Assembly (NCBI RefSeq): GCF_000346485.2
Contig: NZ_KQ976354.1
Coordinates: 9,269,916 to 9,306,655 of the forward strand
From: Scytonema hofmannii PCC 7110
GTDB taxonomy: Bacteria; Cyanobacteriota; Cyanobacteriia; Cyanobacteriales; Nostocaceae
Direction of reading: 5' to 3'
Length of the DNA: 36,740 nucleotides
Shown: positions 1 to 36,740 of the stretch, piece by piece
Layout of the letters: the number at the start of each line of letters is the position of its first letter
How positions within the stretch are numbered: the stretch's first letter is position 1
The notes under the pieces: generated by a model
The model's database searches: none
Told to the model about the DNA's origin: nothing
Seen by the model: the letters and a program-made list of their open reading frames with translations, nothing else
Position numbers and translations under genes: made by a program

Positions 1-1
1 A

Positions 2-427
2 AAAAAAGCCGCAGCCTTTGAAATTGAAACGACATCAGACCTAATTTATAAAACTACAGGTGTAAAAACAACTTTATTCAGACCACCAGGCGGAATGATG
101 CATAACGGCTTGGTAAATTATGCTAAAAATCAAAAACACACAGTAGTTATGTGGTCTGCTGACTCCATCGATTACAGCCGTCCTGCTGTACCCAGGCTGG
201 TTAGGAATGTGATGAGAGATTCCGAACCAGGTGGAATTGTGCTGATGCATGATGGTGGTGGAAATCGCACGAAAACCATCCAAGCATTACCGCAAATTAT
301 TAGTAATTTTCAAAAACAGGGCTATCGTTTTGTAACTGTTCCAGAACTTCTAGAAATGGAAGATAATGGCATTAAATTGGCAGCAGCTAAAAAGAATACC
401 TTGGCAGCAGTTAAAAAGAAACAGTGA
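2..427 (+). CDS. Polysaccharide deacetylase, C-terminal part (5' end outside window)
   Basis: The reading frame is open from base 2, so the gene begins upstream of the window. The visible 141 residues carry the later motifs of the NodB (carbohydrate esterase 4) fold: FRPPGG (R-x-P-x-G), then VMWSADSIDY, then IVLMHDGGGNR with the conserved Leu-x-His-Asp. The family removes N- or O-acetyl groups from chitooligosaccharides, peptidoglycan or exopolysaccharide using a metal site; the metal-binding Asp and His-His motifs would lie in the missing part. The final codons and the TGA stop lie at the first unit of a CAGTGAC heptamer tract, so the C-terminus may have been altered by repeat insertion. The downstream acyltransferase could also act on polysaccharide, but 240 bases of repeat-rich DNA separate the two. 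The family call is firm; the substrate is unknown. Confidence 0.88.
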   Translation, partial: KKAAAFEIETTSDLIYKTTGVKTTLFRPPGGMMHNGLVNYAKNQKHTVVMWSADSIDYSRPAVPRLVRNVMRDSEPGGIVLMHDGGGNRTKTIQALPQIISNFQKQGYRFVTVPELLEMEDNGIKLAAAKKNTLAAVKKKQ

Positions 428-450
428 CCAGTGACCAGTGACAAGTGACC
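422..450. repeat. Heptanucleotide tandem repeat CAGTGAC (about four units)
   Basis: About four near-perfect CAGTGAC units begin inside the last codons of the deacetylase gene; the first unit supplies its CAG TGA end. The same family recurs near 9872, 34246 and 35222. Confidence 0.85.
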
Positions 451-456
451 GAATCA

Positions 457-508
457 CCCTCGTTCCCAGGCTCAGCTTGGGAATACCTTTAGGAAGGCTC
501 CGCCTTCC
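457..508. repeat. Dispersed-type double hairpin
   Basis: Two inverted repeats follow each other: TTCCCAGGCT (463-472) against AGCTTGGGAA (474-483) with one mismatch, and a perfect 7-bp stem GGAAGGC/GCCTTCC (492-498/502-508) with loop TCC. The pattern resembles small palindromic elements scattered through cyanobacterial genomes. The rest of 509-670 shows no gene. A transcription-terminator role for the deacetylase gene is possible, but no T-run follows. Confidence 0.6.
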
Positions 509-670
509 ATAAGAGGATTTGAGGTAGTTTTGATGAGGAGTGGGTATATGCAGGAGTTTGGTTATGATTCCTGAAGGGAGGTTTAGGTTGTTCAACTCAT
601 GTGACTTTTACAGAATTTTAGGGAATTATATAGTCATCGCCCTAAAACTTCTGTTGAGACATAAAAATTT

Positions 671-1684
671 ATGAAAGTAGAAAGAAATAATAGTGTAGAC
701 ATATTAAAAGCATTAAGTATTATTTTTGTTTTGATATGGCATTTGCAACCTATTAAATTTATTATAGATAGCAAATCTCATACACTTTTAGTTGTTCTTG
801 CAAGAATTTTTATAGATTTACAATTACAATTATGTTTAATAGCAGTTCCTTTATTTTATATCATTTCTCTTTATCTGTTTTTTCAGAAACCAGAGTTGAA
901 ATATTTAAAAAAGAGACTTATTAGATTGATAAAAATATATTTAGCTTGGTCGATTTTCCAAAATATTTTTTATATTATAGCTACGAAAGAATTTCCTACT
1001 TGGTCTTGGGATATTATTACAGGTTTACAGCCAAGCTTACCATTAGTTGGGGATTCTGTTTTCTATTTCTTGTTTAATTTAATTATTTTGTCAATCCTGG
1101 CTTTTTTCTACCAAATACAATCAAAAAAATTAAAACAGATTGTATCGGTTATACTTGTAGGGTTTTCTTTATTTTATTTTGAAGCACTTTACTTCTTCAA
1201 TTCCAATCTTCCTTACCATTGGTTAATAAATTTCCTCATTTATATTCCTATTGCTTTTTCTTTAGTAAATAATCCCGAAAAATTTTTAAAGTTTAAAAGT
1301 TGCTATTTAATCGCATACGTACTGTTTTCTCTTCATGATATTTACTTGCGTATATATAACCACATTCCAAGTATTTATGGTAGAGTCTCTATTGTTTTTG
1401 GAGCTTTGACTATTTTTTGTTATGTTTATTCAACCCAAAACAATCAAAAAAGTTTGTTAGTAGAAAAATTAGCTAAGTACTCCCTTGGTCTATTTGCAAT
1501 ACACAAGTACTGGCAATACTTATTCGTGTTATTACTTCAAAAGTATAAGATAGCTATGACGATAGGTATCTTTGGAATACCTTTAAACATAATTTTCCTG
1601 GTAGAAAGTGTTTTTGTGGTATTCTTGACTTCCCTCTCAATTTATCTGTTAAAATCGACTTCTTTTAAGCAGTTTGTTACTTAG
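671..1684 (+). CDS. Acyltransferase 3 family membrane protein
   Basis: This is a 337-residue, very hydrophobic protein with about ten predicted membrane segments. Its N-terminus has the hallmark of the acyltransferase-3 (OafA/YrhL-like) family: Arg5, then SVDILKALSIIFVLIWH with Asp10 and His24. A basic loop (KKRLIRLIKIYLAW) follows the third membrane segment, and the late motif KYSLGLFAIHKYW also fits. Family members move acetyl or other acyl groups from the cytoplasm onto cell-surface sugars, lipids or peptidoglycan. The gene is much richer in A+T than its neighbours and rich in Phe, Leu, Ile, Lys and Tyr, which suggests horizontal acquisition. The ATG lies just after an AT-rich stretch without a clear Shine-Dalgarno. 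The real substrate cannot be told. A link with the upstream deacetylase (surface polysaccharide modification) is inference only. Confidence 0.82.
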   Translation: MKVERNNSVDILKALSIIFVLIWHLQPIKFIIDSKSHTLLVVLARIFIDLQLQLCLIAVPLFYIISLYLFFQKPELKYLKKRLIRLIKIYLAWSIFQNIFYIIATKEFPTWSWDIITGLQPSLPLVGDSVFYFLFNLIILSILAFFYQIQSKKLKQIVSVILVGFSLFYFEALYFFNSNLPYHWLINFLIYIPIAFSLVNNPEKFLKFKSCYLIAYVLFSLHDIYLRIYNHIPSIYGRVSIVFGALTIFCYVYSTQNNQKSLLVEKLAKYSLGLFAIHKYWQYLFVLLLQKYKIAMTIGIFGIPLNIIFLVESVFVVFLTSLSIYLLKSTSFKQFVT

Positions 1685-1776
1685 GTTTTCGGTCTATTAT
1701 TTATAGCGAATTTCAATTGGGTAAGGTACAAACTGATGACATCTCACATCTTGTGGAGTGGAGAGCAGTGAGTTGC

Positions 1777-1849
1777 CCAGAGCAGCGCCGTGCTCTGGTT
1801 ACTACCAGTTGAAGCAAGTGGCGTGCGACCTACAGAAATCGGTCTGTAG
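1777..1849. repeat. Cluster of three adjacent small hairpins
   Basis: Three stem-loops stand head to tail: CCAGAGCA/TGCTCTGG (1777-1784/1791-1798, loop GCGCCG), CCAGTTG/CAAGTGG (1805-1811/1815-1821, one mismatch, loop AAG), and CTACAGA/TCTGTAG (1830-1836/1843-1849, loop AATCGG). It resembles a small non-autonomous palindromic element. It ends six bases before the ATG of the protease fragment, exactly where the missing N-terminal coding sequence of that gene would be expected. Confidence 0.6.
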
Positions 1850-1854
1850 AGGCT

Positions 1855-2169
1855 ATGGCTCTGCTAGATACAGGCGCAAGTGTTAATGTATTACCTTACG
1901 AGATCGGTTTGCAACTGGGGGCAGTTTGGAAAGAGCAGACAGTTCCAATCCAGTTGAGCGGTAATTTAGCTCAGATGGAGGCGCGAGGCTTGGTACTGTC
2001 AGCGACAGTTGCCGAGTTTCCCTCAGTTTTACTTGCGTTTGCTTGGACACAATCTAGAGAAGCTCCATTAATTCTGGGTCACATGAATTTTTTTGCGGAG
2101 TTTAATGTGTGTTTCTATCGTGCTGACCTTGCTTTCGAGTTGCGTCCAAGTCTACGACCTAACATTTAA
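1855..2169 (+). CDS. Retropepsin-like (clan AA) aspartic protease, probably lacking its N-terminal part
   Basis: The 104-residue product contains the aspartic-protease signature LLDTGASVNVLP (residues 3-14) at its very start and the second signature-like segment APLILGHMNFFAEFNVCFYR near the C-terminus. Bacterial clan AA proteases of this type are usually about 120-140 residues, with roughly 25-30 residues (a first beta hairpin) before the DTGA motif. Here the frame upstream of the ATG runs back only to a stop at 1810-1812 and reads through a hairpin cluster, so the N-terminus appears replaced or lost. It may be a pseudogene, or it may use an undetected start. Proteins of this family are small, act as dimers, and have unclear targets in cyanobacteria. 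No operon partner is visible; a strong bidirectional terminator follows. Confidence 0.7.
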   Translation: MALLDTGASVNVLPYEIGLQLGAVWKEQTVPIQLSGNLAQMEARGLVLSATVAEFPSVLLAFAWTQSREAPLILGHMNFFAEFNVCFYRADLAFELRPSLRPNI

Positions 2170-2222
2170 ATTATGGTATTCCTTAACTATCAGCGTCCAT
2201 TCGCGTTCATCTGCGGTTAAAA

Positions 2223-2251
2223 AAACCCGGTTTTTCTAAAAAACCGGGTTT
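2223..2251. terminator. Bidirectional rho-independent terminator
   Basis: A perfect 13-bp inverted repeat (AAACCCGGTTTTT at 2223-2235, AAAAACCGGGTTT at 2239-2251) with a 3-base loop has A/T tracts on both sides. It sits between the protease fragment (plus) and glutamate synthase (minus), which converge here, and can serve both. Confidence 0.85.
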
Positions 2252-2278
2252 GTCATTTATGGTGGGCTTTCGCCCTAC

Positions 2279-5200
2279 CTACACAGAACTGAGCTGCTTT
2301 TCAGTTGCGGATTGAGAATTAGCCTCCGGGCTATCAGCCTCAGAAGGTGGAACTAATTGCCAGAACTGAGGCAAAAACTCTTGCCAATTCTCCAGAATCA
2401 TCTTTGCTTTTCGCGAACCAGTGCGTTCCACATGCGCTTTAATTAACTCTTGCAATTGTTTCTCACCCTCAAGAGTCATAACCCTCTGAAGTTTCACAAT
2501 TTCTCGGTTAACTAACTCAGGGAACATACCATCTTCATCCAAGAAGTAAGCCAACCCACCAGTCATACCAGCCCCTACATTACGTCCTACTTTTCCAAGC
2601 ACTACAACAAAACCACCAGTCATGTATTCGCAGCAATGATCTCCTGCGCCTTCAATAACTGCTGTTGCTTTGGAATTCCTGACAGCAAAACGTTCTCCAG
2701 CTAAACCGTTTGCAAACAGAAATCCGCCAGTTGCACCGTAAAGACAGGTATTGCCAATAATCACGTTTTGTGCTGGGTTATAGGTCGCTTCCACTGGTGG
2801 TTTAATAATTATCTCACCACCATTCATCCCCTTCCCAACGTAGTCATTAGCCTCTCCCTCCAAAGTCAGAGCCATACCGGGAAGATTGAAAGCACCAAAA
2901 CTTTGCCCAACACTTCCTTTAAAGTTGAGGTTGATTTGTCCTTCAAAACCACTATCACCGTACTGAGAAGCGATCGCACCCGCTAACCGCGCACCAACTG
3001 TTCTGTCAGTATTCACGATCGCCATTGTTTTGCTGACAGTAGACTGGTTTTGAATGGCGGCTTGAATATCCGGATCGCCCAACAATTGGTCATCCAAAAC
3101 AACACCATTGCTGTGAACTTCTTCATGTACCAGCCAATTGCGATTTTCCCGTGAGTCGGGTAACCGAAGCAAGCAATTGAGGTTCAGCGTTTGTGTCTTG
3201 GTGGTGTGTACGCCCTCACGCACTCTCAACAGATCGGCGCGTCCAACAACATCTAACAAGGAACGATAGCCAAGTTTCGCTAACAGACTGCGAACTTCCT
3301 CTGCAATAAAGTAGAAGAAATTCACAACGTGTTCTGGCGTACCGGGGAAGCGTTTCCGCAGTTCCTCTTTCTGAGACGCAACACCCACAGGGCAATTATT
3401 AGTATGGCAGATTCTTGCCATAATGCAGCCCTCAGCAATCATAGCAATGGAACCAAAACCAAATTCTTCGGCTCCCATCAAAGCGCCCATCAGCACGTCC
3501 CAACCTGTCTTCAGCCCGCCGTCAACACGTAAAACTACGCGATCGCGCAAGCTATTTTCCATCAACACGCGATGCACTTCCGTTAAACCTAATTCCCACG
3601 GTGAACCTGCGTGTTTAATAGAACTCAGTGGTGACGCGCCCGTACCGCCATCGTGTCCGGAAATCTGAATAATATCAGCATTTGCCTTCGCCACCCCTGC
3701 AGCAATGGTACCGATACCGACTTCTGCAACCAACTTCACCGAAACTTGAGCTCTAGGATTGATTTGATGCAAGTCAAAAATGAGTTGCGCCAAGTCCTCA
3801 ATAGAATAGATATCGTGGTGCGGTGGTGGTGAAATTAGCGTCACGCCCGGTTTGGAACGCCGCAACATGGCAATGTAAGGGCTAACCTTTTTCCCAGGAA
3901 GTTGTCCGCCTTCACCTGGTTTTGCACCTTGAGCGATTTTAATTTCAATTTGTTTGGCGCTTACCAAATACTCTGGCGTCACACCAAAGCGTCCCGAAGC
4001 AACTTGCTTGATGGCACTAGAAGCTCTGTCTCCGTTCCGCAGCCCTTTCAAATGGGGTAGGGTAAGTGAGTCACCAGAACTATCCACATCATCCAAGATT
4101 TTGTATCTGACTGGATCTTCCCCACCTTCCCCAGAGTTGGATTTACCGCCAATGCGGTTCATGGCGATCGCCAGAGTTTCGTGTGCTTCTCGTGACAGTG
4201 CTCCTAAGGACATTCCACCAGTACAAAAGCGCTTGAAAATTTCGCTCGCTGGCTCTACTTCTTCGATAGAAATGGGAGAGCGATCGCTTTGGAAATCCAG
4301 CAAGTCACGCAAAGCCGTTAGCGTTCTTCCTTGCAAGTACTTCTTGTAAACTTCGTAGTGGTCGTATTTCTTCCCATCTACTGCTTTGTGCAGCGCTTTT
4401 GCCAGTTCCGGGCTGTTCATGTGGTACTCACCACCAGGACGGTAGTTGACAAAGCCAAGGTTTTCTAACTTCTTGGTTATCAGTTCTGGAAAAGCCTTAC
4501 AGTGGAACGTTAAAACTTCTTGTGCTAGTTCGCTAACACTCAAGCCCCCCACACGAGAAGCTGTTCCATAAAATCCGAGTTCTAGTAAATCTTGACCGAT
4601 CCCAATTGCTTCAAAGATTTGTGCGCCTTGGTAACTGGAGAGCAAAGAAATTCCCATTTTCGAGAGAATCTTTAACAACCCGCTTTCTATTGCTTTACGG
4701 TAGTTAGCAAGAGCTTGCTCCAAACTCATGGCAGTAATTTTTCCCCGTTCCATAAACTGTTGAGTTTTGGGGTCAAACCACCAATTACGTACCGTGTCCA
4801 AAGCCATGTATGGACAAACTGCTGCAGCACCGTAACCAATTAAGCAGGCGAAGTGATGGGTACTCCAGCATTGGGCGGTATTGACAATCAGAGACGTTTT
4901 CATCCGCAGCCCTTCGCGGATCAGGTGGTGGTGGACTGCACCTATTGCCAGCAAAGGAGGAATGTAGGTGTACTCAGTCCCAATTCCCAGTGCATTCTCT
5001 GCTTGAGGGCGATCGCTCAATATCAAAATTTTCGCACCTGCTCGCACCGACTCAGCAGCCTGTGCTTGTAGAGTTTTGACTGCGGCTTGCAACCCAGAGG
5101 GACCTTTGTCAATTTCAAACAGGGTTGATAATTCATCTGTTGCAAATCCCGACAGTTTGATAGCCTCTAATTCTGCTTCTTGCAGAACTGGTGAATCTAG

Positions 5201-6985
5201 CATCAGTCTGCGGGCATATTCTGGCTTTGGATCTAATAAATTGCCCCGTTCTCCCAATTCTGCTTTCAGAGACATCACCAGACTTTCCCGTAGGGGATCG
5301 ATCGCTGGATTCGTCACCTGAGCAAAGCGCTGTTTGAAATAGTCATACAGCAAGTGGGGTTTTCCTGACAATATTGCCAGAGGAATATCATCCCCCATAC
5401 AGAAAGTTGCTTCCTTACCATCTATTGCCATTGGCTGAATCACCATGTCCACATCTTCTGTGGTGTAGCCAAAAGCTGTTTGTTGCTGGAGGAGAGTTTG
5501 TTTATCTGGGGGATTTTGGATTTTGGATTTTGGATTTTGGATTTTGGATTGGGAACTGGATGAAGCTCCATTCCCATTGCCCATTGCCCATTGCCCATTG
5601 CCCAATTTCTGACGATACTGGCGCAACCATTCCCCATAGGGATGCTGCTTGGCTATGCGCTGCTTAATTTCCCAGTTTTTCAGGACTTCGTGGCTTTCTA
5701 AATCTACAGCAATCATTTGCCCCGGTCCGAGTCTCCCTTTCTCAATAATGTCAGATTCGGCAAAGCTGACCACACCTGCTTCTGAAGCAACTACGATGTA
5801 GTCATCCTTGGTAATGCAGTAACGCGCTGGTCTTAAGCCATTGCGGTCAAGTGTTGCTCCAACTTTCCGCCCATCGCTAAACACCAACAGTGCGGGGCCG
5901 TCCCAAGCTTCTTGCAAGCCACTATAGTATTCGTAAAAGTCAACTATCTCAGGATAGGTTCCTAATTCTGGTTGATTTTGGTAAGCCTCTGGAACCATAA
6001 TCATGATGGCTTCTAAGGGGCTGCGTCCGGAATGCACTAGCAACTCAAACACGTTGTCTAAATTTGCTGAGTCACTGCTGTCAATATTGACGAATGGCTT
6101 TAGTTCATTAATCCGAACGCCCCAAACTGGGTGATTTAAGATTGCTTCTCTAGCCACCATCCAGTTAATATTCCCTAACAGAGTGTTGATTTCTCCATTG
6201 TGACCCAAAAGCCGCATGGGTTGAGCTAGGGGCCACTTGGGCATAGTATTGGTACTAAAGCGGCGGTGATAGACAACAAACGGGCTTGTGTATGATGGGT
6301 TTTTTAAATCTTGATAAAAAGCCCCCAACACTGCCGAACGTACCATACCCTTATAAATGATGGTTCGGCTAGAAAGCGAGCAGATGTAAAAGTCGTCTGA
6401 CCACGGGTTGTCATTTTGGCGAACGGCTTTATGAATTCGGCGACGTATGATGTAAAGCGATCGCTCTAATTCATCACCTCTTTTCTCTTCTGATGCTACA
6501 AAAAGTTGTTCGATCTGGGGTTGATTTTCTCTTGCTTGTATCCCCAATAATTCAGGTTGTACTGGAACCACTCGCCAGCCCAATACAATTAATTTCTCCT
6601 CAATCGCCACTTGCTCGACAAGCGCCCTAGCTTTTTGCGCTGTTTCCTCATCTTGAGGTAAAAATATCATTCCCACAGCCATATTACCTGTAGAAAAACC
6701 TTGTTTCCCCCATGCAGCTAGATCTTGTTGGAACAATTCCCAAGGCAGAGCGGTCAATATTCCTGCACCATCACCCGAATCTTGGTCTGCACTACAACCA
6801 CCCCTATGTTCCAAACAACTTAAAGCACCCAAAGCTTTTTCTACGACTTCATGGCTAGCTTGATTTTGGCGATGGGCAATAAAACCCACACCACAAGCAT
6901 CCCGCTCTTCCACTAACCATCTTTGACCTGGATAGGTGTACCCGTCGGTAATATCAGAATGTGTCATGTTTTGTTGTTGATTCAT
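2279..6985 (-). CDS. glsF: Ferredoxin-dependent glutamate synthase (Fd-GOGAT)
   Basis: The 1568-residue product transfers the amide nitrogen of glutamine to 2-oxoglutarate, the second half of the GS-GOGAT route of ammonium assimilation, using reduced ferredoxin. Order of parts: a 30-residue propeptide; the class II glutaminase domain with catalytic Cys31 (DACGVGF), exposed by processing; the central domain; the FMN-binding synthase domain; a 3Fe-4S motif at Cys1187, Cys1193 and Cys1198 ([12 protein letters not shown]); and the C-terminal GXGXG beta-helix domain. The size and the absence of an adjacent small (beta) subunit gene favour the ferredoxin type over NADPH-GOGAT. An unusual low-complexity insert at about residues 461-491 ([12 protein letters not shown], then [13 protein letters not shown]) lies at the junction of the glutaminase and central domains and is encoded by two in-frame heptamer repeats. 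I saw no GTAN8TAC NtcA box just upstream. Confidence 0.96.
5514..5549. repeat. TTTTGGA heptamer repeat inside the glutamate synthase gene
   Basis: About five tandem units of TTTTGGA lie in frame within the gene. On the coding (minus) strand they read as Ser-Lys-Ile-Gln-Asn-Pro-Lys cycles. The same family is found in the radical SAM gene (23709-23746) and in the tuf-rpsJ spacer. Confidence 0.92.
5573..5604. repeat. CCCATTG heptamer repeat inside the glutamate synthase gene
   Basis: Four full units and a partial one are present. On the coding strand they read Gln-Trp-Ala-Met-Gly-Asn-Gly. Only 23 bases separate them from the TTTTGGA tract, so two repeat families have landed in the same inter-domain linker. 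Confidence 0.92.
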
Positions 6986-7850
6986 CCTTTTGTTATCCCT
7001 GACAACGTGAGTTATGAATTTTGCTACTTCTTGTTAGGAAAATTTCTAAATTCCAAGATGTCTAATACAGAGTGACTGATTTTTAGGGAAAAAAAATTTT
7101 AACTTCGGGCTTTTATTTTTGTTTGACCCATGTTAAAATTACTTCGGTATTTTTTATGTGTTTATCCTGAGTGAATTAAACTACTTCCGAACTATAGGTT
7201 TTTACTTAAGTACGCTCACTAGATGAGTTGGCTAGTTCTTGGACAATCTTCTGTTAACTCAATAAGCGCGGCGTACCCGAAACAGTTGTGAAATACGATC
7301 TCACGACTCTTAACGGGATGTTATTCGGATTTAGCAACAAAATCAGCGTATTACACTATATGCCCATTTGACAATTCCTATCCTACATATCTCTTGTGTG
7401 TTCTGACTTTTTACCTGTTCTTCTTCGCCACTTGTATTGCCACTTGCTTGACTTCTGATAAGAATATAAGGATAAAAACTTCATCTGTTGAATGGATACA
7501 AACCTCTAAACTTATCTGCGAAAAAAATATTTAACGCGAAGTGTCCGTATCCCATGCTCCACTTCATCCGTGAGGTAAACTTTATCCTTCATACTTTATA
7601 CTTCATCCTTTTTACAGCAATCCAATACACCTGCGATTATTAAAAATTGCATAGCACTCTTGTCACTGATAGTCTGGTAAGCTTGGCTCCAACTAGAACG
7701 AGTCTAGTCGAAGCCCCTTGCCTAAAGGCATGGGGTTGCCTACAATCGCATTATTTAAACAAAATCTTGTTTTCAGAGATAAAAAGCCCATATATACAAT
7801 ATCACATTCAAATCGTCACAAAACTCTTGTCATCATTTTTTGATGTTCCC
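6986..7850. other. Long non-coding spacer between divergent genes
   Basis: About 860 bases separate the glutamate synthase start from the chosen glycosidase start. The part near glutamate synthase is AT-rich and should hold its promoter and leader; I could not assign convincing -35/-10 boxes or an NtcA site. Near 7578-7612 there is a tract of ACTTTATCCTTCATA-like heptamers, the same family as at 12480-12510. Near 7709-7738 there is an IS200/IS605-like hairpin. No protein-like frame is seen apart from the upstream extension of the glycosidase frame, which relies on a TTG codon. Confidence 0.6.
7709..7738. mobile_element. Possible IS200/IS605-type end hairpin (relic)
   Basis: CCCCTTGCC (7714-7722) pairs with GGCATGGGG (7727-7735) with one mismatch around a TAAA loop, preceded by GAAG. 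Short hairpins of this shape mark the ends of IS200/IS605 transposons in cyanobacteria. No transposase or TnpB coding sequence is adjacent, so this would be a solo end or a non-autonomous copy. Confidence 0.35.
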
Positions 7851-9884
7851 ATGAGTAAATTACCGAAATATGTTTTCCTAAATACGTCAAAAGCCATGGT
7901 AATAATACTGAGTTATTTCCTAACACGAAATAGCCGTTTTGCAGTCAATAAAAGTAGTCATCGTTTTCTTAAGGTTGTCATACCGTCAGTACTTTCAACT
8001 CTACTTTGCCTGGTAAGTATATATAATAGTGCGAAAGCGCAACCTTCAACATCAAACGCACCAACTCCAAAACCTTTAGCTCCTGCATTACCGGGAGTGG
8101 TGTCCTATGGCGATCGAGTTGCTCTCAACGGTCGCATTTTACCTGGGGCTTGGTTGCAACAAAAGTCTCGAACTGGGAAAATTAACACTCATCTTAGTGA
8201 TGGGGCTATTGAGCAATTACTGGGAGTCGATTTATTAAATAATAACAACCCAACCAAACAACCGATACAGTGGTTTTCTTCATCCACAAACCCTGTCGTT
8301 TTAACCAGTTCGATCGCCACAGGATATCGGTATCTAGACATAACAAACTTTGCTCATACTACCGGATGGCAGATCCAAGCGAATGGTAACACTCTGGTAA
8401 TTTCTACGCCAAGTGCGAAAGTAGTTAATATTGGTCAGGGTAGGCAAACTAATGGTGGTACCATCATTATAAATTTAAATCGTCCAACTCCCTGGCAAAT
8501 TTCACAGGGATTACCCATACCAAAGTCTCCAATTTCACCACTTGACTCTGACGCTGCAACTCCCAAACCCGCATCACCACCAAACCGAGAATGGATCGTG
8601 ACTGTAGAAGGGATAGCCGATCCCAACCTATTGGGAGGAGTGAGAGAGGAAGAGAGTGAGAGAGGGAGGGAAGAAAGCACTTCGTTACCGACGCAAGTTC
8701 CAACACCCGACTCGTTAATTCAACAAGTAGAAGTTGCCAACAACCAAACGATAGTTAGACTCAGCGTTCCCTTTGGTTTTGCTCCTCGGGTAAATACTTT
8801 AGCCAACCCCAACCGCTTGAGCATAGAAATTCGACCCGATGCAATGCCAGAGCGTAATATTGTATGGGCGACAGGATTGAGATGGCGACAGCAGTACCTA
8901 AATTTAGGTCAAAATCGCTTTCCAGTCACATGGTTGGAAATTAACCCCCGTACAAGCGGGATAAAGTTGAAACCAATTTGGACAAATTCCGATACGATGG
9001 TTGGAACTGCGCCTCTGATTCAAACCGCACAACAGCAAACAGCAGTTGCAGCCATTAATGGTGGCTATTTTAACCGTAATAACCGATTGCCTTTAGGCGC
9101 ACTTCGCCGGGATAATTTATGGTTGTCAGGACCTATTCTCAATCGGGGCGCGATCGCTTGGAATGATTCCGGACAGTTTTACATCGATCACCTCACTTTA
9201 CAAGAAACCATAATTGCACCAAACAAGGTACAGTTACCAATTCTTTATCTAAATAGTGGCTACGTTCAGAGTGGCATTGCTCGTTACACCCCTGCATGGG
9301 GAGCAACTTACACCCCTCTCACCGATAATGAAATCATCTTGGTCGTACAACAAAATAAAATTCTCAATCAATTGACACTAAGTAAAGCAGGTGAAACAGC
9401 TGTTCCCATTCCCCAAGATGGTTACCTGCTGACTTTTCGTGGGTTAGCCACGGCCAACGCCTTACGATTACCCGTGAATTCCACAATCAAGATTAATAGT
9501 TCTACCACTACTACTGAGTTTAACCGTTATCCCCACATAGTAGGGGCAGGTCCTTTGCTGTTGCGGAACCGCCAGATTGTGCTTGATGCCAAGGGAGAAA
9601 AATTTAGTGATGCTTTCATCGCGGAAAAAGCCGTTCGCAGTGGGATTTGTACAACAGCAACAGGAAATTTAGCGATCGCAGCAGTACACAATCGTGCAGG
9701 TGGTAGTGGACCGACCTTAGCAGAACACGCGCAGTTAATGCAGCTTTTGGGGTGTGTTAATGCTCTCAATTTAGACGGGGGTAGTTCTACCAGTCTTTAC
9801 CTGGGGGGTCAACTCCTGGATCGTTCTCCCAATACCGCAGCTCGCGTTCATAACGGAATTGGGGTGTTTAACAGTGACCAGTGA
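7851..9884 (+). CDS. Secreted phosphodiester glycosidase (NAGPA-domain) protein
   Basis: From the ATG at 7851 the product has 677 residues; a second ATG at 7896 also gives a plausible signal peptide. The frame extends upstream to a TTG at 7647, but that part looks non-coding. A hydrophobic segment (VVIPSVLSTLLCLVSIYNSAKA) ends in AKA before residue 64, a typical Sec cleavage site. The middle is a Pro/Thr/Ser-rich, AMIN/beta-rich region. The last ~270 residues form the phosphodiester glycosidase domain: VAAINGGYFNRNNRLPLGAL, then LNLDGGSSTSLYLGG and ARVHNGIGVF. The family includes the mammalian uncovering enzyme; bacterial members are thought to act on envelope or exopolysaccharide phosphodiesters. 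A Glu/Arg-rich low-complexity stretch (GVREEESERGREES, DNA about 8634-8678) looks like another repeat insertion. The last residues (NSDQ) and the stop come from a CAGTGAC repeat. Confidence 0.85.
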   Translation: MSKLPKYVFLNTSKAMVIILSYFLTRNSRFAVNKSSHRFLKVVIPSVLSTLLCLVSIYNSAKAQPSTSNAPTPKPLAPALPGVVSYGDRVALNGRILPGAWLQQKSRTGKINTHLSDGAIEQLLGVDLLNNNNPTKQPIQWFSSSTNPVVLTSSIATGYRYLDITNFAHTTGWQIQANGNTLVISTPSAKVVNIGQGRQTNGGTIIINLNRPTPWQISQGLPIPKSPISPLDSDAATPKPASPPNREWIVTVEGIADPNLLGGVREEESERGREESTSLPTQVPTPDSLIQQVEVANNQTIVRLSVPFGFAPRVNTLANPNRLSIEIRPDAMPERNIVWATGLRWRQQYLNLGQNRFPVTWLEINPRTSGIKLKPIWTNSDTMVGTAPLIQTAQQQTAVAAINGGYFNRNNRLPLGALRRDNLWLSGPILNRGAIAWNDSGQFYIDHLTLQETIIAPNKVQLPILYLNSGYVQSGIARYTPAWGATYTPLTDNEIILVVQQNKILNQLTLSKAGETAVPIPQDGYLLTFRGLATANALRLPVNSTIKINSSTTTTEFNRYPHIVGAGPLLLRNRQIVLDAKGEKFSDAFIAEKAVRSGICTTATGNLAIAAVHNRAGGSGPTLAEHAQLMQLLGCVNALNLDGGSSTSLYLGGQLLDRSPNTAARVHNGIGVFNSDQ

Positions 9885-9941
9885 CCAGTGACCAGTGACC
9901 AGTGACCAGTGATCAGTGACCAGTGACCAGTGACCAGTGAC
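9872..9941. repeat. CAGTGAC heptamer tract (ten units)
   Basis: Ten units (one with GAT for GAC) start inside the glycosidase gene: its stop codon is the TGA of the second unit, at 9882-9884. The remaining 56 bases form the start of the spacer before the cupin gene. Confidence 0.93.
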
Positions 9942-10168
9942 AAATAACTTTAAAGCTTATAATAAGTTGCCACGTTATTTAATGAAGAATTCGTGTAGAG
10001 ATGTGATTTGTGGAAATCATTGATTACACTTCCAAAGTTCATTTGCTATGGTTGGCAAAGTGGCATGAATCAGTCACCATCAGGGATCTGAAACATTGAT
10101 CGCCTTTTTTTCATCAATATTCTTATAGGTGCTGACGGTTTGTTCTGTCAAAAGATAATGAGGTAACT

Positions 10169-10600
10169 ATGGTTCAAATTCACGAGGCAACACAAGCTAA
10201 CACATTGACTCTTCCTGCAGCCGTGACTGCTAGAGGAGTTGCTGCTACAGAACTTCGTCCTTGGGGTTCTTTCACCGTGCTCGAAGAAGGACGCGGATAC
10301 AAAATTAAGCGCATTGAAGTTAAGCCTGGACACCGCCTCAGCTTACAAATGCATCACCATCGCAGCGAGCACTGGATTGTTGTCTCTGGTACAGCTAAGG
10401 TCGTTTGTGGCGATCGCGAAGTGCTTCTGAGAAATAACGAATCTACTTATGTACCTCAGTGTACAGCTCATCGCTTAGAAAATCCTGGCGTCATTCCCTT
10501 GGTATTGATTGAAGTCCAAAATGGCGAGTATTTAGGTGAAGATGATATTGTTCGATACCAAGACGACTACGCCCGTACTCAAGACCTCAATCAACAATAG
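10169..10600 (+). CDS. Cupin protein of the type II mannose-6-phosphate isomerase family
   Basis: The 143-residue product matches the stand-alone C-terminal cupin of bifunctional mannose-6-phosphate isomerase/GDP-mannose pyrophosphorylase: RPWGSFTVLEEGRGYKIKRI, then VKPGHRLSLQMHHHRSEHW (metal-binding His cluster plus Glu), then VVSGTAKV and YVPQCTAHRLENPG. Such cupins bind a divalent metal and would interconvert mannose-6-phosphate and fructose-6-phosphate for GDP-sugar and exopolysaccharide synthesis; activity of the single-domain form is not certain. ATG 10169 is preceded by GAGG at a workable distance. The gene appears monocistronic, with a hairpin 20 bases after its stop. The spacer 9942-10168 holds a likely promoter, but no box is clear enough to call. 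Confidence 0.88.
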   Translation: MVQIHEATQANTLTLPAAVTARGVAATELRPWGSFTVLEEGRGYKIKRIEVKPGHRLSLQMHHHRSEHWIVVSGTAKVVCGDREVLLRNNESTYVPQCTAHRLENPGVIPLVLIEVQNGEYLGEDDIVRYQDDYARTQDLNQQ

Positions 10601-10619
10601 CTCTGACTCAATAAGCGCG

Positions 10620-10644
10620 AGCCGTCTATTATGTCGTAACGGCT
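10620..10644 (+). terminator. Candidate terminator after the cupin gene
   Basis: AGCCGT (10620-10625) pairs with ACGGCT (10639-10644), followed within a few bases by GTTTTT. The stem is only 6 bp and the loop is 13, so this is a weak call. Confidence 0.45.
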
Positions 10645-10697
10645 GAAAGTTTTTCTCTCTAATTCAAAACCAAATACTTAGTTCACCTTAAACGGTT

Positions 10698-10765
10698 AAG
10701 GACAGGTTAAAATTTGCATTCCACAAGTCATGTATGGTTTTGTGGAGTAGGTCTTGCCTGTCCTT
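10698..10765 (+). ncRNA. Nested stem-loop of 68 bases, possible structured leader, terminator or small RNA
   Basis: An outer perfect 9-bp pair AAGGACAGG/CCTGTCCTT (10698-10706/10757-10765) encloses an inner perfect 7-bp pair TCCACAA/TTGTGGA (10720-10726/10740-10746). TTTT follows at 10763-10767. It lies between the cupin stop and the start of the Fe-S protein gene. It could be the actual cupin terminator or part of a structured RNA; no known family was recognised. Confidence 0.4.
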
Positions 10766-10823
10766 TTGGTACGTTTACAGCATTCAGGTGAATATTATAA
10801 AGTAAAGATGTGCTGAATTTTGA

Positions 10824-10829
10824 TATAAT
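10824..10829 (+). promoter_or_regulatory. Candidate -10 box for the IscA-family gene
   Basis: A perfect TATAAT lies 37 bases upstream of the ATG at 10866. No good TTGACA-like -35 is present at the right spacing. Confidence 0.35.
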
Positions 10830-10865
10830 ATAGTAGCATGAGTTTTAATTGCATTGCGGAGCGCG

Positions 10866-11198
10866 ATGATTCAACTGAGTTCAGCAGCTGCTAATGAAAT
10901 TGAGCGACTCAAATCAAAGCAGCAGGCGTCACACATATTTTTTCGCCTAGCAGTTAAATCCGGTGGTTGTTCCGGGTTGTACTATGACATGTCTTTTGAT
11001 GAGGCGGCGAAACTTGGCGATCGCGTTGTTACCACTAATGGTCTTCAAGTGGTTATAGATGCTGAAAGCCAAAAATATGTGAACGGCTTAACTGTAGATT
11101 ACTCAGAAGATTTGATGGGCGGAGGCTTTCGCTTCCAAAACCCTCAAGCAAGCGTTAGTTGCGGCTGTGGTAATTCTTTCTCAACTGCGAAGGAATAG
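10866..11198 (+). CDS. IscA/SufA-family iron-sulfur cluster assembly protein
   Basis: The 110-residue product has the three invariant Cys of A-type carriers: Cys35 (SGGCSGLYY) and Cys99/Cys101 (SCGCGNSF). A-type proteins hold or pass on Fe-S clusters, or iron, to apoproteins in the cytoplasm. ATG 10866 was chosen because GGAG stands at 10858-10861 and because homologues begin with MIQLS; the frame extends upstream only to a TTG at 10854. The tail GGGFRFQNPQASVSCGCGNSF is typical. No other suf or isc genes are adjacent. The nearby Fd-GOGAT and radical SAM protein are Fe-S proteins, but a direct link is speculation. Confidence 0.93.
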   Translation: MIQLSSAAANEIERLKSKQQASHIFFRLAVKSGGCSGLYYDMSFDEAAKLGDRVVTTNGLQVVIDAESQKYVNGLTVDYSEDLMGGGFRFQNPQASVSCGCGNSFSTAKE

Positions 11199-11225
11199 GG
11201 CTTGTAATTTAGAGTCCCAGTTAAA

Positions 11226-11300
11226 CAAAACTTGTCATTTGTCTTTTGTCCTTTGCCTCAATCAATGGCAAATGACAAAACACGAATGACAAATGACAAA
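11226..11300. repeat. Inverted pair of TTTGTCA/TGACAAA heptamer tracts upstream of rpsL
   Basis: A tract of TTTGTC-type units (TGTCATTTGTCTTTTGTCC) is followed after a short loop by GGCAAATGACAAAACACGAA and further TGACAAA units. The strands can fold into an imperfect cruciform or hairpin with the core pair TTTGCC/GGCAAA. It ends just before the rpsL promoter. Confidence 0.7.
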
Positions 11301-11305
11301 AAAAC

Positions 11306-11336
11306 TTGACACAAAACCCGAAAGAAAAGCTATAAT
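11306..11336 (+). promoter_or_regulatory. Promoter of the str operon (rpsL)
   Basis: A perfect -35 hexamer TTGACA (11306-11311) and a perfect -10 hexamer TATAAT (11331-11336) are separated by 19 bases. The expected start of transcription near 11343 would give a leader of about 40 bases before the rpsL ATG. The strength of both boxes suits a ribosomal operon. The spacer is longer than the 17-base optimum. Confidence 0.75.
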
Positions 11337-11385
11337 CAGGATTTGTTGTTACTTAGAATAAAAGCAGCTTTTCGCGCTGTAACTC

Positions 11386-11763
11386 ATGCCAACAATACAG
11401 CAACTTATACGTACTGAACGCGAAAAAGCGCGTCAGAAAACCAAGTCCCCAGCTCTGAAGGAATGCCCTCAGCGCCGAGGTGTGTGTACCAGAGTATACA
11501 CAACCACACCCAAAAAGCCTAACTCAGCTTTACGCAAAGTAGCAAGGGTAAGATTAACATCTGGATTTGAGGTCACCGCCTACATTCCAGGAATTGGTCA
11601 CAACTTGCAAGAACACTCAGTGGTTATGATTCGTGGCGGTAGGGTTAAGGACTTACCAGGCGTGAGATACCACATCATTCGTGGAACCTTAGATACAGCC
11701 GGAGTCAAAGACCGCAAACAAGGTCGTTCTAAGTATGGAACGAAGCGTCCTAAGAAAGCATAA
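11386..11763 (+). CDS. rpsL: 30S ribosomal protein uS12
   Basis: The 125-residue product is the decoding-centre protein S12. Conserved segments are present: [20 protein letters not shown] with [33 protein letters not shown] (the RVKDLPGV loop carries the Asp often methylthiolated in other bacteria) and the basic tail [13 protein letters not shown]. It is the first gene of the str cluster rpsL-rpsG-fusA-tuf. The start has no clear Shine-Dalgarno, which is common in cyanobacterial ribosomal genes. No changes are seen in the PNSA region where streptomycin-resistance mutations fall. Confidence 0.98.
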
Positions 11764-11766
11764 AGC

Positions 11767-11924
11767 AGTGCTGAGTATTGAGTGCTGAGCAACACAGGGT
11801 TTCCTCGGCACTTGGCACTAGAGTATTGAAGGGAGTAGGGAGTAGGGAGTAGGGAATAGGAATGAAGCGATTTTTAACCCCTACCTCCTACCCCCTACTC
11901 TCCACTTCCCACTCCCTACTCCCT
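11767..11924. repeat. Inverted heptamer arrays in the rpsL-rpsG spacer
   Basis: GGGAGTA units (11831-11855) face CTACTCC-type units (11878-11924), able to form a long imperfect hairpin. Just upstream, an AGTGCTGAGTATTGAGTGCTGAG-like tract (11767-11789) faces CTCGGCACTTGGCACT (11804-11819). The 192-base spacer inside this operon is almost entirely repeat. Confidence 0.85.
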
Positions 11925-11955
11925 AGTGAAAGAACGAAACTAAAGGTTACTAAGT

Positions 11956-12426
11956 ATGTCTCGTAGAGGTGTAATTCAAAGGCGTCCAGTTCCTTCTGAC
12001 TCTGTGTACAATAGCCGTCTTGTCAGTATGATGATTAGACGTATTATGCGTCACGGCAAAAAATCGCTAGCCGCACGCATAGTTTATGATGCTATGAAAA
12101 CAATTCAGGAAAGGATTGGAGGCGATCCATTAGAAGTGTTTGAAAGAGCAGTGCGAAATGCAACTCCATTGGTAGAGGTGAAAGCCCGTCGTGTAGGCGG
12201 TGCTACTTATCAAGTTCCAATGGAAGTCCGTTCCGAACGGGGTACGACTCTTGCCTTACGTTGGCTGGTTCAGTTCTCTAGATCTAGACCCGGTCGGACA
12301 ATGGCAGGTAGACTGGCAAATGAGTTGATGGATGCAGCAAACGAAACCGGTAACGCCATTCGCAAGCGGGAAGAAACGCACCGCATGGCTGAAGCGAATA
12401 AAGCATTTGCACACTATCGCTACTAG
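11956..12426 (+). CDS. rpsG: 30S ribosomal protein uS7
   Basis: The 156-residue product binds the 3' major domain of 16S rRNA and nucleates assembly of the head of the small subunit. Typical segments: [56 protein letters not shown] and [21 protein letters not shown]. The length is normal. It lies between rpsL and fusA in the same direction; the ATG has only a weak AAAGG upstream. In many bacteria S7 can repress its own operon by binding mRNA between rpsL and rpsG; here that spacer is replaced by heptamer repeats, so that form of control is doubtful. Confidence 0.98.
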
Positions 12427-12427
12427 A

Positions 12428-12510
12428 GAAGGATGAAGGATAAAGGATGAAGGATAAAAACAATGAATTAAGTTATTACTTTATCCTTGATACTTTATAC
12501 TTTATCCTTC
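12428..12510. repeat. Inverted AAGGATA/TATCCTT arrays in the rpsG-fusA spacer
   Basis: GAAGGATGAAGGATAAAGG-type units (12428-12458) face TTTATCCTTGATACTTTATA-type units (12480-12510). The two arms are nearly perfectly complementary over about 30 bases with a 21-base AT-rich loop, so the transcript can form a long hairpin inside the operon. Confidence 0.88.
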
Positions 12511-12584
12511 AAAAGACGGTTTTCCGTAAGAGTATACTAACTTAACAAAGTGTAATATACAAGATATCATGAGGCGAAAACTAT

Positions 12585-12590
12585 AGGAGG
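12585..12590 (+). promoter_or_regulatory. Strong ribosome-binding site of fusA
   Basis: A perfect AGGAGG lies five bases before the GTG start at 12596. It supports GTG as the start and is the best Shine-Dalgarno in the operon. Confidence 0.85.
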
Positions 12591-12595
12591 CAGCT

Positions 12596-14674
12596 GTGGC
12601 ACGTAACCACCCGCTAGAGAAAGTACGCAACATAGGTATTGCGGCGCATATAGATGCGGGCAAAACCACAACAACAGAGAGGATATTATTTTACTCTGGG
12701 ATAATTCATAAGATTGGTGAAGTTCACGAAGGAACCGCTGTTACCGACTGGATGGAACAGGAGAGAGAGCGGGGAATTACTATTACTGCTGCTGCTATCA
12801 GTACCAGTTGGAAAAATCATCAAATTAACATTATTGATACTCCCGGACACGTAGACTTCACCATAGAAGTAGAGCGTTCGATGCGGGTGCTAGATGGTGT
12901 TATTACAGTGCTATGTTCTGTAGGTGGCGTGCAACCCCAAACAGAAACTGTATGGCGTCAAGCAGACCGTTACAAAGTGCCTCGAATCGTGTTTATCAAC
13001 AAGATGGATCGCACGGGCGCAAGCTTCTATAAGGTTTACGATCAAATACGCGATCGCCTGCGGGCAAATGCGATTGCCATTCAGTTACCCATAGGCAGTG
13101 AAAACGAGTTCAAAGGTATCGTTGACTTGGTAAAGATGAGCGCATACATCTACACCAATGACCAGGGAACCGATATTCAGGAAACAGCCATCCCCGAAGA
13201 TATGGCGGCTCAGGTAGAAGAATACCGTAGCAAGCTGATTGAAGCAGTCGCGGAAACCGACGACGATCTGATGAACAAGTACTTCGAGGGTGAAGAACTG
13301 ACTGAGGAAGAAGTTCGCAAAGCACTGCGGAAAGGCACAGTTGCAGGCACCATCGTGCCAACGCTTTGTGGTTCAGCATTCAAAAACAAAGGCGTACAGC
13401 TGCTATTGGATGCAGTGGTAGACTACCTACCCGCACCAAGTGATGTACCACCAATTCAAGGTACAGTACCCTCTGGGGAAACTGTTGAACGTCGTGCTGA
13501 CGATAACGAACCCCTGTCAGCGCTAGCTTTCAAGATTATGGCAGACCCCTACGGTCGTCTGACATTCGTTCGCGTCTATTCTGGTGTTCTGAAGAAAGGC
13601 AGTTACGTCCTCAACGCTACCAAAGGAAAGAAAGAACGAATTTCCCGCTTGGTGGTGTTAAAAGCAGACGACCGATTGGACGTTGACGAACTCAGAGCCG
13701 GCGATTTGGGAGCTGCGTTGGGATTGAAAGATACCTTGACAGGTGACACATTATGTGACGAGGGTGCATTAGTTATTCTCGAATCCCTATACATTCCCGA
13801 GCCTGTTATCTCGGTGGCGGTTGAACCCAAGACCAAAAATGACATGGACAAATTGTCCAAGGCTCTGCAATCTCTCTCGGAAGAAGACCCCACCTTCCGC
13901 GTGAGCGTGAATCCGGAAACCAACCAAACCGTGATTGCAGGGATGGGTGAGCTTCACCTAGAAATTCTGGTAGACCGGATGTTACGCGAATTTAAAGTGG
14001 AAGCAAACGTTGGTGCACCACAAGTTGCTTACCGCGAAACCGTTCGCAAACCCGTAACCAGAGTAGAAGGTAAATTCATCCGGCAGAGTGGTGGTAAAGG
14101 TCAGTACGGTCACGTTGTCATTGACTTGGAGCCAGGGGAACCCGGAAGCGGTTTTGAATTTGTCTCCAAGATTGTGGGCGGTACCGTACCTAAAGAGTAC
14201 ATATCGCCTGTGGAATCAGGTATCAAAGAAACCTGTGAATCCGGCATATTAGCTGGATACCCACTCATTGATATCAAGGCAACCTTGGTCGATGGGTCTT
14301 ACCACGAAGTAGACTCTTCAGAAATGGCTTTCAAAATTGCTGGTTCAATGGCAGTGAAAGAAGCAGCCATGAAGGCTTCACCAATTCTGTTAGAGCCTAT
14401 GATGAAAGTTGAGGTAGAAGTTCCCGAAGCCTTCCTTGGGGATGTAATGGGCGACCTCAATTCCCGTCGCGGACAAATTGAGGGCATGGGATCTGAAGCA
14501 GGGCTTGCGAAAGTAACTGCCAAAGTACCATTGTCAGAGATGTTTGGCTATGCTACTGACATCCGGTCTAAGACACAAGGTAGGGGCATCTTCTCAATGG
14601 AATTTAGCAACTATGAAGAAGTACCTCGCAACGTAGCTGAGGCAATCATAGCTAAAAGCAAAGGGAACGCTTAA
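12596..14674 (+). CDS. fusA: Translation elongation factor G
   Basis: The 692-residue GTPase drives translocation of tRNA and mRNA on the ribosome and helps in recycling. The G domain shows G1 [19 protein letters not shown] (from about residue 17), switch motif [10 protein letters not shown]3 DTPGHVDFT and G4 NKMD. Domains II to V follow, including the domain IV segment [20 protein letters not shown] and the ending [20 protein letters not shown]. The length is standard. It starts with GTG behind a perfect AGGAGG. It is co-directional with rpsG and tuf, with repeat-filled spacers on both sides. Cyanobacteria can carry additional EF-G-like genes; the position in the str cluster supports this copy as the main housekeeping one. 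Confidence 0.98.
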
Positions 14675-14823
14675 CGGTCATTAGTCATTAGTCATTGGTC
14701 ATTGGTCATTGGTCATTGGTCATTCGTAAAAGACAAAGGACAAAGGGCAATTGACAAAGGACAAAAGACAATTGACAAAGGACAAAAGACAATTGACAAA
14801 GGACAATTGACAAAGGACAAAAC
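14675..14823. repeat. Two heptamer families in the fusA-tuf spacer
   Basis: About seven units of GTCATTA/GTCATTG (about 14678-14727) are followed by about twelve units mixing GACAAAG and GACAATT (about 14730-14823). The spacer is almost pure repeat. The last units carry AAAGGA about nine to ten bases before the tuf ATG, so the repeat may itself provide the weak ribosome-binding site. Confidence 0.9.
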
Positions 14824-14828
14824 AATTC

Positions 14829-16058
14829 ATGGCACGCGCAAAGTTTGAACGGAATAAACCCCACGTCAACATCGGTACAATTGGTCACGTTGACCATGGT
14901 AAAACCACTTTAACAGCAGCCATCACCATGACCTTAGCGGCTATGGGTCAGGCGCAGGCAAGAAAGTACGATGAAATTGATGCTGCGCCAGAAGAAAAGG
15001 CACGGGGTATTACCATCAACACCGCTCACGTAGAGTATGAAACCGCAAATCGGCATTATGCTCACGTGGACTGTCCCGGACACGCAGACTATGTGAAGAA
15101 CATGATCACTGGTGCTGCTCAAATGGATGGTGGTATTCTGGTGGTTTCCGCAGCTGACGGACCCATGCCTCAAACCCGCGAACACATCTTGCTAGCAAGA
15201 CAGGTTGGTGTACCTAGCCTGGTTGTTTTCTTGAATAAAGAAGATATGGTGGACGACGCAGAACTTCTGGAACTGGTAGAATTAGAAGTCCGGGAACTGC
15301 TGTCTAGCTACCAATTCCCTGGTGATGACATTCCAATTGTCATCGGCTCTGGTTTGCAAGCGCTAGAAAAAATGACTGCTAACCCCAAAACTCAGCGGGG
15401 TGAAGATCCTTGGGTAGATAAAATCTACAAACTGATGGATGCTGTAGACGCCTACATTCCCACCCCCGAACGCGATATAGACAAGCCTTTCTTAATGGCA
15501 GTAGAAGACGTGTTCTCCATCACAGGTCGCGGTACCGTAGCTACCGGGCGGATTGAGCGAGGTAAAGTGAAAATTGGTGATAACGTGGAACTCGTAGGTA
15601 TCAAACCTACTCGCAGCACCACCGTTACCGGGATCGAGATGTTCAAGAAGAGTCTTGAAGAAGGTATGGCTGGGGATAATGCTGGAATACTACTGCGCGG
15701 TATCCAAAAAGGTGATATTGAACGGGGAATGGTAATCGCTAAGCCCGGTTCCATCACTCCACACACCCAATTTGAAGGTGAAGTGTACGTGTTGACAGAA
15801 AAAGAAGGTGGTCGCAAAACACCTTTCTTCGCTGGCTACCGTCCTCAATTCTACGTGCGGACAACAGACGTAACCGGCACCATCAAAGCTTTCACCAGTG
15901 ATGATGGCACTGAAGCAGAAATGGTAATGCCCGGTGACCGCATCAAAGTTAGCGTAGAACTCATCAACGCGATCGCGATCGAGCAAGGAATGCGCTTCGC
16001 TATTCGTGAAGGTGGTCGTACCATCGGTGCTGGTGTTGTTTCCAAAATTCTCAAATAG
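14829..16058 (+). CDS. tuf: Translation elongation factor Tu
   Basis: The 409-residue GTPase brings aminoacyl-tRNA to the ribosomal A site. Motifs: G1 GHVDHGKT, effector region [16 protein letters not shown]3 [17 protein letters not shown]4 NKED, then domain II ([15 protein letters not shown]) and domain III ([18 protein letters not shown], ending GVVSKILK). The ~10-residue insertion after position 180 ([17 protein letters not shown]) is typical of cyanobacterial and plastid EF-Tu. It is the fourth gene of the str cluster; an efficient intrinsic terminator stands 27 bases after its stop, separating it partly from rpsJ. Confidence 0.98.
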
Positions 16059-16085
16059 TACCTTTGCACCTTAACTAAAAAAGGA

Positions 16086-16117
16086 GCAGAGATGGTATAA
16101 TACATCTCTGCTTTTTT
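16086..16117 (+). terminator. Rho-independent terminator after tuf
   Basis: A perfect 9-bp stem GCAGAGATG/CATCTCTGC (16086-16094/16103-16111) is followed by TTTTTT. It lies between tuf and rpsJ, so S10 expression must rely on read-through or on its own promoter. The loop contains GTATAATA, which could also act as a -10 element. Confidence 0.88.
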
Positions 16118-16132
16118 CACGCCCAATAAAAA

Positions 16133-16204
16133 ATTTTAGATTTTAGATTTTGGACTTTGGATTGAGTCTAAAATCCAAAATCCAAAATCTAAAATCCAAA
16201 ATCT
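16133..16204. repeat. Inverted TTTTAGA/TTTTGGA and TCCAAAA/TCTAAAA arrays in the tuf-rpsJ spacer
   Basis: TTTTAGATTTTAGATTTTGG-type units (16134-16173) face CTAAAATCCAAAATCC-type units (16178-16204). The arms can pair into a long, weak A/T hairpin directly ahead of rpsJ. Confidence 0.88.
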
Positions 16205-16226
16205 CTAGAACCTGGAAAATTAAACA

Positions 16227-16544
16227 ATGGCAACACTACAGCAGCAAAAGATTAGAATTCGTTTACAAGCTTTTGACCGTCGCTTGCTGGACACATCTTG
16301 CGAGAAGATTGTAGACACAGCTAACCGCACCAATGCGACAGCTATAGGACCGATTCCTCTCCCAACAAAACGCCGCATCTACTGTGTGTTGCGTTCTCCA
16401 CACGTAGATAAAGATTCACGGGAACATTTTGAAACCCGCACTCATCGCCGAATTATTGACATTTATCAGCCTTCTTCTAAGACTATCGATGCTTTGATGA
16501 AACTGGATCTTCCTTCTGGTGTAGATATTGAAGTGAAATTATAG
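16227..16544 (+). CDS. rpsJ: 30S ribosomal protein uS10
   Basis: The 105-residue product is S10, a small-subunit head protein that in many bacteria also works as NusE in antitermination. Typical segments: [40 protein letters not shown] and a C-terminal [12 protein letters not shown]. The length is normal. In cyanobacteria S10 commonly sits after tuf at the end of the str cluster rather than at the head of the S10 operon, and that arrangement is seen here. A terminator and a repeat block separate it from tuf; another terminator follows at 16684. Confidence 0.98.
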
Positions 16545-16545
16545 T

Positions 16546-16667
16546 TATTTGTTATTTGTTAGTTGTTAGTTGTTAGTAGGGGCGCAAGGCCGCCGCGCCC
16601 GTACAAAGTCAGTAAGTCTGGTGGAAAACCACCAACCACCAACCACTAACCACTAACTACTAACAAT
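16546..16667. repeat. Inverted GTTAGTT/AACTAAC arrays with GC-rich hairpin after rpsJ
   Basis: TTATTTG and TTAGTTG units (16546-16577) face ACCAACC and ACTAACC units (16628-16665). Between them is a GC-rich hairpin (GGGCGC...GCGCCC near 16579-16600) of a type often dispersed in cyanobacterial spacers. Confidence 0.8.
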
Positions 16668-16683
16668 GTATAAAAAATAACCA

Positions 16684-16714
16684 AGCCCTGAGAAAGATTT
16701 TTTCAGGGCTTTTT
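16684..16714 (+). terminator. Rho-independent terminator of the str/S10 cluster
   Basis: AGCCCTGA (16684-16691) pairs perfectly with TCAGGGCT (16703-16710), followed by TTTT ATTT. It lies 140 bases after the rpsJ stop and before the Lon-domain gene. Confidence 0.85.
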
Positions 16715-16810
16715 ATTTGCTTTAAAGTCAAAATGATAGAATATGAGAAAGTAGGGGAAAAGTAAAGAAAAATAAATATTTAAGACTAATAAATTTATAC
16801 CTAGGAAACA

Positions 16811-17452
16811 ATGACATCAACTTCTAGAATTGCTGTTTGCGAACTACCTCTGTTCCCGTTGCCGGAAGTAGTTTTGTTCCCTACTAGACCATTGCCCCTG
16901 CATATCTTTGAATTTCGCTACCGAATTATGATGAACACGATTTTGGAAAGCGATCGCAGGTTCGGTGTTTTGATGGTCGATCCGGTAAGAGGTACGATCG
17001 CTAATGTTGGTTGCTGCGCGGAAATCATCCACTATCAGCGTATGCCTGATGACCGAATGAAGATGTTGAGTCTAGGGCAACAGAGGTTTCGTCTTCTCAA
17101 ATATATTCGAGAAAAGCCATACCGGGTAGGTTTGGTAGAGTGGATTGAAGACAAACCCCCCGTAAAAGACTTAAGACCTTTAGCCACTGATGTAGAACAT
17201 CTGCTGCGAGATGTGGTTAGGCTTTCAGCTAAACTGACAGACCAAAACATTGAATTGCCTGAAGATTTGCCAGATTTACCGATAGAGCTGTCTTACTGGA
17301 TTGCAAGCAACCTTTATGGTGTTGCAGCAGAGCAGCAAGCATTGTTAGAGCTTCAAGATACAGCAGAGCGCTTGGAAAGAGAATCGGAGATTTTAACTTC
17401 CACGCGCAATCATTTAGCAGCTCGTACTGTTCTCAAAGATACTTTTAATTAA
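16811..17452 (+). CDS. Lon substrate-binding (N-terminal) domain protein
   Basis: The 213-residue product consists of the N-terminal, substrate-recognition domain of Lon protease only: LPLFPLPEVVLFPTRPLPLH near residues 13-32, then FEFRYRIMMNTILESDRRFG and a helical C-terminal half. The AAA+ ATPase and Ser-Lys protease parts are absent, so it cannot degrade proteins alone. Such stand-alone domains are widespread in cyanobacteria; their role (adaptor, chaperone-like binding) is not established. It follows rpsJ after a terminator, in the same direction, and may use its own promoter in the AT-rich stretch 16730-16800. It converges with pheA across an inverted repeat. Confidence 0.9.
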   Translation: MTSTSRIAVCELPLFPLPEVVLFPTRPLPLHIFEFRYRIMMNTILESDRRFGVLMVDPVRGTIANVGCCAEIIHYQRMPDDRMKMLSLGQQRFRLLKYIREKPYRVGLVEWIEDKPPVKDLRPLATDVEHLLRDVVRLSAKLTDQNIELPEDLPDLPIELSYWIASNLYGVAAEQQALLELQDTAERLERESEILTSTRNHLAARTVLKDTFN

Positions 17453-17527
17453 TGGTTAGTGGTTAGTGGTTAGTGGTTAGGGTGATAATAAACAACCAAC
17501 AACTAACAACTAACAACCAACAACTAA
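17453..17527. repeat. Inverted GGTTAGT / AACTAAC arrays between convergent genes
   Basis: Four GGTTAGT units (17453-17479) face several AACAACTAACAACC units (17490-17527). The right array overlaps the last codons of pheA. The arms can form a hairpin and may stop transcription from both sides. Confidence 0.88.
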
Positions 17528-18394
17528 CTCTTGAATTGGCAAAACATTGTAGCTGCCAAAACTTTTTAAAACCTCTGTATACGTTGTTATCTCTGCCAAA
17601 GCAGACTCTACTTGAGCTTCCGATGAATCTGCTTCTAAGTCGATAAAAAATAAATATTCTCCTAAAGATCGCTTTGTAGGGCGAGATTCAATTTTGCTTA
17701 AGTTGATTCCTATACTGGCAAATACTTGTAGGGGTTTTGCTAGTGCGCCTGGTACATTTGCAGGAGTGCTAAAAGCAAGTGAGGTGTGAGTGCGTCGTTC
17801 TAAATGAGAGGGGCGAGCTAATGGGATGTAATTTTTGCTCATAACCCAGAATCGAGTATAGTTTTCGGGGTAGTCGTTAATCCCAGTTGCTAAGACAGGC
17901 AAATTATATAGTTGTGCCGCACGTTCAGAAGAAATAGCTGCTGCTGTTGGGTCTTGCTCGAGTTGCAGTAATGCTTCTGTTGTAGAATTTTTGGGAATGA
18001 GTTGTACTTTAGGTATAACTCTATCTAACCATCCTTGACACTGTGCTAGGGCTTGTGGATGAGAATAAACGGTTTTGATATCTTCTATACTTTGAGCACA
18101 AGAAATTAATGTGTGGACTATTGGCATGACTATAGCTAACTGAACTTGCAAGCCATCTAGTTGCCATAGTGCATCTAACGTCATAGTCACACTACCTTCA
18201 ATAGAATTTTCCACTGGGACTACAGCCAGTTTTGCCTGTCCTTGTGCAACCGCTCGTAATGTTTGGGCGATGCTGGGATACGGACATAAGATGGCTCTCT
18301 GATCTCTTGTTTTAGTCAGCCAGTTGAAATAAAGAAGTGCCGCTTGTTCTGCATAAGTGCCTGGAGGTCCTAAATGTGCGATCGATAAGGTCAT
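17510..18394 (-). CDS. pheA: Prephenate dehydratase
   Basis: The 294-residue product converts prephenate to phenylpyruvate in phenylalanine synthesis. The catalytic domain shows LGPPGTYAEQAAL, VPVENSIEGSVTMTLD and NYTRFWVMS (the TRF motif). The C-terminal ACT domain, which binds phenylalanine for feedback control, has GALAKPLQVFASIGINLSKI followed by ESRP. There is no chorismate mutase domain, so it is monofunctional as in other cyanobacteria. ATG 18394 (MTLSIAHLGPPG) was chosen because the longer frame relies on a TTG at 18412. The last five residues (LVVGC) and the TAG stop are encoded by the GTTAGTT repeat array, so the native C-terminus was probably changed by the repeat. Confidence 0.95.
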   Translation of the reverse strand: MTLSIAHLGPPGTYAEQAALLYFNWLTKTRDQRAILCPYPSIAQTLRAVAQGQAKLAVVPVENSIEGSVTMTLDALWQLDGLQVQLAIVMPIVHTLISCAQSIEDIKTVYSHPQALAQCQGWLDRVIPKVQLIPKNSTTEALLQLEQDPTAAAISSERAAQLYNLPVLATGINDYPENYTRFWVMSKNYIPLARPSHLERRTHTSLAFSTPANVPGALAKPLQVFASIGINLSKIESRPTKRSLGEYLFFIDLEADSSEAQVESALAEITTYTEVLKSFGSYNVLPIQELVVGC

Positions 18395-18634
18395 GGAGTT
18401 TTTGTTGAGCAAATGAGATAAATTTATAAGTCCCTAATGTTACATCAGAACCGTGTCTTTATACAGGACTTGATCTCCCTTTTCTACCAAACTTGACACA
18501 AATTTTATATTCGGCTCTCTATCACTACTTTTCTCTTGTTGTCTGATGACCGAAAGCCGTACAATTAAGTGAATCTTCTCAGATTTTTTGCACAAAAACA
18601 CAAAATTGTTAAAAACTATTACAATTAATTAACA

Positions 18635-18648
18635 AGTATTTTAATACT
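18635..18648. promoter_or_regulatory. Inverted repeat just before the DUF1997 start
   Basis: AGTATT and AATACT flank TT, and the repeat ends three bases before ATG 18652, where a ribosome-binding site would be expected. It could be an operator or a small hairpin at the start. A TTGACA at 18493-18498 may belong to the promoter, but its -10 is unclear. Confidence 0.3.
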
Positions 18649-18651
18649 CTC

Positions 18652-19236
18652 ATGCCTACTCGGTTTACTGCATCTCAATTGGTTGCGATCGCAATTCCGG
18701 AGCAGCCTACTCCGATTCAGCACTATTTGCGACAGCCCCAACGTTTAGTCAGGGCGTTGTTTGACCCCAACCGCATTCAGCAGCTGTCTGAGGAAGTGTT
18801 TCGTCTGAAATTGCGTCCTCTGAGTTTTATGTCATTAAGTATTCAGCCCTCTGTAGACCTAAAAGTCACGGCGGAATCAAATGGAACCATTCGCGTGCGA
18901 TCGGTAGGTTGTGAAATTCTAGGTATTGAATATATCAACCAACGTTTTTCTTTAAATTTAGAAGGGTATTTATCCCCAGAACAGCTAAGTACTGGTACTC
19001 ACCTCAAGGGAAGAGCAGATTTAGAAGTCCAAGTGGATTTACCACCCCCATTTTCCTTTACACCTAGAGCTATTCTAGAAGCGACAGGCAATGGATTGCT
19101 TAAGAGTGTTTTGCTAACAATCAAGCAAAGATTGCAATATCAGCTCCTAGCCGATTATCGCCAATGGGCTTTATCACAAAAACGGCAAACACTGTTGACA
19201 ACCGAAAGCACAGATTTACCAATGGTGACAGAATAA
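18652..19236 (+). CDS. DUF1997 family protein
   Basis: The 194-residue product belongs to the DUF1997 family of cyanobacteria and plants. Recognisable segments are LRQPQRLVRALFDPNRIQQL, VFRLKLRPLSFMSLSIQP and the helical end LLKSVLLTIKQRLQYQLLAD. It has no signal peptide or membrane segment, so it is probably cytosolic or peripheral. The fold prediction for such proteins is a lipid- or ligand-binding beta-rich domain, but no function is established. It is divergent from pheA and convergent with rnhB. There is no visible Shine-Dalgarno; an inverted repeat takes its place. Confidence 0.82.
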   Translation: MPTRFTASQLVAIAIPEQPTPIQHYLRQPQRLVRALFDPNRIQQLSEEVFRLKLRPLSFMSLSIQPSVDLKVTAESNGTIRVRSVGCEILGIEYINQRFSLNLEGYLSPEQLSTGTHLKGRADLEVQVDLPPPFSFTPRAILEATGNGLLKSVLLTIKQRLQYQLLADYRQWALSQKRQTLLTTESTDLPMVTE

Positions 19237-19260
19237 TTCATAATTTATAATTCATAATTT

Positions 19261-19977
19261 TTAGGAATTATTCTGGCAAGGACGAAAAGACTTGCGATGT
19301 AAAAGCGAAGGTCCATACTGGCGCAACGCCATTAAATGCCTTGGGCTTCCATATCCCTTGTTGCGTTCTAAATCGTACATGGGATATTTAGAAGCAAGAC
19401 GCAGCACCAAGGCATCGCGCCAAACTTTGGCAACAATGCTGGCAGAGGCTATAGCCAAAGAACGCTCATCACCTTTAACTATTGTTTGCTGTGGTAGTGG
19501 TAAGTCCTTCACTAACTGATTGCCATCAATCAAGCACAAAGCAGGCTGTATTTTCAATTTCAGCACAGCCCGCTTCATTGCTAACAGTGTTGCCTGCAAA
19601 ATATTTATCCGGTCAATTTCTGCAGTGGATGCAAATCCAATTTTCCAGTCTACTGCCAACTCACAAATCTGTTGGGCTAGCAATTTTCTCTGATTACCAG
19701 ACAGCTTTTTACTGTCTTTAATATTGGCTGCTACAAGATGAGACAAAGCCAAATCGGGTAATATTACAGCTGCTGCCACCACAGGACCAAATAGAGCACC
19801 TCGACCTACTTCATCTACGCCTGCAATCGGTCTTTGAATGTTAGACAGCGTGGAAAATTCCAACCACCTCGTTTCTTGTAAAGGCGCTGGCAATTTGGAA
19901 GGCTCGGCAGTTTGCTCTGTTTCGATCATAAGTTGGTCGGTTGCACAAGATATACTCCATGGGCGCTTGCGGAGCAT
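19261..19977 (-). CDS. rnhB: Ribonuclease HII
   Basis: The enzyme cuts the RNA strand of RNA-DNA hybrids and starts removal of single ribonucleotides from DNA. The catalytic acidic residues are visible: Asp and Glu in AGVDEVGRGALFGP, Asp in CLIDGNQ, and a late Asp in VAKVWRDALV. The C-terminal motif KGYGSPRHLMALRQYGPS is typical. Starts at 19977 (MLRKRPW, 238 residues) or 19929 (MIETEQ, 222 residues) are both possible; the longest frame uses a GTG inside a GGGAGTA repeat at 20010 and is unlikely. The gene lies 58 bases after rne in the same direction, an order common in cyanobacteria, so they are probably co-transcribed. The spacer contains a heptamer tract. Confidence 0.94.
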   Translation of the reverse strand: MLRKRPWSISCATDQLMIETEQTAEPSKLPAPLQETRWLEFSTLSNIQRPIAGVDEVGRGALFGPVVAAAVILPDLALSHLVAANIKDSKKLSGNQRKLLAQQICELAVDWKIGFASTAEIDRINILQATLLAMKRAVLKLKIQPALCLIDGNQLVKDLPLPQQTIVKGDERSLAIASASIVAKVWRDALVLRLASKYPMYDLERNKGYGSPRHLMALRQYGPSLLHRKSFRPCQNNS

Positions 19978-19994
19978 CGGAGGTAATAAATTCT

Positions 19995-20028
19995 TACCCC
20001 TACTCCCCACTCCCTACTCCCCACTCCT
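19995..20028. repeat. CTCCCTA/CTCCCCA heptamer tract between rne and rnhB
   Basis: About five units lie in the short spacer. The GTG at the edge of the tract creates a false upstream start for rnhB. Confidence 0.85.
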
Positions 20029-20035
20029 AGATAAA

Positions 20036-22123
20036 TCAATCGGAGTCTATAGAAGAGGAACGGCGGCGACGGCGACGTCCACTTATGGTAGTACTCGCTT
20101 CAGTGTTATCGACTGCTTCGTCAACCACTGGTTCTTCAACTGCTGTGTCTGTTTCTGGTTCGGGTTGGCGAACTACGACTGGTTCAACTATGGTTTGAGT
20201 ACTTGCTGGTGGTTCGCTAACAGCTAACGGGGTTGATTCAGTTGCAGAAGTTGATTCCGTGACTGGCGCTGTTGAATTTTGACCGGGAAGGGTAACGTTA
20301 ATAATAACTGCCTTGGGGTTTTTGACCTCTCGATTCAATTTAAGCAGTGGAGACGCACCTGTATAAGCAAAAACTTCCTGTTCTGGAGAAGACATTTCTA
20401 CTGTGACCATTTCCGGTGGTTCTACCACTGGTTTGACAGGTTCTATCCTGGTAATTTTAGTCCGTTCGGGTCTGTCACCCCATGCTCCTTTAGGAACGGG
20501 TAAGGGAAGTTCTGATACGTTGCCAAGTTCGGGTTCGTCATCAAGCTCAAAGTCTTGATCGAAAGACAGTGATGGGCTACCGATTGTCCGGGTTTCTTCT
20601 TTGCCATTTCCTCCATTCAACCCTTGCTGACGGGTGCTGGTACTACGGCGGATACGACGCTTTGTTCTATCTTCGCCTATTTCTCGATAGCTGGGATGAT
20701 GGTCTAAATTTAGAGAAGACAACTCGCCACTAGTTTCATAGGATGATGGTTCTCCATATCCGTCATAATTGCTTTCTCGTGGTTCGGGCACTCGAGTTGT
20801 TTGCGCCAATCGGGGTTGTTCTCTATTCGACAGAGGCGCAAAGCGGTCTGGTAATTCTGCTGGTGATGTTGGCAAACGGCTTTCAGTTTCACCCGGAAGA
20901 TGGACAGTATGTCCTAAACCGCCACAAGTTTGACAGGTTTTGCCAAACAATTCGTAAATGTTTTGACCTTGGCGCTTGCGAGTCAGTTCAACCAATCCCA
21001 GTTCGGTCAGTTGAGCAATTTGGGGACGGGCTTTGTCTGCTTTTAGTGCTTTGTTGAAGTGTTCTAAAACTTGTAGTTGGTCTCGTCGCGATTCCATATC
21101 AATAAAATCAACGACTATCACCCCAGCAATATTACGCAAGCGTAACTGACGGGCAATTTCTGTTGCGGCTTCGCAGTTAGTCCACAAAACCGTTTCTCTG
21201 GCTGTTGCCGATCGCGTGAACGATCCAGAGTTGACATCTATCACCGTTAATGCTTCTGTTGGTTCAATAATAATATACCCACCAGAAGGTAGATCTACTC
21301 TAGGTTTGAGGGCTTCTTTAATAGCAGCATTAATGCGGAAGTACTCTAATATAGCAGTGCGATCGCGGTGATGGTCGATTAACAACCCTTGTGGCGTTTG
21401 TCCGCCACTCCAGTTTTGCAAGTACTGCTTGACTCGCTTCAAACCCGTACTGGAATCAACCACAATTCGGTTAACATCCGCACCGTACATATCCCGCAGT
21501 ACGCGTTGGATAAAGTCATCATCTCTATTAAGAAGTGCTGGCGCACGAGTTGATTGTGCTTCTACCTGGATTGCTTCCCACTGCTTTTGCAGCAATTCTA
21601 AATCTTCTATAATTGCCTCTTCCGGCTTACCTTCTGCTTCGGTACGAACAAGCAGACCCATACCTGCAGGCTTAATTAAAATTGCCAAAGCACGCAAGCG
21701 GTTACGCTCAGTTTCACTCTTAATCCGACGTGATAAATTCACACCTCGCCCGTAGGGCATCAACACTACGTAACGTCCCGGTAAGGTGATGTTTCCCGTG
21801 AGTCTCGGTCCTTTGGTTCCTGTTGGTTCTTTCATCACTTGAACCAACACTTTTTGCTGCGGCACTAACAATTCTGTGATTGCTGCTGCTGTACGCTTGA
21901 GCCGCAGGGGGCCCAAGTCAGTTACGTGAATAAAACCATTCCGTTCTGGATCTCCTATATTGACAAAAGCGGCGTCTATCCCAGGTAATACATTTTCAAC
22001 AACCCCCAAGTAAATATCACCTATTTGGTGATGACCCGTAGCTACAACTAGTTCTTGTATTTGGTCTTCAGAAAATACAGCAGCAATCTGATGCTGTTCT
22101 GCTATGATAATTTGTTTTGGCAT
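20036..22123 (-). CDS. rne: Ribonuclease E/G, cyanobacterial type
   Basis: The 695-residue endoribonuclease processes rRNA precursors and starts mRNA decay. An S1 RNA-binding part (GDIYLGVVENVLPGIDAAFV) lies within residues 35-100. The catalytic Asp residues are Asp296 (TVIDVNSGSF) and Asp339 (VIVVDFIDM), and the Zn-link is Cys397-Cys400 (CQTC). The C-terminal ~290 residues are low-complexity and acidic/Ser/Pro-rich, shorter than the E. coli scaffold. It ends in six arginines followed by SSSIDSD (683-695), matching the conserved Arg-rich tail that binds polynucleotide phosphorylase in cyanobacteria. The long upstream region may allow self-regulation through the 5' leader, as for other rne genes. 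It is followed by rnhB and preceded by the radical SAM gene, an order also seen with rng in distant bacteria. Confidence 0.96.
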   Translation of the reverse strand: MPKQIIIAEQHQIAAVFSEDQIQELVVATGHHQIGDIYLGVVENVLPGIDAAFVNIGDPERNGFIHVTDLGPLRLKRTAAAITELLVPQQKVLVQVMKEPTGTKGPRLTGNITLPGRYVVLMPYGRGVNLSRRIKSETERNRLRALAILIKPAGMGLLVRTEAEGKPEEAIIEDLELLQKQWEAIQVEAQSTRAPALLNRDDDFIQRVLRDMYGADVNRIVVDSSTGLKRVKQYLQNWSGGQTPQGLLIDHHRDRTAILEYFRINAAIKEALKPRVDLPSGGYIIIEPTEALTVIDVNSGSFTRSATARETVLWTNCEAATEIARQLRLRNIAGVIVVDFIDMESRRDQLQVLEHFNKALKADKARPQIAQLTELGLVELTRKRQGQNIYELFGKTCQTCGGLGHTVHLPGETESRLPTSPAELPDRFAPLSNREQPRLAQTTRVPEPRESNYDGYGEPSSYETSGELSSLNLDHHPSYREIGEDRTKRRIRRSTSTRQQGLNGGNGKEETRTIGSPSLSFDQDFELDDEPELGNVSELPLPVPKGAWGDRPERTKITRIEPVKPVVEPPEMVTVEMSSPEQEVFAYTGASPLLKLNREVKNPKAVIINVTLPGQNSTAPVTESTSATESTPLAVSEPPASTQTIVEPVVVRQPEPETDTAVEEPVVDEAVDNTEASTTISGRRRRRRSSSIDSD

Positions 22124-22761
22124 TCAATTATGTTCCTCAATTCTCGGCGGCACAAACAGACCTAGGGGTTTATTGTTCTTGAAAAGCCCCTGCAAGCCCG
22201 AGTCAGTGCAGCTTGTAATATAAAATTGCGATTCTTCGCTCAAACTTCCGCTTCCAATGAGCGCCAGTTGCTTCAAGTTGGAAAACTCAATGGCACTACC
22301 TTCAAGGGAGCATTACCACTTAATGGTGTGCCTTCCCAACGCATTGGCTTTCTTGATTATTCCAGAACGGCTGCATACTATGTTAAGCAATTTAATCATC
22401 CGTTCGTGGTTAATTTTTGATGCAGGCTCTTACCACTTAAGGCTTAAGCACTCAAAGTAGTTTTAAAAATTATAGAGTTAGAGAAGCCAACGGTGCTTGT
22501 TGTTGATTACTGGATCACTAGATAGCTATTAAGGAGAGTGTTTCATGAATCAGATAGCGGGTTTTCACCGGATAAAATCCTAAATATCGCACTCTAACAT
22601 CTTTGCTTTTACGCCCTGTATTTTACCAGGGTAGTGAACCAGATCGCTCAATGCAGCGCCAGAAAATTTCTCTTCATCTAATTCTAACGCAACCTTGTCA
22701 AAAATCAATTCCCAAGATATGCATTTACAGGGCAACCACTAGCCAATTGCCCTCTCCAAGA
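22124..22761. other. Non-coding region: rne leader and radical SAM 3' flank
   Basis: This 638-base stretch separates rne from the upstream co-directional radical SAM gene. Two short plus-strand frames here have no protein-like features. Near rne, AGGGGTTT/AAAGCCCCT (about 22164-22193) can form a hairpin with one bulge in its probable leader RNA. CCCTG/CAGGG near 22614-22631 forms another small stem. The promoter of rne should lie here but was not identified. Confidence 0.55.
22729..22753 (-). terminator. Hairpin just after the radical SAM gene
   Basis: A perfect 7-bp pair AGGGCAA/TTGCCCT (22729-22735/22747-22753) lies eight bases beyond the stop of the minus-strand gene. There is no strong U-run, so termination is only possible, not certain. 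Confidence 0.4.
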
Positions 22762-25554
22762 TTATACCGCTAAAACCAGCCGATTGCGGTGAACGTGAAG
22801 CAGATGAAATTCTGCACCTGCTACTTGTTCTAGGATAGACAGAATTTGCTCCGGACGCAACACTGTTCCATCTTGGCGACAACTGCCTACATAACGTAGA
22901 ACGACTGCGTTGGCTTCTTGGTGTTTAAAACATCCCTGGAAATTGGTTGCGCTCAAACTTGATGGCTCTACCATTTCTAACTCGAACAAGCGATCGCGCA
23001 GATTTACTAACTGTGTCTTACCAGACTTCGTCGTGTGTTTCCACAAAATCTCATCTTTCGCTTTTATTGTATCAATCCAACTTTGCCATTGTACAGGAGC
23101 TACTTCTCCATTCGAACAAGCTACGGTCATCAAATACTCTGCCGTTTCCAACCCTTGGCTTGCTGCTGGTGTTTTTAAATCCAGCTGTTCCACCTTATAT
23201 AAAGGAGTATCTGATGGCAGGGCTGCAGCTAGTTTTTGCCGGAAATCCTCCATCTCAACTGGTTCTGTTAGATCGAAATCCACAATTTCACCACTGCTAG
23301 TTGCTCCTAAAGATAAAGCACTGGCAATAGCGATGCGAGGATGTGGGTGGAATCCACCTGTGAAAGAAATTGGTAATCCCGCTCGTCGCAAAGCGCGATC
23401 GAATAAGCGCAATAAATCCAAATGGCTGACTAAAGCCATGTTACCCAGTTTACCAAACCAAACGCGCAATCTTTGCGCTTTTGTTGTGTTGGGTACAAAC
23501 TCACCAGCAAATTTGGGAATATCTGGTGGTGGAATCACCACATTATGACCGAAGTCAGTACTGCAAACCCCACAGTGAGAACAGCCGTCAAAAGAGCAAT
23601 CCGGTACTGTAGCTGCTTGTAGCGCACGTTGCAGATCTTCTTTGAGCCATTTTTTATCGATACCTGTATCGAGATGGTCCCAGGGCAGGGGTTTGTCTAG
23701 GGAAGGAGATTTTGGATTTTGGATTTTGGATTTTGGATTTTGGATTGAGCATTGGATAGATAAGGAAGATCTTTCTTCTACCTTGTCTCCCTCGTCCTCC
23801 TTGTCCCTTTCTTTCCCTATCCCCTGTTCCCTATCCCCTACCCCCTCCTCTGGGGCAAACAAATTCCATTCGCCGTTTTCAACTTGACGGTATTTCCAGT
23901 CCAAACCCGCTTCCGCGATCGCAGTTCCCCACGCGCTGTATGCTTTTTCTACGCTCTCGTACCAAGAGTCCATCCCAGCACCTAGTTCCCAGGCACGACG
24001 TACTACTGGGGCAAGGGTGCGATCGCCTCTTCCTACGAAATCTTCCATTGCTGAAATGCGAACATCGGTGAAATTCACCTTCACTCCTTTCATCCGGCGA
24101 AATGCTTGCCGTAATAAGTCTTGCTTGCGTTTAAATTCTGCTGTAGAAACTGAGTGCCACTGAAAAGGAGTATGGGGCTTAGGCGTAAAGTTAGAAATTG
24201 TTAAGTTAAATGACAGAGGTCTTCTCCGATTTGCGCGGCATTCTCGTTGCAACCAGCTGACTGTTTCCGCAATCCCCAAAACATCAGTATCGGTTTCTCC
24301 GGGTAAGCCAATCATAAAGTACAGCTTAATTTTGTCCCAACCTTGTTCCCAACCTGTTTTTACACCTCGCAACAGTTCTTCATTTGTCAATCCTTTATTG
24401 ACAATATCGCGCATCCGTTGTGTACCAGCTTCCGGTGCAAAAGTCAATCCACCTTGTCTTGTACCACCCAAGATATTAGCAATATTTTCATCAAATCTGT
24501 CTACTCGTTGGCTTGGTAAAGAAAGAGTTATATTCTCATTTTTCAGACGGTTCTTTATTTCCATCCCTACTGCTGGGAGAGACAGATAATCAGAACAACT
24601 TAGAGATAGCAGAGAAAATTCATTATAACCTGTTTGCCGCATTCCTTGCTCAATTGCTGCAACCACACGCTCCGGTTCTACATCTCGCGCCGGCCTGGTA
24701 AGCATTCCCGGTTGGCAGAAGCGACAGCCACGAGTACAACCACGACGGATTTCAATTGTCAGGCGATCGTGGACTGGTTGTATATAGGGAACCAACCCAA
24801 TGGAGTAGGCTGGCATGGGAGTTGCGACTCGGCGCAAAATTCTTTTGGGAACATCCGGACGGTTGGGACGAACTGAACCATCCGGAGCCATGTCGTAGAA
24901 CTGAGGAACGTATACGCCTGGTATTTGTGCTAACTCCAGCAACAATTCTTTACGATTGAGTCCTGCCTTTTTACCTTCTTCCAAAATCAAACCAATTTCT
25001 GGCAGAAGTTCTTCGCCATCCCCTAACGCAACAAAATCAAAGAAATCAGCGTAGGGTTCGGGATTGGACGTCGCCGTTTGTCCACCCGCGAAGATGAGGG
25101 GGTAGGGGGTAGAATTCTCCCCATCTCCCCATCTCCCTATCCCCTCGATACGTTCCCGCCAGGTTAAGGGAATACCAGCTAAGTCCAACATCTCCAAAAT
25201 GTTGGTTACCCCTAACTCATAACTGAGGCTAAATCCTAGAATGTCAAACTCGGTCAATGCTCGCTTGGATTCCACCGCAAACAACGGGGTATTTGTTGCC
25301 CGTAACTTTGCCGCTAAGTCCGCTCCTGGTAGATACGAGCGGTCGCATAACTGGCGCGGCTGGGTATTTAGAATGTTATAGAGGATAACATGCCCTAGAT
25401 TTGCTGCACCAACTTCATAGACCTCTGGGTAGGTGAGTACCCAGCGTACTACTGCGGATTCCCAAGGCTTATGAACGGCTTCGAGCTCGTTACCTAGGTA
25501 ACGAGCTGGCTTTAATATATCCGGTGAGATTAACTTTTCAAATGCAACAGCCAC
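22762..25554 (-). CDS. B12-binding-like radical SAM protein fused to DUF2344 domain
   Basis: The 930-residue protein joins two families that are separate genes in many bacteria. The N-terminal part has a B12-binding-like region and a radical SAM core with the cluster motif Cys273-x3-Cys277-x2-Cys280 (RRGCTRGCRFC). A second Cys cluster follows (Cys653, 658, 661, 664; GCSHCGVC). The C-terminal DUF2344 region begins around residue 690 (LGNMALVSHLDLLRLFDRAL, SFTGGFHPHPRIAIASAL). Related genes lie next to rng/rne in many genomes, as here, which suggests a role in RNA or ribosome modification, though no reaction is established. Two low-complexity inserts are repeat-encoded and in frame: about residues 136-152 (GIGRWGDGENST) and about 567-616 (including [12 protein letters not shown]). 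Neither touches a cluster motif. Confidence 0.92.
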   Translation of the reverse strand: MAVAFEKLISPDILKPARYLGNELEAVHKPWESAVVRWVLTYPEVYEVGAANLGHVILYNILNTQPRQLCDRSYLPGADLAAKLRATNTPLFAVESKRALTEFDILGFSLSYELGVTNILEMLDLAGIPLTWRERIEGIGRWGDGENSTPYPLIFAGGQTATSNPEPYADFFDFVALGDGEELLPEIGLILEEGKKAGLNRKELLLELAQIPGVYVPQFYDMAPDGSVRPNRPDVPKRILRRVATPMPAYSIGLVPYIQPVHDRLTIEIRRGCTRGCRFCQPGMLTRPARDVEPERVVAAIEQGMRQTGYNEFSLLSLSCSDYLSLPAVGMEIKNRLKNENITLSLPSQRVDRFDENIANILGGTRQGGLTFAPEAGTQRMRDIVNKGLTNEELLRGVKTGWEQGWDKIKLYFMIGLPGETDTDVLGIAETVSWLQRECRANRRRPLSFNLTISNFTPKPHTPFQWHSVSTAEFKRKQDLLRQAFRRMKGVKVNFTDVRISAMEDFVGRGDRTLAPVVRRAWELGAGMDSWYESVEKAYSAWGTAIAEAGLDWKYRQVENGEWNLFAPEEGVGDREQGIGKERDKEDEGDKVEERSSLSIQCSIQNPKSKIQNPKSPSLDKPLPWDHLDTGIDKKWLKEDLQRALQAATVPDCSFDGCSHCGVCSTDFGHNVVIPPPDIPKFAGEFVPNTTKAQRLRVWFGKLGNMALVSHLDLLRLFDRALRRAGLPISFTGGFHPHPRIAIASALSLGATSSGEIVDFDLTEPVEMEDFRQKLAAALPSDTPLYKVEQLDLKTPAASQGLETAEYLMTVACSNGEVAPVQWQSWIDTIKAKDEILWKHTTKSGKTQLVNLRDRLFELEMVEPSSLSATNFQGCFKHQEANAVVLRYVGSCRQDGTVLRPEQILSILEQVAGAEFHLLHVHRNRLVLAV
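23709..23746. repeat. TTTTGGA heptamer repeat inside the radical SAM gene
   Basis: About five units are in frame and read as SKIQNPK cycles on the coding strand. They are joined to an irregular CT-rich low-complexity stretch (about 23760-23855, with CCCTATCCCCT-type units), making a compound insert between the radical SAM core and the second Cys cluster. Confidence 0.9.
25097..25144. repeat. CCCCATCT repeat inside the radical SAM gene
   Basis: Two CCCCATCT octamers plus CCCTATCCCC and GGGGGTAG units make an in-frame insert of about 16 codons within the B12-binding-like region, between WRERIEG and YPLIFAGGQTA. Confidence 0.75.
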
Positions 25555-25653
25555 TGTGCTATCTTCGAGCTACCTTATAATACAGATACTCCCATCCAAC
25601 CTTAGCATTGATTCGGTCTTTGGTGGAGAGTTGCTCGTTTTATTTACCTAATT

Positions 25654-26016
25654 TTAGGCATATGCCAGTGCTGGTTCTTTTACAGATTCGCAGGTGGCTT
25701 CAAATTCTGCCTCGCAATCAAAGATTTCAAAAACTGTATCTAATTGTGTCAGTTCAAAAATCATTCTCAATGACGGCGGCACGCAGCACAGGCTGAAGCG
25801 CTTTCTCTTGGTTTGAGCCAGTTTCAGTGCAGACACCATTGCCATCAAACCAGAGCAGTCTAAAGATTCTACAGATTGTAAATCTAGGAGCAAGGCAGAA
25901 AGCTCGTCTTTTGCTAAGGCTGTTCTCAGGTCTTTATCTAACTCTAGGGCTTTTGAGCCGCTTAAACTACCTTGTGGGCGAATAACTGCAATTTTTGGAT
26001 AATCTATCAACAACAT
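25654..26016 (-). CDS. STAS-domain protein (anti-sigma factor antagonist type)
   Basis: The 120-residue product is a single STAS domain like SpoIIAA/RsbV. The phosphorylatable Ser is Ser55 in SVESLDCSGLMAMVSAL. In the family, an anti-sigma or switch kinase phosphorylates this Ser, and the unphosphorylated form binds the partner. No kinase, phosphatase or sigma gene is adjacent, so the partner is unknown; PP2C-type phosphatases and HATPase kinases are often elsewhere in cyanobacterial genomes. It is separated from the radical SAM gene by about 100 bases and runs in the same direction. ATG 26016 is near an AT-rich leader. Confidence 0.9.
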   Translation of the reverse strand: MLLIDYPKIAVIRPQGSLSGSKALELDKDLRTALAKDELSALLLDLQSVESLDCSGLMAMVSALKLAQTKRKRFSLCCVPPSLRMIFELTQLDTVFEIFDCEAEFEATCESVKEPALAYA

Positions 26017-26657
26017 TGTGACATCCTAGTTTTATTCATGAAATTTAAAGATAGATGTATTTGACCATAATCTTTTTTTCCTCACATCGACCATTCGTCC
26101 TACGTCTCTTTGCTGAATCTTTGCCGAATCTTTATTGCTACAGTCGTTCTGTTTAAAGATTGTCTCAATTTTTGAAAAAACTGTATTGAAATATACATTC
26201 AAGGGAACAAAGTCTAAGATTCTGAATAAAAGCTTAATAAAGAAAAAAACTTGTTTGACTTGCTTTGCACAGAAAGGCTCATTTAACGCTCGTAAGGAGG
26301 AAGAAGGAAGACCGTGCGTTGTATCCCCATCAATAAATTGAGGGGCTTTTGACCTATTTGTCAGAAGAAAGAGAGTTAGACTTTGGCCTATAAACGTTTA
26401 TGAGCAACCTTCTTCCCTCTTCCCTCTTCCTTCTTCCTTATTTTGGTAAGCTATGAATCTAATCATATTTCGAGACTTAAAATAAAAAAAATTATAAGTT
26501 TTGTATACATTTTTTTACGATGTTCTTTGCCTTCTCAGCAAACCTAATCTCAAAAAAAGCTGCGATCTAGGTCACAAGTAACCGGGGTTTGGGATCGCTT
26601 TTAATACAAACCCTTCTCGTGGATAATAACAAGTTAAATCTTTTAATTTATTTTTAT
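26017..26657. other. Non-coding AT-rich spacer
   Basis: About 640 bases between divergent genes. It contains an imperfect hairpin followed by CTTTT (26325-26349, CCCCATCAA/TTGAGGGG with one bulge) that could be a terminator, and two facing purine/pyrimidine arrays (GGAGGAAGAAGGAAGA at 26296-26311 and CTTCTTCCCTCTTCCCTCTT-type units at 26409-26438). The plus-strand frame at 26135-26341 has no family features. I see no RNA gene. Confidence 0.5.
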
Positions 26658-26891
26658 ATGAAAAACAGATATTCCATTCGTCTTTTAGTCGAAAAAGCTC
26701 TTGATATTAAAAAACTCACTCCAGAGATAGAAAATGAAATCAACTGGGATTTGACGCAGACAGGATATATTTCTGATACAGATTATGAAGCCTTAGAATT
26801 ACTTATGGCAGAGATGGACGCTGGGCGCATTCAGTTAGTTCCAAGCATTTCTTGGCAGGGTCACTGTAAAGTGAGAACAGTGCTTTTCTAA
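26658..26891 (+). CDS. Small conserved hypothetical protein (77 residues)
   Basis: ATG 26658 (MKNRYSIRLLVEKALDIKKL) was preferred over an upstream TTG at 26589, because the upstream residues look non-coding. The protein is acidic and helical in appearance (TPEIENEINWDLTQTGYISD, YEALELLMAEMDAGRIQLVP), with no signal peptide, membrane segment or Cys motif. I recall similar short proteins from Nostocales but no named family, so no function is offered. It ends 27 bases before the aminotransferase gene in the same direction, so the two may share a transcript. Confidence 0.75.
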   Translation: MKNRYSIRLLVEKALDIKKLTPEIENEINWDLTQTGYISDTDYEALELLMAEMDAGRIQLVPSISWQGHCKVRTVLF

Positions 26892-26918
26892 TTCATACAG
26901 TAGTCCGTAACAGTTACC

Positions 26919-28091
26919 ATGGAGCTTGCTAAACGTCTAGAAAAAATCCCCCCCTACCTGTTTGCAGAAATTGACCGCAAAGAGGTACAACTTGTTTCAC
27001 AGGGTGTTGATATCATCAACTTAGCAAAAGGCGATCCAGATAGACCAGCGCTCGATCGCATTGTCCAAACAATGCATGATGCGATCGATACTGCTTCTAA
27101 TCACTGCTACCCACCTTATCAAGGGATACAACAGTTTCGTGAGTCGGCTGCTAGGTGGATGAAACACCGATTTGGAATAGGGGATTTAGATCCCAACTCT
27201 GAAATTATCTCCTCTATCGGTTCAAAAGAAGCGATTCACAATATATTCCTAGCATTTGTGGAGGGGGGAGATAACACCCTGATTCCCGACCCAGGTTATC
27301 CAGTCTATCGGACATCTACAATTTTCGTTGGTGGCGAACCATATGCCATGCCTCTAAAGTCAGAAAATAATTTTTTACCTGACTTAAGTTCTATTCCTGA
27401 AGAAATAGCCCACAAGAGTAAACTGTTATGGGTAAATTACCCCAACAATCCCACTGGTGCGATCGCGACTTTAGAATTTTTTGAGGAATTAGTGACTTTC
27501 TGTAAAGAGTACGATATTTTGCTGTGTCACGACCACGCTTACTCAGAAATTGCTTACGACAATTACAAGCCGCCAAGCGTACTGCAAGTTGCTGGAGCAA
27601 AAGACATAGCAATTGAGTTTCACAGCTTGTCTAAGTCTTACAACATGGCTGGTTGGCGGATTGGATTTGTGGCTGGAAATGCTAAAGCTATTGGTGCTCT
27701 AAAACAGGTTAAGAGTAATATCGATTCTGGCGTCTTTAGAGCAATTCAAGTGAGTGCGATCGCAGCTTTTTCTTCGAGTGAGGAAGAACTCAAGTCTGTT
27801 TCATCAGTTTATCAAAGCCGACGTGAAATCCTTGTTCAAGGACTGCGATCGTTAGGTTGGTCTATCGAAGCGCCCAAAGCTACCCTATACTTTTGGGTTC
27901 CCGTTCCTCAAGGGTATTCCTCTACAGAATTTGTCACACTACTACTTGACAAATGCGGCATTATTGTTGCGCCTGGTATAGGTTATGGTGAATCGGGAGA
28001 AGGGTTTTTCCGCATAGCCCTGACTCTCCCTGAAGAACGCATCCAAGAAGCCCTTCAACGGATGCACGATGCGGGAATTCGGTATGCTTGA
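26919..28091 (+). CDS. Class I/II aminotransferase, LL-diaminopimelate aminotransferase-like
   Basis: The 390-residue PLP enzyme has fold-type I features: ANLAKGDPD-like N-terminal loop (INLAKGDPDRP), PDPGYPVYRTS, NYPNNPTGA, the PLP lysine Lys239 in SLSKSYNMAGWRIGF, and the substrate carboxylate-binding Arg in EGFFRIAL. It resembles DapL-type aminotransferases, which make LL-diaminopimelate from tetrahydrodipicolinate in lysine and peptidoglycan synthesis. However, it lacks the N-terminal sequence I associate with the canonical cyanobacterial DapL, so it may be a second, differently specific enzyme. ATG 26919 follows the small gene closely. A GGGAGTA repeat starts just after the stop. Confidence 0.88.
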   Translation: MELAKRLEKIPPYLFAEIDRKEVQLVSQGVDIINLAKGDPDRPALDRIVQTMHDAIDTASNHCYPPYQGIQQFRESAARWMKHRFGIGDLDPNSEIISSIGSKEAIHNIFLAFVEGGDNTLIPDPGYPVYRTSTIFVGGEPYAMPLKSENNFLPDLSSIPEEIAHKSKLLWVNYPNNPTGAIATLEFFEELVTFCKEYDILLCHDHAYSEIAYDNYKPPSVLQVAGAKDIAIEFHSLSKSYNMAGWRIGFVAGNAKAIGALKQVKSNIDSGVFRAIQVSAIAAFSSSEEELKSVSSVYQSRREILVQGLRSLGWSIEAPKATLYFWVPVPQGYSSTEFVTLLLDKCGIIVAPGIGYGESGEGFFRIALTLPEERIQEALQRMHDAGIRYA

Positions 28092-28132
28092 GGAGGGGAG
28101 TAGGGAGTAGGGAGTAGGGAGTAGGGAGTAGG
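28086..28132. repeat. GGGAGTA heptamer tract after the aminotransferase gene
   Basis: About five units directly follow the stop codon, before an AATAATTATT palindrome; it lies between convergent genes. Confidence 0.9.
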
Positions 28133-28166
28133 AAGAATAATTATTCCCCAATCCACGCATCCAAAA

Positions 28167-28514
28167 TCACCCTTTTTGTGCTTGCCAAATTTGGTGAACA
28201 AATTGATTGAGTTGGTGCTTGGCGACTCTGTCATGTCCGGGTTTTGGTTCTTTGCCCAAAACCTGACTTAACAAATCGATAACTTCTACATCCAAAGCAG
28301 GTTGAAATAAACCAATAGACCAAAGCAAATCAGATGCGTCGCGCAAGTCAGTTATAACAGAGGAGTCTTCTTGGGTAAAGGTAATTAACAGTAAAGGACG
28401 CACCCAACATAACTGACGAGAGGTCACCACTTGAATAACTTCTGCATACAACTTCTTGTTACCGTGCTCTAAAGACACAATTTGACCGGGTTGAAAATTT
28501 GGGCGATCGTCCAT
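28167..28514 (-). CDS. Conserved cyanobacterial hypothetical protein (115 residues)
   Basis: The product starts MDDRPNFQPGQIVSLEHGNK and contains an SH3-like small beta-barrel pattern (GQIVSLEHGNKKLYAEVIQV) followed by CWVRPLLLI and an acidic helical half (DLRDASDLLWSIGLFQPALD). The end is helical (KHQLNQFVHQIWQAQKG). There is no membrane segment. Similar proteins are found in many cyanobacteria, to my knowledge without a function. It is divergent from clpS with about 180 bases between them; a shared control region is possible but not shown. Confidence 0.8.
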   Translation of the reverse strand: MDDRPNFQPGQIVSLEHGNKKLYAEVIQVVTSRQLCWVRPLLLITFTQEDSSVITDLRDASDLLWSIGLFQPALDVEVIDLLSQVLGKEPKPGHDRVAKHQLNQFVHQIWQAQKG

Positions 28515-28696
28515 GTTAAAGCTTGGGCGGGAAAAACTGACCCCTAGCCCCTATTTTCATACATACCAAAAAATTTAAAGTGCAAAAAATTGAACATTTG
28601 TTGCATAAGTTATGTTATAGAATAAATAAATAAGTGTTAAGCAATCATTTAAATAATTTTCGTTGTACTAATTCTGTAAAAGAAGAGCAAAGAGCC

Positions 28697-28978
28697 GTGT
28701 CTGTCGAAACCCTAGAAAAGCGTTCAACTTCGCGCAAGCTAGCGCCTCGATATAAAGTTTTGCTCCATAACGATGACTACAACCCTATGGAGCACGTAGT
28801 CCGAGTTCTATTGACCACTGTGCCTAATCTCACTCAGCCTCAGGCTGTTAGTATCATGATGGAAGCACATACAAATGGTCTTGCCTTGGTCATTACCTGC
28901 GCTCAAGAACATGCCGAGTTTTATTGTGAAACGTTGAAAAATCATGGTTTGACCAGCACAATAGAACCTGAAGAGTAG
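28697..28978 (+). CDS. clpS: ClpS, adaptor of the Clp protease
   Basis: The 93-residue adaptor binds the N-domain of ClpC/ClpA and delivers N-degron substrates for degradation. Motifs: APRYKVLLHNDDYNPMEHVV (the NDD(Y/F)NPM substrate-pocket motif) and EAHTNGLALVITCAQEHAEF, which includes the His and the ClpC-contacting helix. GTG 28697 was preferred because cyanobacterial ClpS starts with MSVET; the frame extends upstream to a GTG at 28634, which would add 21 residues. The sequence is normal in length. The CPBP protease gene begins ten bases after its stop, suggesting one transcript. Confidence 0.93.
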   Translation: MSVETLEKRSTSRKLAPRYKVLLHNDDYNPMEHVVRVLLTTVPNLTQPQAVSIMMEAHTNGLALVITCAQEHAEFYCETLKNHGLTSTIEPEE

Positions 28979-28988
28979 AAGACAACAG

Positions 28989-29819
28989 TTGTTAAAAACA
29001 GAACTTCGCCGTTTGTCTCAACGCCCCGCCCCTATCAGGCTGGGTTGTTTTGTGCTGTGTTTGCTAATCCTGTGGTTACCCCTAGCTGCACCATTTTATG
29101 TGTATGTACGCGACACTAACTTAGTCAGCATTGTGACAATGGTGTTGCTGTATGTCGAATTTATTATTTTAACTAAGTTATGGGGCAAGCACGTTTACAA
29201 TGAACCTCAGATACTACAGCACTATGGCTTGGAGTTTACGCGTCAGAATGGTGTAGAATTGCTGCGCGGATTGGCTATCGGTCTTATTTGTGTTTTAGTT
29301 TTATTTGGGATAGAAGGTATTTTAGGTTGGTTAGTTTGGCAGGTACCAAACGATTTTTTACTGAAAATCGTTTTAGAAAGTTTAATTATAGGCTTGGGGA
29401 TAGGGTTCGCTGAAGAACTCCTGTTTCGAGGCTGGTTGCTGGATGAGTTGCAACGGGACTACAGCCCAAATGTTAGTCTCTGGTTAAATGCAATTTTATT
29501 TGCTGTATCGCATTTTATTAAACCCTTAGAGGCAATTATTCACTCATTTCCTCAATTTCCTGCTTTAGTCCTCTTAGGGTTAACGCAGGTATGGAGTCAG
29601 CGCTGGTGTAGAGGACGCCTTGGTTTGCCAATGGGTTTGCATGGGGGTTTGGCTTGGGGATACTATATTATTAATGTTGGGAATTTAATCAAATATTCAG
29701 GACTTGTACCAGATTGGGTAACTGGTGTGAATAGGAATCCTTTGGCGGGAATGATTGGGTTGCTGTTTATGGCTGTTCTCGCTGTATTAATACGGGGACG
29801 CGCTAGTAAGTTGGGTTGA
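28989..29819 (+). CDS. CPBP family intramembrane metalloprotease
   Basis: The 276-residue membrane protein has the CAAX protease/bacteriocin-processing (Abi) motifs: Glu142-Glu143-x3-Arg147 (AEELLFRGWL), Phe171-x3-His175 (LFAVSHF) and a third His218 (MGLHGGLAWG). About six to eight hydrophobic segments fit the family. Members cleave or bind membrane substrates; in cyanobacteria their targets are not known. The first usable start is a TTG at 28989, and there is no ATG before the first membrane segment, so the start is uncertain. It follows clpS at ten bases, which suggests a shared transcript of proteolysis-related genes. A hairpin element follows its stop. Confidence 0.88.
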   Translation: MLKTELRRLSQRPAPIRLGCFVLCLLILWLPLAAPFYVYVRDTNLVSIVTMVLLYVEFIILTKLWGKHVYNEPQILQHYGLEFTRQNGVELLRGLAIGLICVLVLFGIEGILGWLVWQVPNDFLLKIVLESLIIGLGIGFAEELLFRGWLLDELQRDYSPNVSLWLNAILFAVSHFIKPLEAIIHSFPQFPALVLLGLTQVWSQRWCRGRLGLPMGLHGGLAWGYYIINVGNLIKYSGLVPDWVTGVNRNPLAGMIGLLFMAVLAVLIRGRASKLG

Positions 29820-29821
29820 AG

Positions 29822-29852
29822 GTCTCTAGGAATTGAGACGGGCGAGACGCCC
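29822..29852. repeat. Small dispersed-type hairpin pair after the CPBP gene
   Basis: GTCTC/GAGAC (29822-29826/29835-29839) is followed by GGGCG/CGCCC (29840-29844/29848-29852, loop AGA). This looks like a common cyanobacterial palindromic spacer element; it may end transcription from the CPBP gene, but lacks a T-run. Confidence 0.5.
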
Positions 29853-29905
29853 ATACCACTTATTATAATTAGGGCTAACTGCGAACCATATAGTTCCTAT
29901 CTTGT

Positions 29906-30070
29906 TTACCAGATGGTGTTGATACTAGATAGTTGAATTTTGTTATCTCGACTAATAATTGGCACTCCTAAATATAAAGCTGTGGCGGCAATAATGCGAT
30001 CGGGTAAATCTGGTACTTGTGCGCGCTCGACTTGTAGGTATTCTTCTAGCGGTTCGGGAGTAATAACTTT
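29906..30070 (-). pseudogene. VapC (PIN-domain toxin) C-terminal relic
   Basis: Reading the minus strand gives 54 residues ending in TAA at 29906-29908, with KVITPEPLEEYLQVER at the start and PDLPDRIIAATALYLGVPII then SRDNKIQLSSINTIW at the end. The LPDRIIAATAL...P(L/I)ISRD pattern is the characteristic C-terminal half of VapC-type PIN RNases, with the conserved Asp of LPDRI and the Asp of SRD. A full VapC has about 125-140 residues; here an in-frame TAA at 30071-30073 cuts the frame, no start codon exists, and no antitoxin gene is present. It is too short to be active. It lies just beyond the histidine kinase gene, whose repeat-altered end may mark the same deletion event. Confidence 0.8.
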
Positions 30071-30111
30071 TTAGCTCAGCGTCAAAGCTCTCAGTCAGCA
30101 GTCTTAAGCGA

Positions 30112-30131
30112 CCCCTAACCCCTAACCCCTA
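30112..30131. repeat. CCCCTAA heptamer tract (three units)
   Basis: Just under three units overlap the end of the histidine kinase gene. They provide its last residues (GVRG) and stop codon. Confidence 0.8.
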
Positions 30132-31800
30132 TTTTCAAAGGCATCTCAATAACAAACTCTGTCCCCTGACCTACTGTTGAAATACAGTGCAATTTACCTT
30201 GATGTTTTTCGATAATTTGATGGCTAATAGATAAGCCCAACCCCGTCCCTTTACCAACGGGTTTAGTTGTGAAGAAAGGGTCGAAAATACGTGGCTTGAC
30301 TTCTTCTGGAATCCCAACACCATTGTCAGTAATATGAATCGCTAATCTTTCATCCTCAAGTAATTCAGTACGTATTTGAATCTGAGGTAAGAAATCTTCG
30401 CCTGCTTGTTTTGCTCTTTCAAGTTTTTGTTCTACAGCATCTATAGCATTAACTAGCAGGTTCATAAATACCTGATTTAATTGACTGGCGTAACACCTAA
30501 TCAGAGGTAAGTTATTATAAACTTTAATAAGTTGAATTTCCTCGCGTTGTGATGTTTGTTGCAGTCTGTGTTGCAACATTAGCAATGTACTATCTAACCC
30601 TTGATGAATATTGACAATTTTGATAATAGCTTCATCTAATCGAGAAAAAGTCCTGAGAGACACAACAATATCGTGAATCCGTTCAACTCCAAATTTCATC
30701 GAAGACATGACGTTTGGCAAGTCCTGTTTTATAAAGTCTAAATCGACTTGTTCTAGCAAATCTTCAATTTCTGAGTTTAGGCTGGAATTATATTTTTGAT
30801 ATTTTTCGATGAGAACAAGCAAACTTTTAGTATAGTCATTTACATAGTTAATATTTCCACATAGAAAATTAACAGGGTTGTTAATTTCATGAGCAATACC
30901 TGCAACTAATTGCCCCAAACTAGACATTTTCTCTGTTTGAACTAATTGGCTTTGGGTGCGTTTTAGCTGTTCTATAGCTTCTTGTAGTTCGATAGCTTTT
31001 TGACGTTCTCTCGCTTCGCTTTCACGTAATGCGTTTTCTACCTGTTTGCGTTCAACAACTTCTTGTAATAATTGATCGAGTACCTGCTGAAGTTCTATTG
31101 TACGCTGAAGTAATGCGGATTCTGCCTGCTGTCGGCGTTTGTCATTGCGGTGGGCGGCTATGACGTTGCTACAGGTTACCAAAAATGGTTCTAAGTAGGT
31201 TATCAAAGATTTATCGTAACCACCAGGACGGTTAGCAATTCCTACCATACCAAGTAATTGGTTTTCTTTATAGAAAAAAGGCAAGCCCAAAAATGCATTT
31301 AAGGGGGGATGACCTTCCGGTATTCCTCCCCGACAGGGGTCGGTGGCGGGGTTGTTGGCAATTACAGGTTGACCCGTTACCAAAACTTCTCCAAAGAGTG
31401 TTTTGAGATTGTGAAATTCCTTCGCCTTTGGGGCATTTTCTTCATAAAAAGCCCGTGTTTTATCATTCCAAGCAATGTTGGTGATGGCGTGAGCCCTAAG
31501 GTAGGGCTGACCTTGGACTTTCATGTGTGCTTCTAACTCAGGCTGACCATTCTCTGTATAAAGGAGTTCTCCAATAAAACCGTATTCACTTTGTGTAAGT
31601 TCTAAAAGATTGTTTAGTAAATTGTCAAATAGAATACGTGGATTGGCGTCAATAATAAATTGAGACTGAGCGACAGTAAGAGCTTTTAGCAAATTATGAC
31701 TTGCTTCTAGCTGTTGCAGTGTGTTTTCTTGCGATACTCTTTCAGAGTCACTTCGCGAACCCAATTCCAGAATTTGGCTTGAATTGTCTGAGGCGATCAT
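30115..31800 (-). CDS. GAF-domain sensor histidine kinase
   Basis: The 561-residue cytosolic kinase has a GAF domain (about residues 46-215), a coiled coil (about 222-290, rich in Gln/Glu/Leu heptads) and a HisKA/HATPase core. The phosphorylated His is His304 in [17 protein letters not shown]. The ATP-binding N box is [16 protein letters not shown], and the G1 and G2 boxes are TDNGVGIPE and [20 protein letters not shown]. No membrane segment or response regulator is adjacent, so the signal and partner are unknown; orphan kinases of this type are abundant in filamentous cyanobacteria. The last four residues and stop come from a CCCCTAA/TTAGGGG repeat. ATG 31800 lies just after an A-rich run on the minus strand. 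Confidence 0.93.
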
Positions 31801-32124
31801 TTTTTTTAATAGATGCTTAAGTATTATTTGTCTTCTGTTGGATTGATAACATTATAATCAGGAAAATCGTTCAGTGTTATTACTTAGAAATGATGAAGCT
31901 TTCTTAGAGATTTAAAAGTCTTTTTTTAAAGAGCCATCAACATATAAAATCTTTGCGGTTGGAAGATATCAACGTATCTGTACAGCTCTTTGGGGTCAAG
32001 ACAGATAGGACTGTTTGAGCCAGTCAAAGCCCGCACTTGTCAGGACAACGTCACTACGCAGGACTTGTCCCACGTAGTGACAACGTTCAGAATCCACGTT
32101 TTTTAAAGCGTGGAGAGTTCAAAT
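31801..32124. other. Non-coding spacer with hairpins, possible insertion-element relic
   Basis: 324 bases without a gene separate the kinase from the pentapeptide gene (both minus). A long hairpin GTCACTACG/CGTAGTGAC (32050-32058/32073-32081, with GGAC/GTCC in the loop) stands next to the IS-like end at 32089-32120. The AT-rich part near 31801-31960 should include the kinase promoter. Confidence 0.6.
32089..32120. mobile_element. Possible IS200/IS605-type end
   Basis: AGAATCCACG followed by a T/A-rich loop, CGTGG and AGAGTTCAA resembles the right-end hairpin with cleavage site of IS200/IS605 elements (stem CCACG/CGTGG at 32094-32098/32109-32113). No TnpA or TnpB frame is intact nearby, so at best it is a relic or solo element. 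Confidence 0.4.
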
Positions 32125-32760
32125 TCAGGCATCAACTGTCACTGTACCTGCCAGACATGCCCTGTCCAAATTAATACCCCTCAAATTAGCACCATCTAAT
32201 TCAGCACAGAGTAAATTTGCTCCTGTAAGATTTGCTCCTGCAAGATTTGCCCCTCGCAGATCGGCTTCTTCTAAATTTGCCTCACTCAACAAAGCCCCTT
32301 GCAAATCTGCACGACTTAAATCTGCACCTTTAAGATTTGCTCCAGTTAAATTCGCACCACGCAAATCAGCACCTCGAAAGTCAACACCCTGTAAGTTAAC
32401 ATTCATTAAATTAGCGCCACTTAAAAAAGCACCAGCACAAGACACCTCACTCAATCTCGCACCCATTAAGTTCGCGCCTCGGAAGTTACCACCTCGCAAG
32501 TCAGCTTCTGTTAAATCTGCTTGCATTAAATTTGCTCCCATTAGGTTTGCTCGCAAGTCAGCTTGTACAAGGATTGCTCCCATTAAATTAGCCCCATTCA
32601 AATGCCCGCCCTCAAGTTTAGAACCTGTGAAATTTACGCCAACAAGGTTTGCACCAGAGAGATTAATGCGCTTTAAATCGAGATTTGATAAATCTTCGTC
32701 TTCTAAAGAAGCACCAGGCAGGTGTTTGAGTTGCCCTAAGCGAATTTCTTCTATGTTCAT
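32125..32760 (-). CDS. Pentapeptide-repeat protein
   Basis: The 211-residue product consists almost wholly of tandem A(N/D)LxG/A pentapeptides from about residue 18 to 205 (for example GANLMGANLMQADLTEADLR). Such proteins form a right-handed four-sided beta helix. There is no membrane segment or catalytic domain; functions of cyanobacterial family members are mostly unknown, though some bind partner proteins. A single four-residue break (RANLM after QADL) interrupts the pattern. It is followed by the DUF2330 gene upstream on the same strand with 50 bases between them; co-transcription is possible. Confidence 0.92.
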   Translation of the reverse strand: MNIEEIRLGQLKHLPGASLEDEDLSNLDLKRINLSGANLVGVNFTGSKLEGGHLNGANLMGAILVQADLRANLMGANLMQADLTEADLRGGNFRGANLMGARLSEVSCAGAFLSGANLMNVNLQGVDFRGADLRGANLTGANLKGADLSRADLQGALLSEANLEEADLRGANLAGANLTGANLLCAELDGANLRGINLDRACLAGTVTVDA

Positions 32761-32810
32761 AAAGATGACAGTATTACTTAATTGATATTACTGGATTGAA
32801 GCTTGGAAAA

Positions 32811-34181
32811 TTATAACCAAGAGAAGAAGTTGTGCCACCAAGAAGTCGTAACTTGACCCCCTAGCTTCATTTTGTTACGAATTTCTTGGATGTTCCAATT
32901 GGTAAGTTTTGCAAGAGTTTGGGCTTCTCTTTCAAAACGTCTCGGCAAAGACTGTTTGTATTGTCTACCAGTTTCACAGTTCATGTCGCCTGTAAAAGGA
33001 TGTTGTAAAATGTATCGCCCTTGGAAAGATTCGCGGTTAGAGGTTTCTTGAAACATTAAGTCTTCAGGAAATTTATTTCGGGTGTAACGCACGTGCAGAC
33101 GGGTAATGAAAACATTATCAGACAGAACAGGAGGGCGCACAACTCCAGGACGGGGTACTGGTTTATTCTCAGGAGAGACATTGTCCAGCCAAAATACTCC
33201 TGCTTGCTTAAGTTCTTCACGGCTGAGAGGATCGGCAGAACAAGGATCGCAATTGCTCATGTCCCAGGTATATTCTAAGAAAGCTACTTTTTGATCTTCT
33301 CGCGTGTAAGCAGTTTGGAACATGGATTTGTAAAAGCCACCAAATTCTTGTTTCACAAACAGGGGGATGTTTGCATCTGAGGGGATTTTTACAGTTCGGT
33401 AATTTGTAACTTCGGCTTGTCCTTTAGGAGATAGGATGTAGACAATCAAATCTTGCTCGGTTGTTGCATTAATCATCCCCAAACGAATTGGCAGCATAAA
33501 TTTGGCTGATTGATAAGAAATTTGCAAGGGACGCAAAAACTGATATCCTGTTTCTTCAAATTTATCTAGGTTGACTTTGGCAACAAAAAACTTCATTTTT
33601 TGACGGATGTAAGGTTGAAGTAATTGTTTCGCCCCTCTAGGAATTTTGTATCCGTTACGATTTAACCAAGTTTCCAATCCGCCTGATTCTTTAGCGCTAA
33701 GAATTACAATGTCGTACTCACCTACATTAAAGCGGGCTTCAACAGTCACACCAAGACTGTCATTCCGTTCTCTTCTTGCAGCACCCGTACTTCTGGGTGC
33801 AGGTGCGGGTAAAGCTTCCATGGCTTCCGGGTAATTTTGAGCACAAGGGTTAGAGTCAAAATACTCCACCAATCGCGGCGCACTAAAAGCATCCAAACGT
33901 TCGAGAATTTTAGGGAGAGCAACCCGAACTTGGTCTTTTTGCACAACAGTGGGTACGGGTACGACAACTGCAAAATCTTTGACTTCCCCTTGATAATCGT
34001 TTGCCATCGTTAGAACAGTACGATCGCCACTGCGAGCGATCGCAACTTGTGACGCCTTGTTATACAGTTTGGTATCAGCCTTAGCAACATAAAATCCACA
34101 AAAAGCCCAAGCAGGAGGGGCAAAGCAAACAGCAACTGTAACTGTCAGTAATAATGAAATAATGAATTGATATGGTTTCAT
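32811..34181 (-). CDS. Exported DUF2330 domain protein
   Basis: The 456-residue product starts with a Sec signal peptide (MKPYQFIISLLLTVTVAVCF, ending AWA before Phe27) and continues with the DUF2330 hallmark CGFYVAKADTKLYNKASQVA and FAVVVPVPTVV. The domain covers most of the chain. Several Cys (CAQNYP, NCDPCSADP, MNCETG) could form disulfides in the periplasm. No function is known for DUF2330 proteins. It lies 50 bases upstream of the pentapeptide gene and 71 bases downstream of the RnfD-like gene, all minus; the latter spacer is nearly pure TTAGTTG repeat. Confidence 0.88.
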   Translation of the reverse strand: MKPYQFIISLLLTVTVAVCFAPPAWAFCGFYVAKADTKLYNKASQVAIARSGDRTVLTMANDYQGEVKDFAVVVPVPTVVQKDQVRVALPKILERLDAFSAPRLVEYFDSNPCAQNYPEAMEALPAPAPRSTGAARRERNDSLGVTVEARFNVGEYDIVILSAKESGGLETWLNRNGYKIPRGAKQLLQPYIRQKMKFFVAKVNLDKFEETGYQFLRPLQISYQSAKFMLPIRLGMINATTEQDLIVYILSPKGQAEVTNYRTVKIPSDANIPLFVKQEFGGFYKSMFQTAYTREDQKVAFLEYTWDMSNCDPCSADPLSREELKQAGVFWLDNVSPENKPVPRPGVVRPPVLSDNVFITRLHVRYTRNKFPEDLMFQETSNRESFQGRYILQHPFTGDMNCETGRQYKQSLPRRFEREAQTLAKLTNWNIQEIRNKMKLGGQVTTSWWHNFFSWL

Positions 34182-34189
34182 TTAATTGG

Positions 34190-34272
34190 TTAGTTGTTAG
34201 TTGTTAGTTGTTAGTTGTTAGTTGTTAGTTGTTAGTTGTTAGTTGCCACTGGTCACTGCTCACTGGTCACTG
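34190..34272. repeat. TTAGTTG (eight units) joined to CACTGGT repeats
   Basis: Eight perfect TTAGTTG units (34190-34245) fill the spacer, followed by CACTGGT/CACTGCT units that include the final codons and stop of the RnfD-like gene (on its strand the CAGTGAC family). Confidence 0.95.
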
Positions 34273-35125
34273 TTAATTGGTTTGACCAAGAAAAACGTGG
34301 TGCTGACCAAAAGATATCTGTTAAAATTGTCAATGGAGCAATTGCAAATAATGCCCAAAAAACTGCTGTGGAAACGTAGAAATAATTCCGTAGAATAAAA
34401 GTCAGTATTGCAATGCACGCCGCCCAAACTATGCGTCCAATTTTTGCGTTGGGAATTGAGCGAGGGTCTGTTATCATAAACAGGGCAAACAGTAGCAATG
34501 ACCCGCTCATGAGTCGATGCAAAAAAACATCCCAAGTCCAGCCCAACCAAATATTGCGAATCGCTTCTAAACCAGCGTAAGCACCTAAAAAAGCTGCTGT
34601 GGTGTCCCAACGACCAACTCGCTTGAGAATCATGCCTCCAGTTCCAGCAAATAGCAGCCCATACCACCAGTCCTCACCCCACTGTCCGGGAGAAACCCAA
34701 GCATCAGGAGTCAGTGCTAAGGCAGAAATGATACCAAAGTTGGCAGGGTTAAAGAAATGTTTGTCGTCAACTTTAAAGACAAATTTGCTAGCAATGGCGC
34801 TTGCTGCAGCTAAAGCCATTGTTGTCCAGTGGTCAGCCCTTAGCAATAGGCTGAGTCCGAGGGAGGTAATGACGGCACTGCGGAGATTTATTTTTTGTTC
34901 TTTGTCTGTAACAAATGACCAATGACAAATGACCAGTGACCAATGACAAATGACCAATGACAAATGACCAATGACAAATGACAAAAGCCATTGTGTTGAT
35001 ATACAAGTAACAATTGCTACTACAATTAATTGAGGTCGCAACGTCCAGTCCCTTGCTCCAATTCCTAGAATTAAGAACAAGGTCAGAAAAAGAATTTGAT
35101 AATCGCGTATATCTTTAAACAGCAT
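34253..35125 (-). CDS. RnfD/NqrB-like membrane protein with repeat-encoded insert
   Basis: The 290-residue protein has about eight to nine predicted membrane segments and resembles the NQR2/RnfD/RnfE family: FNPANFGIISALALTPDAWVSPG (the region where RnfD/NqrB attach FMN in true members), then the hydrophobic segments GSLLLFALFMITDPRSIPN. No other rnf or nqr genes are adjacent, so it is probably a stand-alone homologue with unknown electron or substrate partner. Residues about 48-72 (LSFVIGHLSLVICHWS, LVICHWSFV) are encoded by a TCATTTG/TCATTGG heptamer repeat between the second membrane segment and NLRSAVITSLGLSLL. The insert is itself hydrophobic and may add or lengthen a membrane helix. The last residues (TVTSEQ) and the stop come from a CAGTGAC-type repeat. 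Confidence 0.8.
   Translation of the reverse strand: MLFKDIRDYQILFLTLFLILGIGARDWTLRPQLIVVAIVTCISTQWLLSFVIGHLSLVICHWSLVICHWSFVTDKEQKINLRSAVITSLGLSLLLRADHWTTMALAAASAIASKFVFKVDDKHFFNPANFGIISALALTPDAWVSPGQWGEDWWYGLLFAGTGGMILKRVGRWDTTAAFLGAYAGLEAIRNIWLGWTWDVFLHRLMSGSLLLFALFMITDPRSIPNAKIGRIVWAACIAILTFILRNYFYVSTAVFWALFAIAPLTILTDIFWSAPRFSWSNQLTVTSEQ
34911..34985. repeat. CAAATGA/CCAATGA heptamer repeat inside the RnfD-like gene
   Basis: About ten units lie in frame. The coding (minus) strand reads SFVIGHL/SLVICHW cycles with no stop, while the plus strand has a TGA in every frame. Confidence 0.93.
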
Positions 35126-35221
35126 TACCCGCTATGACCGGGATTTCTCGTAGATGGTTGTTCTAGATATAGACTGAAATAAGCTAAAATGGTGCCATTG
35201 TTACAAAATTTGTTACAGAAT

Positions 35222-35311
35222 AGTGACCAGGGTTACTGGTCACTGGTCACTGGTCACTGCTTACTGCTTACTGGTCACTGCTTACTGCTTACTGGTCACT
35301 GCTTACTGTTT
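35222..35311. repeat. CTGGTCA/CTGCTTA heptamer tract
   Basis: About eleven units of CTGGTCA and CTGCTTA fill the spacer upstream of the RnfD-like gene and overlap the last codons of the DICT gene. At its left end GTGACCAG (35222-35229) faces CTGGTCAC (35235-35242) as a perfect 8-bp hairpin. Confidence 0.9.
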
Positions 35312-36689
35312 GCTGAGTTGTTTTCTTTTCAAAATTATCTAGCTTACTATCGAGCAACCACATACTACTGCTAACTTTAGGTACCATCTGAGGTAAGTCA
35401 AGCCCCTGTTGCAAACCCATAACTAGTAAAGTTAACGTGTCTACAAGTTTAGGATCGAAGCGGTGCGATTCAAGTGTTCTACATTCTTCTAGCGCTTGGG
35501 TAAAGATTTCTTCTCGGTTAACTTGAATGGTTCTTTTCTTGTTAACTCGCCATTGAAAATCAGCGACTAGTGATAAAATTCTGGCTTCTATAGGAATTTC
35601 ATCCCCACCCAATCCTGCTGGTTCTCCTGTTCCATCCCACCACTCGGTTTGATGTGTAATAATTTGTGCGATCGCTCTCAATCTTGGCATTCTTCGCAGG
35701 ACTTGCGTGCCGGGTACTAAGGGACAAGTGAGAGGGCAACTCGGTGCATCTTGTTGAGATCGAGTATGAGTCCCTAGGGGCAAAATACTTTCTGCTTTTT
35801 GTAATGGGTCTATGCGATGCAGCCAACCCGCAAGGCGCAAGCGTTTAATTTGCCATGCGGGAAGGTCTAGAAGTTGCCCCATTGTTTCTGCGAGTGCCAC
35901 AACTTCTGATGCTGCTTTTGGGTTGTTGATATCCGATGCATCAAGGATTTGTGCCATCCGCAAAAATGCTTGGATTTCGTTGGACACTAAATTGCGATCT
36001 AGTGCTTGATGGCGAGTTGTTGTATAATCTGGAAGGTTGATTTCTACTGTTTGAAGATAATCTATAACACGGGAAGTAACTTCACTTAAGTTTTCTAATG
36101 TGGCAAAACTGGGATGAATGGTTTCTTTGTATGACTTGAGTTTTGTTGCTAATTCTGGATTGTATCGTTCAATGTGGGCGATCGCTAATTCTGCTGTGTG
36201 CTGTACCAATTCTGGCTCAAACGTCCACAAACCGTAGAATTTTCGTTCTATATCCGATGCAGGTAGCCCGCTAGAACCATAATCAGCTTCTAATAACTCT
36301 TGACAAATTACCATTGCTGTGTATCCGGGCGACAGGATAATGAGATGCCATTCCTGCGCCACGGGATCTTTTGTATCTAATGGCACTAAACTGATATTGG
36401 GTAACTGGCTGGTAGTATGTTCGGCGAACCCACTATCTGCGGCTGCCATAATGGTAATGTGACTGGCTTTTTTGGCTATATCTGCGTATCTTTCCGCTTC
36501 TTGTAAATACCACTTCCCCTGTTGGAAGGCTGTAATGACTAAAGGCTTACCCTCGTCTTGCAAGATGTGGTCTTCCAACGCGTGACACAACGATACTAAA
36601 GTATTTTTGTAGTAAACACCGAATTGAATTGGTCTTTTACTATACCGATGAGATGTTTCTAGTTTTTGTAGAATTGAGCCTTCTAACAT
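35289..36689 (-). CDS. DICT sensory domain plus degenerate HD-GYP-like domain protein
   Basis: The 466-residue signalling protein starts with a DICT domain (MLEGSILQKLETSHRYSKRP, IQFGVYYKNTLVSLCHALED), a sensor found in cyanobacteria together with GGDEF, kinase and HD output domains. The C-terminal half (about residues 230-430) resembles HD-GYP: GWLHRIDPLQ where the HD pair should be, then IITHQTEWWDGTGEPAGLGG (compare HHE..DGxGYPxGL) and EARILSLVADFQWRV. The Asp of the HD pair is replaced (His-Arg-Ile-Asp) and the GYP is GEP, so phosphodiesterase activity on cyclic di-GMP is doubtful; it may be a binding or regulatory domain. The final residues (TVSSDQ) and stop are repeat-encoded. Confidence 0.88.
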   Translation of the reverse strand: MLEGSILQKLETSHRYSKRPIQFGVYYKNTLVSLCHALEDHILQDEGKPLVITAFQQGKWYLQEAERYADIAKKASHITIMAAADSGFAEHTTSQLPNISLVPLDTKDPVAQEWHLIILSPGYTAMVICQELLEADYGSSGLPASDIERKFYGLWTFEPELVQHTAELAIAHIERYNPELATKLKSYKETIHPSFATLENLSEVTSRVIDYLQTVEINLPDYTTTRHQALDRNLVSNEIQAFLRMAQILDASDINNPKAASEVVALAETMGQLLDLPAWQIKRLRLAGWLHRIDPLQKAESILPLGTHTRSQQDAPSCPLTCPLVPGTQVLRRMPRLRAIAQIITHQTEWWDGTGEPAGLGGDEIPIEARILSLVADFQWRVNKKRTIQVNREEIFTQALEECRTLESHRFDPKLVDTLTLLVMGLQQGLDLPQMVPKVSSSMWLLDSKLDNFEKKTTQQTVSSDQ

Positions 36690-36706
36690 GGGATTTTATG
36701 AGATGA

Positions 36707-36740
36707 ACCGCAGGGGGAAGAGTGGGGGAGTGGGGGAGTG
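36707..36740. repeat. GGGGGAGT-type repeat at the window edge
   Basis: Two clear GTGGGGGA units follow a related GGGGGAAGAGT and continue to the end of the window, upstream of the DICT gene. The tract is cut by the window end. Confidence 0.65.

Follow-up and report, generated by a model that had tools for sequence, protein, structure and literature searches.

Heptamer arrays lie inside genes, across gene ends and in the spacers of the window (the whole 36,740-nucleotide stretch of Scytonema hofmannii PCC 7110 DNA that was analysed), which raises the question of what determines the strand that an array presents to the neighbouring gene. A first-pass annotation proposed a selection filter against stop codons. 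Its arithmetic is upheld here; outside genes, orientation follows G/T content, not stops.

Arrays and samples

That cyanobacteria carry heptamer arrays has been known for decades. The STRR heptamers of Nostocales are 7-nt tandem units of many families that lie mostly between genes and also occur inside RNase P RNA; to our knowledge there is no accepted account of how such arrays originate. The arrays of S. hofmannii are alike in unit length, tandem arrangement, number of families and location mostly between genes, and they are dispersed, with period 7 far above other periods. In four stretches of 400 kb each (A to D, the 1.6-Mb discovery set), strict runs at lag 7 (at least 21 nt) numbered 62, 71, 29 and 88, compared with 0-3 at each of lags 4-6 and 8-13, 0-11 at lag 15, and 2-20 per stretch at lag 14, a multiple of 7. 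A first-order Markov resample of stretch A contained no lag-7 strict runs. Across 2.0 Mb of the genome, the scope of the in-gene, family and density counts, 440 soft arrays fall into 59 families, of which ACCAGTG is the commonest (106/440 by exact unit); doubly open arrays occur at 0.138 per kb in spacers and 0.023 per kb in genes. The 21-mer of CAGTGAC has 835+701 overlapping matches genome-wide.

A further 400 kb (set F) was unopened until predictions had been noted. Comparisons were made with a sister species of the same genus (G001), a further relative (G005), and 109 loci from other relatives, left from 120 after the 11 that come from S. hofmannii, G001 or G005 were set apart. Genes were called by the analysis's own gene caller, independently of reference annotation, and counts by gene end rest on those calls; spacers shorter than 30 nt were set apart.

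Reading frame and stop codons

The first-pass annotation stated correctly that each strand of a heptamer array is open or closed in all frames, that both strands are open in TTTTGGA and CCCATTG but only one in TCATTTG, and that the arrays it named within gltS, the radical SAM gene and the RnfD-like gene all have an open sense strand. The window has these arrays inside genes:

5511-5550, minus strand: array in gltS (2279-6985, minus), sense TCCAAAA, read as SKIQNPK; A/C-rich in sense
5573-5604, minus strand: array in gltS, sense CAATGGG, read as GNGQWAM
23708-23746, minus strand: array in the radical SAM gene (22762-25554, minus), read in sense as SKIQNPK
23813-23846, minus strand: degenerate CCCTATC array, sense GVGDREQGIG, in the same radical SAM linker
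34911-34985, minus strand: imperfect array in the RnfD-like gene (34253-35125, minus), sense TCATTTG/GGTCATT, a hydrophobic SFVICHL-type peptide reading SFVIGHLSLVICHWS

Because 7 is prime to 3, an intact gene can hold only arrays with an open sense strand; this half of the rule is close to a logical necessity, and chance is therefore the wrong yardstick. Among arrays lying 60 nt or more inside called genes (those within 60 nt of gene ends excluded, imperfect arrays scored by consensus unit), 45/48 are open in sense. Closed sense strands inside genes, which the annotation had named as evidence against its rule, were seen in the other 3/48, in imperfect arrays, and are hardly observable in intact genes.

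Other arrays of the window lie at gene ends:

422-449, plus strand: CAGTGAC array that runs over the end of ORF 95-427 and supplies its stop
9872-9941, plus strand: CAGTGAC array, within which ORF 7647-9884 ends in SDQ-stop
14677-14821, plus strand: GTCATTG / AAAGGAC arrays in the fusA-tufA spacer, the first open in sense at a gene end
16544-16664, plus strand: GTTAGTT / AACCACT arms past the rpsJ stop
19233-19259, plus strand: ATAATTC array covering the stop of ORF 18652-19236
30111-30131, minus strand: array with sense TAGGGGT over the stop of ORF 30115-31800, G/T-rich outward
35231-35315, minus strand: array over the stop of ORF 35289-36689, which ends in SDQ-stop

The claim that arrays at gene ends carry a stop in sense stands for CAGTGAC (422 and 9872), GGGGTTA (30111) and CAGTAAG (35231), which overlap ORF ends, but the GTTAGTT array at 16544 meets the rpsJ stop at its final base only. 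The claim fails as a general rule: the (GTCATTG)n array beginning at 14677, with the last base of the fusA stop at 14674, is open in sense. Among balanced (4:3) singly open units that overlap 3' ends, 38/42 have the closed strand as sense; at 0-24 nt past the 3' end the figure is 11/18. These counts show the stop rule, within genes and over their ends, to follow of necessity from the reading frame; it is largely true but carries little information. The in-gene open-strand rule is already published for one heptamer, in the portion of PMC4679880 that deals with it.

Protein sequence from arrays

Arrays shape proteins in two ways, as mostly hydrophilic inserts and by supplying stop codons at gene ends. 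The stop codon is supplied by an array in 95/1289 called genes of S. hofmannii, and the SDQ-stop C-terminus is found in 27/1287 of its genes versus 0/295 in the sister species. The proposal that permissive families can become protein sequence is supported, mostly for one strand of the two: the strand encoding the more hydrophilic peptide is the sense strand in 33/35 doubly open in-gene arrays (p=4e-8, 2.0 Mb), by a criterion chosen afterwards. A prediction for set F (P1), that at least 80% of doubly open in-gene arrays would have the amino strand as sense, fell short of its threshold (11/16); hydrophilicity, a post hoc criterion, fits the strand choice better. Singly open arrays in genes are about three times rarer than a stop filter predicts (10 seen, 31.9 expected, 2.0 Mb).

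In two genes aligned with relatives, the arrays sit in a poorly conserved linker. The SKIQNPK sequence of gltS was not seen in the other 29 relatives aligned, G001 included. A query with the SKIQNPK repeat against plasmid records gave 27 matches, none from Nostoc. With a pentapeptide query, Nostoc plasmids were among the matches listed.

Polarity of arrays beside genes

Arrays beside genes nearly always have their G/T-rich strand directed away from the gene, at 5' and 3' ends alike. Two further arrays of the window lie beside genes:

28096-28132, plus strand: GGGAGTA single array just past the stop of ORF 26919-28091, G/T-rich outward
34189-34245, plus strand: GTTAGTT array with both strands closed, which takes up the spacer between 34181 and 34253

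In the discovery set, G/T-outward arrays make up 132/142 of those located less than 25 nt from a gene (p=3e-28), and they make up 98/105 of the non-overlapping arrays at 0-24 nt when set F is included and gene starts are not extended (p=1e-21). These counts leave out the ACCAGTG family (the exact unit and units within one mismatch), which departs from the rule (8/21 outward at 0-24 nt). Polarity is equally strong for units closed or open on both strands: with zero, one and two open strands, the outward arrays at 0-24 nt number 14/17, 18/19 and 22/23 at 3' ends and 16/18, 11/11 and 17/17 at 5' ends. By majority, 37 families are outward and 7 the reverse in S. hofmannii, G001 and G005 together (p=5e-6).

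The polarity rule held in set F, in a second species and in other genera. In set F, for which it had been noted before opening, 19/21 arrays are outward, and the named arms are in sense in 15/16 cases at 0-24 nt past the stop and 0/11 at 25-99 nt; predictions P2 (15/16 and 11/11) and P4 (8/10, exactly at its threshold) came true, both computed late. G001 has 43/48 arrays G/T-outward, and the skewed units in the 109 loci of other relatives are outward in 12/13 cases; G005 alone is weak, with 8/10 skewed units outward at 0-24 nt. General strand composition of spacers is rejected as the cause, array-free spacer DNA having a G/T fraction of 0.49-0.53 on its outward strand.

Of 3' ends, 16.3% (175/1075) have an array less than 25 nt away, as against 7.2% and 3.8% of 5' ends, the latter figure being that of divergent spacers (17/448). 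Intrinsic terminators would be expected to have a G+C-rich stem with a T run behind it and to be enriched past genes and in convergent spacers; arrays favour 3' ends, but pairs of arrays are not enriched in convergent spacers (5.1% versus 3.1-5.4% in other spacer types).

Paired arrays and handed hairpins

Of two neighbouring arrays, the first is G/T-rich and the second A/C-rich, whichever strand is read, and most such pairs form imperfect hairpins. In addition to the arrays at 14677 and 16544, the window contains:

11232-11300, plus strand: TTGTCAT / AATGACA inverted heptamer hairpin in the spacer before rpsL (TRF, folding), below the soft-array threshold
11830-11925, plus strand: AGGGAGT / CCTACTC inverted hairpin in the rpsL-rpsG spacer (folding)
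12428-12509, plus strand: GAAGGAT / TACTTTA inverted hairpin in the rpsG-fusA spacer; in G001 the same place has another unit in both arms
16133-16203, plus strand: ATTTTAG / AAAATCC hairpin in the tufA-rpsJ spacer; G001 has TAGTTGT / CTAACCA there
17449-17528, plus strand: TTAGTGG / AACAACT hairpin that lies between convergent genes and reaches over the 3' end of each

The pair at 12428 and 12477 departs from the G/T-then-A/C order, since G/T outnumbers A/C by 4:3 in both arms. The two gltS arrays, whose units are unrelated, form an in-gene pair with the G/T-rich array first and the A/C-rich one second.

In stretches A to D, neighbours less than 30 nt apart (ACCAGTG excluded) comprise 34 G/T-then-A/C pairs, 6 with both arrays G/T-rich and none reversed; those with unrelated units are 5:0 G/T-first. 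Up to 100 nt apart, with all families counted, 47 pairs are G/T-then-A/C and 3 the reverse, and reversed pairs are more numerous at gaps of 100-300 nt. Pairs less than 30 nt apart in set F are 8:0 G/T-first with 2 same-class, and pairs in the 109 loci of other relatives 7:0 with 3 same-class. Skewed-unit pairs less than 60 nt apart, in all sets, are 5:0 with 2 same-class inside genes and 3:0 with 1 same-class far from genes; on these small numbers, a UTR function is not needed for the polarity. Hairpins of strongly skewed arrays are G/T-first by 16:1 in S. hofmannii and 6:0 in G001, and array-free hairpins of the same spacers lack the polarity (63:73 and 18:9, respectively). With 27:61 for array-free hairpins at non-cyanobacterial loci, these figures reject a general handedness of hairpins.

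A pair of independent end additions is rejected as the sole origin of paired arms, since the arms are too often related (19/34 within one mismatch versus about 10% of random partners). Most arrays adjoining genes are single. A clear decayed partner was found for 20% of 51 single arrays versus 6% for direct matches, so paired arms do not fully explain the polarity of single arrays.

Turnover at orthologous sites

Alignment of orthologous hairpins of S. hofmannii and G001 shows conserved flanks and a changed unit in both arms; in the rpsG-fusA and tufA-rpsJ spacers both complementary arms have changed. The class is kept at 22/29 orthologous sites versus 14.1 after shuffling (p=0.004), and the unit distance is 1.77 versus 2.53 (p=0.007). 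Place and polarity of orthologous hairpins are kept while both arms change unit.

Possible causes of the polarity

The explanation that combines frame necessity, G/T-outward polarity, handed hairpins, a hydrophilic in-gene sense strand and presumed turnover of arms is, as a whole, rather probable. Single gene-end arrays would be arms, or remnants of arms, of handed hairpins. Slippage inside an arm, together with copying from one arm to the other (through ectopic conversion or hairpin template switching), would renew the units, so that both arms would change their unit over time at an unchanged place and with unchanged polarity.

The preferred cause of the polarity, put forward tentatively and partly from general background, is DNA repair, with hairpin nucleases as one ingredient. 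A break, or cleavage of the hairpin, in the middle of a G/T-first element would leave G/T-rich 3' tails on both sides; RecA-type pairing may favour such tails, so that these elements would be repaired, copied and kept and those of opposite polarity lost. A preference of RecA for TGG repeats is described in the pertinent part of PMC3763553. In heptamer-rich bacteria, repeats may possibly be built and maintained by a DNA-level process with a fixed, telomere-like polarity (G/T-rich 3' ends directed out of genes) that rewrites units in both arms of hundreds of hairpins without altering site or polarity; the shared sites would then show a unit 'dialect' particular to each species, and some of that species' protein C-termini (SDQ-stop) would change too.

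Selection at the RNA level is a somewhat weaker candidate: it would favour an unstructured A/C-rich leader lacking spurious starts or Shine-Dalgarno-like sites and, past the stop, a hairpin or a stretch rich in G and U to aid 3' end formation or mRNA stability. The excess of arrays at 3' ends over the 5' ends of divergent spacers fits this, and the part of PMC4679880 on TAACTGA repeats argues for a translational role upstream of starts, but the same polarity appears in the few pairs inside genes and far from them, is missing from array-free hairpins of the same spacers, and is accompanied by no enrichment of pairs in convergent spacers.

Snap-back birth, in which a G/T-rich nascent 3' end folds by G.T wobble and primes its complement as an A/C-rich end cannot, is improbable. 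It would be expected to yield G/T-first hairpins at the DNA level inside and outside genes, but single-strand DNA folding of 22 families does not support it: most give about 0 kcal/mol on both strands and, where folding occurs, the G/T-rich strand is not consistently better. The stop filter alone (random insertion in both orientations, with selection removing arrays that place stops in genes) is quite unlikely and is rejected as the whole explanation. It accounts for the open sense strands inside genes and the closed ones over 3' ends, but predicts use of either strand of doubly open arrays, and it is contradicted by the hydrophilic bias, the deficit of singly open arrays and the stop-independent polarity beside genes.

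A mobile palindrome (REP/REPIN-like) moving as one cassette is very unlikely. Arrays are palindromic, dispersed and located at gene ends, and one site measures 154 nt in S. hofmannii and 22 nt in G001, but no shared palindrome core was seen: by eye, the 45 listed loops (0 to 97 nt) are mutually unrelated and the arms vary from locus to locus. Adjacent sites within one operon have different units, and about half of the seemingly empty G001 sites hold, again by eye, a decayed hairpin or array. Placement and orientation of G-rich heptamers for G-quadruplex formation can hardly be the general cause, since the same polarity that PMC4692102, in its account of GGGNATC-type repeats, reports for Xanthomonas and Nostoc is obeyed here by families that lack a G-run, namely AACAACT/AGTTGTT (no GG; 8/9 at 0-24 nt, 23/26 with overlaps), AATTATG (5/5) and GCTAATT (5/5), the last two also having no GG.

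Relation to described repeats

No mention of a common G/T-outward polarity, or of handed arms occurring in pairs, was found in the STRR literature searched. The rule unites two published single-family observations, discussed as G4 formation and as translational control, and, by joining most families, both gene ends and hairpin arms, it is a precise target for any mechanism. It differs from the GGGNATC case, as presented in the relevant part of PMC4692102, in that 37/44 families obey, units that have no G-runs included, and arms are paired.

The TAACTGA repeats of marine Beggiatoaceae, also present in Cyanobacteria, are similar in the portion of PMC4679880 devoted to them: repeats at ORF ends are in the forward orientation, which closes all three frames, those inside ORFs are reverse and open, and those just upstream of starts are mostly forward. 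Unlike the arrays here, they are of one unit, are read as translational regulation, and include only one indirect repeat in the main genome. The P6b hairpin of the Nostoc tRNA-Leu(UAA) intron, according to the passages of PMC4476775 on its TDNGATT or NNTGAGT units, likewise has a heptamer stem with repeated shifts of unit class inferred at one site; it concerns one intron rather than many gene ends genome-wide, and no homology is claimed.

Rickettsial palindromic elements, inserted in frame in genes, provide another instance of repeat DNA tolerated in protein-coding sequence; they are a defined element of fixed sequence, whereas the arrays here are composed of many heptamers.

Polarity of heptamer arrays beside genes

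The orientation of heptamer arrays flips with distance from gene ends, even for units that contain a stop on both strands, and the common factor in orientation is base composition. Five 400 kb stretches of the S. hofmannii genome (12.29 Mb, 39 contigs) were sampled, A, B, C, D and F (2.0 Mb, about one sixth of the genome), the window lying within D. Stretch F was a blind set for which predictions were fixed before opening; stretch E, 400 kb of a genome of the same genus (G001) and syntenic with D, represents a second species and was examined alongside A-D, not blind. Another 100 kb came from a different genus (G005). Among named matches to fusA, the closest include Komarekiella, Hassallia and Dolichospermum (86-89% identity), which points to a Nostocales cyanobacterium. 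Genes were called by a home-made coding model with arrays masked. Strict arrays are lag-7 runs without mismatch, 21 nt or longer; soft arrays score at least 13 with +1 for a lag-7 match and -2 for a mismatch. The keto strand of a unit has G or T at four or more of its seven bases, its A/C-rich complement being the amino strand; an array is keto-outward if the G/T-rich strand runs out of the gene. The openness class of a unit (0, 1 or 2) is the number of its strands without a stop.

Apart from the ACCAGTG family, 132 of the 142 arrays less than 25 nt from a gene in A-D were keto-outward, as were 43 of 48 in E; the G/T fraction of the outward strand in array-free spacer DNA was 0.49-0.53. With F added, gene starts left unextended and only arrays that overlap no gene counted, 98/105 were keto-outward: 54/59 at 3' ends and 44/46 at 5' ends, or 21/21 in convergent, 9/10 in divergent and 68/74 in tandem spacers. 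Of the seven exceptions, four occupy short spacers in full, with the other gene almost as close. The fraction was high in every openness class of non-overlapping arrays. Single arrays were also keto-outward (82/92), and beyond 100 nt the preference was absent (13 of 33 singles in A-D, ACCAGTG family apart). The blind stretch gave 19/21 (5/5, 9/10 and 5/6 in openness classes 0, 1 and 2), with 3/5 for distant singles; its five named arms were in sense in 15/16 cases at 0-24 nt past a stop and 0/11 at 25-99 nt. Across S. hofmannii, G001 and G005, 37 families had a keto-outward majority and seven, ACCAGTG included, did not. Skewed units ran outward in 8/10 cases at 0-24 nt in G005, and in 12/13 within 25 nt of a gene in other relatives (109 loci, 37 families). 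By eye, an array lies within about 30 nt past the rpsJ stop in 11 of 30 loci (two loci being this genome and G001), and all 11, built of several different units, have the keto strand in sense.

ACCAGTG, the commonest unit and nearly balanced (4:3), serves as an internal control: outside genes at 0-24 nt it showed no keto-outward preference (8/21). Balance alone does not account for this exception, because AATGGCT (7/7) and AATTATG (5/5), also 4:3 units, follow the polarity.

Paired arms and hairpins

In A-D, adjacent arrays separated by under 30 nt were keto-amino 34 times, keto-keto six times and amino-keto never, ACCAGTG pairs being set aside. Among the 34, the arms were reverse complements with at most one mismatch in 19, at most two mismatches in ten and unrelated in five; about 10% of random partners would be expected to be so inverted. 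When gaps of up to 100 nt and all families were admitted, 3 of 65 neighbours were reversed versus 47 keto-amino. In F, pairs less than 30 nt apart were 8:0 keto-amino with two same-class, and 8 of 10 neighbours within 100 nt were inverted and keto-first; the 109 loci of other relatives gave seven keto-amino, three same-class and no reversed pairs. For skewed-unit pairs less than 60 nt apart in all sets, the ratio was 5:0 inside genes (two same-class) and 3:0 far from genes (one same-class).

Array pairs of the window (starts of the two arms)
5511/5573, +, keto-to-amino pair in gltS
11830/11880, +, keto-to-amino pair
14677/14728, +, keto-to-amino pair
16133/16170, +, keto-to-amino pair
16544/16627, +, keto-to-amino pair
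17449/17491, +, keto-to-amino pair
12428/12477, misfit pair, both arms 4:3 keto by count

Around the str operon (11199-17509; rpsL, rpsG, fusA, tufA and rpsJ, recognised from their translations), hairpins or array pairs occupy the spacers, and the heptamer differs from spacer to spacer. Hairpins overlapping arrays were keto-first 16:1 here and 6:0 in G001. Array-free hairpins of the same spacers lacked this bias (strongly keto-first versus amino-first, 63 versus 73 here and 18 versus 9 in G001), and hairpins of 69 non-cyanobacterial loci leaned the opposite way (27:61). For the 45 keto-to-amino inverted pairs, the median length is 11 nt for the loop and 35 and 38 nt for the arms, with no common loop sequence visible by eye. 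The 15-base repeats at 32211-32552 belong to the coding sequence of a pentapeptide-repeat protein (ORF 32125-32760) and are distinct from the heptamer arrays.

Possible causes of the polarity

A cause at the level of DNA is favoured over selection at the level of RNA, because the polarity also holds in the few pairs within genes or far from them and ordinary hairpins are without it. The arrays may nevertheless have a role in transcripts, given their preference for 3' ends: 16.3% of 3' ends have a nearby array, whereas for 5' ends the share is 7.2% where the spacer is tandem and 3.8% where it is divergent. Snap-back priming is a less likely origin, since single strands of heptamer arrays barely fold. 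As a candidate DNA-level mechanism, central breaks in the paired elements, a step in which hairpin nucleases would have a role, might leave G/T-rich 3' tails; if preferred by RecA, such tails could promote repair of the element and its ectopic copying. A RecA preference for TGG repeats is described in PMC3763553. The same polarity has been described for GGGNATC-type repeats, in Nostoc sp. PCC 7120 and in two Xanthomonas genomes, in a study of their G4 formation (PMC4692102). No polarity rule for heptamers in general was stated in the titles and abstract openings searched, which cover little of the subscription literature, so priority is uncertain.

Arrays inside genes and the stop-codon rule

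The first-pass annotation had proposed that arrays inside genes lie with a stop-free strand as sense and that, at gene ends, the sense strand of an array contains a stop. The heptamer arrays are real, with a prominent period of 7, and their sense strand is indeed open in three genes of the window:

2279-6985, - strand, gltS
22762-25554, - strand, radical SAM gene
34253-35125, - strand, RnfD-like gene

This half of the rule is nearly unavoidable, because three or more units of a stop-containing heptamer close all three frames. It has been published for one heptamer, the TAACTGA repeats of marine Beggiatoaceae: the orientation with stops in every frame is found at ORF ends, its open reverse within ORFs (PMC4679880). 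The arrays cited as overlapping gene ends do have a stop in sense, but this half does not hold generally: (GTCATTG)n, almost directly 3' of the fusA stop, is open in sense. Among balanced singly open units, the sense strand is the closed one in 38 of the 42 that overlap a 3' end, but in only 11/18 just beyond it. For ACCAGTG and balanced units, the stop rule operates as far as logic requires and little beyond.

A stop filter also leaves unexplained which strand is used in genes and how scarce singly open arrays are there. Doubly open units make up 35 of the 48 arrays that lie 60 nt or more within genes of the five stretches, and the more hydrophilic peptide is in sense in 33 of these 35 (p=4e-8, although several arrays share a gene and not all are independent), hydrophilicity being a measure chosen after F had been seen. 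The TTTTGGA family encodes SKIQNPK 17 times and FWILDFG once. For F, the amino strand had been predicted to be the sense strand of at least 80% of in-gene arrays, a prediction that failed (11/16). Within the window, it is the RnfD-like gene that has the hydrophobic peptide in sense; its product by eye resembles a membrane protein. Doubly open arrays have a gene-to-spacer ratio of 0.56 and are, per kb, six times sparser in genes than in spacers; at half this ratio, genes would be expected to contain 31.9 singly open arrays, versus 10 seen open in sense (p=0.004).

In alignments with 29 relatives each, the gltS and radical SAM arrays occupy a linker whose length and sequence vary. In the radical SAM linker, different heptamer-like inserts occur in some relatives (e.g., TPHSPLP, LLTPNSPLP), and NG dipeptide repeats fill the gltS linker (array site 5511-5604) in many (L087-L108). 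Very long ORFs in stretch F (L171-L180), the largest reaching 22 kb, probably encode multi-domain synthetases and contain many arrays of SKIQNPK and REWGIGNG types.

Turnover between species and protein ends

Among 64 syntenic spacers of D and E, arrays were found in both species in 11, in D only in 19, in E only in 4 and in neither in 30 (odds ratio 4.3, p=0.04). At six aligned shared sites the flanks are mostly conserved and the array is at about the same place with a different unit, in both arms where two exist, as in the tufA-rpsJ spacer (ATTTTAG/AAAATCC here versus TAGTTGT/CTAACCA in G001). By eye, for about half of 14 D-only spacers inspected, E has a hairpin or array in decayed form. 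With a lowered threshold, the keto/amino class was kept at 22 of 29 arrays at orthologous sites versus 14.1 by shuffling (p=0.004), and the units of these 22 differed by 1.77 mismatches versus 2.53 when shuffled (p=0.007); therefore some ancestry persists, and the units look to have drifted rather than been redrawn at random. Repeated shifts of unit class were inferred for the P6b hairpin of the Nostoc tRNA-Leu intron (PMC4476775).

In syntenic spacers 164, 221 and 270 of D, inspection by eye suggests that ACCAGTG arrays have spread over one arm of an older hairpin, the counterpart of which persists in G001. The fusA-tufA spacer (14675-14828) is 154 nt here, whereas its G001 counterpart has 22 nt and no detected array, likely owing to recent gain here or loss in G001. 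Dominant heptamers differ within the genus: AATGGCT and AATTATG in G001 (L146-L165) versus ACCAGTG, ACTCCCT and AAAATCC here.

The stop codon lies wholly within an array in 95 of 1289 called genes (A-D and F). The C-terminus SDQ, the product of CAGTGAC, ends 27 of 1287 proteins, the next tripeptide ending six, and none of 295 in the G001 stretch. Where either of two orthologues has an array over its stop (28 pairs), most C-termini differ in the last few residues only, and thus arrays mainly grow at an existing gene end; exceptions include array-bearing proteins 7 residues longer, 7 shorter and 12 shorter (one pair each).
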